Assembly: GCA_944324155.1 (NCBI GenBank)
Contig: CALUVF010000051.1
Coordinates: 1-32,224 of the forward strand
Direction of reading: 5' to 3'
DNA length: 32,224 nt
Origin: an uncultured Erysipelotrichaceae bacterium
GTDB lineage: Bacteria > Bacillota_I > Bacilli_A > Erysipelotrichales > Erysipelotrichaceae
Shown here: one piece after another, positions 1 to 32,224 of the stretch
How the letters are laid out: the number at the start of each line of letters is the position of its first letter
Position numbering within the stretch: position 1 is the stretch's first letter
Notes under the pieces: model-generated
Seen by the model: the letters and a program-made list of their open reading frames with translations, nothing else
What the model was told of the DNA's origin: nothing
The model's database searches: none
Position numbers and translations under genes: made by a program

Positions 1-22
1 GTATCATTATAGACGAGATGAG

Positions 23-30
23 AAAAGGAG
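23..30 (+). promoter_or_regulatory. Shine-Dalgarno site deciding the surface-protein start
   Basis: AAAAGGAG sits 8 bases before the ATG at 39. The in-frame ATG at 18 has no such site, and its product would begin with extra charged residues before the signal peptide. Confidence 0.7.
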
Positions 31-38
31 AAAGATCA

Positions 39-2957
39 ATGAGAAGAAAATCTTTTGTCGTGGCGACTCTGGTCTGTATGTTCCTGTCTGTCGCCTTTGT
101 TCCGTTGTCGGCTGATGAGAATGCGCCAAGGGCCACAAAGACCCATGATATTTCTGGCGATGATCTTGTGCTTGATGAGAACAGTTGTGGCGGCAGTTGT
201 ACTTATAAGGTGAGCGGAAGTACAGTAGGCAAGGGTATCTTAGGCTGGGAAAATGCCAATAAGATCGAAGTCACGGGTGGGAATCACACAATTATTTTAA
301 ATAATGTAAGCATCGATGAAAGATCTAATAATATAGGAGGTCCTGATTCAGCGATCGATGTCGAAAACGGCGCTACATTGACTTTAGTATTAAAGGGATC
401 AAACACACTTTATGGTTACAGCAATCACCCAGCGATCTGGGTTGATGAAAGTTCGACTTTAGTGATCGAAGGCGAGGGGTCTTTAGAAGCCCGCGCTGGT
501 GATGCTACAGCTAGTAGTGGGGCTGCTGGTATTGGTGGTGGCTATGATGACGGCAATTTTGGAAATATCATCATTAACAGCGGTACGATAACTTCCTATG
601 GTTCAGGCGGCGGGGCTGGTATTGGTGGCGGTTATGATATCGGCTCAGGCGATTGCTCGGGCAGTATTACGATTAACGGTGGCTATGTTAAGGCGTATGG
701 TGGACAGGTCGGTCTTCTTTCGTCAGCCGGTGCTGGTTTGGGAGCTGGTGAAAACGCTAACTATACTGGTACGATCACGATTAACGGCGGTGTCGTTTTT
801 GCCAAAAGTGGTAAAGATGATATGCCAAGTATCGGCGGTGGTGGAAGGATCACAGGTAGCACTAGTCATGGAACATTTGTGACAGGCGATGATGGAAATG
901 CTGTGATCGTTGCGCCTAATGGTATCGGTGCCAATCAGAACTCTACTGAATGGAACGGTATCTTTATCAGCTATGGCGGCGATGAAAATTCGGCTACAGT
1001 CAAAGCCGATGGTACTGTTTTGATCGATGACAATGACGCTAATATCCAAGTATGGGGCGATCCAGTGCTTGACTATAATCTTGAAATTGCACCAAAGACC
1101 TATTTCCGTATTATTAAAAATGACCGCAATAATGAATCGGCTAGCATGACGATCGATAGCGATCATAAATTGATCAATAACGGTATTATCTATTTGGGAT
1201 ATGATCAAAATGACCCTTCTTATCTGATCTTGAATAAAGGATTAGATCAAACTAGCGGCAGCGGTTCTTTGGTCGTCGCCGGTATAGCTAAGGTCAAGCT
1301 GCCCTTAAGCGAAGGACTTGTGTCTTCTTTAGATGATGTGACCTATAACGGCCAGGCCCAAAAGCCTAATGTTTCAGTCGGATTCACTGGGCTTTGGGGC
1401 TATTCGCAAAACTTCTATGAGGGAAATGACTATACCAGAAGCGATGCCAACAATATAAACGCTGGCGAAGCTACAGTAACTTTAAGTGCGACGAGTCAGG
1501 GTAACTTATTAAATGGTACGGTGACAAAGACCTATACGATCCATGTGGCTGACTTTAACCTTGGGCTTGATAAGACCTGGGCGATAAAGGCGGGCGAGAC
1601 GAACTTAAAACTGCCTAAAGAAAATCTTTCGATCGCTTCAAATATTAAAGACGATATGGTTGATCTTAAAAACGGCACGCTTACCTGGTATTTAGATAAG
1701 AATATGACGATTCCTCTTGAAGCAGATTCTTTAGAGGATAAGCAGGTTGGCGATGAAGTTATTGTTTATGCCAAATATGAACATGGCGACACGAATTTTG
1801 TGAATCCAAAAGTTCATGAAATGACTGTTAAGGTCGTGGAATTTGATGTCCATGATGCCGCGATCTTTGATGGCAATGTCAATGTGACTGGCACGACCAT
1901 TTCTAAAGAATACAGCCTTGATAAGATCAATCTAACTGCCAAGATCGACCTTAAAGATGATGGCAACTTCAGTGATCCTTTGAGCTTGCCAGTGATTTGG
2001 GAAAGCGATGATGAAAGTGTCGCAATTGTTGACCAAAACGGTGTCGTGACTTTAGTAGGAGTTGGAAATGCGACAATTACTGCGACGATCCCCGAACACA
2101 AGACCGGCGATGAAGCTACGAGCTATTCAAGCGTGAGCGCAGAAGTTGTGATCGAGGTCACTAAGAGAACAGTCAAGGTTGATGAAAGTACCTTAAAGAT
2201 CGAGGCGCGCCCCTATGATGGGACAAGCGAAGTTTCAGCCAGGGCTGAACTTGTCAAGGGTGCTATCATCAACAATGACGACGCATCTTTAAAAGTAACT
2301 GCTACCTTAGATGATCCTAATGCCGGTGATGATAAGACTGTCAATGTTGTCTATTCCTTAGAGGGTGCCGATGCAGATAATTACATACTTGAGCCACTCA
2401 GCGGCATAGCAACTGTGACGATCACCAAAACTGATCCCAAAGATCATAATGTGACCAGCCAAGATGGCAAATTAGCGATCTTTAACAAGACGGAAAGAAC
2501 TTATTATTTCGCACTGGAAAATTTAGTCAATGATTTAGACGCAAGTTATAGTTTAGGAAGTGTCAGCTACATTATAGAAGATGTTAAGGACAATCCTTAC
2601 TTTACTAAAGATGATGTCAGCGTGGTAGCGGGAAGCTACTTGCGTGTTAATGTCAAAGCGGTGGAAAGCGATGTTGAAGGTGTTATAGCTAATATAGTAA
2701 TCGGTATCGCCTCGCAAAACTATGAGCCAATGAGTGCGACGATCGAGGTTTCTTCTTTAAATCCGAGCACTGAAGAACCCGACGAACCAGTTATAGAGCC
2801 AGAAGATCCCCAAGATCCTTCAAGTGAAGAAGATCCCGAGATCACGATTCCAAATACTCAAAGCAAGGTCACTGAACTAGTAAGTTATTTAGTGATTGGA
2901 AGCCTTGTGCTCACAGCTTTGGTCATAACGGTTTATCTTAAGAAAAAGGAAAACTAA
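39..2957 (+). CDS. Secreted, wall/membrane-anchored surface protein with beta-helix and Ig-like domains
   Basis: The ATG at 39 is preferred over the one at 18 because AAAAGGAG (23-30) lies 8 bases before it; this gives 972 residues. Residues 1-25 form a signal peptide (MRRKSF, hydrophobic core, cleavage near LSA-DE). The N-terminal third has repeated units of the kind GAGIGGGY...GSITINGG, typical of a right-handed parallel beta-helix or carbohydrate-binding adhesin. Next come a YNGQAQKP MBG/YDG-like module, a group 2 bacterial Ig-like module (ESVAIVDQNGVVTLVGVGNATITA) and a second YDG module (YDGTSEVSAR). An acidic, Pro/Glu-rich spacer leads to IPNTQ, a membrane segment and a KKKEN tail, which resembles a sortase sorting signal. 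It probably acts outside the cell in adhesion or glycan binding. The exact ligand cannot be told. It is monocistronic, with a terminator directly after it. Confidence 0.85.
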   Translation: MRRKSFVVATLVCMFLSVAFVPLSADENAPRATKTHDISGDDLVLDENSCGGSCTYKVSGSTVGKGILGWENANKIEVTGGNHTIILNNVSIDERSNNIGGPDSAIDVENGATLTLVLKGSNTLYGYSNHPAIWVDESSTLVIEGEGSLEARAGDATASSGAAGIGGGYDDGNFGNIIINSGTITSYGSGGGAGIGGGYDIGSGDCSGSITINGGYVKAYGGQVGLLSSAGAGLGAGENANYTGTITINGGVVFAKSGKDDMPSIGGGGRITGSTSHGTFVTGDDGNAVIVAPNGIGANQNSTEWNGIFISYGGDENSATVKADGTVLIDDNDANIQVWGDPVLDYNLEIAPKTYFRIIKNDRNNESASMTIDSDHKLINNGIIYLGYDQNDPSYLILNKGLDQTSGSGSLVVAGIAKVKLPLSEGLVSSLDDVTYNGQAQKPNVSVGFTGLWGYSQNFYEGNDYTRSDANNINAGEATVTLSATSQGNLLNGTVTKTYTIHVADFNLGLDKTWAIKAGETNLKLPKENLSIASNIKDDMVDLKNGTLTWYLDKNMTIPLEADSLEDKQVGDEVIVYAKYEHGDTNFVNPKVHEMTVKVVEFDVHDAAIFDGNVNVTGTTISKEYSLDKINLTAKIDLKDDGNFSDPLSLPVIWESDDESVAIVDQNGVVTLVGVGNATITATIPEHKTGDEATSYSSVSAEVVIEVTKRTVKVDESTLKIEARPYDGTSEVSARAELVKGAIINNDDASLKVTATLDDPNAGDDKTVNVVYSLEGADADNYILEPLSGIATVTITKTDPKDHNVTSQDGKLAIFNKTERTYYFALENLVNDLDASYSLGSVSYIIEDVKDNPYFTKDDVSVVAGSYLRVNVKAVESDVEGVIANIVIGIASQNYEPMSATIEVSSLNPSTEEPDEPVIEPEDPQDPSSEEDPEITIPNTQSKVTELVSYLVIGSLVLTALVITVYLKKKEN

Positions 2958-2966
2958 TCAAGAACT

Positions 2967-3002
2967 AAAAGGGAAGTTTTAAAAAAGAGATCTTCCCTTT
3001 TT
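2967..3002 (+). terminator. Rho-independent terminator after the surface-protein gene
   Basis: AAAAGGGAAG (2967-2976) pairs with CTTCCCTTTT (2992-3001) over a 15-base loop, and the 3' arm runs into the T tract. It lies 10 bases after the stop codon. Confidence 0.8.
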
Positions 3003-3018
3003 GTTTGACTAAAAGACC

Positions 3019-3047
3019 TTACTTTTCCTTGTGGTTTGTGTTAGAAT
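3019..3047 (+). promoter_or_regulatory. Promoter of the MATE gene, leaderless type
   Basis: TTACTT (3019-3024), a 17-base spacer and TAGAAT (3042-3047). The ATG at 3057 begins 9 bases after the -10 box, so the predicted transcript has 0-3 untranslated bases. No Shine-Dalgarno site fits. Confidence 0.6.
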
Positions 3048-3056
3048 CGTTCAGGT

Positions 3057-4409
3057 ATGAGTAGAACTAGTGATAAGATGGCCACCTGGCCAATAGGTAA
3101 ATTATTATTTTCAATGGGGCTTCCAGCGGTCTTTTCGATGCTGATCCAAGCCCTTTACAACATCGTCGATACCATCTACATCTCGCAGTATTCGCAAGAT
3201 GCCATGTTTGCGATCGGGCTTGTATATCCCATGCAGATGGTCGGGCTTTCCCTAGCTTTAGGGACCGGCGTTGGTATCGGCACACTCGTTTCGCGTCGTT
3301 TGGGTGAAAAGAGAAAGGAAGACGCTGGAAGAGTGGCGACAACCGGGATCATTCTGGCACTTATCCATGTGGTGATCATTTTCCTTTTAGGTATCTTTGC
3401 CTCTAAACCGTTTTTAGGTTTATATACGGATCGTGCTGAGATCGTTGAGCTGGGTTTTGAATATTTGAGTATCGTCATGTGCTTCAACTTTGGACAGATG
3501 CTTTCGGTCTGCTTTGAAAGGATCTTACAGGCTCAGGGCAATATGATCGCTCCGATGATCTCTTTGATCGTCGGTGCTGTCACCAATATCGTTTTAGATC
3601 CGATCTTGATCTTTGGCTATCTCGGCTTCCCTGAAATGGGCATGGCGGGGGCAGCGATCGCAACGGTTGCCGGTCAGATCTTAGGCATGATCGTCGTGGC
3701 GGTCATTGCCTTTAAGGGTGATCATGAAGTTAAATTCCACTTAAAAGGTTTTAAGATGGAAGCTGATAACGTCAAAAAGATCTATGCCGTAGGTCTTCCG
3801 ACTGCCATTATGAACATGATTTCTTCAGTTACGACGACCTTAATGAATGGGGTACTAGTCAAATATTCTGAAAATGCCGTCACAAGCTTAAGCATTTACT
3901 TCAAGCTGCAATCCTTCGTCTTTATGCCGGTCTTTGGCTTTAACCAAGGTGCTTTACCGATCTTGTCTTATAACTATGGGGCCCAGGATAAGGACCGTTA
4001 CTTTAAGACAGCTAAGCTATATATGTTTACAGCTTTGGGCTTTATGATCGTTGGAACGATCTTGTTTAGATTTGCGCCCGATCTCATGTTGTCGTTTTTC
4101 GCAATGGACAACAGCTTGAAGGTGATTGCTGAAGTGACCTTAAAAACGATCGCCTTATCCTTTATCCCAGCTGCTGTCTCGATCGTCTTTTCGACCATTA
4201 TGCAATCCTTTGGCAAGGGTACAATGTCAATGATCCAATCTATCTTAAGACAGCTGGGGATCTTGATACCCTGCGCTTATCTTTTATCAGCGCTGGGTGG
4301 TCTTGATGTGGTCTGGTATGCTTATCCGATTGCCGAAATATTGGTCGTTTTGATCTTTATTCCTTTGGTCATCAAGATCTACCGCAATGGCTTTATGGGG
4401 GTCGAATAG
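3057..4409 (+). CDS. MATE family multidrug/cation antiporter
   Basis: A 450-residue inner-membrane exporter of the multi-antimicrobial extrusion family. These proteins exchange Na+ or H+ for cationic drugs or metabolites. The N-terminal signature is clear (PIGKLLFSMGLPAVFSML...ALYNIVDTIYI), there are about 12 hydrophobic segments in two pseudo-symmetric halves, and the second half carries QSFVFMPVFGFNQGALPILSYNYGA, typical of the family. Length is as usual (about 450). There is no ribosome binding site, because the -10 box ends only 9 bases before ATG; the start is nonetheless well supported because the family N terminus begins here. A 34-codon ORF starts at the base after its stop codon. The substrate cannot be inferred. 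Confidence 0.93.
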   Translation: MSRTSDKMATWPIGKLLFSMGLPAVFSMLIQALYNIVDTIYISQYSQDAMFAIGLVYPMQMVGLSLALGTGVGIGTLVSRRLGEKRKEDAGRVATTGIILALIHVVIIFLLGIFASKPFLGLYTDRAEIVELGFEYLSIVMCFNFGQMLSVCFERILQAQGNMIAPMISLIVGAVTNIVLDPILIFGYLGFPEMGMAGAAIATVAGQILGMIVVAVIAFKGDHEVKFHLKGFKMEADNVKKIYAVGLPTAIMNMISSVTTTLMNGVLVKYSENAVTSLSIYFKLQSFVFMPVFGFNQGALPILSYNYGAQDKDRYFKTAKLYMFTALGFMIVGTILFRFAPDLMLSFFAMDNSLKVIAEVTLKTIALSFIPAAVSIVFSTIMQSFGKGTMSMIQSILRQLGILIPCAYLLSALGGLDVVWYAYPIAEILVVLIFIPLVIKIYRNGFMGVE

Positions 4410-4514
4410 ATGAGAGATCTAGATACGATCATTAAAGAGATCAAAGATTTAGAAGATGAATACGAAGATAAATTAGAGGCTTTTTTAAAGGAATTAGACA
4501 ATACACAAAACTGA
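4410..4514 (+). CDS. Candidate 34-aa acidic small protein coupled to the MATE gene
   Basis: The ATG follows the MATE stop codon directly (TAGATG), and a GGGGG run 8 bases upstream (4397-4401) could serve as ribosome binding site. The product, starting MRDLDTIIKEIKDLEDEY and ending NTQN, is very rich in Asp, Glu and Lys with heptad-spaced Ile/Leu, as in a short amphipathic or coiled-coil helix. It has no membrane segment. Translational coupling to MATE is plausible. Function is unknown. It is too short to exclude chance, although the junction and composition argue for a real gene. Confidence 0.45.
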   Translation: MRDLDTIIKEIKDLEDEYEDKLEAFLKELDNTQN

Positions 4515-4534
4515 TCCTGATATAATTTTCACAA

Positions 4535-4563
4535 TTGACTATAAGACCTTAAAAACCTATAAT
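4535..4563 (+). promoter_or_regulatory. Strong promoter of gap
   Basis: TTGACT (4535-4540), a 17-base spacer and a perfect TATAAT (4558-4563). AAAAGGAGG (4577-4585) follows in the leader, 13 bases before the ATG at 4599. This is a conventional leader, unlike the neighbouring MATE gene. Confidence 0.85.
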
Positions 4564-4598
4564 ATAGGTAAGTCATAAAAGGAGGAAATTATTAGATT

Positions 4599-5612
4599 AT
4601 GACAGTTAAAGTTGCAATTAACGGATTCGGTCGTATCGGACGTCTTGCCTTCAGACAGATGTTTGCTGATCCAAATTATGAAGTAGTAGCTATCAACGAT
4701 TTGACAGCTCCTAAGATGCTTGCTCATCTTTTGAAGTATGATTCTTGCCAAAAGAAGTATGATCATGAAATTTCAGCCGGTGAAGAATCAATCACAGTTG
4801 ATGGCAAAGAGATTCATATTTACAAGGAACCAGATGCTTCTAAATTACCTTGGGGCGAAATCGGTGTTGATGTCGTCTTAGAGTGCACCGGTTTCTATAC
4901 AAAGAAAGAAAAAGCTCAAGCTCACATCACAGCTGGTGCTAAGAGAGTCGTTATTTCTGCTCCTGCTGGAAACGACGTTCCAACTATTGTTTACGGCGTT
5001 AACGAAAACACTCTAAAGGCTGAAGATACTATCATCTCAGCTGCTAGCTGCACAACTAACTGCTTAGCTCCAATGGCCAAAGCATTAAATGACTATGCTC
5101 CAATCCAATCTGGTATCATGACAACTGTTCATGCTTATACTGGTGACCAAATGGTTCTAGATGGACCTCATCGTAAGGGTGATTTAAGAAGAGCTCGTGC
5201 AGCTGCTGTCAACATCGTTCCAAACTCTACTGGTGCTGCTAAGGCTATCGGTTTAGTTATCCCAGAATTAGCTGGTAAGTTAATCGGTTCAGCTCAACGT
5301 GTTCCTGTTCCTACAGGTTCTACTACGATCCTTGTAGCTGTCGTTAAGAGCGATAAGGAAGTTACTCCTGAATCAATCAACGAATACATGAAGAGCGTTG
5401 CCAGCGATTCTTACGGATACAACGATGAACCAATCGTTTCTAGCGACATCATCGGCGAAACTCATGGTTCAATCTTTGATGCAACTCAAACCATGGTAAC
5501 TAAGGTCGATGAAGGCGTTTACCAAGTTCAAGTTGTTGCATGGTATGATAACGAAAATTCTTACACAACTCAAATGGTAAGAACAATCAAATACTTCAAC
5601 AGCTTAAGCTAA
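4599..5612 (+). CDS. gap: Glyceraldehyde-3-phosphate dehydrogenase (NAD-type)
   Basis: A 337-residue cytosolic glycolytic enzyme that oxidises and phosphorylates glyceraldehyde 3-phosphate to 1,3-bisphosphoglycerate. The Rossmann motif INGFGRIGR is at residues 8-16 and the acidic residue in INDL (32-35) suits NAD binding. The active site is [12 protein letters not shown] with catalytic Cys151, and the C-terminal WYDNENSYT is conserved. Length is normal. Codon choice is more biased than in flanking genes (many GCT, GTT and CAA codons), fitting high expression together with the near-consensus promoter. It stands alone between a promoter and a terminator, without pgk or tpiA beside it. Confidence 0.98.
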
Positions 5613-5636
5613 GACCTAATCTAAATAATTTGCACG

Positions 5637-5663
5637 AAAAAGACGCTTGATGCGTCTTTTTTT
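5637..5663 (+). terminator. Rho-independent terminator after gap
   Basis: AAAAAGACGC (5637-5646), loop TTGAT, GCGTCTTTTT (5652-5661) with a continuing T run. The T run is followed at once by the -35 box of the next gene. Confidence 0.92.
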
Positions 5664-5690
5664 AACATTTGAGGCGAAATTTTATATAAT
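5662..5690 (+). promoter_or_regulatory. Promoter of the XRE-RCC1 gene, leaderless type
   Basis: TTAACA (5662-5667), 17 bases, perfect TATAAT (5685-5690). The ATG at 5700 starts 9 bases later, so the expected untranslated leader is about 0-3 bases. The -35 box overlaps the end of the gap terminator. Confidence 0.7.
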
Positions 5691-5699
5691 AATAGGCGT

Positions 5700-7460
5700 A
5701 TGAACACTTTACCAACGAAATTATTAGCACTGCGCAAGCAGTACGGTTACTCGCAAAGCTATGTAGCAGAGTATTTAAAAATGGAAGTTATTGAGTACAT
5801 GGGCTATGAAAATGGCCGCAGCGTACCATCTTTTGCGAACCTTAAAAAATTGGCCAAATTATATAAGGTCAAGGTCGATGATCTGTTTGTCAATGAAAGG
5901 CGTATCAATTACTGGCAAGAGGAAGAAAAGAATAACGATACCCAAAACATCACCTACTTAGAGAAGCAGACCAAAAAGACCAAACGCAAGGCTTATTTAA
6001 AGACAAACCAAAAGGTCTTGATCGGGATCTGTGTCTCGCTTGCCCTCATTGCGATCATCGCAGTAGTGATCTGGCGCTTTGTTGCATCGAATAATGAGAT
6101 CTATGCCAAAAGGATCGAAAGTAATGCCAATCGCTTAGATGCCTCTAATACAAGCGTTGTCTATATCAACGCAATGGGCGGTGTAAATGGCTTAGGTGAT
6201 AACCTCAACGGGCAGTTAGACCTAAATTTCAGTGATGTCTTCAAGGTCCAAGAGGGCTCTAACTTTACGGTCGCACTTAAAAACGACGGTACATTAGAGG
6301 CAGCCGGATTAGATTCATCTTTGATGAAAGAATTAGAAAAGCTTGAAGGGATCGTCGATATAGCTGCTGGCAATTCTGAGATCATGGCTTTAGATGAGCA
6401 CGGCAAGATCCATTGTATCGGAACTGATGACTACTGTGATTTTAAGAGCGATAAGCGCTATACCCGGGTCTTTGCGACCTATGATGCCTATTTTGCCCTT
6501 GATACTGACGGGGTACTGTATTACGATGGAGAATTTGCCGGAGCCTCGCGCTTAGATGGTGTCAAAGATGTCAAAGATGTCGCAGCCAATCAGAATATGC
6601 TGGCTTACGTCACAAGTGATGGCCGGGTCTTTGCCCAAAGTACAAGCGGGACGTTAGGCGATGTCTCATCTTGGAACAACATCGTCGAGATCGCGATCGG
6701 CCTTAACTATATCGCTGGTTTAGACGCTAATGGCCAGGTGTATTTCGCCTCGCTTGAAGAAGATGCCTATAATTTCCACGCCGAGACCTTCAGCAAGGTC
6801 GAAACGATCGATGGTGGGGAAGATTACTTTGTTGCCTATGATGGTATGAAGGTCATCGGGATCGGCAATGATGAATATAAACAGTTTGAAAATGTCGAGA
6901 TTGAGCTAAAGACCCTTGACAGCGTCGAGAATATCAGCGTCGAGGTAAATGCCGAAAAGATGGTCCTTGAGATCAGCTTTGACGAGGTCGCCAACGCACA
7001 AAGCTACGAGATGACCTTTAATGAAGAGACTTATACTTCGACGACCAATCTCTTTGAGGTCAGCTATGCCAATTTACAAGATGGCTATGACTATAAGATC
7101 GACATCATCGCTAAAGGTGATGCAAAAGAGTACAACGATTCTTTATCGACCACCTTTATCTATACTTTTGAATATCCGATCCTAGAAGATAAGATCATCT
7201 TATCAGGAATGGTTGGCATGGACAGGGAGAATCTTGAGCGCTATTTGACAGAAAACGGTGCCACTAGCGCTAATATCAGCGCTGAAGCCGATAGTGGTTG
7301 TGATCCCGCCACTCAAAAAGAAGGTCAGGTTACAGCTGTCAGCGGATTAAATGATGGTGAAGAGATCACCCGCAAGGATCTCGCTGAAAGAAAGATCACT
7401 TATAAGTATTGTGTATTCGAAGATGCAGGAGAAGACAATAATGAAGATATGGCAGATTAA
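5700..7460 (+). CDS. Membrane-anchored XRE-type regulator with extracellular RCC1-like propeller
   Basis: A 586-residue protein of mixed build. Residues 6-63 are an XRE/Cro helix-turn-helix (LLALRKQYGYSQSYVAEYL, then YENGRSVPSFANLKKLAKLY). A basic stretch (91-105) precedes one membrane helix (about 106-126), which puts the HTH in the cytoplasm and the rest outside. Residues 150-395 hold about six RCC1-like blades (GLGDNLNGQL, NFTVALKNDGTLEAAG, NMLAYVTSDGRVFA). Residues about 410-490 look like an Fn3 fold and 498-575 like a PASTA unit with two cysteines (534, 571). The build suggests a one-component regulator that senses something in the envelope, which is an inference. Its ligand and DNA targets are unknown. 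The 3' end overlaps a 59-codon gene. Confidence 0.82.
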   Translation: MNTLPTKLLALRKQYGYSQSYVAEYLKMEVIEYMGYENGRSVPSFANLKKLAKLYKVKVDDLFVNERRINYWQEEEKNNDTQNITYLEKQTKKTKRKAYLKTNQKVLIGICVSLALIAIIAVVIWRFVASNNEIYAKRIESNANRLDASNTSVVYINAMGGVNGLGDNLNGQLDLNFSDVFKVQEGSNFTVALKNDGTLEAAGLDSSLMKELEKLEGIVDIAAGNSEIMALDEHGKIHCIGTDDYCDFKSDKRYTRVFATYDAYFALDTDGVLYYDGEFAGASRLDGVKDVKDVAANQNMLAYVTSDGRVFAQSTSGTLGDVSSWNNIVEIAIGLNYIAGLDANGQVYFASLEEDAYNFHAETFSKVETIDGGEDYFVAYDGMKVIGIGNDEYKQFENVEIELKTLDSVENISVEVNAEKMVLEISFDEVANAQSYEMTFNEETYTSTTNLFEVSYANLQDGYDYKIDIIAKGDAKEYNDSLSTTFIYTFEYPILEDKIILSGMVGMDRENLERYLTENGATSANISAEADSGCDPATQKEGQVTAVSGLNDGEEITRKDLAERKITYKYCVFEDAGEDNNEDMAD

Positions 7461-7620
7461 GAATCGTCCCAAGACTTTAATACTCAGTGATGAAGAATTG
7501 ATTATAGCGATCAAAAAAGGTTTGCTTAAGGGTGAAGATGTCTTGATTAGTACGGAACTTGAAGAAGAAGTTGCGATCAAAGACACGGTCTATGAGATCT
7601 ATCTGAGAAAGCAAGATTAA
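7441..7620 (+). CDS. 59-aa conserved-looking small protein, overlapping the XRE-RCC1 gene
   Basis: The ATG at 7441 is chosen because AGGAG (7427-7431) lies 9 bases before it; a longer frame from 7351 has no site. It overlaps the end of the preceding gene by 20 bases, so the two are probably co-translated. The product begins MKIWQIKNRPKTLILSDEEL, continues with IAIKKGLLKGEDVL and ends DTVYEIYLRKQD. This pattern (Trp near the start, a DEEL helix, a G-L/V-L turn, then a beta strand) resembles the small GYF_2-like domains sometimes attached to membrane regulators. That resemblance is weak. No membrane segment is seen. It may be a cytoplasmic partner of the regulator. Confidence 0.6.
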   Translation: MKIWQIKNRPKTLILSDEELIIAIKKGLLKGEDVLISTELEEEVAIKDTVYEIYLRKQD

Positions 7621-7638
7621 AAGAAAGAGAGTTGTTTT

Positions 7639-8967
7639 ATGCGTATCTATAACAGCAAGAGCCTGAAGGTTGAAGAATTTAAACCGATCAAAGAGGGCGA
7701 AGTATCGATGTACGTGTGCGGACCGACCGTCTATAGCGACATGCATATCGGAAATGCCCGTCCCATGGTCGTCTTTGACACTTTGAAGCGCGTTTTTGAG
7801 GCCTTAGGCTATAAAGTGAAATATGTTTCTAATTACACCGATGTCGATGACAAGATCATTAATGAGGCCTCTAAAAAAAATATCAGCGAACTTGAACTCA
7901 CCAACGAGATGATCGAAAGGGTCAAAACGATTCGCGAGCTATTAAATGCCAGCGATCTTTATAAGACCCCGCGGGTAACTGAAACCATGGAAGATATCGA
8001 GGCCTTTATTGAGGAACTCGTCATGAATGGCTATGCATATCAGGTCGGCGGCGATGTCTATTTCAGGACCGCCAGCATTAAAGACTATGGTCTTTTAGCT
8101 AATCAGAAGATCGAAGACTTTAAGGTCGGGGCGAGGATCGAAGAAAACACCAATAAGGAGTCACCGCTTGATTTTACGCTTTGGAAGAAAACGGAAACCG
8201 GGATCCGTTGGCCCTTTAAGTATTCTTTGGGAAGACCGGGCTGGCATACTGAGTGTGTCGTCATGATCAAAAAAGAGTTGGGCGATGTGATCGATATTCA
8301 TGGTGGTGGCAAGGACTTGCGCTTTCCACACCACGAAAATGAAAGAGCACAAGCCCGAGCCTTATATGGTACGGACCTGGCCAATTACTGGGTGCATAAC
8401 GGCATGATCGATATCGAAGGCGTCAAGATGTCAAAATCTTTAGGCAACTTTATCACGGCTCAAAAGGCTATCGAGGCCTATGGCGCCATGACGATCCGCT
8501 GGCTTCTTTTGTCCAACCACTACCGCGATGACATCAATATTTCATCTGCTACCTTGGAGGCTGCTCAAAAAGAATTAGACCGCTCTTTAAGCGCCATTAA
8601 GCAAGCCTCTTTAAAGCTTTCTTTAAATTCATACGAAGGAAAAGAGCGTGAAAAGAAAAGTTATGACGCGTTTATAAATGCCATGGAAGACGACTTAAAT
8701 ACTCCCAATGCCTTTAGCGTCGTCTTTGAAGTGACCAAAAGGATCAACACGCAAGTCCGTCAAAAAGAAGGCGACCTGAATGCCTTAAGCAGGGATCTTG
8801 AAAGCCTCAAGGCTATGCTAGATATCCTTGGCATACGCTATCATGAGGTGCATTTAGATAAAGAGGATCGCGATCTTTATGATGCTTGGCAAAAAGCGAA
8901 AGAAGCCAAGGACTTTTCAAAGGCTGATGAGTATCGTCAGGTCTTAAAGGAAAGAGATCTGCTTTGA
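7639..8967 (+). CDS. cysS: Cysteinyl-tRNA synthetase
   Basis: A 442-residue class I aminoacyl-tRNA synthetase that charges tRNA-Cys. The zinc/active-site Cys27 and HIGN motif (36-39, in CGPTVYSDMHIGNA) are present, as are GWHTEC and HGGGKDLRFPHHENE (zinc and adenylate pocket) and KMSKSLGNF. The protein is slightly shorter than the usual 460-470 because the C-terminal end is trimmed. The ribosome site is weak (AAGAGAG upstream of 7639). Its stop overlaps the start of mrnC, the same order as in Bacillus (cysS-mrnC-rlmB), so these three form an operon. Confidence 0.98.
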   Translation: MRIYNSKSLKVEEFKPIKEGEVSMYVCGPTVYSDMHIGNARPMVVFDTLKRVFEALGYKVKYVSNYTDVDDKIINEASKKNISELELTNEMIERVKTIRELLNASDLYKTPRVTETMEDIEAFIEELVMNGYAYQVGGDVYFRTASIKDYGLLANQKIEDFKVGARIEENTNKESPLDFTLWKKTETGIRWPFKYSLGRPGWHTECVVMIKKELGDVIDIHGGGKDLRFPHHENERAQARALYGTDLANYWVHNGMIDIEGVKMSKSLGNFITAQKAIEAYGAMTIRWLLLSNHYRDDINISSATLEAAQKELDRSLSAIKQASLKLSLNSYEGKEREKKSYDAFINAMEDDLNTPNAFSVVFEVTKRINTQVRQKEGDLNALSRDLESLKAMLDILGIRYHEVHLDKEDRDLYDAWQKAKEAKDFSKADEYRQVLKERDLL

Positions 8968-9329
8968 TGAGGGCTAAAGATCTAAGTGGAGCGGATCTTA
9001 GTTATTTAGGTGATGCCGTCTTTACGCTTTTAGTTAAAGAAAGACTTTTAGAAAAAGGTCTTAGAAAGATTAAAGACTTGCAGAAGGACTCGATCTCTTT
9101 TGTGAGTGCTAAAGGGCAAGCGGGGATCATCGAAGATCTTTTGAAACGCGATTATTTTAGCCAAGAGGAGCTTGAATACTATCGCAAGGGGCGCAACTCC
9201 ATCACCCATATCCCGCGTAATTCTGACCTTCAGACTTACGCCAGTGCCAGCGGTTTTGAGTCCCTAGTGGCCTATTTATATTTAGAAGATAAAAAACGCT
9301 TAAAAGCGTTGATGGACGAGATATTATGA
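8967..9329 (+). CDS. mrnC: Mini-ribonuclease III (23S rRNA maturation)
   Basis: A 120-residue RNase III catalytic domain without a dsRNA-binding domain; the family trims 23S rRNA precursor ends. LSYLGDAVF carries the catalytic acidic residue, FVSAKGQA and YYRKGRNS are family motifs, and SGFESLVAYLYLE matches the second acidic cluster (ATGFEALIGYLYL in relatives). The ATG at 8967 shares its A with the cysS TGA; a TTG one codon earlier (8964) is the alternative. The end overlaps rlmB by ATGA. Confidence 0.93.
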   Translation: MRAKDLSGADLSYLGDAVFTLLVKERLLEKGLRKIKDLQKDSISFVSAKGQAGIIEDLLKRDYFSQEELEYYRKGRNSITHIPRNSDLQTYASASGFESLVAYLYLEDKKRLKALMDEIL

Positions 9330-10012
9330 GTGAATACATCTATGGTCGAAACGCCATCAATGAGGCGATCAAGACCGGGCGCGTCTTAGAACTGTATGTG
9401 ATCGAAGAAGTGCTGCGCAAAAACAGGTTTAGTGTCAAGACGACGATCAAAAAAAGAGCGGAGCTTGACAAGATGACAAATGGTGCCAATCACCAAGGGA
9501 TCGTGGCTAAAGTAAAAAGTTATCCACATTATGAACTTAAAGATATCATCAAAAAAGAAAAGGGGCTCATCGTGATCTTAGATGGGATCGAGGATCACCA
9601 AAACCTTGGGGCTATCATCAGGACCTGTGATTGCGCCGGGGTCGATGGCATCATCTATCGTCGCCATCATGGCTTAGGCCTAAATGCTACGGTGGCCAAG
9701 ATCGCTTCAGGGGCCTTAGAGTATGTCAAGGTTTGTGAAGTGACAAATCTTTCAAGAGCGATCGATGAGCTTAAGGCGGCGGGTTATTGGGTATATGGAA
9801 CCGATGCGAGCGCTGAGAGCTACTATAATGAAGTCCCCTATGACCGCAATGTCGTCTTGATCATCGGTTCAGAGGGCAAGGGCATCTCGAGCCTAGTCGC
9901 TAAAAAATGCGACTACATGATCAAACTGCCGATGCACGGTCACATCAATTCCCTAAATGCCTCTGTGGCAGCAGGGATCTTTATCTATGAAATAATCCAA
10001 AACCAGAAATAA
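9326..10012 (+). CDS. rlmB: 23S rRNA (guanosine-2'-O-)-methyltransferase, SpoU/TrmH family
   Basis: A 228-residue SPOUT methyltransferase. An N-terminal substrate-binding part (YIYGRNAINEAI, MTNGANHQGIVAKV) is followed by the knotted domain with motif 1 NLGAIIRTCDCAGVDGIIY, motif 2 VVLIIGSEGKGIS and motif 3 KLPMHGHINSLNASVAAGI. It modifies 23S rRNA using S-adenosylmethionine. The start overlaps mrnC by four bases (ATGA). Its stop codon overlaps the terminator hairpin that ends the operon. yacP, usually next in Bacillus, is absent. Confidence 0.95.
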   Translation: MSEYIYGRNAINEAIKTGRVLELYVIEEVLRKNRFSVKTTIKKRAELDKMTNGANHQGIVAKVKSYPHYELKDIIKKEKGLIVILDGIEDHQNLGAIIRTCDCAGVDGIIYRRHHGLGLNATVAKIASGALEYVKVCEVTNLSRAIDELKAAGYWVYGTDASAESYYNEVPYDRNVVLIIGSEGKGISSLVAKKCDYMIKLPMHGHINSLNASVAAGIFIYEIIQNQK

Positions 10013-10036
10013 TATCCACATTTGTGGATAATTTTT
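10013..10036 (+). terminator. Terminator-like inverted repeat that also holds DnaA-box-like sequences
   Basis: TATCCACA (10013-10020) and TGTGGATA (10023-10030) form a perfect hairpin starting at the last bases of the rlmB stop codon, followed by ATTTTTCTTC. The minus strand of 10023-10031 reads TTATCCACA, the DnaA-box consensus, and the plus strand of 10012-10020 is one base off it. A terminator is the simplest reading. Confidence 0.6.
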
Positions 10037-10093
10037 CTTCTTTCAGGTCAAGTTTTGAACGTCTCTTGGCGCTTAAGACCTTTCTTTTTCTTT

Positions 10094-10099
10094 GATAAT
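10094..10099 (+). promoter_or_regulatory. -10 element of the sigma-factor gene, leaderless type
   Basis: GATAAT (10094-10099) lies 6 bases before the ATG at 10106. No clear -35 is visible; TTAAGA at 10073 is a weak candidate with a short spacer. The 15 bases from here to the start codon, ATAATAAAGGCATGG, are identical to those before the Nudix gene. Confidence 0.5.
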
Positions 10100-10105
10100 A
10101 AAGGC

Positions 10106-10681
10106 ATGGAAAAAGAACTCTTAGAAGAAATCAAAAGTGGAAAAGATGAAGCTTTCAAGGAATTTATCGAATTATATCGTCCCATGATCCTAAGCATTAT
10201 CAAAAGGATCGCCCAGTTTTATGGCAGTGATTTTAAGATCGATCACAGTGATCTTTTACAAGAAGGGCTGATCGCCTTGTATGATGCAGCCATGTCTTAT
10301 CGCGATGATGGCAAGGCGAAGTTTTCAACTTATGCCTATACCATTATTTATCGCCGCTTGAGCAAGTACTACCACAGCCAAATAGCGATCTACACCCACG
10401 AAGGACATTCTTTAGATCATGAGCGCTACGAAAATAAGGAGATCATGCCAAGCGAGCGCTACTATGATAACCCGGCTCAGATGTTCCTTTTAAAACAGAC
10501 CCTCGACTTTGCGTCAAACTTTTATAAAGGTCTCACGCCCTTAGAAAAGAAGATCTTAGAACTGCATGATCAAAAGTATTCCTATAAAAGAATTGCAGAA
10601 CTTTTGGGGATCAAAGAAAAAAGAGTCGACTACCTTTTAAGCAAGATCAAAACGCGTTATAAATCGCGTCTTGACATTTAA
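10106..10681 (+). CDS. RNA polymerase sigma factor, sigma-70 family, SigH-like
   Basis: A 191-residue alternative sigma factor. Region 2 holds DLLQEGLIALYDAAMSYRDD followed by KFSTYAYTIIYRRL (core binding and -10 recognition). Region 4 is LTPLEKKILELHDQKYSYKRIAELLGI, a helix-turn-helix for -35 recognition. Start chosen at MEKELL: upstream codons of the longer open frame read as pyrimidine-rich non-coding DNA, and a -10 box lies 6 bases before this ATG. Position between rlmB and rpmG-secE-nusG is exactly that of sigH in Bacillus. The regulon (competence or stationary phase in relatives) cannot be told here. Its last codons contain the -35 box of the rpmG operon. Confidence 0.88.
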   Translation: MEKELLEEIKSGKDEAFKEFIELYRPMILSIIKRIAQFYGSDFKIDHSDLLQEGLIALYDAAMSYRDDGKAKFSTYAYTIIYRRLSKYYHSQIAIYTHEGHSLDHERYENKEIMPSERYYDNPAQMFLLKQTLDFASNFYKGLTPLEKKILELHDQKYSYKRIAELLGIKEKRVDYLLSKIKTRYKSRLDI

Positions 10682-10698
10682 AGGGCTTGTGCTATGAT
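10671..10698 (+). promoter_or_regulatory. Promoter of rpmG-secE-nusG, extended -10
   Basis: TTGACA (10671-10676), 16 bases, TATGAT (10693-10698) preceded by TGC. The -35 lies inside the last codons of the sigma-factor gene. The core GGCTTGTGCTA (10684-10694) recurs at the rplU promoter. Confidence 0.85.
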
Positions 10699-10705
10699 TT
10701 AGATG

Positions 10706-10733
10706 GTTATTAAGGCGAACTTAATAACTTTTT
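10706..10733 (+). terminator. Hairpin with T tract at the predicted start of the rpmG transcript
   Basis: GTTATTAAG (10706-10714), loop GCGAA, CTTAATAAC (10720-10728) and TTTTT. It can end transcription coming from the sigma-factor gene. For RNA begun at the adjacent promoter (about 10705) it would be a 5'-terminal stem-loop. Confidence 0.65.
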
Positions 10734-10755
10734 AATTAGGAAAGGAAGGGATAAT

Positions 10756-10911
10756 ATGCCAAGCAAAAATCGCGTCATCTTAACTTGTACGGAATGTTTG
10801 TCGCGCAATTATTCCGTCTATAAAAATAAGAAGACTGCAACCAAGCGCTTGGAGCTCATGAAGTATTGCAAGCGCTGTGGCAAACATACTTTACACAAGG
10901 AAACGAAGTAG
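10756..10911 (+). CDS. rpmG: 50S ribosomal protein L33 (zinc-ribbon form)
   Basis: A 51-residue protein of the large ribosomal subunit, short enough to be missed by an ORF caller. It begins [19 protein letters not shown]. Cys pairs CTEC and CKRC form the zinc ribbon, so this is the zinc-binding C+ paralogue. AGGAAAGGAAGGG lies just upstream as ribosome site. It is followed 10 bases later by secE, the classic rpmG-secE-nusG order. Confidence 0.95.
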
Positions 10912-10921
10912 GAGGATATCT

Positions 10922-11104
10922 ATGAAGTGGTTTAGCTTAAATGGGATCGTCAAAGAGATCAAGAAGATCAGATGGCCTAACAAGAGCGATATGGTGACAA
11001 ACTCTGTTCAAACTGTCATTATCATTGCCTTTTTTGCCCTGTTCTTCTTGCTTTGTGAAGTCGTTATCAGCTTGATCTTAAAAGCGATAGGAGTAATTGC
11101 CTAA
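10922..11104 (+). CDS. secE: Preprotein translocase subunit SecE
   Basis: A 60-residue single-span subunit of the SecYEG channel. The amphipathic N-terminal part has IVKEIKKIRWPNKSD (the conserved K-x-x-x-W-P motif), followed by one membrane helix. The ATG at 10922 is chosen for the AGGAGG at 10910-10915; an in-frame upstream ATG at 10877 would overlap rpmG and has no site. The stop overlaps the nusG start (TAATG). Confidence 0.96.
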   Translation: MKWFSLNGIVKEIKKIRWPNKSDMVTNSVQTVIIIAFFALFFLLCEVVISLILKAIGVIA

Positions 11105-11649
11105 TGGAACAAGCTAAGAAAGAATGGTATGTCGTAAATACCTATGCCGGTCATGAGAACCGCGTAAAGGACAATCTTGAGAAGCGTCTTGAGACAATGG
11201 GCATCGCCGACAATCTTTTCCAGATCGTCGTAGCCGAAGAGACTCAGGTCGAAGTAAAAAATGACAAATCCAAAGAAGTAGTCAAGAATATTTTCCCAGG
11301 CTATCTCTTTGTTGAGATGATTATGACCGATGAGGCCTGGTATGTCGTAAGAAATACCCCCGGAGTCACAGGATTCATCGGATCATCAGGCGGTGGTGCT
11401 AAACCTTTCCCGGTCGCCAAAGAAGAAATGGAGAGCATTTTGCGTCGCATCGGCAAGTCTGACAAAAAGATCGAGGTCGACTTCAGAGTGGGCGATACGG
11501 TCAGAGTTGTCTCTGGACCCTTCAGTGGCATGGAAGGTGTGGTCGATTCCATGAATGATCAAATGCAGGTCGCGACAGTCCTCATTATCTTGTTTGGACG
11601 TGAGACCCCGACTGACTTTAGTTATCTCGATCTAAAGCTCGCAGATTGA
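11104..11649 (+). CDS. nusG: Transcription termination/antitermination factor NusG
   Basis: A 181-residue elongation factor that binds RNA polymerase and affects pausing and termination. The NGN domain is WYVVNTYAGHENRVKDNLEKR through FPGYLFVEM and VRNTPGVTGFIG; the C-terminal KOW domain starts at VDFRVGDTVRVVSGPFSGMEG. Length is normal. Unlike in most Bacillota, rplK-rplA do not follow; the next gene is rplU, 151 bases away with its own promoter and leader. Confidence 0.97.
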   Translation: MEQAKKEWYVVNTYAGHENRVKDNLEKRLETMGIADNLFQIVVAEETQVEVKNDKSKEVVKNIFPGYLFVEMIMTDEAWYVVRNTPGVTGFIGSSGGGAKPFPVAKEEMESILRRIGKSDKKIEVDFRVGDTVRVVSGPFSGMEGVVDSMNDQMQVATVLIILFGRETPTDFSYLDLKLAD

Positions 11650-11660
11650 CCCAAGTTATA

Positions 11661-11690
11661 TAGACAAAAGGAAGAGGCTTGTGCTAAGAT
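11661..11690 (+). promoter_or_regulatory. Promoter of the rplU-prp-rpmA operon
   Basis: TAGACA (11661-11666), 18 bases, TAAGAT (11685-11690) with a TGC extended -10. It shares GGCTTGTGCTA (11676-11686) with the rpmG promoter. Confidence 0.75.
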
Positions 11691-11694
11691 ATAT

Positions 11695-11800
11695 GCGTTA
11701 TAGTCTCCCCTTGGAGTCTTTAACCGCTCAAAAAAGGTCTTAAAAGCCCTTCGGGCTTACCTTATTGGCGCGTCTTTAAACTTTAAAAAGGAGGTGCAAC
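11695..11800 (+). ncRNA. Structured 5' leader of rplU (L21 leader candidate)
   Basis: About 104 untranslated bases precede rplU. A long imperfect helix spans 11695-11727 with CTCC-CCTT-GGAG at its tip. A second hairpin has outer arms AAGGT/ACCTT and inner arms AAGCCC/GGGCTT around a TTC loop (11734-11763). Position and two-stem layout fit the L21 leader found before rplU in Bacillota, an autoregulatory RNA. The strong AAGGAGGTG ribosome site closes it. The family assignment is by position and shape, not by covariance search. Confidence 0.6.
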
Positions 11801-12112
11801 ATGTACGCAATTATTGAAACTGGCGGCAAGCAATTAAAGGTTGAAGAAGGATCTGCTATCTTCACTGAAAAGCTTGATGTCAACGTTGGTGAAACTTATG
11901 TCTTTGACAAGGTCGTGGCCTTAGACAAAGACGGCTTTAAGCTTGGTACTCCTTATGTGGAAGGAGCTAGCGTTAAGTGCAAAGTAGAAAAGCAAGGCAA
12001 GGAAAAGAAGATCGTCATCTTCAAGTACAAGGCTAAGAAAGGTTCTACTCGTCGCAAACAAGGTCATCGTCAGCCATACACAAAGTTAGTTGTCGAAAGT
12101 ATTGACCTATAA
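11801..12112 (+). CDS. rplU: 50S ribosomal protein L21
   Basis: A 103-residue large-subunit protein. [17 protein letters not shown] is the diagnostic N terminus, and [34 protein letters not shown] is the basic C-terminal RNA-binding part, ending in the usual VESI. AAAAAGGAGGTG lies upstream with good spacing. The stop overlaps the start of prp (TAATG), so the order rplU-prp-rpmA is translationally coupled. Confidence 0.98.
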
Positions 12113-12417
12113 TGATCAAAGTGCAGATCATTAAAGAAGATGATAAGGTCATGCTTAGTGTAAAGGGGCATGCTGGATATGCTGATAAGGGTGAAGACAT
12201 TGTCTGCGCCGGTGTATCGGCGATCATCTTCGGACTTATGAACGCGCTTGATGAAAAGATAGCAAAGATAAAAGTCGATGAAAATGACATTACAATCAAG
12301 ATCTTAAAAGAAGATCTTAAGACCAGTCATTATATGGAGCTAGCTATCTTGCAGCTTAGGACCATGGAAGAGAGCTATGGTCAATTTATCAAGATCCAAG
12401 AAAGGAGAACATCATGA
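12112..12417 (+). CDS. prp: Ribosomal-processing cysteine protease Prp
   Basis: A 101-residue cysteine protease that removes the N-terminal extension of ribosomal protein L27 in Bacillota. The catalytic pair is His20 in [20 protein letters not shown] and Cys32 in the same motif. It lies between rplU and rpmA with overlaps at both ends (TAATG, ATGA). The neighbouring L27 carries the matching cleavage motif, which supports function. Confidence 0.95.
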
Positions 12418-12698
12418 AATACATTTTAGATCTTCAGTATTTCGCTTCGAAAAAAGGTGTCGGTTCTACCAAGAACGGTCGTGATTCTCATTCCAAGCGA
12501 TTAGGAGCTAAAAAAGCCGACGGCCAATTTGCCACAGCAGGTTCGATCCTTTACCGTCAAAGAGGAACTAAGATCCACGCGGGTGAAAACGTTATGCGTG
12601 GTGGTGATGACACATTGTTCTGCACAATTGATGGTATCGTCAAGTTTGAACGTTTAGGCAAGACAGGTAAGAAAGTTTCTGTTTATCCTGTAGCGTAA
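12414..12698 (+). CDS. rpmA: 50S ribosomal protein L27 precursor with cleavable N-terminal extension
   Basis: A 94-residue precursor. The extension [10 protein letters not shown] is followed by [15 protein letters not shown], so Prp should cut between Phe10 and Ala11 (relatives have LQFFA; here Phe is replaced by Tyr one position earlier). The mature N terminus reaches the peptidyl-transferase centre. The rest ([39 protein letters not shown]) is standard. ATGA overlap with prp. Confidence 0.97.
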
Positions 12699-12700
12699 AT

Positions 12701-12732
12701 TAAAGGGCTCTTAAAAGGGCCTTTATTTTTTT
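12701..12732 (+). terminator. Rho-independent terminator after rpmA
   Basis: TAAAGG (12701-12706) pairs with CCTTTA (12720-12725) around an imperfect inner helix, followed by TTTTTTT. The T run abuts GAGG, the obgE ribosome site, so obgE may be reached by readthrough. Confidence 0.7.
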
Positions 12733-12742
12733 GAGGTTAGCT

Positions 12743-14026
12743 ATGTTTATTGATAAAGTTAAATTAAATCTAAAAGCGGGTGACGGGGGCGATGGGCTAG
12801 TTGCCTTCCGCCGCGAGAAATATGTACCCTTGGGCGGTCCAGCCGGGGGCGATGGCGGCGATGGGGGGTCGATCGTCTTTGTGGTCGACACCAACAAATC
12901 GACTCTTTTAGATTTGCGATATACAAAATTTATTAGGGCTAAAGACGGTGAAAAGGGCAAGACCAAGCGCATGCATGGTGAAAGTGCCGAAGATGTTTTG
13001 ATCAAGGTACCCTTAGGAACGACCGTCCGAGATCTTAAAAGTGGCGAGCTCATCGCCGATCTTTGCGAAAAGGACGAAAGAGCGATCATCTGTAAAGGCG
13101 GCAAGGGTGGTTTGGGCAATTATCACTTTGCCAGCGGACGAAACAGCGCTCCTGAATACGCCAAGATGGGGCAGATGGGTGAAGAGAAGATGGTGGAGAT
13201 CGAACTTAAACTTTTGGCTGATGTGGGCCTTGTGGGTTTCCCCAGCGTTGGCAAATCGACCTTCCTTAACATGGTCTCTAAGGCCCGCCCGGAAATTGCC
13301 GACTACCACTTTACGACTTTAAGACCTTATTTGGGTTTAGTATCTAATCCTGACGGTTTTTCTTTTGTCATGGCCGACCTTCCCGGCCTCATTGAAGGAG
13401 CCTCTCAAGGAAGGGGCTTAGGCCATGAATTTTTAAGGCATATTGAAAGATGCCGCGTTATCGTTCATGTGCTTGATATGGGAGCGGAAGATGGCAGAGA
13501 CCCCTTGGAAGATTTTAAGATCATCAATCATGAATTATCTTCGTATGACAGCGAGCTTTTAAAAAGACCGATGGTCATCGTCGCCAATAAGATGGATCTA
13601 GAAAAGGCTGAAGATAATCTAAAACGCTTTAAAAAAGCCTATCCTGATATTAAGGTCTTTGAGACGATGACGATGGCCAACGAGGGCTTACAGGAAGTTT
13701 TATATTACGTTGAAGAACTTTTGAAGAAAACGCCAAGTTTCGCGCTTAAAAATGAAGAAAAGAAGGAAATTGCGCACTATACCCTGTCAAAGAAAGACGA
13801 TGAGTTTAGGATCATCAACGAAGGCGGTCATAATTGGCGCGTGGAAGGTGAGAAGATCAAGCGAATCTTTGAAAATGCTGACTTAAGAAGTGAAGAGGGC
13901 ATCTATCGCTTTTCACGTATTCTCAAGAATATGAAGGTCGACGAAAAATTAAGAGAAGCCGGCTGCTTAGATGGCGACAGCGTCTATATTGAAGATTACG
14001 GCTTTATCTTTGAGGAAGAAGAATGA
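12743..14026 (+). CDS. obgE: Obg family GTPase (ribosome assembly, stress)
   Basis: A 427-residue GTPase. The glycine-rich Obg fold is N-terminal (FIDKVKLNLKAGDGGDGLVAFRREK). The G domain has GFPSVGKST (P-loop), DLPGLIEGA (switch II) and NKMDL. The C-terminal OCT domain includes NWRVEGEKIKRIFENADL. The ATG at 12743 is chosen for GAGG at 12733-12736; an upstream in-frame TTG (12731) lies in the terminator T run. It follows rplU-prp-rpmA as in most Bacillota. The stop overlaps the next gene (ATGA). Confidence 0.97.
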   Translation: MFIDKVKLNLKAGDGGDGLVAFRREKYVPLGGPAGGDGGDGGSIVFVVDTNKSTLLDLRYTKFIRAKDGEKGKTKRMHGESAEDVLIKVPLGTTVRDLKSGELIADLCEKDERAIICKGGKGGLGNYHFASGRNSAPEYAKMGQMGEEKMVEIELKLLADVGLVGFPSVGKSTFLNMVSKARPEIADYHFTTLRPYLGLVSNPDGFSFVMADLPGLIEGASQGRGLGHEFLRHIERCRVIVHVLDMGAEDGRDPLEDFKIINHELSSYDSELLKRPMVIVANKMDLEKAEDNLKRFKKAYPDIKVFETMTMANEGLQEVLYYVEELLKKTPSFALKNEEKKEIAHYTLSKKDDEFRIINEGGHNWRVEGEKIKRIFENADLRSEEGIYRFSRILKNMKVDEKLREAGCLDGDSVYIEDYGFIFEEEE

Positions 14027-14673
14027 TGAAAAAGATCAAGATGCGTGAGATGTTGAGGCTTTCCTTCGGGGAAGAAGTCGGCAACTCGACAAGTCATGGT
14101 GTGATGGCGCTTTTGTATCTTTTAGCTCTGCCCTTTGTCTCGGTCTATACCTATACTAAGGGCGGGGTGATCTATTGTCTTGGTGCCAGCGTCTATATGA
14201 TCTCGATCTTTTTGATGTTTCTGACATCGACGATCTATCATGCCATGGAATTTGGCTCAAGCCAAAAATATGTCTTGCGCAAGCTTGATCACTGCTTCAT
14301 CTATTTAGCGATCGCCGGCACTTATACCCCAGTCCTTCTTATGGTGATAAGGGGCACTTGGGGCATCGTCCTTTTAGTTTTGGAGTGGGCGGCAGTTTTA
14401 GCAGGTGTTTTAATGACCAGTATTTCAAAATATCATCATCGCATCTTAAGCATGGTGATTTATGTGGTCATGGGTTGGACGGCGATCATTATCGCGCCGG
14501 CCTTATATCACAAGGGTCTTATCTTTTTCCTTTTGATCCTTTTGGGTGGGATCTTTTATACCCTGGGCCTTATCTTTTATGCCAAAAAATATCCCTTTGC
14601 CCACTTTGTCTGGCATATCTTTATTATTTTGGCATCGATTGCCCACTTTATTGCGATCGTCTTTTTTATTTAG
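14023..14673 (+). CDS. Hemolysin III / PAQR-like seven-helix membrane protein
   Basis: A 216-residue integral membrane protein with seven hydrophobic segments. The metal-binding residues typical of the hemolysin III/PAQR superfamily are present: STSHG near the start, STIYHAME in TM2-3, the motif LDHCFIYLAIAGTYTP, and WHIFIILASIAHF in the last helix (His residues). Family members are linked to metal-dependent lipid amidase-like activity and membrane fluidity; the name hemolysin is historical. The ATG at 14023 overlaps the obgE stop; ATG 14026 is an alternative. Confidence 0.9.
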   Translation: MMKKIKMREMLRLSFGEEVGNSTSHGVMALLYLLALPFVSVYTYTKGGVIYCLGASVYMISIFLMFLTSTIYHAMEFGSSQKYVLRKLDHCFIYLAIAGTYTPVLLMVIRGTWGIVLLVLEWAAVLAGVLMTSISKYHHRILSMVIYVVMGWTAIIIAPALYHKGLIFFLLILLGGIFYTLGLIFYAKKYPFAHFVWHIFIILASIAHFIAIVFFI

Positions 14674-14693
14674 GAATGTCATAGAGATTTGAC

Positions 14694-14709
14694 TATAATA
14701 TATTAGGAG
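14694..14709 (+). promoter_or_regulatory. -10 box and ribosome site of ruvAB
   Basis: TATAAT (14694-14699), then AGGAG (14705-14709) 9 bases before the ATG at 14719. The leader is only about 13 bases. No good -35 is visible (TTTAGG at 14669 with a 19-base spacer is the best). Confidence 0.5.
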
Positions 14710-14718
14710 AAAAGAGAT

Positions 14719-15291
14719 ATGATAGGTTTTATTTCAGGGAAAGTTGTGGCGTATGGGAATGATTTTGTCCTCCTTGATCATAAGGGAATTGGTTTTCGCA
14801 TCAACTTCTATCGGCCGGAAGTCTTAAAGGTCAATGAAGAGATCACCATTTACACTTATATGAATGTCAGGGAAGATGAGATCAGCCTCTATGGATTTTT
14901 GAATCTGGAAGACTATGATCTTTTTATCAAGCTGATCGGCGTCAAAGGGTTAGGTCCAAAGACGGCAGCGACAATCATTGCCTATGGCGAAAGAGAAAAG
15001 ATCATCATTGCGATCGAAAACAGCGATACGGCCTTTATCAAATCGCTCCCTGGTATTGGAGCCAAGACGGCTTCACAGATCATTCTCGACTTGAAGGGCA
15101 AGCTCGTGACCACCGAAGTCAAAGGTGAAGAAAAGATATCTCCAAAGCTTAATGACGTCATTGGAGCGCTCAAGAACCTCGGCTATAAACAAAGCGAGAT
15201 CACTCCGGTCATCAATAAGATCAAAGACGAAGATTTGAGCATTGATGAGTATATCCGCAAAGCCCTGAAGCTCCTTTTGAAAAATAGGTAG
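14719..15291 (+). CDS. ruvA: Holliday junction branch migration protein RuvA
   Basis: A 190-residue DNA-binding subunit of the RuvAB branch-migration complex. The OB-fold domain is N-terminal (MIGFISGKVV, MNVREDEISLYGF). Two helix-hairpin-helix motifs follow at 72-90 (LIGVKGLGPKTAATII) and 107-125 (LPGIGAKTASQIIL). Domain III at the C terminus (VIGALKNLGYKQSEI) contacts RuvB. Three bases separate it from ruvB. Confidence 0.97.
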   Translation: MIGFISGKVVAYGNDFVLLDHKGIGFRINFYRPEVLKVNEEITIYTYMNVREDEISLYGFLNLEDYDLFIKLIGVKGLGPKTAATIIAYGEREKIIIAIENSDTAFIKSLPGIGAKTASQIILDLKGKLVTTEVKGEEKISPKLNDVIGALKNLGYKQSEITPVINKIKDEDLSIDEYIRKALKLLLKNR

Positions 15292-15294
15292 ATT

Positions 15295-16299
15295 ATGTTA
15301 GAAGAAAGATTATTATCACAAGAAAAAGAAGCCGGTGACGACGATCTCAAATTAAGACCACAGTGTCTTGATGAATATGTTGGACAAAGTGCTTTAAAAG
15401 AGAATCTTGGCGTCTTTATCAAGGCCGCTAAAATGCGTGACGAGTCTTTGGATCACGTCCTTTTATATGGACCACCAGGCCTTGGTAAGACGACCATGGC
15501 CTATATCTTGGCTAATGAAATGGGCACCAGAGTCAAGGTCACAAGCGGACCATCGATCGAAAGAAGCGGTGATCTGGCAGCAATCCTTTCAACCTTAGAA
15601 CCCGGCGATATCCTCTTTATCGATGAGATCCACCGCTTGCCTAAAGCGATCGAAGAGGTCTTATATCCTGCCATGGAAGATTATTGTATTGATATTGTCA
15701 TGGGAAAAGATGCCTCCTCGCGCTCAATCAGATTAGACCTACCGCCTTTTACACTAGTTGGCGCAACAACTAGAGCAGGTGATATCTCTGCACCGCTTCG
15801 CGACCGTTTTGGGATCATTTCAAAGCTTGAATACTACTCTAATGAAGAATTGGAGACGATCTTAAAAAGGACGGCCCGGGTCTATGATACAAAGGCACAA
15901 GAAGAAGCACTTAAAGAAATCGCTAAGCGTTCCCGTGGCACGCCGCGTATCGCCAATCGTCTATTCCGGCGGGTGCGTGACTTTGGCCTAGTTTTGAATG
16001 ATGGCATCATCGACCAAAAGTTAGCTGATGAAGCCCTGAATCGTTTAAAAGTCGATTCTCTAGGTTTGGATAGCGTCGATATTCGCTATTTGCGCGGGAT
16101 CATCGAACGCTTTAATGGCGGGCCAGTTGGTCTAGAGGCCCTGGCGAGTGCCATTGGCGAAGAGACGATGACCCTTGAAGATGTCTATGAACCCTATCTT
16201 TTACAGATCGGTTTTATCAACCGCACCCCAAGAGGCCGTGTAGCGACCGCTAAAGCTTATGAACATTTAAAGATCACGACGTCCGACGCCTTATTTTAG
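15295..16299 (+). CDS. ruvB: Holliday junction ATP-dependent DNA helicase RuvB
   Basis: A 334-residue AAA+ motor. Walker A is GPPGLGKTT (59-67), Walker B/DEIH 110-113, sensor 1 GATTR (156-160), and the arginine finger is in PLRDRFG (Arg169/171). The C-terminal winged helix contains [10 protein letters not shown]. It acts with RuvA in recombinational repair. ruvC is not here, which is usual in Bacillota. A terminator overlaps its stop codon. Confidence 0.98.
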
Positions 16300-16320
16300 G
16301 TCACAAACGTGATCTTTTTT
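16298..16320 (+). terminator. Rho-independent terminator overlapping the ruvB stop codon
   Basis: AGGTCAC (16298-16304), loop AAAC, GTGATCT (16309-16315, one G-T pair) and a TTTTT tail. Confidence 0.85.
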
Positions 16321-16322
16321 GT

Positions 16323-16328
16323 TAAGAT
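16323..16328 (+). promoter_or_regulatory. -10 element of the PfkB-kinase gene, leaderless type
   Basis: TAAGAT (16323-16328) lies 6 bases before the ATG at 16335. The matching -35 would fall in the ruvB terminator and is not recognisable, so the call rests on the -10 and on its spacing. Confidence 0.4.
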
Positions 16329-16334
16329 AAGACT

Positions 16335-17228
16335 ATGTACTACACTTTGACTTTTAATCCCAGCTTGGATCATTATGTATGGTTTAAGACCGCGCTTTTA
16401 GAAGGTGCGATCTTACGCCCTTTTCAAAGTGCGCTCAAGGTTGGGGGCAAGGGCTTAAATATCAATCAAAACTTCGCGAAACTAAAGATCCCTTCAAAAT
16501 CTTTCGTGTTTTTAGCGGGCGATGTCGGTCAGATGATCTATAATAAGATCTCAAAAATTCCTATGATCGAGACCGAAGCTTTTTGGATCAAAGGTGAATC
16601 ACGAATCAACACAAAGATCCTCGGCGAGAAAGAGACAGCAATCAATGAGCCCGGACCCTTGATTGATGAAGGTGCGAAAAGAGAACTTTTAAAGAGCTTA
16701 AAAAAACTTGATGTCAATGATTTTCTCATTATTGCGGGCAGCTTGGCATTTAATGTTGACCTTAATTATCTTTTAGAAATAAAAAGTACCTGCAAGGCTA
16801 AACTGGTCTTAGATATCCCTAATCTAAGTTTTTTGGATCTTTCGAGATTGAAACCAGATCTCATCAAACCCAATCTAGAAGAATTAGGGGCTATTTTTGA
16901 AGAAGAAGTGTCCATAGATAATTATCGTTGTTATACAAGAAAATTGATCACAGCAGGAGTAAAAAGCGTTCTTTTATCACTTGGCGAAATGGGCTCGTAC
17001 TTTGAGTCAGACAAAGAAGCGATATGGGCTAAAGGCCCCAAGGTAAAGGTCGTCTCAACAGTGGGTTGTGGCGATACACTTCTATCTTATTTTTTAGCCT
17101 TTTCACCAAAAGGGACTAAGAAAGGCCTGATCATGGCAGAGGCAGCAGGGAGGACAAAGGTCCAAAGTGTCGATCTAGTCGAATTGGAAGATGTTTTGAG
17201 AATGAGCGAAAGAATTGAACTGTTTTAA
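16335..17228 (+). CDS. PfkB family sugar kinase, 1-phosphofructokinase-like
   Basis: A 297-residue ribokinase-fold kinase of the FruK/LacC branch, expected to phosphorylate a sugar phosphate. MYYTLTFNPSLDHYV is the typical N terminus of 1-phosphofructokinase and tagatose-6-phosphate kinase. GGKGLNINQNFAKL (37-50) forms the substrate site, KPNLEEL is conserved, and the ATP-site signature reads VGCGDTLLS with catalytic Asp247; the usual residue before Gly246 is Ala or Ala/Ser, here Cys245. No PTS fructose transporter or fruR is beside it, so fructose-1-phosphate as substrate is an inference. It is not preceded by a ribosome site. Confidence 0.8.
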   Translation: MYYTLTFNPSLDHYVWFKTALLEGAILRPFQSALKVGGKGLNINQNFAKLKIPSKSFVFLAGDVGQMIYNKISKIPMIETEAFWIKGESRINTKILGEKETAINEPGPLIDEGAKRELLKSLKKLDVNDFLIIAGSLAFNVDLNYLLEIKSTCKAKLVLDIPNLSFLDLSRLKPDLIKPNLEELGAIFEEEVSIDNYRCYTRKLITAGVKSVLLSLGEMGSYFESDKEAIWAKGPKVKVVSTVGCGDTLLSYFLAFSPKGTKKGLIMAEAAGRTKVQSVDLVELEDVLRMSERIELF

Positions 17229-17261
17229 CCGTTTGTTTACATAGATCTTACATCATTCCGC

Positions 17262-17267
17262 TATAGT
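17262..17267 (+). promoter_or_regulatory. -10 element of the flavodoxin-like gene, leaderless type
   Basis: TATAGT (17262-17267) lies 6 bases before the ATG at 17274. TTTACA at 17236-17241 is a possible -35, but the spacer is 20. Confidence 0.4.
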
Positions 17268-17273
17268 ATAGGT

Positions 17274-17813
17274 ATGACAGGGGTTATCATTTATTCCAGT
17301 GTTTATGGCACTGGCAAGACTTATGCTTATAGATTGAGGTCTTTATCTAAATTCGATCTTTTTTCTTATGACGAAATAAAAGATCTCGATCACTATGATA
17401 CCATCATCTATATCGGCTCTATCTATGCAGGTATCGTCAAAGGGATGAGGGGTGTTTTTAAAAGGATCGATCCACAAGATAAGAAGCTCATTTTGATCAC
17501 AATAGGAATTGTTGATCCTATGAACAAAGAGAATCAAGACAATATCAAAAACAATATAAAGGCATTGGTTTCAAATGCTGTTTATTCAAAATTAAAGATC
17601 TATCATTTAAAAGGAGCCATTGATTACCAAAAACTTTCCCTAAAACATCGCTTCCTCATGTATCTTATCTATAAAAAAGCCAGCAAGAGTGACCCGAATA
17701 AACAAAGTTCTGAAGAAAAAGCGATCCTTGAGACCTATAAAAAAACGCTCTCCTTTGTTGATTTTGATGAATTGAAAAAGATATGGGAAGAAATATATGC
17801 AGATATTAACTGA
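17274..17813 (+). CDS. Flavodoxin-domain protein (HemG/flavodoxin_5-like)
   Basis: A 179-residue protein with a flavodoxin fold. The FMN phosphate loop is YSSVYGTGKTYA (7-18). YDTIIYIGSIYAGIVKGMRGV resembles the second FMN loop of the protoporphyrinogen-oxidase-like flavodoxin_5 group (GSAIYAG in relatives), and DPQDKKLILITIGI follows. The usual role is electron transfer from FMN. No haem genes are nearby, so haem synthesis is not implied. The 3' end overlaps the next gene by 17 bases. Confidence 0.75.
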   Translation: MTGVIIYSSVYGTGKTYAYRLRSLSKFDLFSYDEIKDLDHYDTIIYIGSIYAGIVKGMRGVFKRIDPQDKKLILITIGIVDPMNKENQDNIKNNIKALVSNAVYSKLKIYHLKGAIDYQKLSLKHRFLMYLIYKKASKSDPNKQSSEEKAILETYKKTLSFVDFDELKKIWEEIYADIN

Positions 17814-18273
17814 TGAGATGCTGAAAAGTGAGGTTGGGGGAAACTACTTGGCTCTTGTTTTTGTTCCATTGATCATCTTGGTGATCGTCTTAGCACTTTT
17901 GATCCGTTTTTATTTGCTCAAACGCGATGCTAGATGGAGGAATCGCATTATTGTCACTTTGATCATCATGGTTATTTTGGTCACCCTATCACCGTTTATC
18001 TTTCGCCATTTCTCAAGTACAGACTGGTATTTGAGCGAAGCGAAGATCAAGGATCTTTATGTCGAAAGAAACGCGGGCGAGGCCGGAAGTAATCACATGA
18101 GGTATTTTGTAGAAGTCGGAAGTGATGAAGTCATGGTATATAGAGGACTATATGAGCGTTTGTCGATCGGCGATGAGGTCTTTGTCTTGAATAATGAAAG
18201 TGGTGATGCGCTTATGATTTATCCAAAAGATGACTATCGTTATGAAGGCAATCGTTTAAGAATTGTCAACTAA
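17797..18273 (+). CDS. Membrane protein of unknown function
   Basis: A 158-residue protein not matched to a named family. There are two membrane helices (about residues 20-48 and 53-70) and a C-terminal soluble domain of about 85 residues. That domain has a beta-rich pattern (MRYFVEVGSDEVMVYRGLYERLSIGDEVFVLNN) that looks like an SH3- or OB-type barrel, possibly related to NfeD-like domains. The start at 17797 overlaps the flavodoxin gene and has GGAAG upstream; ATG 17818 is an alternative. Being coupled to the flavodoxin gene, it may anchor or serve the same pathway. Confidence 0.6.
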   Translation: MQILTDEMLKSEVGGNYLALVFVPLIILVIVLALLIRFYLLKRDARWRNRIIVTLIIMVILVTLSPFIFRHFSSTDWYLSEAKIKDLYVERNAGEAGSNHMRYFVEVGSDEVMVYRGLYERLSIGDEVFVLNNESGDALMIYPKDDYRYEGNRLRIVN

Positions 18274-18286
18274 TCCCACAAGCACT

Positions 18287-18311
18287 AAAAAAGCCCCATT
18301 TTAGGAGCTTT
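18287..18311 (-). terminator. Terminator of the minus-strand tRNA cluster
   Basis: Read on the minus strand: AAAGC-type stem (18307-18311 with 18290-18294, plus GG/CC), loop TAAAAT, then a T run from the A tract at 18287-18292. One mismatch in the stem. The T tract is on the minus strand only. Confidence 0.65.
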
Positions 18312-18323
18312 GTGAACATAACA

Positions 18324-18397
18324 TGGAGCAGGTGATGAGAATCGAACTCACGTAGTCAGCTTGGAAGGCTGAAGTTCTACCATTGAACTACACCTGC
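18324..18397 (-). tRNA. tRNA-Gly (anticodon TCC)
   Basis: Minus strand. Acceptor arms GCAGGTG/CACCTGC, anticodon loop CTTCCAA, T loop GTTCGATTC and encoded CCA. 74 bases. Last gene of the six-tRNA cluster. Confidence 0.96.
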
Positions 18398-18412
18398 AAG
18401 TTAAATAATGAG

Positions 18413-18488
18413 TGGTGTCCCGGAAAGGAATCGAACCTTCGACCCTCTGATTAAAAGTCAGATGCTCTACCGCCTGAGCTACCGGGAC
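18413..18488 (-). tRNA. tRNA-Lys (anticodon TTT)
   Basis: Minus strand. Acceptor GTCCCGG/CCGGGAC, anticodon loop CTTTTAA, CCA encoded, 76 bases. 15 bases separate it from tRNA-Gly. Confidence 0.96.
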
Positions 18489-18492
18489 AGCA

Positions 18493-18568
18493 TGGCTGGG
18501 ATGGCTGGGTTCGAACCAGCGAAATGACGGAGTCAAAGTCCGTTGCCTTACCACTTGGCTACATCCCA
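18493..18568 (-). tRNA. tRNA-Gln (anticodon TTG)
   Basis: Minus strand. Acceptor TGGGATG/CATCCCA, anticodon stem-loop CGGACTTTGACTCCG, CCA encoded, 76 bases. The U1-A72 start of the acceptor is typical of bacterial tRNA-Gln. Confidence 0.95.
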
Positions 18569-18573
18569 AAAAG

Positions 18574-18658
18574 TGGTGGAGAGGGGCAGATTCGAACTGC
18601 CGAACCCGTAGGGAGCTGATTTACAGTCAGCCGCGTTTAGCCACTTCGCTACCTCTCC
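18574..18658 (-). tRNA. tRNA-Tyr (anticodon GTA)
   Basis: Minus strand. Acceptor GGAGAGG/CCTCTCC, anticodon loop CTGTAAA, long variable arm as expected for a class II tRNA, CCA encoded, 85 bases. Confidence 0.96.
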
Positions 18659-18666
18659 AAAAAGAA

Positions 18667-18742
18667 TGGTGCCGACTATAGGACTTGAACCCACAACCTA
18701 CTGATTACAAATCAGTTGCTCTACCAATTGAGCTAAGTCGGC
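18667..18742 (-). tRNA. tRNA-Thr (anticodon TGT)
   Basis: Minus strand. Acceptor GCCGACT/AGTCGGC, anticodon loop TTTGTAA, CCA encoded, 76 bases. Only three bases separate it from tRNA-Val. Confidence 0.96.
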
Positions 18743-18745
18743 ACA

Positions 18746-18821
18746 TGGTGGAGGTTAACGGGCTCGAACCGCTGACCCTCTGCTTGTAAGGCAGATGCTC
18801 TCCCAACTGAGCTAAACCTCC
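18746..18821 (-). tRNA. tRNA-Val (anticodon TAC)
   Basis: Minus strand. Acceptor GGAGGTT/AACCTCC, anticodon loop CTTACAA, CCA encoded, 76 bases. First gene of the cluster after the promoter. Confidence 0.96.
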
Positions 18822-18842
18822 AGTTACCTTCAAGGCTTACTG

Positions 18843-18872
18843 ATTTTAGCATAATTTTTAAAGGCTCGTCAA
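18843..18872 (-). promoter_or_regulatory. Promoter of the tRNA cluster
   Basis: Minus strand: TTGACG (18872-18867), 18 bases, TAAAAT (18848-18843), the -10 preceded by TGC. It lies about 22 bases before tRNA-Val. Confidence 0.75.
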
Positions 18873-18887
18873 TACTTAAAATATAAT

Positions 18888-18906
18888 AAACATTATTTTA
18901 ATGTTT
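18888..18906. promoter_or_regulatory. Perfect palindrome, operator candidate for the ROK gene
   Basis: AAACATTATTTTAATGTTT: 8-base arms around TTT. It overlaps the -35 region (TTGTAA, 18905-18910) of the ROK promoter and lies just outside the tRNA promoter. A repressor binding here would block ROK transcription. Confidence 0.45.
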
Positions 18907-18934
18907 GTAATGTATAACGTTATTGTGCTAATCT
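18905..18934 (+). promoter_or_regulatory. Promoter of the ROK-kinase gene
   Basis: TTGTAA (18905-18910), 18 bases, TAATCT (18929-18934) with TGC extension. GAGGGAGGA follows (about 18944-18952), 7-8 bases before the ATG. Confidence 0.6.
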
Positions 18935-18959
18935 ATAAACAAAGAGGGAGGACTTCATC

Positions 18960-19859
18960 ATGAACTATGCTATTGCGATCGATATCGGCGGCTCTAATAC
19001 CCGGGTAGCGCTCGTTAGTGAAAACTATGAGATCATCAAGCGGGAGCAATTTAAAACTGATATCAATAGCCCCGAAAAGACGATCCAAGAGATCAAAAGA
19101 ATAATCGAGAACTTTAACACTAAAGCCCAGGGCATCGGCTTGTCTTGTCCGGGGCCACTAGATCTTTTAAACGGAGCGATTCTTGTGACCACTAATCTCA
19201 ATGAGCCCTGGTATAATTACCCAATTTCCAAAGCCTTAAAAGAAGCGACCGGCCTTGAGGTCTATCTTGAAAACGATGCGAATCTGGCAACTTTGGCCGA
19301 AAGCGTCATCGGACAGGGCAAAGATTATCGCTATGTCCAGTTTTTAACGGTCTCAACAGGTTTGGGATCAGGACTTGTCATTGACAAAAAGATCTATATC
19401 GGGGCCCATGGCTTTGCCCATGAGATCGCGCACCTTCCTGTATGGCGCAATGGTCCATCGCACGGCATGATCAAGCCCGGTGGGATCGAGGCGATCAGCT
19501 CTGGTACGGCAATCGAAGAAAGGGCGCGCAAGGCGGGACTTGATGTCAAACACGCTGGCGAAGTCAATGACTTAGCTTTAAAGGGCAATGCGATTGCCAT
19601 GGAAATCATGGAAGACGCCAAAGAATACTTAGCCAATACGATCGCCATCATTTATTCCTTCATCGATCCTGAGATCGTAATTTTAGGAGGAAGCGTCGCC
19701 CTTAAGATCGAAGGTTTTGTTGAAGATGTCGAAAGAAGAGTCAAGACCAAGGTCTTTGATCCTTTGATTCCTTATGTCAAAGTCGTTAAAACGGATCTGA
19801 ATGAAGATAGCGGACTTTTAGGAGGAGCATGTCTTGTCTTCTTTAAAGAAAGCAAATAA
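18960..19859 (+). CDS. ROK family sugar kinase (glucokinase-like)
   Basis: A 299-residue sugar kinase of the ROK family. The phosphate-binding motif AIDIGGSNTRVALV is N-terminal, LSCPGPLD (61-68) and ENDANLATLAE (104-114) hold the catalytic Asp, and GTGLGSGLV follows. E155 and H158 of EIAHLPV bind sugar in relatives. The zinc loop, normally CxCGxxGCxE, reads GPSHGMIKPGGIEAISSG with no cysteine. No helix-turn-helix is present, so it is a kinase and not a ROK repressor. It precedes and overlaps a small membrane-protein gene. Glucose is the likely substrate but not proven. Confidence 0.88.
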   Translation: MNYAIAIDIGGSNTRVALVSENYEIIKREQFKTDINSPEKTIQEIKRIIENFNTKAQGIGLSCPGPLDLLNGAILVTTNLNEPWYNYPISKALKEATGLEVYLENDANLATLAESVIGQGKDYRYVQFLTVSTGLGSGLVIDKKIYIGAHGFAHEIAHLPVWRNGPSHGMIKPGGIEAISSGTAIEERARKAGLDVKHAGEVNDLALKGNAIAMEIMEDAKEYLANTIAIIYSFIDPEIVILGGSVALKIEGFVEDVERRVKTKVFDPLIPYVKVVKTDLNEDSGLLGGACLVFFKESK

Positions 19860-20073
19860 AGCTTTAGGGTATATCATAATAGGCATTGCGATATTATGGT
19901 TTTGCTATCTAGGTGCTAGTTATCTTGATTATAAACTTCATTACGATGAGTATCTGACGACATCTTTTCCCTGGTATGCGGGTGCTATATTATATGGCTA
20001 TCTGGCTTTAGGACTAGTCTTGGTCCTTACTATTTTAAAACTTATTCTTAAAAGAAAAATGCGGAGCAAATAG
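19834..20073 (+). CDS. 79-aa membrane protein with a TTG start
   Basis: AGGAGG at 19820-19825 lies 8 bases before TTG 19834, while the nearer ATG (19829) opens a frame of only five codons. So TTG is the likely start, inside the end of the ROK gene. There are two membrane helices (about residues 12-32 and 47-72) with a short aromatic-rich loop and a basic tail (LKRKMRSK). No family recognised. Probably co-translated with the ROK kinase. Confidence 0.6.
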   Translation: MSSLKKANKALGYIIIGIAILWFCYLGASYLDYKLHYDEYLTTSFPWYAGAILYGYLALGLVLVLTILKLILKRKMRSK

Positions 20074-20083
20074 CCCGCATTTT
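20056..20083. terminator. Bidirectional terminator between ROK operon and htpG
   Basis: AAAATGCGG (20056-20064) and CCGCATTTT (20075-20083) with a 10-base loop. It gives a T tract in both directions and lies between two convergent genes. Confidence 0.85.
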
Positions 20084-20084
20084 A

Positions 20085-21965
20085 TCATTGCATCGCTTTG
20101 ACCATGAGACTTGAGATAAGCTTTGTATATTCAACTGGATCTTCGATCTTAAAGCCGGCAATAAGCAAGGCTTGATCATATAAGACCTTGGCATAATCTG
20201 TAATCTCTTCTTTAGCATCAAAGGTCTTTTTTAAGGCTTTAAAGAGTTCGTGATCGGGATTGATCTCAAGGATTCTCTTAGCCTTGATACCGGCATTTTG
20301 ATTCATGTCATTTAAGACCTTTTCCATCTCTAATGATAAGCCGTCATCAGAGACCAGGCATACCGGGTGCGATTTTAAGCGCGCGCTTAAGCGTACCTCA
20401 TCGACCTTGCCGTCAAGCGAAGTCTTGATCGTCTCTAAGATATCCTTGTTGTCTTCGTTTTCCTTTTTGGTCTTTTCTTTTTCATCTTCACTTTCAAAGT
20501 CGACATCACCCTTGTTGATGGACTTGAAGGGATGGTCTTCATAGCTCATGAGGATGCTGGCCATGAATTCATCAACATTTTCAAGGAAATAGAGAACTTC
20601 ATAGCCTTCGTCCAACAATCGTTCGATCTGTGGCATAGCCTTGATCTTTTCAATGCTGTCACCTACGGCGTAGTAGATGTCCTTCTGGTTCTCTTTCATT
20701 CTTGAGACATACTCTTTTAAGGTCGTGTACTTGTCTTCTTTAGATGATTTAAATAGCAAGAGGTCAATAAGGACATCCTTATTTTGACCATAGTTTTCAT
20801 AAGCGCCGAATTTTAATTGCGCCCCGAATTCCTTGAAGAACTTTTCATAGTCTTCACGCTCGTCTTTGAGCATCTTCTCTAAAGTTGACTTGATCCTCTT
20901 GTCGATCGACTTTTTGATCATTGCCATCTGATGGTCTTGTTGGAGGATCTCTCTTGAGATGTTGAGACTGATGTCATCACTGTCGACTAGACCTCTGATG
21001 AAACGGAAGTAGTCTGATACGAGCTCCTTGGCCTCGTCTTTGATAAAGACGCCTTTAGAATAAAGCTTGAGACCGAGTTTATAGTCGGTTGTGTAATAGT
21101 TATAGGGGGCAATGGAAGGAATGTATAAAAGGGCGGTGTAGGAGGTATTTCCTTCTACGCTGTAGTGGATCGTCTTAAGAGGCTTGTTGTAGTCATAGAA
21201 GCTTTGCATATAAAACTCCTCATAGTCCTCTTCTTTGATATCCTTTTTATTCTTTTTCCAAAGCGGGATCATGGAATTGATCGTCTTATTTTCGACTTCG
21301 GTCTTGGTCTCGCCTTCTTTTTCGGTTGCTTTGGTGACCTCGACCTCCATCTTGATCGGATAGCGAATGAAGTCGGAATATTTCTTGATCAAAAGCTGCA
21401 GTTCATCTTTATCGAGATATTTAGAATACTTAAATTCTTCATTGTCTTCTTTGATATGTAGGACGATTCTTGTGCCAGTCTCTTCTTGGGTGTCGTTTTT
21501 GATCTCATAGCCCTCATTTGAGGTGCTCTTCCACAAGTAGGCCTTATCTTCCAAAACCTTCTTGGTGTGGACCTCGATCTGATCGGCGACCATAAAGGCA
21601 CTGTAGAAGCCGACCCCGAATTGTCCGATGATGTCGACATCACCCTTATTTTCTAAGGCTTCTTTAAAGTCGAGTGAACCGCTTTTAGCGATCGTGCCAA
21701 GATTGTTATCAAGATCTTCCCTGTTCATGCCGATCCCATTGTCGCTGATCGTCAAAAGTCGATTTTTGGCATCGACGCTGATCTCGATATGCGGATCGTT
21801 TTCTTTGACATCGCTACTTGTCAAAGACAGATAGTGTAGCTTATCAAGGGCATCAGAGGCGTTAGAGATGAGTTCTCTTAAAAAGATGTCCTTGTTGGTA
21901 TAGATGGAATTTGCCATCAAGTCTAAAAGACGTTTTGATTCTGTTTTAAACTGTTTAATTGCCAT
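20085..21965 (-). CDS. htpG: Chaperone protein HtpG (Hsp90 family)
   Basis: A 626-residue cytosolic ATP-dependent chaperone. The GHKL ATPase domain has ELISNASDALDKL (31-43), DNGIGM (75-80) and GQFGVGF (114-120). The middle domain (YKLGLKLYSKGVFIKDE and RGLVDSDDISLNISRE) and the C-terminal dimerisation domain follow. The ATG at 21965 is preferred because AAAGGAG is 8 bases before it; the GTG three codons upstream overlaps that site. A CIRCE element lies just upstream, so HrcA probably represses it. Confidence 0.97.
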   Translation of the reverse strand: MAIKQFKTESKRLLDLMANSIYTNKDIFLRELISNASDALDKLHYLSLTSSDVKENDPHIEISVDAKNRLLTISDNGIGMNREDLDNNLGTIAKSGSLDFKEALENKGDVDIIGQFGVGFYSAFMVADQIEVHTKKVLEDKAYLWKSTSNEGYEIKNDTQEETGTRIVLHIKEDNEEFKYSKYLDKDELQLLIKKYSDFIRYPIKMEVEVTKATEKEGETKTEVENKTINSMIPLWKKNKKDIKEEDYEEFYMQSFYDYNKPLKTIHYSVEGNTSYTALLYIPSIAPYNYYTTDYKLGLKLYSKGVFIKDEAKELVSDYFRFIRGLVDSDDISLNISREILQQDHQMAMIKKSIDKRIKSTLEKMLKDEREDYEKFFKEFGAQLKFGAYENYGQNKDVLIDLLLFKSSKEDKYTTLKEYVSRMKENQKDIYYAVGDSIEKIKAMPQIERLLDEGYEVLYFLENVDEFMASILMSYEDHPFKSINKGDVDFESEDEKEKTKKENEDNKDILETIKTSLDGKVDEVRLSARLKSHPVCLVSDDGLSLEMEKVLNDMNQNAGIKAKRILEINPDHELFKALKKTFDAKEEITDYAKVLYDQALLIAGFKIEDPVEYTKLISSLMVKAMQ

Positions 21966-21978
21966 TAAAATCACTCCT

Positions 21979-22005
21979 TTAGCACTCTACTCTTTAGACT
22001 GCTAA
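21979..22005. promoter_or_regulatory. CIRCE element (HrcA operator) of htpG
   Basis: TTAGCACTC (21979-21987), nine bases, GACTGCTAA (21997-22005). The consensus is TTAGCACTC-N9-GAGTGCTAA; one base differs in the right arm. On the minus strand it covers the predicted transcription start and first 20 bases of the htpG leader. Confidence 0.88.
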
Positions 22006-22008
22006 TAT

Positions 22009-22037
22009 ATAATAGCACTTGTTTAAAACTTTGACAA
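22009..22037 (-). promoter_or_regulatory. Promoter of htpG
   Basis: Minus strand: TTGTCA (22037-22032), 17 bases, TATTAT (22014-22009) with TGC extension. The -35 overlaps the TTGACA of the divergent Nudix promoter. Confidence 0.75.
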
Positions 22038-22061
22038 TGAAATTAACTTTTCGACTATAAT
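22031..22061 (+). promoter_or_regulatory. Promoter of the Nudix gene, leaderless type
   Basis: TTGACA (22031-22036), 19 bases, TATAAT (22056-22061). The ATG at 22068 starts 6 bases later, so the first A of the start codon is the likely first base of the mRNA. Confidence 0.6.
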
Positions 22062-22067
22062 AAAGGC

Positions 22068-22466
22068 ATGGCTAAAGAAATCGTTTTAACCGTCATGGGC
22101 GCTCTTGTTAAAGGTGACAGCTTACTAGTCCAAAACAGAACTAAGACAGATTGGCCCGGGCTCACGCTTGCCGGCGGGAAGGTCGAAGATAAAGAAAGCA
22201 TAAAGGAAGCGATTAAGCGCGAATTCTTGGAAGAGACTGGTCTAGAAGTAAAGGATTGGCACTTTGAAAACTATATCGAGTGGAATATTAAAGGTCAGCG
22301 CCATCTGTGCCTGCTTTTTAAGGCTTTTGAATTTAAGGGCACACTAATACAAGCAACAAGCGAAGGCGCTAATCTTTGGCTAAAGATCAAAGAAATTAAA
22401 GATGCGGGTAATTTTTCGGATGATTTTGATAAGATCTTGGATCTTTTAAAGATAGATTGGAGATAG
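22068..22466 (+). CDS. Nudix hydrolase, MutT/MutX-like
   Basis: A 132-residue hydrolase of nucleoside diphosphate-linked compounds. The Nudix box at 37-59 fits GX5EX7REUXEEXGU exactly (Gly37, Glu43, Arg51-Glu52, Glu55-Glu56, Gly58). LTVMGALVKGDSLLVQNR and DWPGLTLAGGKV before it match the 8-oxo-dGTPase-type MutT/MutX group. Oxidised nucleotides are a plausible substrate. It is the first gene of a plus-strand set with cyclophilin and YitT, and is divergent from htpG. No ribosome site is possible because the -10 box is too near. Confidence 0.88.
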   Translation: MAKEIVLTVMGALVKGDSLLVQNRTKTDWPGLTLAGGKVEDKESIKEAIKREFLEETGLEVKDWHFENYIEWNIKGQRHLCLLFKAFEFKGTLIQATSEGANLWLKIKEIKDAGNFSDDFDKILDLLKIDWR

Positions 22467-22470
22467 GAAA

Positions 22471-22911
22471 ATGGCAATTAAAGGTAAGATCAATATGCAA
22501 AACGGGCAAACGATAAGCTTTGAGCTCTATAAAGAATATGCCCCTAATACCGTGGATAATTTTGTAAAGCTGGCAAGATCGGGATTCTATGATGGCTTGA
22601 CCTTTCATCGCGTAATCCCGGGTTTTGTCTCGCAAGGCGGCGATCCCTTGGGCAATGGCATGGGTGAATTAGATTACCTCATTAAAAATGAAAATGAAGG
22701 AAATCCCTTAAAACATATACCAGGGGCGATCGCCATGGCGCACAGAGGCAAAGATACGGCCAGCTGCCAATTTTATATTTGCCATGAGGCCCAACCGCAT
22801 TTAGATGGCGATTATACGGTCTTTGGCATGGTCACAGATAATTTAGAAGCCGTGAGAAAGATGAAGCCGGGCGATGTCATGGAAAGCGTAGTAATCGAAG
22901 ATGAAGAATAA
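22471..22911 (+). CDS. Peptidyl-prolyl cis-trans isomerase, cyclophilin type
   Basis: A 146-residue cytosolic cyclophilin. GFYDGLTFHRVIPGFVSQGGDP holds the catalytic Arg and Phe, and SCQFYICHEAQPHLDGDYTVFGMV holds the Gln/Phe and the Leu-Asp-Gly loop. The canonical MAMAGKxxNxxxSQFFI is altered to IAMAHRGKDTASCQFYI. There is no signal peptide. AGGAAA lies just upstream, and the end overlaps the YitT gene by 11 bases. Confidence 0.94.
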   Translation: MAIKGKINMQNGQTISFELYKEYAPNTVDNFVKLARSGFYDGLTFHRVIPGFVSQGGDPLGNGMGELDYLIKNENEGNPLKHIPGAIAMAHRGKDTASCQFYICHEAQPHLDGDYTVFGMVTDNLEAVRKMKPGDVMESVVIEDEE

Positions 22912-23746
22912 GTTCTGGTATTCCTATTTGATGATCGGGGCAGGGTCTTTGATCTATGCCCTAGCGACCAATCTGTTTTTGGTGCCGATGGGCTTATATA
23001 ACTCTGGGACGATGGGAGCAGCCCAGATTGTGCGAAGCCTCATTCACTTCGACCTCAATTTCGATGTCGCCGGTATCATCAACCTCATGATCAATATTCC
23101 CTTGCTTACGGCGGCTTATTTTAAGCTCAATCCCTCTTTTGTAAAAAAGACGATTTTTTCGGTTGTTGTTCAAACGATCAGTTTTTCTCTTATTCCGATC
23201 GATGCGATCCTTAAGGAGCGCCTTGCTTCGATCTTGGTCGGATCGCTGGTCGGAGGCTTTGGGGTCGGCCTTATTTTGGTCCACCGTGGCTCAAGCGGTG
23301 GGACAGATGTCGCCAGCATGCTTCTCATGAAAAAGTGGCCGAAACTCTCGGTCGGGCGTTTTACTTTAGGTTTCAACGCTGCGATCTATGCTCTTTGTGC
23401 TATCCTTTTCAATCTTGAAACAGCGATCTATTCCATTTTGATGGCAGCGATCTTCTCATTTGTCGTCGATCGTCAGCACTTACAAAATATCGATGTCAAT
23501 GTCATGGTCTTTACTAAAAATAGAGAGATCAAAAGAATGATCATCAATGACCAGCACCGTGGCGTCACCTATTGGAAGGGCCAGGGGGCCTATACGGATA
23601 CGGAGACTGAAGTGCTTGTGACGATCGTTTCCAAATTTGAGGTCCAGGAATTAGAGACCCGCATCAAAAACATGGATCCGCATGCCTTCATTATTGTTTT
23701 AGACAATGCATCAGTCATGGGCAATGTGGAAAAACGTTTGATTTAA
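22901..23746 (+). CDS. YitT family membrane protein (DUF161 + DUF2179)
   Basis: A 281-residue protein with five or six membrane helices (YSYLMIGAGSLIYALATNLFL at the start; GSLVGGFGVGLILVHRGSSGGTDVASM is the family's glycine-rich motif). A cytosolic C-terminal DUF2179 domain follows (KNREIKRMIIND, RGVTYWKGQGAYT, MDPHAFIIVLDNASVMG). Function of this widespread Bacillota family is unsettled. It overlaps the cyclophilin gene and ends a Nudix-cyclophilin-YitT unit. Confidence 0.92.
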   Translation: MKNKFWYSYLMIGAGSLIYALATNLFLVPMGLYNSGTMGAAQIVRSLIHFDLNFDVAGIINLMINIPLLTAAYFKLNPSFVKKTIFSVVVQTISFSLIPIDAILKERLASILVGSLVGGFGVGLILVHRGSSGGTDVASMLLMKKWPKLSVGRFTLGFNAAIYALCAILFNLETAIYSILMAAIFSFVVDRQHLQNIDVNVMVFTKNREIKRMIINDQHRGVTYWKGQGAYTDTETEVLVTIVSKFEVQELETRIKNMDPHAFIIVLDNASVMGNVEKRLI

Positions 23747-23777
23747 TTACTGACTAGCTAATTATTAAAGAAGTGAG

Positions 23778-23783
23778 TAGAAT
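23778..23783 (+). promoter_or_regulatory. -10 element of degV, leaderless type
   Basis: TAGAAT (23778-23783) ends 7 bases before the ATG at 23791. No convincing -35. No Shine-Dalgarno site lies before this ATG; GTGAG at 23773 is an in-frame GTG upstream and not a ribosome site for it. Confidence 0.45.
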
Positions 23784-23790
23784 AGAATAT

Positions 23791-24633
23791 ATGAAAAAAG
23801 TAGCAATCTTAACTGATTCGGGTTGTGATATCGATGAAAAAACAGCCCGGGAATTAGGTATCTATGTCTTGAGAATGCCGATCATGATCGGCTCTAAAGA
23901 ATATACGGAGGGCATTGACCTCGATCTAGAGGGCTTAAAAGAAGAATTAGCTAAGGGCCAGATGGCCAAGACGGCCCAAGCCTCGCCGGGTTCTTTGATC
24001 AAGATCTACAATAAGCTCTTAGAAGAATATGACGAGATTTTGCATATTCCTTTATCGAGCGGGCTAAGTGGCATGTATCAGACTTCTTTGATGCAGGCTA
24101 AGACTTTCGGCAACAGGATCGCTGTAGTCGATGCTAAGTGTGTCTGCTACCCCCTTACCAAGCTCTGCCTCGATGCCAAGAAGTTATTAGAGACAGGGAA
24201 GAGCGCTTTTGAAGTTAAAGATATTATTGAAAATAGCGGCAATATTTTGGAGGCTATCATCATACCCCGCGATATAACCTATTTAAAAAACGGCGGGAGA
24301 ATCTCAAGTGCTGCGGCAGCTTTGGCCAATCTTTTAAAGATCGTCCCGGTCTTAAGCGTTTCAGAAGGCAAGATCGACGTGTATGACAAGGTACGCACGG
24401 AAAAAAGAGCCTTAAAGGTTGGCTTTGATGCGATCACAAAGGTCACGAACTATGAAGACTACTATTGGATGATCATTGAAGATGAATGCGATGATCTAAG
24501 AGATGAGATGAAAAAGAAACTTGAAGAAAAGACCCATCAAGAGGTTGAACTGCATGACTTTGGGGCAGTTATCTTATCTCATACCGGTCCAGGGGTCTTC
24601 GGCTTTGGTCATGTCAAAAAGCTCAAGGCATGA
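23791..24633 (+). CDS. DegV family fatty-acid-binding protein
   Basis: A 280-residue protein of the DegV/FakB family, which binds fatty acids and presents them to the kinase FakA for phospholipid synthesis. ILTDSGCDIDEKTARELGI is the family N terminus, and TAQASPGSL, HIPLSSGLSGMYQTS and YLKNGGRISSAAAALANLL form the ligand pocket. Start at MKKVAIL because the signature begins there; a GTG at 23773 would add six unconserved residues and the -10 box lies between. ATGA overlap with the next gene. Confidence 0.93.
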   Translation: MKKVAILTDSGCDIDEKTARELGIYVLRMPIMIGSKEYTEGIDLDLEGLKEELAKGQMAKTAQASPGSLIKIYNKLLEEYDEILHIPLSSGLSGMYQTSLMQAKTFGNRIAVVDAKCVCYPLTKLCLDAKKLLETGKSAFEVKDIIENSGNILEAIIIPRDITYLKNGGRISSAAAALANLLKIVPVLSVSEGKIDVYDKVRTEKRALKVGFDAITKVTNYEDYYWMIIEDECDDLRDEMKKKLEEKTHQEVELHDFGAVILSHTGPGVFGFGHVKKLKA

Positions 24634-25262
24634 ATATCTACTTGATTCCCAAAAACGTTAAAAGGATCAACATGCGCCTTAAAGACGGCGCACTTTTTGT
24701 GTCTTACCCCTATGTCTTAGATAAAGAAGAGGTAAAGAAATATGTTGATGCCAAGCTTCCTTATTTTCTCGAGGCCTTAAAGCGCTACGAGCGATCCTAT
24801 CGCTATATTGGTTCAAGTATCTATCTCTTTGGAAAACCCTATGATCTTAAGTGCCTAAAAGATACAACAAACAAAGTCATCTTTAAAGATGGTGCTTTTT
24901 TAATATGCTATAAGGATCTATCAAAATGCGACATGATATTTTGCCAGCACTTTAAAAAAGAACTAGAGCGTTATGTCAAAATATACTATGAAGAATTTAA
25001 GACGGTCTTAAAAGATTACGGTATTAATTATGAAATCGGTTTTAAGTATCGCTATATGAATGGCTCATGGGGCGTATGCCGACCTAAAAGAAGGGAAATA
25101 ACGATCAATTTGAGGCTTTTGCACTACCCTTTGGTCTGTCTTAAAAGTGTCGTTTATCACGAGCTCGTCCATCTCATCGTGCCAAACCATTCTAAACGCT
25201 TCTATGATATCTTAAGAACTAAGATGCCAGAATATGATAAGGCCCATGAAATGTTGCGCTAA
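24630..25262 (+). CDS. YgjP-like (DUF45) metallopeptidase
   Basis: A 210-residue protein with the zinc motif HELVH (177-181) and a third ligand His187 in NHSKRFY, all in the usual YgjP order: WGVC..K..EITINLRL, then VVYHELVHLIVPNHSKRF. It starts inside the degV stop codon (ATGA), so the two are coupled. Cellular role of the family is not known. No signal peptide; it should be cytosolic. Confidence 0.9.
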   Translation: MNIYLIPKNVKRINMRLKDGALFVSYPYVLDKEEVKKYVDAKLPYFLEALKRYERSYRYIGSSIYLFGKPYDLKCLKDTTNKVIFKDGAFLICYKDLSKCDMIFCQHFKKELERYVKIYYEEFKTVLKDYGINYEIGFKYRYMNGSWGVCRPKRREITINLRLLHYPLVCLKSVVYHELVHLIVPNHSKRFYDILRTKMPEYDKAHEMLR

Positions 25263-25276
25263 TGAAAATTTTTTCG

Positions 25277-25314
25277 GAAAGTTTTTAAGAAAATTTTTCT
25301 TGAACTTAACTTTC
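25277..25314 (+). terminator. Weak AT-rich hairpin after the DUF45 gene
   Basis: GAAAGTT (25277-25283) and AACTTTC (25308-25314) enclose a further AAGAAAA/TTTTCTT pairing. The T tract after it is short (TTTAAT). It may act as a terminator for the degV unit. Confidence 0.3.
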
Positions 25315-25328
25315 TTTAATGTCAAGCC

Positions 25329-25357
25329 TTGAGTTTCAAAATGTAAGCGGTTATAAT
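25329..25357 (+). promoter_or_regulatory. Promoter of the leader ORF-ankyrin-EF-G-like operon
   Basis: TTGAGT (25329-25334), 17 bases, perfect TATAAT (25352-25357). AGGAG (25370-25374) follows, 9 bases before the ATG of a 29-codon ORF. Confidence 0.8.
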
Positions 25358-25383
25358 CAAAGCATAGATAGGAGCTAAATATC

Positions 25384-25473
25384 ATGAGAAAGACCAAAGG
25401 ACTTTTAGAAACCAAAAATATTGTCTTAAAGCAAACTGGTTTTTCTTGTGAGTCTGGATTTCTTTTGAGGTGA
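25384..25473 (+). CDS. 29-aa leader peptide or small protein
   Basis: A short ORF directly behind a good promoter and AGGAG site, too short for routine ORF calling. The peptide begins MRKTKGLLETKNIVLKQTG and ends ESGFLLR. It is basic with one Cys and has no membrane helix. Its TGA stop (25471-25473) lies inside the 5' arm of a terminator-like hairpin that precedes the ankyrin gene, as in transcription attenuation. There is no run of one amino acid that would point to a specific tRNA or antibiotic signal. It may simply be a small gene with its own terminator. Confidence 0.5.
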   Translation: MRKTKGLLETKNIVLKQTGFSCESGFLLR

Positions 25474-25496
25474 GTGCGTTTGAGCATTCATTTTTT
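25471..25496 (+). terminator. Terminator-like hairpin, possible attenuator of the ankyrin operon
   Basis: TGAGTGC (25471-25477) and GCATTCA (25484-25490, one G-T pair) with loop GTTTGA, then TTTTTT. It overlaps the stop codon of the 29-codon ORF and precedes AGGAGG (25507-25512) of the ankyrin gene. Confidence 0.65.
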
Positions 25497-25521
25497 ATTG
25501 TTTGACAGGAGGTAAAAGATT

Positions 25522-26193
25522 ATGGATCAAACAGTCAACAAAGAATTTTTTGACGCCTGTGCCAGCGGTGATTATGCCAAGGTAGCGGCGACGATCGCCA
25601 AGGGCGCCGATGTCAACATGGTCAACGGCGACGGCCGCAGCGGATTGATGCGGGCTGCCAAAAGAGGTTATGAAGATATTGTCCGGATCTTATTAGATAA
25701 TGGCGCCAGCACCAGGGCCCGTGACAAAAACAATAAGACGGCTTTAATGGGAGCAGCTAAAAAAGGCTATCTCAATATCTGCAAGATGTTATATGAAGCA
25801 GGAGCTGATGTTAATTCGCATGACAACAACGGCCGCACTGCCTTGATGCGCGCTGCTTTTTTAGGCAATCTCGATGTCGTTGAATTCTTAGTGGAAAAAG
25901 GCGCTGTCATCGATGCCCAGGATAATCGCGGGCGTACAGCCCTCATGGAAGCGGTCTTGGCCTTTAAGGTTGACTGTATCCACTATTTGATCAATGCCGG
26001 AGCTGATATCAATAAACAAGACAACAACGGTTGCACAGCCCTGATGAGAGCTAGCTATGGCGGCTATACCGATCTTGTCATCTTCCTTTTGAATAAGGGC
26101 GCGGATAAGGAGGTTGTCGATAATAATGGCAACAAAGCGATCCACTATGTCCGCACAGAATGTTTAGATGAATTAAAGAACCATTTGAAATAG
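25522..26193 (+). CDS. Ankyrin-repeat protein
   Basis: A 223-residue protein made almost wholly of ankyrin repeats, about six, each 33 residues. The core is (D)NNGRTALMRAA, with variants GDGRSGLMRAA, KNNKTALMGAA and NRGRTALMEAV; the last repeat is truncated (NGNKAIHYV). There is no signal peptide or membrane helix, so it is a cytosolic protein-protein interaction scaffold. Ribosome site AGGAGG is 9 bases before the ATG. It lies 14 bases before an EF-G-like gene. Binding partner unknown; the GTPase next door is the obvious candidate. Confidence 0.92.
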   Translation: MDQTVNKEFFDACASGDYAKVAATIAKGADVNMVNGDGRSGLMRAAKRGYEDIVRILLDNGASTRARDKNNKTALMGAAKKGYLNICKMLYEAGADVNSHDNNGRTALMRAAFLGNLDVVEFLVEKGAVIDAQDNRGRTALMEAVLAFKVDCIHYLINAGADINKQDNNGCTALMRASYGGYTDLVIFLLNKGADKEVVDNNGNKAIHYVRTECLDELKNHLK

Positions 26194-26207
26194 GGAGATA
26201 AGATCAT

Positions 26208-28280
26208 ATGAAGGATTATTTAGCTAATGAAATAAGAAATGTCGTTTTACTCGGGCACTCAGGAGTTGGCAAGTCGACTTTGGTGGAGGCCAGCGAATAC
26301 TTTGTCGGTGCGATCGACCGCATGGGCTCGGCCAAAGATGGCAACTCGACGGTTGACTTTGACCAAGAAGAAGTTAAAAGGGGCATGTCGGTCTTCACGG
26401 CCATCGCTCCTTGTGAATGGAAAGATAAGAAGATCAACTTTATCGATACGCCTGGATACTTAGATTATGAAGGCGAACTTTTAGCCGGTTTGTCGGTGGG
26501 GGATAATGCCCTCATCGTCGTCAGTGCTAAAGACGGGGTTGAAACCGGCACAGAAAAGGCGGTCAAGCTTGTCAATAAACAAAAAATGCCGACGATCTTC
26601 TTCATTAATAAGATCGATGAGGAACACGCCTCTTTTGATAAGACCTATAATGAGCTCCATGACCGTTTTGGCAAGAATGTCATTCCCTTTGAAGTACCAG
26701 TCGTTGAAAATGGCGAGGTCAAAGGATCGATCAATATCTTAAGACATAAGACCTGGTATTATAGTGATAAATCGACACCTGCCGATGTCCCAGAAGCCTA
26801 TAAGGACATCGTTGATAATTACTACAATCAAATCGCTGAAGCGATCGCTATGACCGATGATGAGCTTATGGAAAAATTCTTCTCAGGTGAACCCTTCAGT
26901 GAAGAAGAATTGGCCAAGGGTCTAAGGATCGGTGTTAGAAATGGTGATATTCGCCCGGTATACTGTGGCAGCGCTCTAAATTGCACCGGCATCGAAAGAC
27001 TTTTGGATCTCATCAGCGAATATTTCCCTGACTATGCCGAAAAGGGTACGGTTAAAGCTCATGACAAAGAAGGAAAAGAAGTGCTTATGGAGACCAACGA
27101 GTCGGAGAAGTTCTCGGCCCGGATCTTTAAGACGATCATCGACCCCTTTGTCGGTCGCATCTCTTATCTAAAGGTCATGAGCGGAGTCATGACTTCCGAT
27201 TCGCAGATCTATAACTCCAATAAGGAACAGGCTGAAAAGATCAATCAGATCTATATCGTCAAAGGCAAAAACCAAGTAGCTGTCGGCAAACTCTTTACCG
27301 GTGATATCGGTTGTGTCGTCAAACTTCAATATACTTCTACTAATGATACTTTAGCTACCAAGGAAATGCCGATCATGTATGATCCAATCACTTTCCCCAA
27401 GGCCCAATTAGGTTATGCGGTCTCGCCCAAGACCAAGGCCGATGAAGACAAGATGTCCCAAGCTATGCAAAGGATCTTAGAAGAAGATCCCAGCCTGCGC
27501 TTTGAAAAAAATGTCGAAACTGGCGAACAGGTCTTGTATGCCCTTGGAGATCAAGCGATCGATGTCGTCAAGAATAAACTTAAAAATAAATATAAGGTTG
27601 AGATCGATCTCAAAGAACCTAAGGTCCAATATCGCGAAACGATCAAAGCCAAAGTCGAAGCCGAAGGCAAACACAAGAAACAATCTGGCGGTGCAGGTCA
27701 ATATGGACATGTCTGGGTACGTTTTGAACCATATGATGGCGAAGAGATGGAATTCGATGAAGAAGTATTCGGTGGGGCTGTTCCTAAACAATACTTCCCA
27801 GCCGTCGAAGCTGGACTTCGCGAATGTATGCAACATGGTGTCTTGGCGGACTATAAAGTTGTCGGTGTCAAAGCGACGCTGTATGATGGCTCATATCATG
27901 AGGTCGACTCCAAAGAAATCGCCTTCAAGGCTGCAGCTCGACTGGCTTATAAGGCTGGCATGCCCAAGGCTAAACCGATCTTATTAGAGCCGATCGGCAA
28001 GGTAGTGGTTTTGGTACCTGAAGAATATACTGGTACGATCATCGGAGACTTCAACAAGCGTCGTGGCATGATCATGGGCATGGAGATGACCGATGAGGGT
28101 GAACAGCGCATTGAAGCTGAGGTACCGATGGCTGAAATGATGAAATACGCCACGGAGCTTCGCTCGATTACGCAGGGACGCGGAGAGTACACGATCGAAT
28201 TTGATCGCTACGAACCAGCCCCGCAGCCCGTTGCCGATAAGGTCATCAAGGAAGCAGAAAGAGAAAAAGAAGAAGAATAA
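26208..28280 (+). CDS. EF-G-like translational GTPase (FusA2-type paralogue)
   Basis: A 690-residue protein with the five-domain EF-G layout. The G domain has GHSGVGKST (16-24) in place of the AHIDAGKTT of true EF-G, DTPGYLDY (80-87), where Tyr84 replaces the catalytic His, and NKID (134-137). Domain IV includes GGAGQYGHVWVRFEP, and domain V ends YTIEFDRYEPAP. These features match the EF-G-like group (FusA2 of actinobacteria), whose exact role is not settled; weak GTPase activity is expected. GGGAGATAAG upstream is the ribosome site. It should not be counted as the main elongation factor. Confidence 0.9.
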   Translation: MKDYLANEIRNVVLLGHSGVGKSTLVEASEYFVGAIDRMGSAKDGNSTVDFDQEEVKRGMSVFTAIAPCEWKDKKINFIDTPGYLDYEGELLAGLSVGDNALIVVSAKDGVETGTEKAVKLVNKQKMPTIFFINKIDEEHASFDKTYNELHDRFGKNVIPFEVPVVENGEVKGSINILRHKTWYYSDKSTPADVPEAYKDIVDNYYNQIAEAIAMTDDELMEKFFSGEPFSEEELAKGLRIGVRNGDIRPVYCGSALNCTGIERLLDLISEYFPDYAEKGTVKAHDKEGKEVLMETNESEKFSARIFKTIIDPFVGRISYLKVMSGVMTSDSQIYNSNKEQAEKINQIYIVKGKNQVAVGKLFTGDIGCVVKLQYTSTNDTLATKEMPIMYDPITFPKAQLGYAVSPKTKADEDKMSQAMQRILEEDPSLRFEKNVETGEQVLYALGDQAIDVVKNKLKNKYKVEIDLKEPKVQYRETIKAKVEAEGKHKKQSGGAGQYGHVWVRFEPYDGEEMEFDEEVFGGAVPKQYFPAVEAGLRECMQHGVLADYKVVGVKATLYDGSYHEVDSKEIAFKAAARLAYKAGMPKAKPILLEPIGKVVVLVPEEYTGTIIGDFNKRRGMIMGMEMTDEGEQRIEAEVPMAEMMKYATELRSITQGRGEYTIEFDRYEPAPQPVADKVIKEAEREKEEE

Positions 28281-28286
28281 AAAAAG

Positions 28287-28317
28287 AAGAGCTGTCTCAT
28301 TTGTCAGGACAGCTCTT
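28287..28317. terminator. Bidirectional terminator between EF-G-like gene and TrxR-like gene
   Basis: AAGAGCTGTC (28287-28296) and GACAGCTCTT (28308-28317), 11-base loop. Flanked by TTTA on the plus side and, on the minus strand, by a T-rich run (28281-28286). Both flanking genes converge on it. Confidence 0.9.
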
Positions 28318-28328
28318 TTACTTAGATG

Positions 28329-29189
28329 CTAATTTCTTTTAATGAAGGCGATGGCACTATTAGCAGCCATAGCGCCATCATAGACCGCCTTGGCAACTTG
28401 TTTCATGCCGCTAATTAGATCACCGGCGGCAAAAAGTCCGGGGATATTGGTTTCTAGTCCCGCGTTTACTTCGATCTCATTTTTGTCAGTTACGACAACT
28501 CCTAATTTGCGCGCAAGATCTAAGGATCCGGCGATCCCTTCGGCCACAAAAAGTCCATCTAATGGAAGTTCTTGCCCGTCTTTAAATCGGACTCCTTGGA
28601 TCTTGTCTTCTCCATATAACATATCGATCTCTTTATCATAGATCTCAAAACTTTCAAGATGAGCGTCCTTTAAGGGTCGGTTGTTGGTTAAGATATAGAC
28701 TTCCTTAGCGAGATTTTTTAAATATTCCGCCTCATGGAGGGCATAGCTTCCATCACCCAAGACTGCTACGACCTTCCCTTTATAGAAAAAGCCGTCGCAG
28801 GTTGCACAATAAGAAAGACCTCTTCCTTCGTATTCCTTATAGTTTTTGATCTTGGGGACATTGCGTTTAGCGCCGCTAGCCAAGATCAAAGATTTGGCGA
28901 AGTGCTCGCCTTTGGTCGTCACGACCTTGAAATCTTCATCCCAGTTTATGTCGATGACCTCTTCTTCGTATAAGGCGATATCGAAATCTTGACATTGTCT
29001 AAGGCCTTTTTCAAAGAGTTCAGAGCCCTTGATGTGGGCTAGCCCATAATAGTTATCGATCATATGGGCGGTATTTAAAGCTGTATCTTTTAGATATATA
29101 ATGCCGGTATCGATATTTGCTCTTTTGGCGTATAAGGCAGCGCTCACCCCGGCCGGTCCGGCGCCGATAATCAAAAGTTCATGTCTCAT
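28329..29189 (-). CDS. Thioredoxin reductase-like flavoprotein with an atypical NADPH site
   Basis: A 286-residue FAD-dependent disulfide oxidoreductase. The FAD motif is GAGPAG (9-14), the redox pair is Cys128-Cys131 (YCATCD), and GLFAAGD (251-257) closes the FAD site. The NADPH motif (normally GGGDSA with HRR-x-x-x-R) reads LGDGSYALHEA, and TNNRPLKDAH replaces the HRR stretch. The protein is about 25 residues shorter than usual TrxB. It may use another electron donor, an inference. It lies 58 bases after the P-type ATPase on the same strand. GGAG is upstream of the ATG, and a TATAAT (29215-29210) may give it its own promoter. Confidence 0.85.
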   Translation of the reverse strand: MRHELLIIGAGPAGVSAALYAKRANIDTGIIYLKDTALNTAHMIDNYYGLAHIKGSELFEKGLRQCQDFDIALYEEEVIDINWDEDFKVVTTKGEHFAKSLILASGAKRNVPKIKNYKEYEGRGLSYCATCDGFFYKGKVVAVLGDGSYALHEAEYLKNLAKEVYILTNNRPLKDAHLESFEIYDKEIDMLYGEDKIQGVRFKDGQELPLDGLFVAEGIAGSLDLARKLGVVVTDKNEIEVNAGLETNIPGLFAAGDLISGMKQVAKAVYDGAMAANSAIAFIKRN

Positions 29190-29247
29190 ATGTTTTCTCC
29201 TTGTCTATTATTATAATTCTTTTTAATTTTAAATACGCTTTTAAAGC

Positions 29248-31539
29248 TCAGTATTTTTCATCGATCCGGGAGATCAGATGTTTTATGATCTTTAGACGAT
29301 CAAGCCTATACATAATAAATACCCCGGCACTTGATAGTATAAAGGCCAAGATGATCTCATTAAGTGTGAGCGCTTCAAGATAGAAGATCTCCCTAAAAAA
29401 TATAAAAGACAAGAAAAGGCCTAAAAAGGCGAAAGATAAAATCAAGATCCTGAAGAGATTTAAAGGCTTGCTGATGCGAGCGACATTGACATACATGATT
29501 AAAGCGCTGATTAAGGTCGCCATCGTATTGACATGTTCCGCTTTGACCATATTGAGCTTAATGAGTACTTCTAAAATCAAAACAGCTAAGATGATACTTA
29601 AAGCACAAGGCAAGGCTTTCTTAAGGACGCTTGATAAAAAGCCGCCTTTTACTAGATCATAATTGTGTTCAAAGGACAAAAAGAAGGCCGGCATGCCGAT
29701 CAAAAGAGAGGACAAAAGGGTGAGTTGGATCGGAGCGAAGGGGAATTCTGTTAAGACCACGATGGCTAAAAGGGCCAAGATGATCGATAAAAGCGTCTTG
29801 GTCAAAAAGAGCGTTGCTGTCCTTTGAATATTGTTTATAACGCGTCGCCCTTCTTTGATGATGGCGATCATGTGATTAAAGTCATTGTCGAGCAAGACGA
29901 CATTGGCGATGTTTTTGGCACTTTCCATGGCACTGCCCAAGGCGATCGAAAAGTCCGCTTCCTTTAAGGCCATGACATCATTGACCCCATCACCAACCAT
30001 GCCGATAGTATGGCCGCTCTTTTTTAAAGCTTCGATCAGCCAGATCTTTTGATCGGGATTGACACGTGCGAAAATCGCATAATCTAAAGCCTTGTCCTTA
30101 AGTTCATCTTCCTTAAGCCCCAGGCAATTAAGGCTTTTGTCATAGGATCTAAAGCCAGCACTTTGGGCGATGCTTCGGATCGTCGTTTCATCATCGCCCG
30201 AGATGATCTTAAGATCGACGCCCTGATCTAAAAAGTAGGCCAAGGTCTTTTTGACATTAGGCCTTAGTTCATCTTTGATGATCAATAAAGCGACGAGCTT
30301 TTTATTGATCGATAGCCCTATGACGCGGTTTCCCATTTCGGCATAATGATCGATCCGAGCCTTTTGAAAAGAGCTGATTTTATCACATATAAATTGACAG
30401 GCCCCGATCAGATAAAGGTCCTTATTATATCCTGCTCCTGAATGTTTATCGCGCGAAGAAAAGTGGATCAATCGATCTAAGTGTATCTTTTTTTGCGGTT
30501 TGAAATAATTTTGAAGCGCTTCGCCGGTCGCATTTTGATCATTCAATTCATGCACGATATTAGCAAAGACATCTTCATTAAACTCTTCAAACTTTTCCAT
30601 TTTCAAGACTTCCATTTTGCCGCTTGTCAAAGTCCCAGTTTTATCAAGACACAAGACATCGACCCTGGCCAAAGTCTCTAGGGAATAGAGTTCTTGAACT
30701 AGCGTGTTTTTAAAAGAAAGATTTAAGGCCCCAACACTTAAGGCGATCGAAGTGAGTAAAACAAGTCCTTCGGGGATCATGCCGACCATTGAAGCGACAC
30801 TTTGAAGCAAGGCATCGTCAAGGTCAAGACCCGAAATGAGGTACTGTTTTAAAAACAAAAGGATACCTAAGGGCAAGATGATGATCGCCACCATCTTGAC
30901 AATAAAGTCTAGGGCATCGCGCAGCCTAGAGGGCTGTCTTTTGGCGCGCTTTACCTTTTTGGCAATGTGGGAAATGTAGTTATCTTGGCCAACGGCTACG
31001 ACTTTACATAGAGCCTCGCCCTTTGTAATGATGCTTCCAGCATAGATCTTATCACCCTTCTGTTTATAGATCTCATCGCTTTCCCCTGTCAGCATGGCCT
31101 CTAAAACCAAGACCTCACCATTTAAAACGATGACATCGCTTAAAACTTCCTGGCCGATGCCAAGCCTTAATAGATCGTCAAGCACAATTTTATCCCCAGT
31201 GATCTTCGCCTCTTGGCCATCTCTTATGATGGTGGCATGTGGGGCATTTAAAAGGCGCAGTTTATTGAGCTTATGATAAGAGCGGATCTCTTGAAAGATC
31301 CCAATGACCGTATTGGTGATGACGACACCCATAAAAAGCATATTGCGAAAATGTCCGCTCAAAACTACCAGTAAAGCCAAGAAGAGATTCAGGGCATTAA
31401 AAAGGTTGAAGACATTTGAAAAGATGATCATGGCAGGTGTCTTGATCGTTTCATCTTCCAACACGTTGACCTGACCTTTTTTGATCCTTTCTAGAACATC
31501 TAAAGAGCTAAGTCCCTTTGTTAGATAGTCGTCTTTCAT
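29248..31539 (-). CDS. P-type cation-transporting ATPase, CtpE/Exp7-like
   Basis: A 763-residue P-type pump with about ten membrane segments. TGES (151-154) is the actuator motif. VGMIPEGLVLL (membrane helix 4, PEGL at 256-259) marks the transport site. The phosphorylated DKTGT is at 299-303 (Asp299), and MVGDGVNDVMALKEADFSIA is the hinge motif. PEGL and the overall build resemble the CtpE/Exp7 group, linked to calcium in mycobacteria; the ion is not fixed here. A -10 box (TATAAT, 31551-31546) ends 6 bases before its ATG, so it should be leaderless. The TrxR-like gene follows on the same strand. Confidence 0.92.
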   Translation of the reverse strand: MKDDYLTKGLSSLDVLERIKKGQVNVLEDETIKTPAMIIFSNVFNLFNALNLFLALLVVLSGHFRNMLFMGVVITNTVIGIFQEIRSYHKLNKLRLLNAPHATIIRDGQEAKITGDKIVLDDLLRLGIGQEVLSDVIVLNGEVLVLEAMLTGESDEIYKQKGDKIYAGSIITKGEALCKVVAVGQDNYISHIAKKVKRAKRQPSRLRDALDFIVKMVAIIILPLGILLFLKQYLISGLDLDDALLQSVASMVGMIPEGLVLLTSIALSVGALNLSFKNTLVQELYSLETLARVDVLCLDKTGTLTSGKMEVLKMEKFEEFNEDVFANIVHELNDQNATGEALQNYFKPQKKIHLDRLIHFSSRDKHSGAGYNKDLYLIGACQFICDKISSFQKARIDHYAEMGNRVIGLSINKKLVALLIIKDELRPNVKKTLAYFLDQGVDLKIISGDDETTIRSIAQSAGFRSYDKSLNCLGLKEDELKDKALDYAIFARVNPDQKIWLIEALKKSGHTIGMVGDGVNDVMALKEADFSIALGSAMESAKNIANVVLLDNDFNHMIAIIKEGRRVINNIQRTATLFLTKTLLSIILALLAIVVLTEFPFAPIQLTLLSSLLIGMPAFFLSFEHNYDLVKGGFLSSVLKKALPCALSIILAVLILEVLIKLNMVKAEHVNTMATLISALIMYVNVARISKPLNLFRILILSFAFLGLFLSFIFFREIFYLEALTLNEIILAFILSSAGVFIMYRLDRLKIIKHLISRIDEKY

Positions 31540-31545
31540 ATCAAT

Positions 31546-31551
31546 ATTATA
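31546..31551 (-). promoter_or_regulatory. -10 element of the P-type ATPase gene, leaderless type
   Basis: Minus-strand TATAAT, 6 bases (ATTGAT) before the ATG at 31539. No strong -35 is visible. Confidence 0.45.
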
Positions 31552-31585
31552 TATATAAAAGCCTATGATCAGGTGATGAAAAAAA

Positions 31586-31599
31586 TGACAACGCTTACA
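31586..31599. promoter_or_regulatory. cre-like palindrome between the ATPase and rrn genes
   Basis: TGACAACGCTTACA fits the CcpA operator consensus TGWNANCGNTNWCA at every fixed position. It lies 21 bases upstream of the rrn -35 box and about 47 bases upstream of the ATPase start. Confidence 0.4.
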
Positions 31600-31620
31600 C
31601 TCAAAAAAAGCATTTTCTCC

Positions 31621-31649
31621 TTGACTTCAGCTATCCATTTGCGTAAGAT
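31621..31649 (+). promoter_or_regulatory. rrn operon promoter
   Basis: TTGACT (31621-31626), 17 bases, TAAGAT (31644-31649). The leader that follows (about 155 bases) contains GATCTTTGAAAACTGAATAG, a wording typical of Bacillota rRNA leaders near boxA. Confidence 0.8.
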
Positions 31650-31760
31650 AAGTAAGCACGGTTTAAGAAGGTCACTTCTTAATAAGTGCCATATTGATCT
31701 TTGAAAACTGAATAGAATCAATTAAACAAGCGATATATACGTCAATTCATTTAAAAGGAA

Positions 31761-31794
31761 TTAATATAAGTAGCTCTTAGTTACTTTATATTAA
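31761..31794 (+). ncRNA. Stem-loop in the pre-16S leader
   Basis: TTAATATAAGTA (31761-31772) pairs with TACTTTATATTAA (31782-31794), with a one-base bulge. It lies 17 bases before the mature 16S start and may take part in rRNA processing. Confidence 0.5.
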
Positions 31795-31810
31795 GATAAT
31801 TATTGAGTCA

Positions 31811-32224
<414 letters not shown>

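Follow-up and report, generated by a model that had tools for sequence, protein, structure and literature searches.

Probable leaderless genes in the analysed window

Eight genes in the window (the whole stretch of DNA analysed here, 32,224 nucleotides from an uncultured Erysipelotrichaceae bacterium) are very probably transcribed as leaderless mRNAs, with start point and ribosome entry deduced from the promoter layout. Judged on the same layout, the class would comprise roughly 10% of the genes and about one fifth of the promoter-proximal genes in this genome. The initial annotation had placed a -10 box 6-9 bases before the ATG of each of the eight, and all eight hexamers were located again at the positions it gave. 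The distance from hexamer to ATG was 6 for five genes, 7 for degV, 9 for the MATE gene, and 9 or 6 for the XRE-RCC1 gene, in which a second box (AATAAT, 5688-5693, distance 6) overlaps the first. The features, with one contrasting gene, are as follows.

3042..4409, forward strand: MATE transporter (TIGR00797, 1e-65); -10 box TAGAAT at 3042-3047, ATG at 3057, distance 9
4558..5612, forward strand: gap, a led gene given for contrast; TATAAT about 35 bases upstream of the ATG at 4599, AAGGAGG leader
5685..7460, forward strand: helix-turn-helix (HTH) protein with RCC1-like repeats (XRE-RCC1); TATAAT at 5685-5690, ATG at 5700, distance 9
10094..10681, forward strand: sigma-70 family factor; -10 box GATAAT at 10094-10099, ATG at 10106, distance 6
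16323..17228, forward strand: PfkB-family kinase; -10 box TAAGAT (two mismatches to TATAAT) at 16323-16328, ATG at 16335, distance 6
17262..17813, forward strand: flavodoxin-like protein (name from the initial annotation; the NCBIfam profile scan gave no match); -10 box TATAGT at 17262-17267, ATG at 17274, distance 6
22056..22466, forward strand: Nudix hydrolase; -10 box TATAAT at 22056-22061, ATG at 22068, distance 6
23778..24633, forward strand: DegV family protein (degV); -10 box TAGAAT at 23778-23783, ATG at 23791, distance 7
29248..31551, reverse strand: P-type ATPase; -10 box TATAAT at 31551-31546, ATG at 31539, distance 6

Longer open reading frames with TTG or GTG starts (10022 and 23773) are present at the sigma factor and degV; the ATG was used as the start, as in the initial annotation. 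Among led genes taken for contrast, gap, rplU, htpG, the ankyrin gene and the gene at 18960 have AGGAGG-like leaders.

Under a fixed rule (TATAAT with at most one mismatch at distances 6-9, or TANNNT with two mismatches at 6-7), 8 of the 17 window genes with at least 30 bases upstream qualified, and these were exactly the eight noted. The same rule was passed by 29 of 146 genes in the rest of the own-genome sample, by 23 of 675 genes from named, mostly Clostridia loci, and, when the other ATGs of the own sample were taken in any frame on both strands, by 581 of 14,058. The window count departs strongly from the Clostridia rate (binomial P = 3e-8) and from the other-ATG rate (P = 1.5e-7). The window was also richer in qualifying genes than the remainder of the sample (Fisher P = 0.027), as expected, since it was picked for this feature.

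Spacing profile and signals around the start codon

The own-genome sample covered 386,609 bases, with genes called by a home-made caller based on coding scores. Before counting, genes whose 5' end was open and those with fewer than 80 bases upstream were removed; the spacing profiles leave out genes with fewer than 30 bases upstream. Among the 163 genes profiled, strict boxes at distances 5, 6, 7, 8 and 9 numbered 1, 21, 6, 3 and 3, respectively, against a background of 3.0 per position. The genome-wide excess at 6-9 bases proposed in the initial annotation was thus present at 6 and partly at 7, but not at 8-9. Because distances 8-9 show no such excess, the MATE gene has its own box as its sole evidence.

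TATAAT-like words are frequent in AT-rich intergenic DNA, as both the background and the other ATGs that pass the rule illustrate, so that the boxes might be chance matches. This is next to impossible given the concentration of 21 of 163 genes at one position, which is depleted in the Clostridia control (2 of 675 genes at spacing 6). Across the whole own genome, the pattern TATAAT-N5-Y-ATG had 49 matches, against 3 for the reversed pattern and 16 at spacing 10. The spacing profile, the whole-genome counts and the controls all contradict chance AT-richness.

The surroundings of the spacing-6 box point to a start at the ATG itself. The base before the ATG was C or T in all 21 own spacing-6 genes, compared with 62% of 128 others, in all 36 spacing-6 genes pooled across the genus, and in 28 of 29 outside the genus. 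Transcription typically starts at a purine that follows a pyrimidine. A Shine-Dalgarno match was found in one of the 21 spacing-6 genes and in 90 of the 128 other promoter-proximal genes. The spacing-6 genes also showed an extended -10 element, with T at -17, G at -14 and TATAAT spanning -12 to -7 relative to the A of the ATG. Start codons were 37 ATG and one GTG in 38 leaderless candidates (boxes at 6-8, any Shine-Dalgarno, at least 15 bases upstream), other genes being nearly all ATG too and the caller preferring ATG.

In the proposed mechanism, a housekeeping-type extended -10 promoter would end six bases upstream of the start codon, and because of this spacing RNA polymerase would start on the A of the ATG, just after a pyrimidine. 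The mRNA would then begin with 5'-AUG, too late to include a Shine-Dalgarno site. With a box at 7-9, 1-4 bases would precede the start codon in the transcript, and the MATE transcript, at distance 9, is predicted to have a leader of about three bases rather than none. Leaderless mRNAs in other bacteria are translated by direct 5'-AUG recognition (70S or IF2-dependent), and by analogy ribosomes that carry initiator tRNA would recognise the 5'-AUG directly to start translation here.

A different reading is that the start codons are misplaced and that translation begins at downstream codons with their own ribosome-binding sites, on ordinarily led transcripts. In three of the 38 candidates, an in-frame start preceded by a good Shine-Dalgarno does lie within 90 bases downstream, and at least two of the 38 (L033:2197 and L038:3973) are probably true cases. 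Led genes show about the same proportion (5 of 90) and genes lacking both signals a higher one (6 of 36), and the fixed spacing and the preceding pyrimidine require that the ATG itself matters. Moreover, alignments of genus pairs leaderless in both members begin at residue 1 on both sides, and for rsmE, fmt, ybeY, rnc and ligA the profile matches start close to residue 1. Orthologue alignments, downstream-start rates and profile-match starts rule out misplaced starts as the general cause, leaving this reading very improbable. Start prediction is nevertheless prone to error here, the coding-score caller having first placed the start of the MATE gene too late by 81 bases.

The promoters could also be real while upstream promoters or operon read-through supply led mRNAs that carry most expression, the leaderless form being minor or conditional. 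A codirectional upstream gene is present in about half of the own leaderless set, in keeping with this, but the single Shine-Dalgarno match among 21 genes leaves such led transcripts poorly equipped, and this alternative is considered fairly unlikely. A divergent upstream neighbour was present in 19 of the 38 own leaderless candidates. Gaps between divergent genes had a median of 76 ahead of leaderless genes (n = 20) and of 147 in the comparison set (n = 30), a shortening that is not telling because the absence of a leader alone would produce it.

Conservation within the genus and distribution in the family

Orthologues or relatives of several window genes also had a near box. It lay at distance 6 in the L052 relatives of the XRE-RCC1 gene and the sigma factor, in the G005 orthologues of the PfkB kinase (62%), the flavodoxin-like protein (56%) and the Nudix hydrolase (67%), and in the G008 orthologue of the P-type ATPase (50%), and at distance 8 in the G005 orthologue of degV (84%). 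PfkB upstream regions were inspected at 10 loci; the genus homologues among them had boxes at 6 (G005, G001), 7 (G002) and 8 (G008), and a Shine-Dalgarno leader in place of the near box in G004. The upstream layout of the led gene gap was similar in all six close named loci.

Within the genus and close named relatives, the leaderless layout was retained in 11 of 14 orthologue pairs, and led genes became leaderless in one of 42. In the wider family, the layout was retained in only two of five pairs. Whole-genome counts at spacing 6 exceeded those at spacing 10 in all nine genus genomes (533 against 154 in total), including G001, which had 0 of 26 in the gene-level sample yet whole-genome counts of 64 against 13. 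Exact spacing, the pyrimidine before the ATG, the missing Shine-Dalgarno and this conservation together support the leaderless class put forward in the initial annotation. At the level of the family, 58 genera could be scored by whole-genome counts, of which 14 showed the layout clearly and 26 little or none of it; the table of genera omits G024 and G086, which had zero counts, the G024 stretches reading as N with no countable bases.

Possible drivers of leaderless layout were also inspected. Genome compaction was not supported as a driver at the genus level (Spearman -0.22, P = 0.099, between genome size and the ratio of spacing-6 to spacing-10 counts); the excess per Mb correlated weakly with genome size (Spearman -0.30, P = 0.021), and no claim is made from it. 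Loss of ribosomal protein S1 was likewise not supported, as S1 domains, a broad domain type, occurred in all 10 genomes searched. A possible loss of the anti-Shine-Dalgarno sequence was judged from the 16S 3' end, which a strict pattern failed to match in 7 of 10 genomes. Among nine genus genomes, a looser pattern recovered it in G003, where it reads GGATCACCTCCTTT, a normal end, and in none of the other eight; it was not found in the own assembly. The missing ends are read as probable assembly gaps rather than as such a loss, and led genes with a Shine-Dalgarno match are common in the own genome.

Functions of candidate leaderless genes

Functions were compared between 38 own leaderless candidates (boxes at 6-9, Shine-Dalgarno <4; a slightly different set of equal size to that used for start codons) and a random draw of 40 out of 90 led promoter-proximal genes. 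The initial annotation had described the leaderless genes as mostly regulators, transporters and small enzymes, a description that did not extend beyond the window: transcription regulators numbered 4 of 38 leaderless and 4 of 40 led genes (plus one antitoxin among the led), and transporters 4 of 38 and 6 of 40. One further antitoxin and one PTS subunit among the 38 probably have misplaced starts. Its companion statement, that housekeeping and ribosomal genes keep leaders, agrees, when narrowed to ribosomal proteins, gap and htpG, with the few cases seen (L10, L21, gap and htpG), but ligA, rnc, murE, fmt, ybeY and mnmE are all leaderless candidates. Codon adaptation did not differ significantly between leaderless and led genes (P = 0.097; the reference held only 1,349 codons).

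It had also been suggested that the split may be a regulatory division. The leaderless genes would then be under separate control, exerted for example by the ratio of initiation factors or by stress. The layout is indeed retained gene by gene, and genes for RNA modification or maturation, a category picked after inspection, made up 9 of the 38 leaderless genes against none of the 40 led genes (or one, counting a PhoH-like protein). However, regulators and transporters were no commoner among leaderless than among led genes, and across six further genomes this RNA category accounted for just 3 of 33 leaderless genes (39 before six orthologues of the own leaderless set were removed; the scan covered 10 of the 39, the others being judged by eye from their N-termini). 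A published survey, in the portion available, reports RNA processing and transcription COGs as enriched and translation as depleted among leaderless genes (PMC3160421), in line with such a division. On balance a regulatory division is not supported and appears distinctly unlikely. The leaderless class is best read as a habit of the genus, made up mostly of ordinary enzymes, and not as a regulon.

The product of fmt makes the formyl-Met initiator tRNA, which is needed for 5'-AUG recognition. One quite improbable extension would have leaderless initiation differ between genera of one family, be fixed gene by gene where present, and possibly favour enzymes of RNA maturation and of tRNA/rRNA modification, fmt among them; these genes could then act as a translation-level feedback set responding jointly to the supply of initiator tRNA or initiation factors.

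Relation to known leaderless systems

The view that leaderless mRNA is uncommon in Bacillota, given in the initial annotation, was partly right. Published work places leaderless genes in Lactobacillales and Mycoplasma (Zheng et al. 2011, PMC3160421), and in streptococci they amount to 8-9% of mRNAs by dRNA-seq (PMC6431027, PMC4448216). Streptococcus agalactiae and S. pyogenes resemble the present case as Bacillota with a minority leaderless class beside Shine-Dalgarno-led genes and with AUG starts; 90% of leaderless mRNAs in S. agalactiae begin at the A, and 81% of those in S. pyogenes are leaderless in S. agalactiae too (PMC4448216, PMC6431027). The streptococcal share is measured, whereas the figure of about one fifth of promoter-proximal genes in the Erysipelotrichaceae bacterium comes from promoters.

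The TA-rich -10 directly before the start codon is shared with the Firmicutes predictions of Zheng et al. (2011), in which 56 of 209 genomes had leaderless genes, with a mean of 4.2% (PMC3160421). Actinobacteria and Deinococcus-Thermus likewise have a -10 spaced for a transcription start at the start codon, but with larger mean shares of leaderless genes (19.2% and 39.4%, respectively, in the table of PMC3160421). The available portion of that text contains no match to 'erysipel' and names no Erysipelotrichales, and a literature search found no report of leaderless mRNA in Erysipelotrichaceae. The present results would add the Erysipelotrichaceae to the Bacillota groups with a sizeable leaderless class, and its related genera with and without the class offer a natural comparison for why leaderless genes persist or vanish.

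Host genome and gene sample

Contig C51, which constitutes the window, belongs to a genome of 1.31 Mb in 153 contigs (the own genome), of which 386,609 bases, window included, were sampled with genes from a home-made gene caller. Among the 80 best matches listed for the gap protein, named relatives were led by an unclassified Firmicutes MAG at 90%; most of the first four were MAGs of Erysipelotrichaceae or 'Solobacterium sp.' (81-83%), and Clostridia were intermixed lower. The most probable host is an uncultured Erysipelotrichaceae bacterium, Solobacterium being of that lineage. RNA genes of the window included:

18324-18821, minus strand: cluster of six tRNA genes (Gly, Lys, Gln, Tyr, Thr, Val)
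31812-32224: 16S rRNA gene cut by the contig end, first 400 model positions only, a break usual for such assemblies

A -10 box immediately upstream of the start codon

The eight -10 boxes that the initial annotation had placed close to an ATG were each present at the distance it gave. A fixed rule (TATAAT with at most one mismatch 6-9 bases before the ATG, or TANNNT with two mismatches at 6-7) selected exactly these eight among the 17 window genes with at least 30 bases upstream, namely those for the MATE, XRE-RCC1, sigma factor, PfkB kinase, flavodoxin-like, Nudix, DegV and P-type ATPase proteins. It also selected 29 of 146 genes in the own sample outside the window and 23 of 675 genes in 70 named loci, mostly of Clostridia; of the remaining ATGs in the own sample, 581 of 14,058 qualified. 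Altogether 37 of 163 genes in the own sample passed, and with the Clostridia rate (23/675) as chance level around 31 of them are real; the real class represents about one fifth of promoter-proximal genes and about one tenth of the 329 sampled genes.

The distance from TATAAT (at most one mismatch) to the start was precisely 6 bases in 21 of the 163 genes, compared to 1 at 5, 6 at 7, 3 at 8 and 3 at 9 bases, against a background of 3.0 genes per position (measured 20-69 bases upstream).

Sigma-70-type promoters generally initiate at a purine following a pyrimidine, about seven bases beyond the -10 box. The spacing-6 genes carried independent marks of a predicted start on the A of the ATG. A pyrimidine preceded the ATG in all 21 of them (62% of 128 other promoter-proximal genes of the own sample), in 36/36 when four genomes of the genus were pooled (64% of 229 others), and in 28/29 outside the genus (G010, G019, G026, G031, G033 and close named loci). 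Shine-Dalgarno matches of at least 4 bases were found in 1/21 spacing-6 genes vs 90/128 other promoter-proximal genes. In the aligned promoters (n=52), T occupied -17 in 73% and G occupied -14 in 44%, an extended -10, and the -35 was only weak.

Other features of window genes were:

5700-7460: XRE-RCC1 protein (586 aa), a helix-turn-helix domain fused to RCC1-like repeats, an unusual combination for a bacterial regulator, with a relative in locus L052
11712-11785: Ribosomal protein L21 leader (RF00559), preceding rplU, a gene with a Shine-Dalgarno leader
25522-26193: ankyrin-repeat protein, its gene preceded by an AGGAGG leader of the ordinary type

Distribution in the family and class

Within the genus, the spacing-6 box occurred in 8/62 genes of relative genome G005, 7/39 of G008 and 0/26 of G001. 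Family genomes ranged from G010 (7/28), G026 (6/38), G033 (4/43), G031 (3/45), G019 (3/44), G017 (1/20) and G034 (1/43) to those where it was absent from the genes sampled: G014 (0/46), G015 (0/35), G018 (0/61), G020 (0/44), G025 (0/12), G029 (0/21) and G032 (0/40). Named close relatives had 6/43, other named Erysipelotrichaceae-type loci 1/46, three sister-family genomes 0/86, and Clostridia-type loci 2/675, under their background of 16.2.

The pattern TATAAT-N5-Y-ATG was also counted in 195 family genomes, with TATAAT-N9-Y-ATG as spacing control, two genomes with zero counts throughout being left out. It occurred 49 times in the own genome (control, 16) and 533 times in the nine genomes of the window genus (control, 154), with an excess in every one. 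Fourteen of the 58 genera had a ratio of at least 2 (P<0.001), and 26 a ratio of at most 1.2. In a scan of 296 genomes of the class, controlled by the reversed pattern alone, the table of counts showed more excesses in other families. Several 0.7-1.4 Mb genomes of families f8 and f16 had a strong spacing-6 excess over the reversed pattern. Spacing-6 vs reversed counts included:

G457: 54 vs 8
G341: 26 vs 1
G337: 18 vs 0

Conservation among relatives

Between the own genome and the others sampled, 107 pairs of reciprocal best hits were obtained. Within the genus and the close named loci, the partner was predicted leaderless, as judged from promoter spacing, for 11/14 leaderless genes and 1/42 Shine-Dalgarno-led genes; in the wider family, for 2/5 and 1/22, respectively. 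For seven of the eight window genes, one or more relatives carried a leaderless-like partner:

P-type ATPase: G008, 50% identity, box at 6
PfkB kinase: G005, box at 6
flavodoxin-like: G005, box at 6
Nudix: G005, box at 6
XRE-RCC1: L052, 42% identity, box at 6
sigma factor: L052, 41% identity, box at 6
DegV: G005, box at 8

The MATE gene had no reciprocal-best-hit partner among the sampled genomes. A PfkB partner without the box in G033 and a Shine-Dalgarno-led PfkB homologue in G004 count against conservation. In a divergent pair (L147:1030-2675; YceD-like and HIGH nucleotidyltransferase), the ATGs lie only 44 bases apart and both genes are leaderless-like, the -10 box of each being at distance 6; the G005 counterpart (L153) is arranged alike.

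Functions of predicted leaderless and led genes

Functions were compared between 38 leaderless candidates and 40 led genes drawn at random from 90. Beyond the window eight, the candidates included mnmE, an RsmE-family methyltransferase, a SpoU-type methylase, a TtcA-like enzyme, rnc, fmt, ybeY, a HIGH nucleotidyltransferase, YceD, ligA, murE, DtxR-type and RpiR-type regulators, HAD hydrolases, an FtsA-like protein (scoring under its curated cut-off) and others. The product of fmt (L143:1963-2907; box at 7) formylates initiator Met-tRNA. The led set included L10, L21, two tRNA synthetases, RuvA, HSP90, HSP33, transporters, a sigma factor, AraC, a response regulator, MraZ and others.

Regulators numbered 4/38 vs 4/40 (plus one antitoxin in each set) and transporters 4/38 (plus one PTS subunit of doubtful start) vs 6/40. 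Because of these counts, the division proposed initially, with regulators and transporters leaderless, fails, and on present evidence the leaderless genes are not a regulatory division. RNA modification and maturation, a category picked post hoc, accounted for 9/38 leaderless vs 0/40 led genes (1/40 counting a PhoH-like protein). In six other genomes, 3/33 spacing-6 genes fell into this category (CCA-type polymerase, RlmA, SpoU), the 33 being 39 genes minus 6 orthologues, with 10 of the 39 scanned and the others judged by eye; dnaE, gmk, ispD, ispH and ruvA were also present. The lean towards RNA maturation is only a lead.

Relation to known leaderless genes

Leaderless transcription has been predicted in 21.6% of bacterial species (cited in PMC9581028), and leaderless genes in 56/209 Firmicutes genomes, mainly Lactobacillales and Mycoplasma (Zheng et al. 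2011, PMC3160421). By dRNA-seq, 8-9% of mRNAs are leaderless in S. agalactiae and S. pyogenes (PMC4448216, PMC6431027). Erysipelotrichia are listed for the anti-Shine-Dalgarno (PMC10783764). Titles and abstracts retrieved from the open-licence literature yielded no report of leaderless genes in Erysipelotrichaceae or Erysipelothrix, where such a class is apparently unreported. The class predicted here from promoter spacing is of a known kind, and is real and conserved.

Follow-up and report, generated by a model that had tools for sequence, protein, structure and literature searches.

Single-pass membrane proteins that bind DNA constitute a known and widespread class of regulators. In these transmembrane transcription regulators (TTRs) of the ToxR/CadC type, as presented in the main text of PMC10269533, a helix-turn-helix (HTH) of the DNA-binding type inside the cell, one transmembrane helix and an outside sensor are joined in one chain. 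In the fast-evolving co-component systems VtrA/VtrC and ToxR/ToxS, the gene for the membrane-bound HTH regulator overlaps that of a small partner, a periplasmic co-sensor that is lipocalin-like in the case of VtrC (PMC9214523). RodZ likewise starts with an XRE-fold HTH, followed by a basic juxtamembrane linker, a single transmembrane helix and a beta-rich outside part; its XRE-type HTH binds MreB, not DNA (PMC6946637). Finally, the GYF fold, a peptide-binding adaptor in eukaryotes, also occurs in the bacterial cytosol, where proteins such as Bdellovibrio Bd0075 (PF14237) have been suggested to act as peptide-binding adaptors (PMC12034629).

A 32,224-nt stretch of DNA (the window) from a 1.31-Mb Erysipelotrichaceae genome carries a transmembrane receptor module of two genes that is conserved and apparently undescribed, a variant of the transmembrane transcription regulators. 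The first gene (5700..7460, + strand) encodes a 586-residue membrane protein in which the open reading frame (ORF), Pfam matches, hydropathy, an AF2 model and structural matches together delineate an XRE-type HTH, a linker, a transmembrane helix, an RCC1-type propeller, an Fn3-like domain and a PASTA-like end. The HTH spans residues 1-66 (5700..5897, +) and matches HTH_3, HTH_19 and HTH_31; both HTH_3 (E 3e-9) and RCC1_2 (3.5e-8) pass the Pfam cut-off. The single transmembrane helix at residues about 106-127 (6015..6080, +) has a mean hydropathy of 3.05 for the 20-residue segment at 106 and follows a Lys-rich stretch; by the positive-inside pattern, the HTH and linker are predicted to lie on this Lys-rich, inner side, with the propeller outside.

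In the AF2 model, built from three sequences, residues 147-403 (6138..6908, +) adopt a seven-bladed beta-propeller of the RCC1/BLIP-II type, with three-stranded blades over residues 154-397; an Fn3-like region and a C-terminal alpha/beta region follow. The model's HTH and linker region, with a pLDDT of about 45, was left unused. Structural superposition of the modelled propeller on BLIP-II (1jtd_B) gives a Z score of 19.7 (rmsd 3.7, 238 residues), and the RCC1, UVR8 and HERC2 propellers score 16-19. These same families occupy the top Foldseek ranks, and the sequence itself matches RCC1_2 and WD40_RLD, so that Pfam, model and structural matches all place it among proteins whose RCC1 repeats build a seven-bladed propeller. 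The initial annotation, made from the letters of the DNA, had read a propeller outside, a single membrane helix and an HTH in one polypeptide, and had named the failure to predict a propeller in residues 150-395 as a refutation; the domain reading is borne out, and the model shows the propeller.

The remainder of the ectodomain is less uniform. The Fn3-like domain (residues about 404-490; 6909..7169, +) is visible as beta strands in the model, and homologues from three loci (L067, L070, L074) pass the Pfam fn3 cut-off; the proposed Fn3-like fold is supported in this way, although the window protein itself does not pass that cut-off. The C-terminal domain (residues about 497-572; 7188..7415, +), with two family-conserved cysteines, carries a weaker label than the other domain calls. 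A Pfam search of the window protein gave no PF03793 (PASTA) match above threshold, while the family's C-terminal profile aligns in register with the PASTA domains of its own genome at a marginal hhalign P of 1.7e-4 (0.56 for an Fn3 control). The PASTA-like end originally proposed is therefore retained as a resemblance and not as a family assignment. It is present in 35 of the 51 aligned homologues; the remaining ones end in a Pro-rich tail or carry a List_Bact repeat or additional Fn3 domains. The peptidoglycan sensing envisaged from it is consequently not supported as a family-wide function, or beyond the window's clade.

An ectodomain that is so large and so variable between genera, with a PASTA-like match in the window's clade, could itself, as propeller, Fn3 and C-terminal tail together, be the working part of a protein for adhesion or envelope structure whose HTH serves only for autoregulation or as an anchor. 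This is improbable, given that a cytosolic GYF partner is retained, that no sortase signal was noted at the C terminus and that the HTH is better conserved than the ectodomain: in every tabulated homologue, identity to the window protein is higher over the HTH than over the propeller, the pattern that a conserved output inside the cell and a diverging sensor outside it would produce.

The second gene (7441..7620, +) overlaps the first by 20 nt, is preceded by a Shine-Dalgarno sequence (AGGAG, 7427-7431) and encodes a soluble protein of 59 residues. Comparison with L005, the nearest relative, yields a pN of 0.145 against a pS of 0.875; the ORF is under purifying selection and is a genuine gene. 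Overlaps are usual among homologues (4-59 nt, for example 4, 8, 14, 20 or 29 nt), which corroborates the coupling first seen in the window. The partner is no longer anonymous. In 15 of 22 members of the small-protein family GYF_2 (PF14237) is matched, homologues from L070, L081, L084 and L098 reaching 37.6-42.5 bits against a cut-off of 25.8. The window copy has no GYF_2 match of its own in Pfam and carries TLIL in place of the GP[YF] ligand-pocket motif, and its classification as a diverged member comes from its homologues in that family. To the GYF domain the family adds D-S-I-Y-x-F-Y-L, a segment conserved at the C terminus. The protein contains no hydrophobic segment, transmembrane helix or signal peptide and is presumably cytosolic. 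A search of PDB sequences with the GYF profile returned chance-level matches only (best calmodulin, E 0.016); the AF2 model, again from three sequences, has a pLDDT of 57, too poor for a fold search, and its beta-beta-helix-beta start would fit a GYF domain without being proof of one.

By the family profile, 29 of the 35 regions, the window counted among them, have the GYF ORF immediately after the large gene. It is missing from six (L076-L078, L082, L083 and L085), of which L082 and L083 encode proteins with a classical recognition helix. Genera with long linkers carry I-x-I-P-F in the linker and mostly keep GP[YF] in the GYF copy, whereas the window's clade carries N-x-x-Y-[FL] in the linker and a GYF copy without GP[YF]; L081 and L067 fit incompletely. 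Such a pairing is consistent with a contact between linker and GYF protein, although it follows phylogeny and so is no test of that contact. The long cytosolic linkers (L066, L067-L075, L084, L099) also contain repeated T-R-V/I-I/M motifs that resemble phosphothreonine sites. A phosphothreonine/FHA link as the general partner was rejected: FHA occurs in five of 30 genomes and does not track the motif.

An XRE protein with a small overlapping ORF is also the typical layout of a toxin-antitoxin or defence pair, and weak PADLOC matches, confined to the HTH, point to defence-linked regulators. This origin of the pair is nonetheless highly improbable. The partner belongs to the GYF_2 family and lacks any toxin-like domain, the pair often occupies the same housekeeping locus between gapA and cysS, and no match was found among 72,556 plasmids or 50,697 phages; neither the toxin-type partner nor the mobile distribution of a type II system is seen. 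The plasmid and phage searches likewise led us to reject a mobile element.

Of the 273 Erysipelotrichaceae genomes searched with a single sequence, 136 encode the large protein, spread over 15 of 60 genera, and the pair is kept in about half of the sampled genomes of this gut-associated family. Beyond the family, profile searches of the remaining 43 genomes of the order and of samples of the class and the phylum added no full-length, fused homologue; matches outside Erysipelotrichaceae are of partial coverage, mainly to RCC1. The search for homologues with the same domain order and the same downstream small ORF thus succeeded in many genera. Separate genes for HTH and propeller, which would have spoken against the proposed architecture, did not occur: both are fused in all homologues read intact, and in the one assembly in which they lie in different frames (G076), the split looks like a frameshift.

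Whether the XRE head addresses DNA or protein is the point on which the interpretation turns. Among 50 homologues R12 (50), Q19 (49), E37 (50), N38 (50) and G39 (49) are near-invariant; these residues secure the XRE fold or orient it on DNA, and the fold is well kept. The recognition helix (MEVIEYMGYENG in the window protein) is acidic and strongly conserved, in contrast to ordinary XRE proteins encoded by these genomes. Over its nine-residue face the mean net charge is -1.6 in the 50 homologues, none above 0, whereas 25 other XRE domains taken from those genomes average +1.3 without a single value below 0 (Mann-Whitney p 1.6e-12, a guide only, since the homologues are not independent and relatedness is uncorrected). 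An invariant Tyr33 with conserved Glu/Asp32 and Met34 replaces the R/Q-rich reading face. Moreover, a comparison of the sequences upstream of the large gene revealed no shared inverted repeat or palindromic operator beyond terminator-like hairpins and the -10 box, and an autoregulatory palindrome was rejected. The signs on promoter binding thus conflict, the fold and turn residues being kept while the helix is acidic and no operator was found; as the helix is acidic, DNA binding by residues 1-70 should not be assumed.

These properties of the recognition helix, together with the missing operator, suggest a scaffold in the manner of RodZ, whose HTH sets the precedent (PMC6946637). The XRE fold would dock a cytosolic protein and no longer read DNA, the GYF adaptor, of a peptide-binding fold in eukaryotes (PMC12034629), would join a second partner, and the protein, its propeller bound to an envelope structure, would link that structure with a machine in the cytosol. 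We regard this as a substantial possibility with the balance somewhat against it. N38-G39 and Q19 persist where a domain no longer tied to DNA would be free to lose them; summed over the whole HTH, the charge resembles that of other XRE domains and is not lower (+0.5 versus -0.3 in the controls); the protein has no match to HTH_25, the RodZ family; and sister proteins carry a classical DNA-reading helix. The latter form a second XRE-TM-RCC1 architecture, with the recognition helix SRQTISKWE and no GYF partner (L082:4643-5857, +; L083:1-1496, -). Their shared domain order indicates that XRE-TM-RCC1 regulators of the ordinary type exist alongside the acidic ones.

Upstream, the pair is set off from gapA by a terminator-like hairpin and T run, a perfect inverted repeat AAAAGACGC-TTGAT-GCGTCTTTT (5638..5663, +). 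The upstream terminator of the initial annotation is thus recovered by sequence, although the hairpin (5638-5660) is absent from the output of the terminator scan. Most relatives within the genus (the other g1 genomes) have hairpins of different sequence at the same place, at about -50 to -90. The separate promoter proposed for the pair is supported as well: the promoter scan reports TTAACA-17-TATAAT (5662..5690, +; 11 of 12 matches), the -10 box ending 9 nt before the ATG, and as about five promoter-like sites are expected by chance in the region, its support comes from the conserved position in relatives. A -10 box whose end lies 6-9 nt ahead of the start codon is shared by 28 of the 30 homologues in the window's clade, one of which (L019) has a Shine-Dalgarno-like sequence as well; among first-ATG ORFs of the same loci, a control that includes the large gene, the pattern occurs in 17 of 114. 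The large ORF of the window has no Shine-Dalgarno sequence, and transcription is expected to start on the ATG itself or a few bases from it; homologues in other genera mostly have a Shine-Dalgarno sequence instead. The proximity of the -10 box to the start codon and the lack of a Shine-Dalgarno sequence therefore predict a leaderless or near-leaderless mRNA, a prediction that appears conserved and specific to the clade.

Downstream, cysS (7639..8967, +) begins 18 nt after the small ORF and is followed by mrnC, rlmB and a sigma factor gene. Many genomes have the pair between gapA and this cysS-mrnC-rlmB-sigma factor series, and in many relatives it overlaps or abuts the following gene. The pair was first considered a stand-alone module; the 18-nt gap and the overlaps in relatives led us to abandon this, and cysS is likely to belong to the same transcription unit, the pair probably forming the head of the cysS operon. 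T-box control of cysS was rejected, as neither a T-box nor another leader was found ahead of this gene in the window. The other genomes of the genus encode, between the GYF ORF and cysS, a membrane protein of about 235 residues that has the invariant motifs H-T-x-S-G and W-E-x-Y-E and lacks a clear match in Pfam or NCBIfam (L086:5956-6669, -; also L066, L078 and L087-L092); the whole genome of the window is without it. Elsewhere the window holds a gene for a 979-residue surface protein (18-2957, +) that has YDG and Big_2 domains and, at its C terminus, a weak LPXTG-type match, an L21 leader RNA directly before rplU (11712-11785, +), a cluster of six tRNA genes (18327-18821, -) and the start of a 16S rRNA gene at 31812, at the window edge.

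The reading we favour, with confidence just short of even, is that the pair constitutes a transmembrane receptor whose propeller serves outside as sensor or anchor, whose XRE head acts inside as a membrane-tethered regulator and which is tuned by the GYF protein. The large protein would sit in the membrane with its N terminus inside, and the propeller, held outside by the Fn3 domain and in the window's clade also by the PASTA-like tail, would bind an envelope or extracellular ligand. The single helix and the linker next to the membrane would transmit the ligand state to the cytosolic XRE head, and this head would work as a transcription regulator of the ToxR/CadC kind. The GYF_2-type protein, whose translation would overlap that of the large protein on a common mRNA, may bind on the cytosolic side, most simply to the conserved linker motif, and set or read the state of the XRE head. 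This receptor-regulator reading is favoured by a fused architecture kept across many genera, by the propeller fold in the model and its structural matches, by the predicted inner position of HTH and linker, by the conserved XRE residues, by the classical-helix proteins of L082 and L083, by the frequent GYF ORF and by the better conservation of the HTH. Against it stand the acidic recognition helix, the missing palindromic operator, the loss of GP[YF] from the window copy and the six regions that lack the GYF gene. A more specific proposal, which we consider doubtful as a whole, is a lineage-specific receptor class without described counterpart, in which the XRE fold would have become a protein-docking head with an acidic, conserved E/D-Y-M face, connected by a dedicated GYF_2 adaptor to the RCC1 propeller outside; this bacterial membrane adaptor system would be encoded on a leaderless mRNA at the head of the cysS operon. 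The classical- and acidic-helix versions stand side by side in the family, making such a re-use of the XRE fold directly testable.

How does the pair compare with described systems? BLIP-II is a secreted protein that binds beta-lactamases; the window propeller shares its short RCC1-type repeats and seven blades at about 20% identity, and is tethered to an HTH. Like the TTRs, the large protein has an HTH of a DNA-binding family (here HTH_3) and a transmembrane helix in one chain; it departs from them in the acidic helix of its XRE domain, its RCC1/BLIP-II ectodomain, its cytosolic GYF_2 partner and its predicted leaderless start, and a text search of the main text of PMC10269533 brought up no XRE, HTH_3, RCC1 or propeller. 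The overlap of a membrane regulator gene with a small partner gene, as in the co-component systems, is present here (20 nt) and in most homologues, and fast evolution is a further common trait; in place of a membrane-tethered periplasmic partner (PMC9214523), however, there is a soluble GYF_2-type protein of 59 residues without a hydrophobic segment. Compared with RodZ and its HTH_25 domain, the window protein has HTH_3/HTH_19, a propeller outside and a GYF partner, and PF13413 matches only a different ORF of the genome, below the cut-off. A search of the open literature gave no paper in which RCC1 is connected to an XRE membrane protein or to a GYF partner. Unlike Bd0075-type proteins, the GYF family described here is free-standing, about 60 residues long, extended by D-S-I-Y-x-F-Y-L and encoded with one receptor; the role of this domain in bacteria is little known. 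A propeller best known from RCC1, UVR8 and BLIP-II is thus paired with a cytosolic HTH in one receptor that comes with its own GYF-type adaptor, and the pair looks like an undescribed way of passing an outside signal into the cell.
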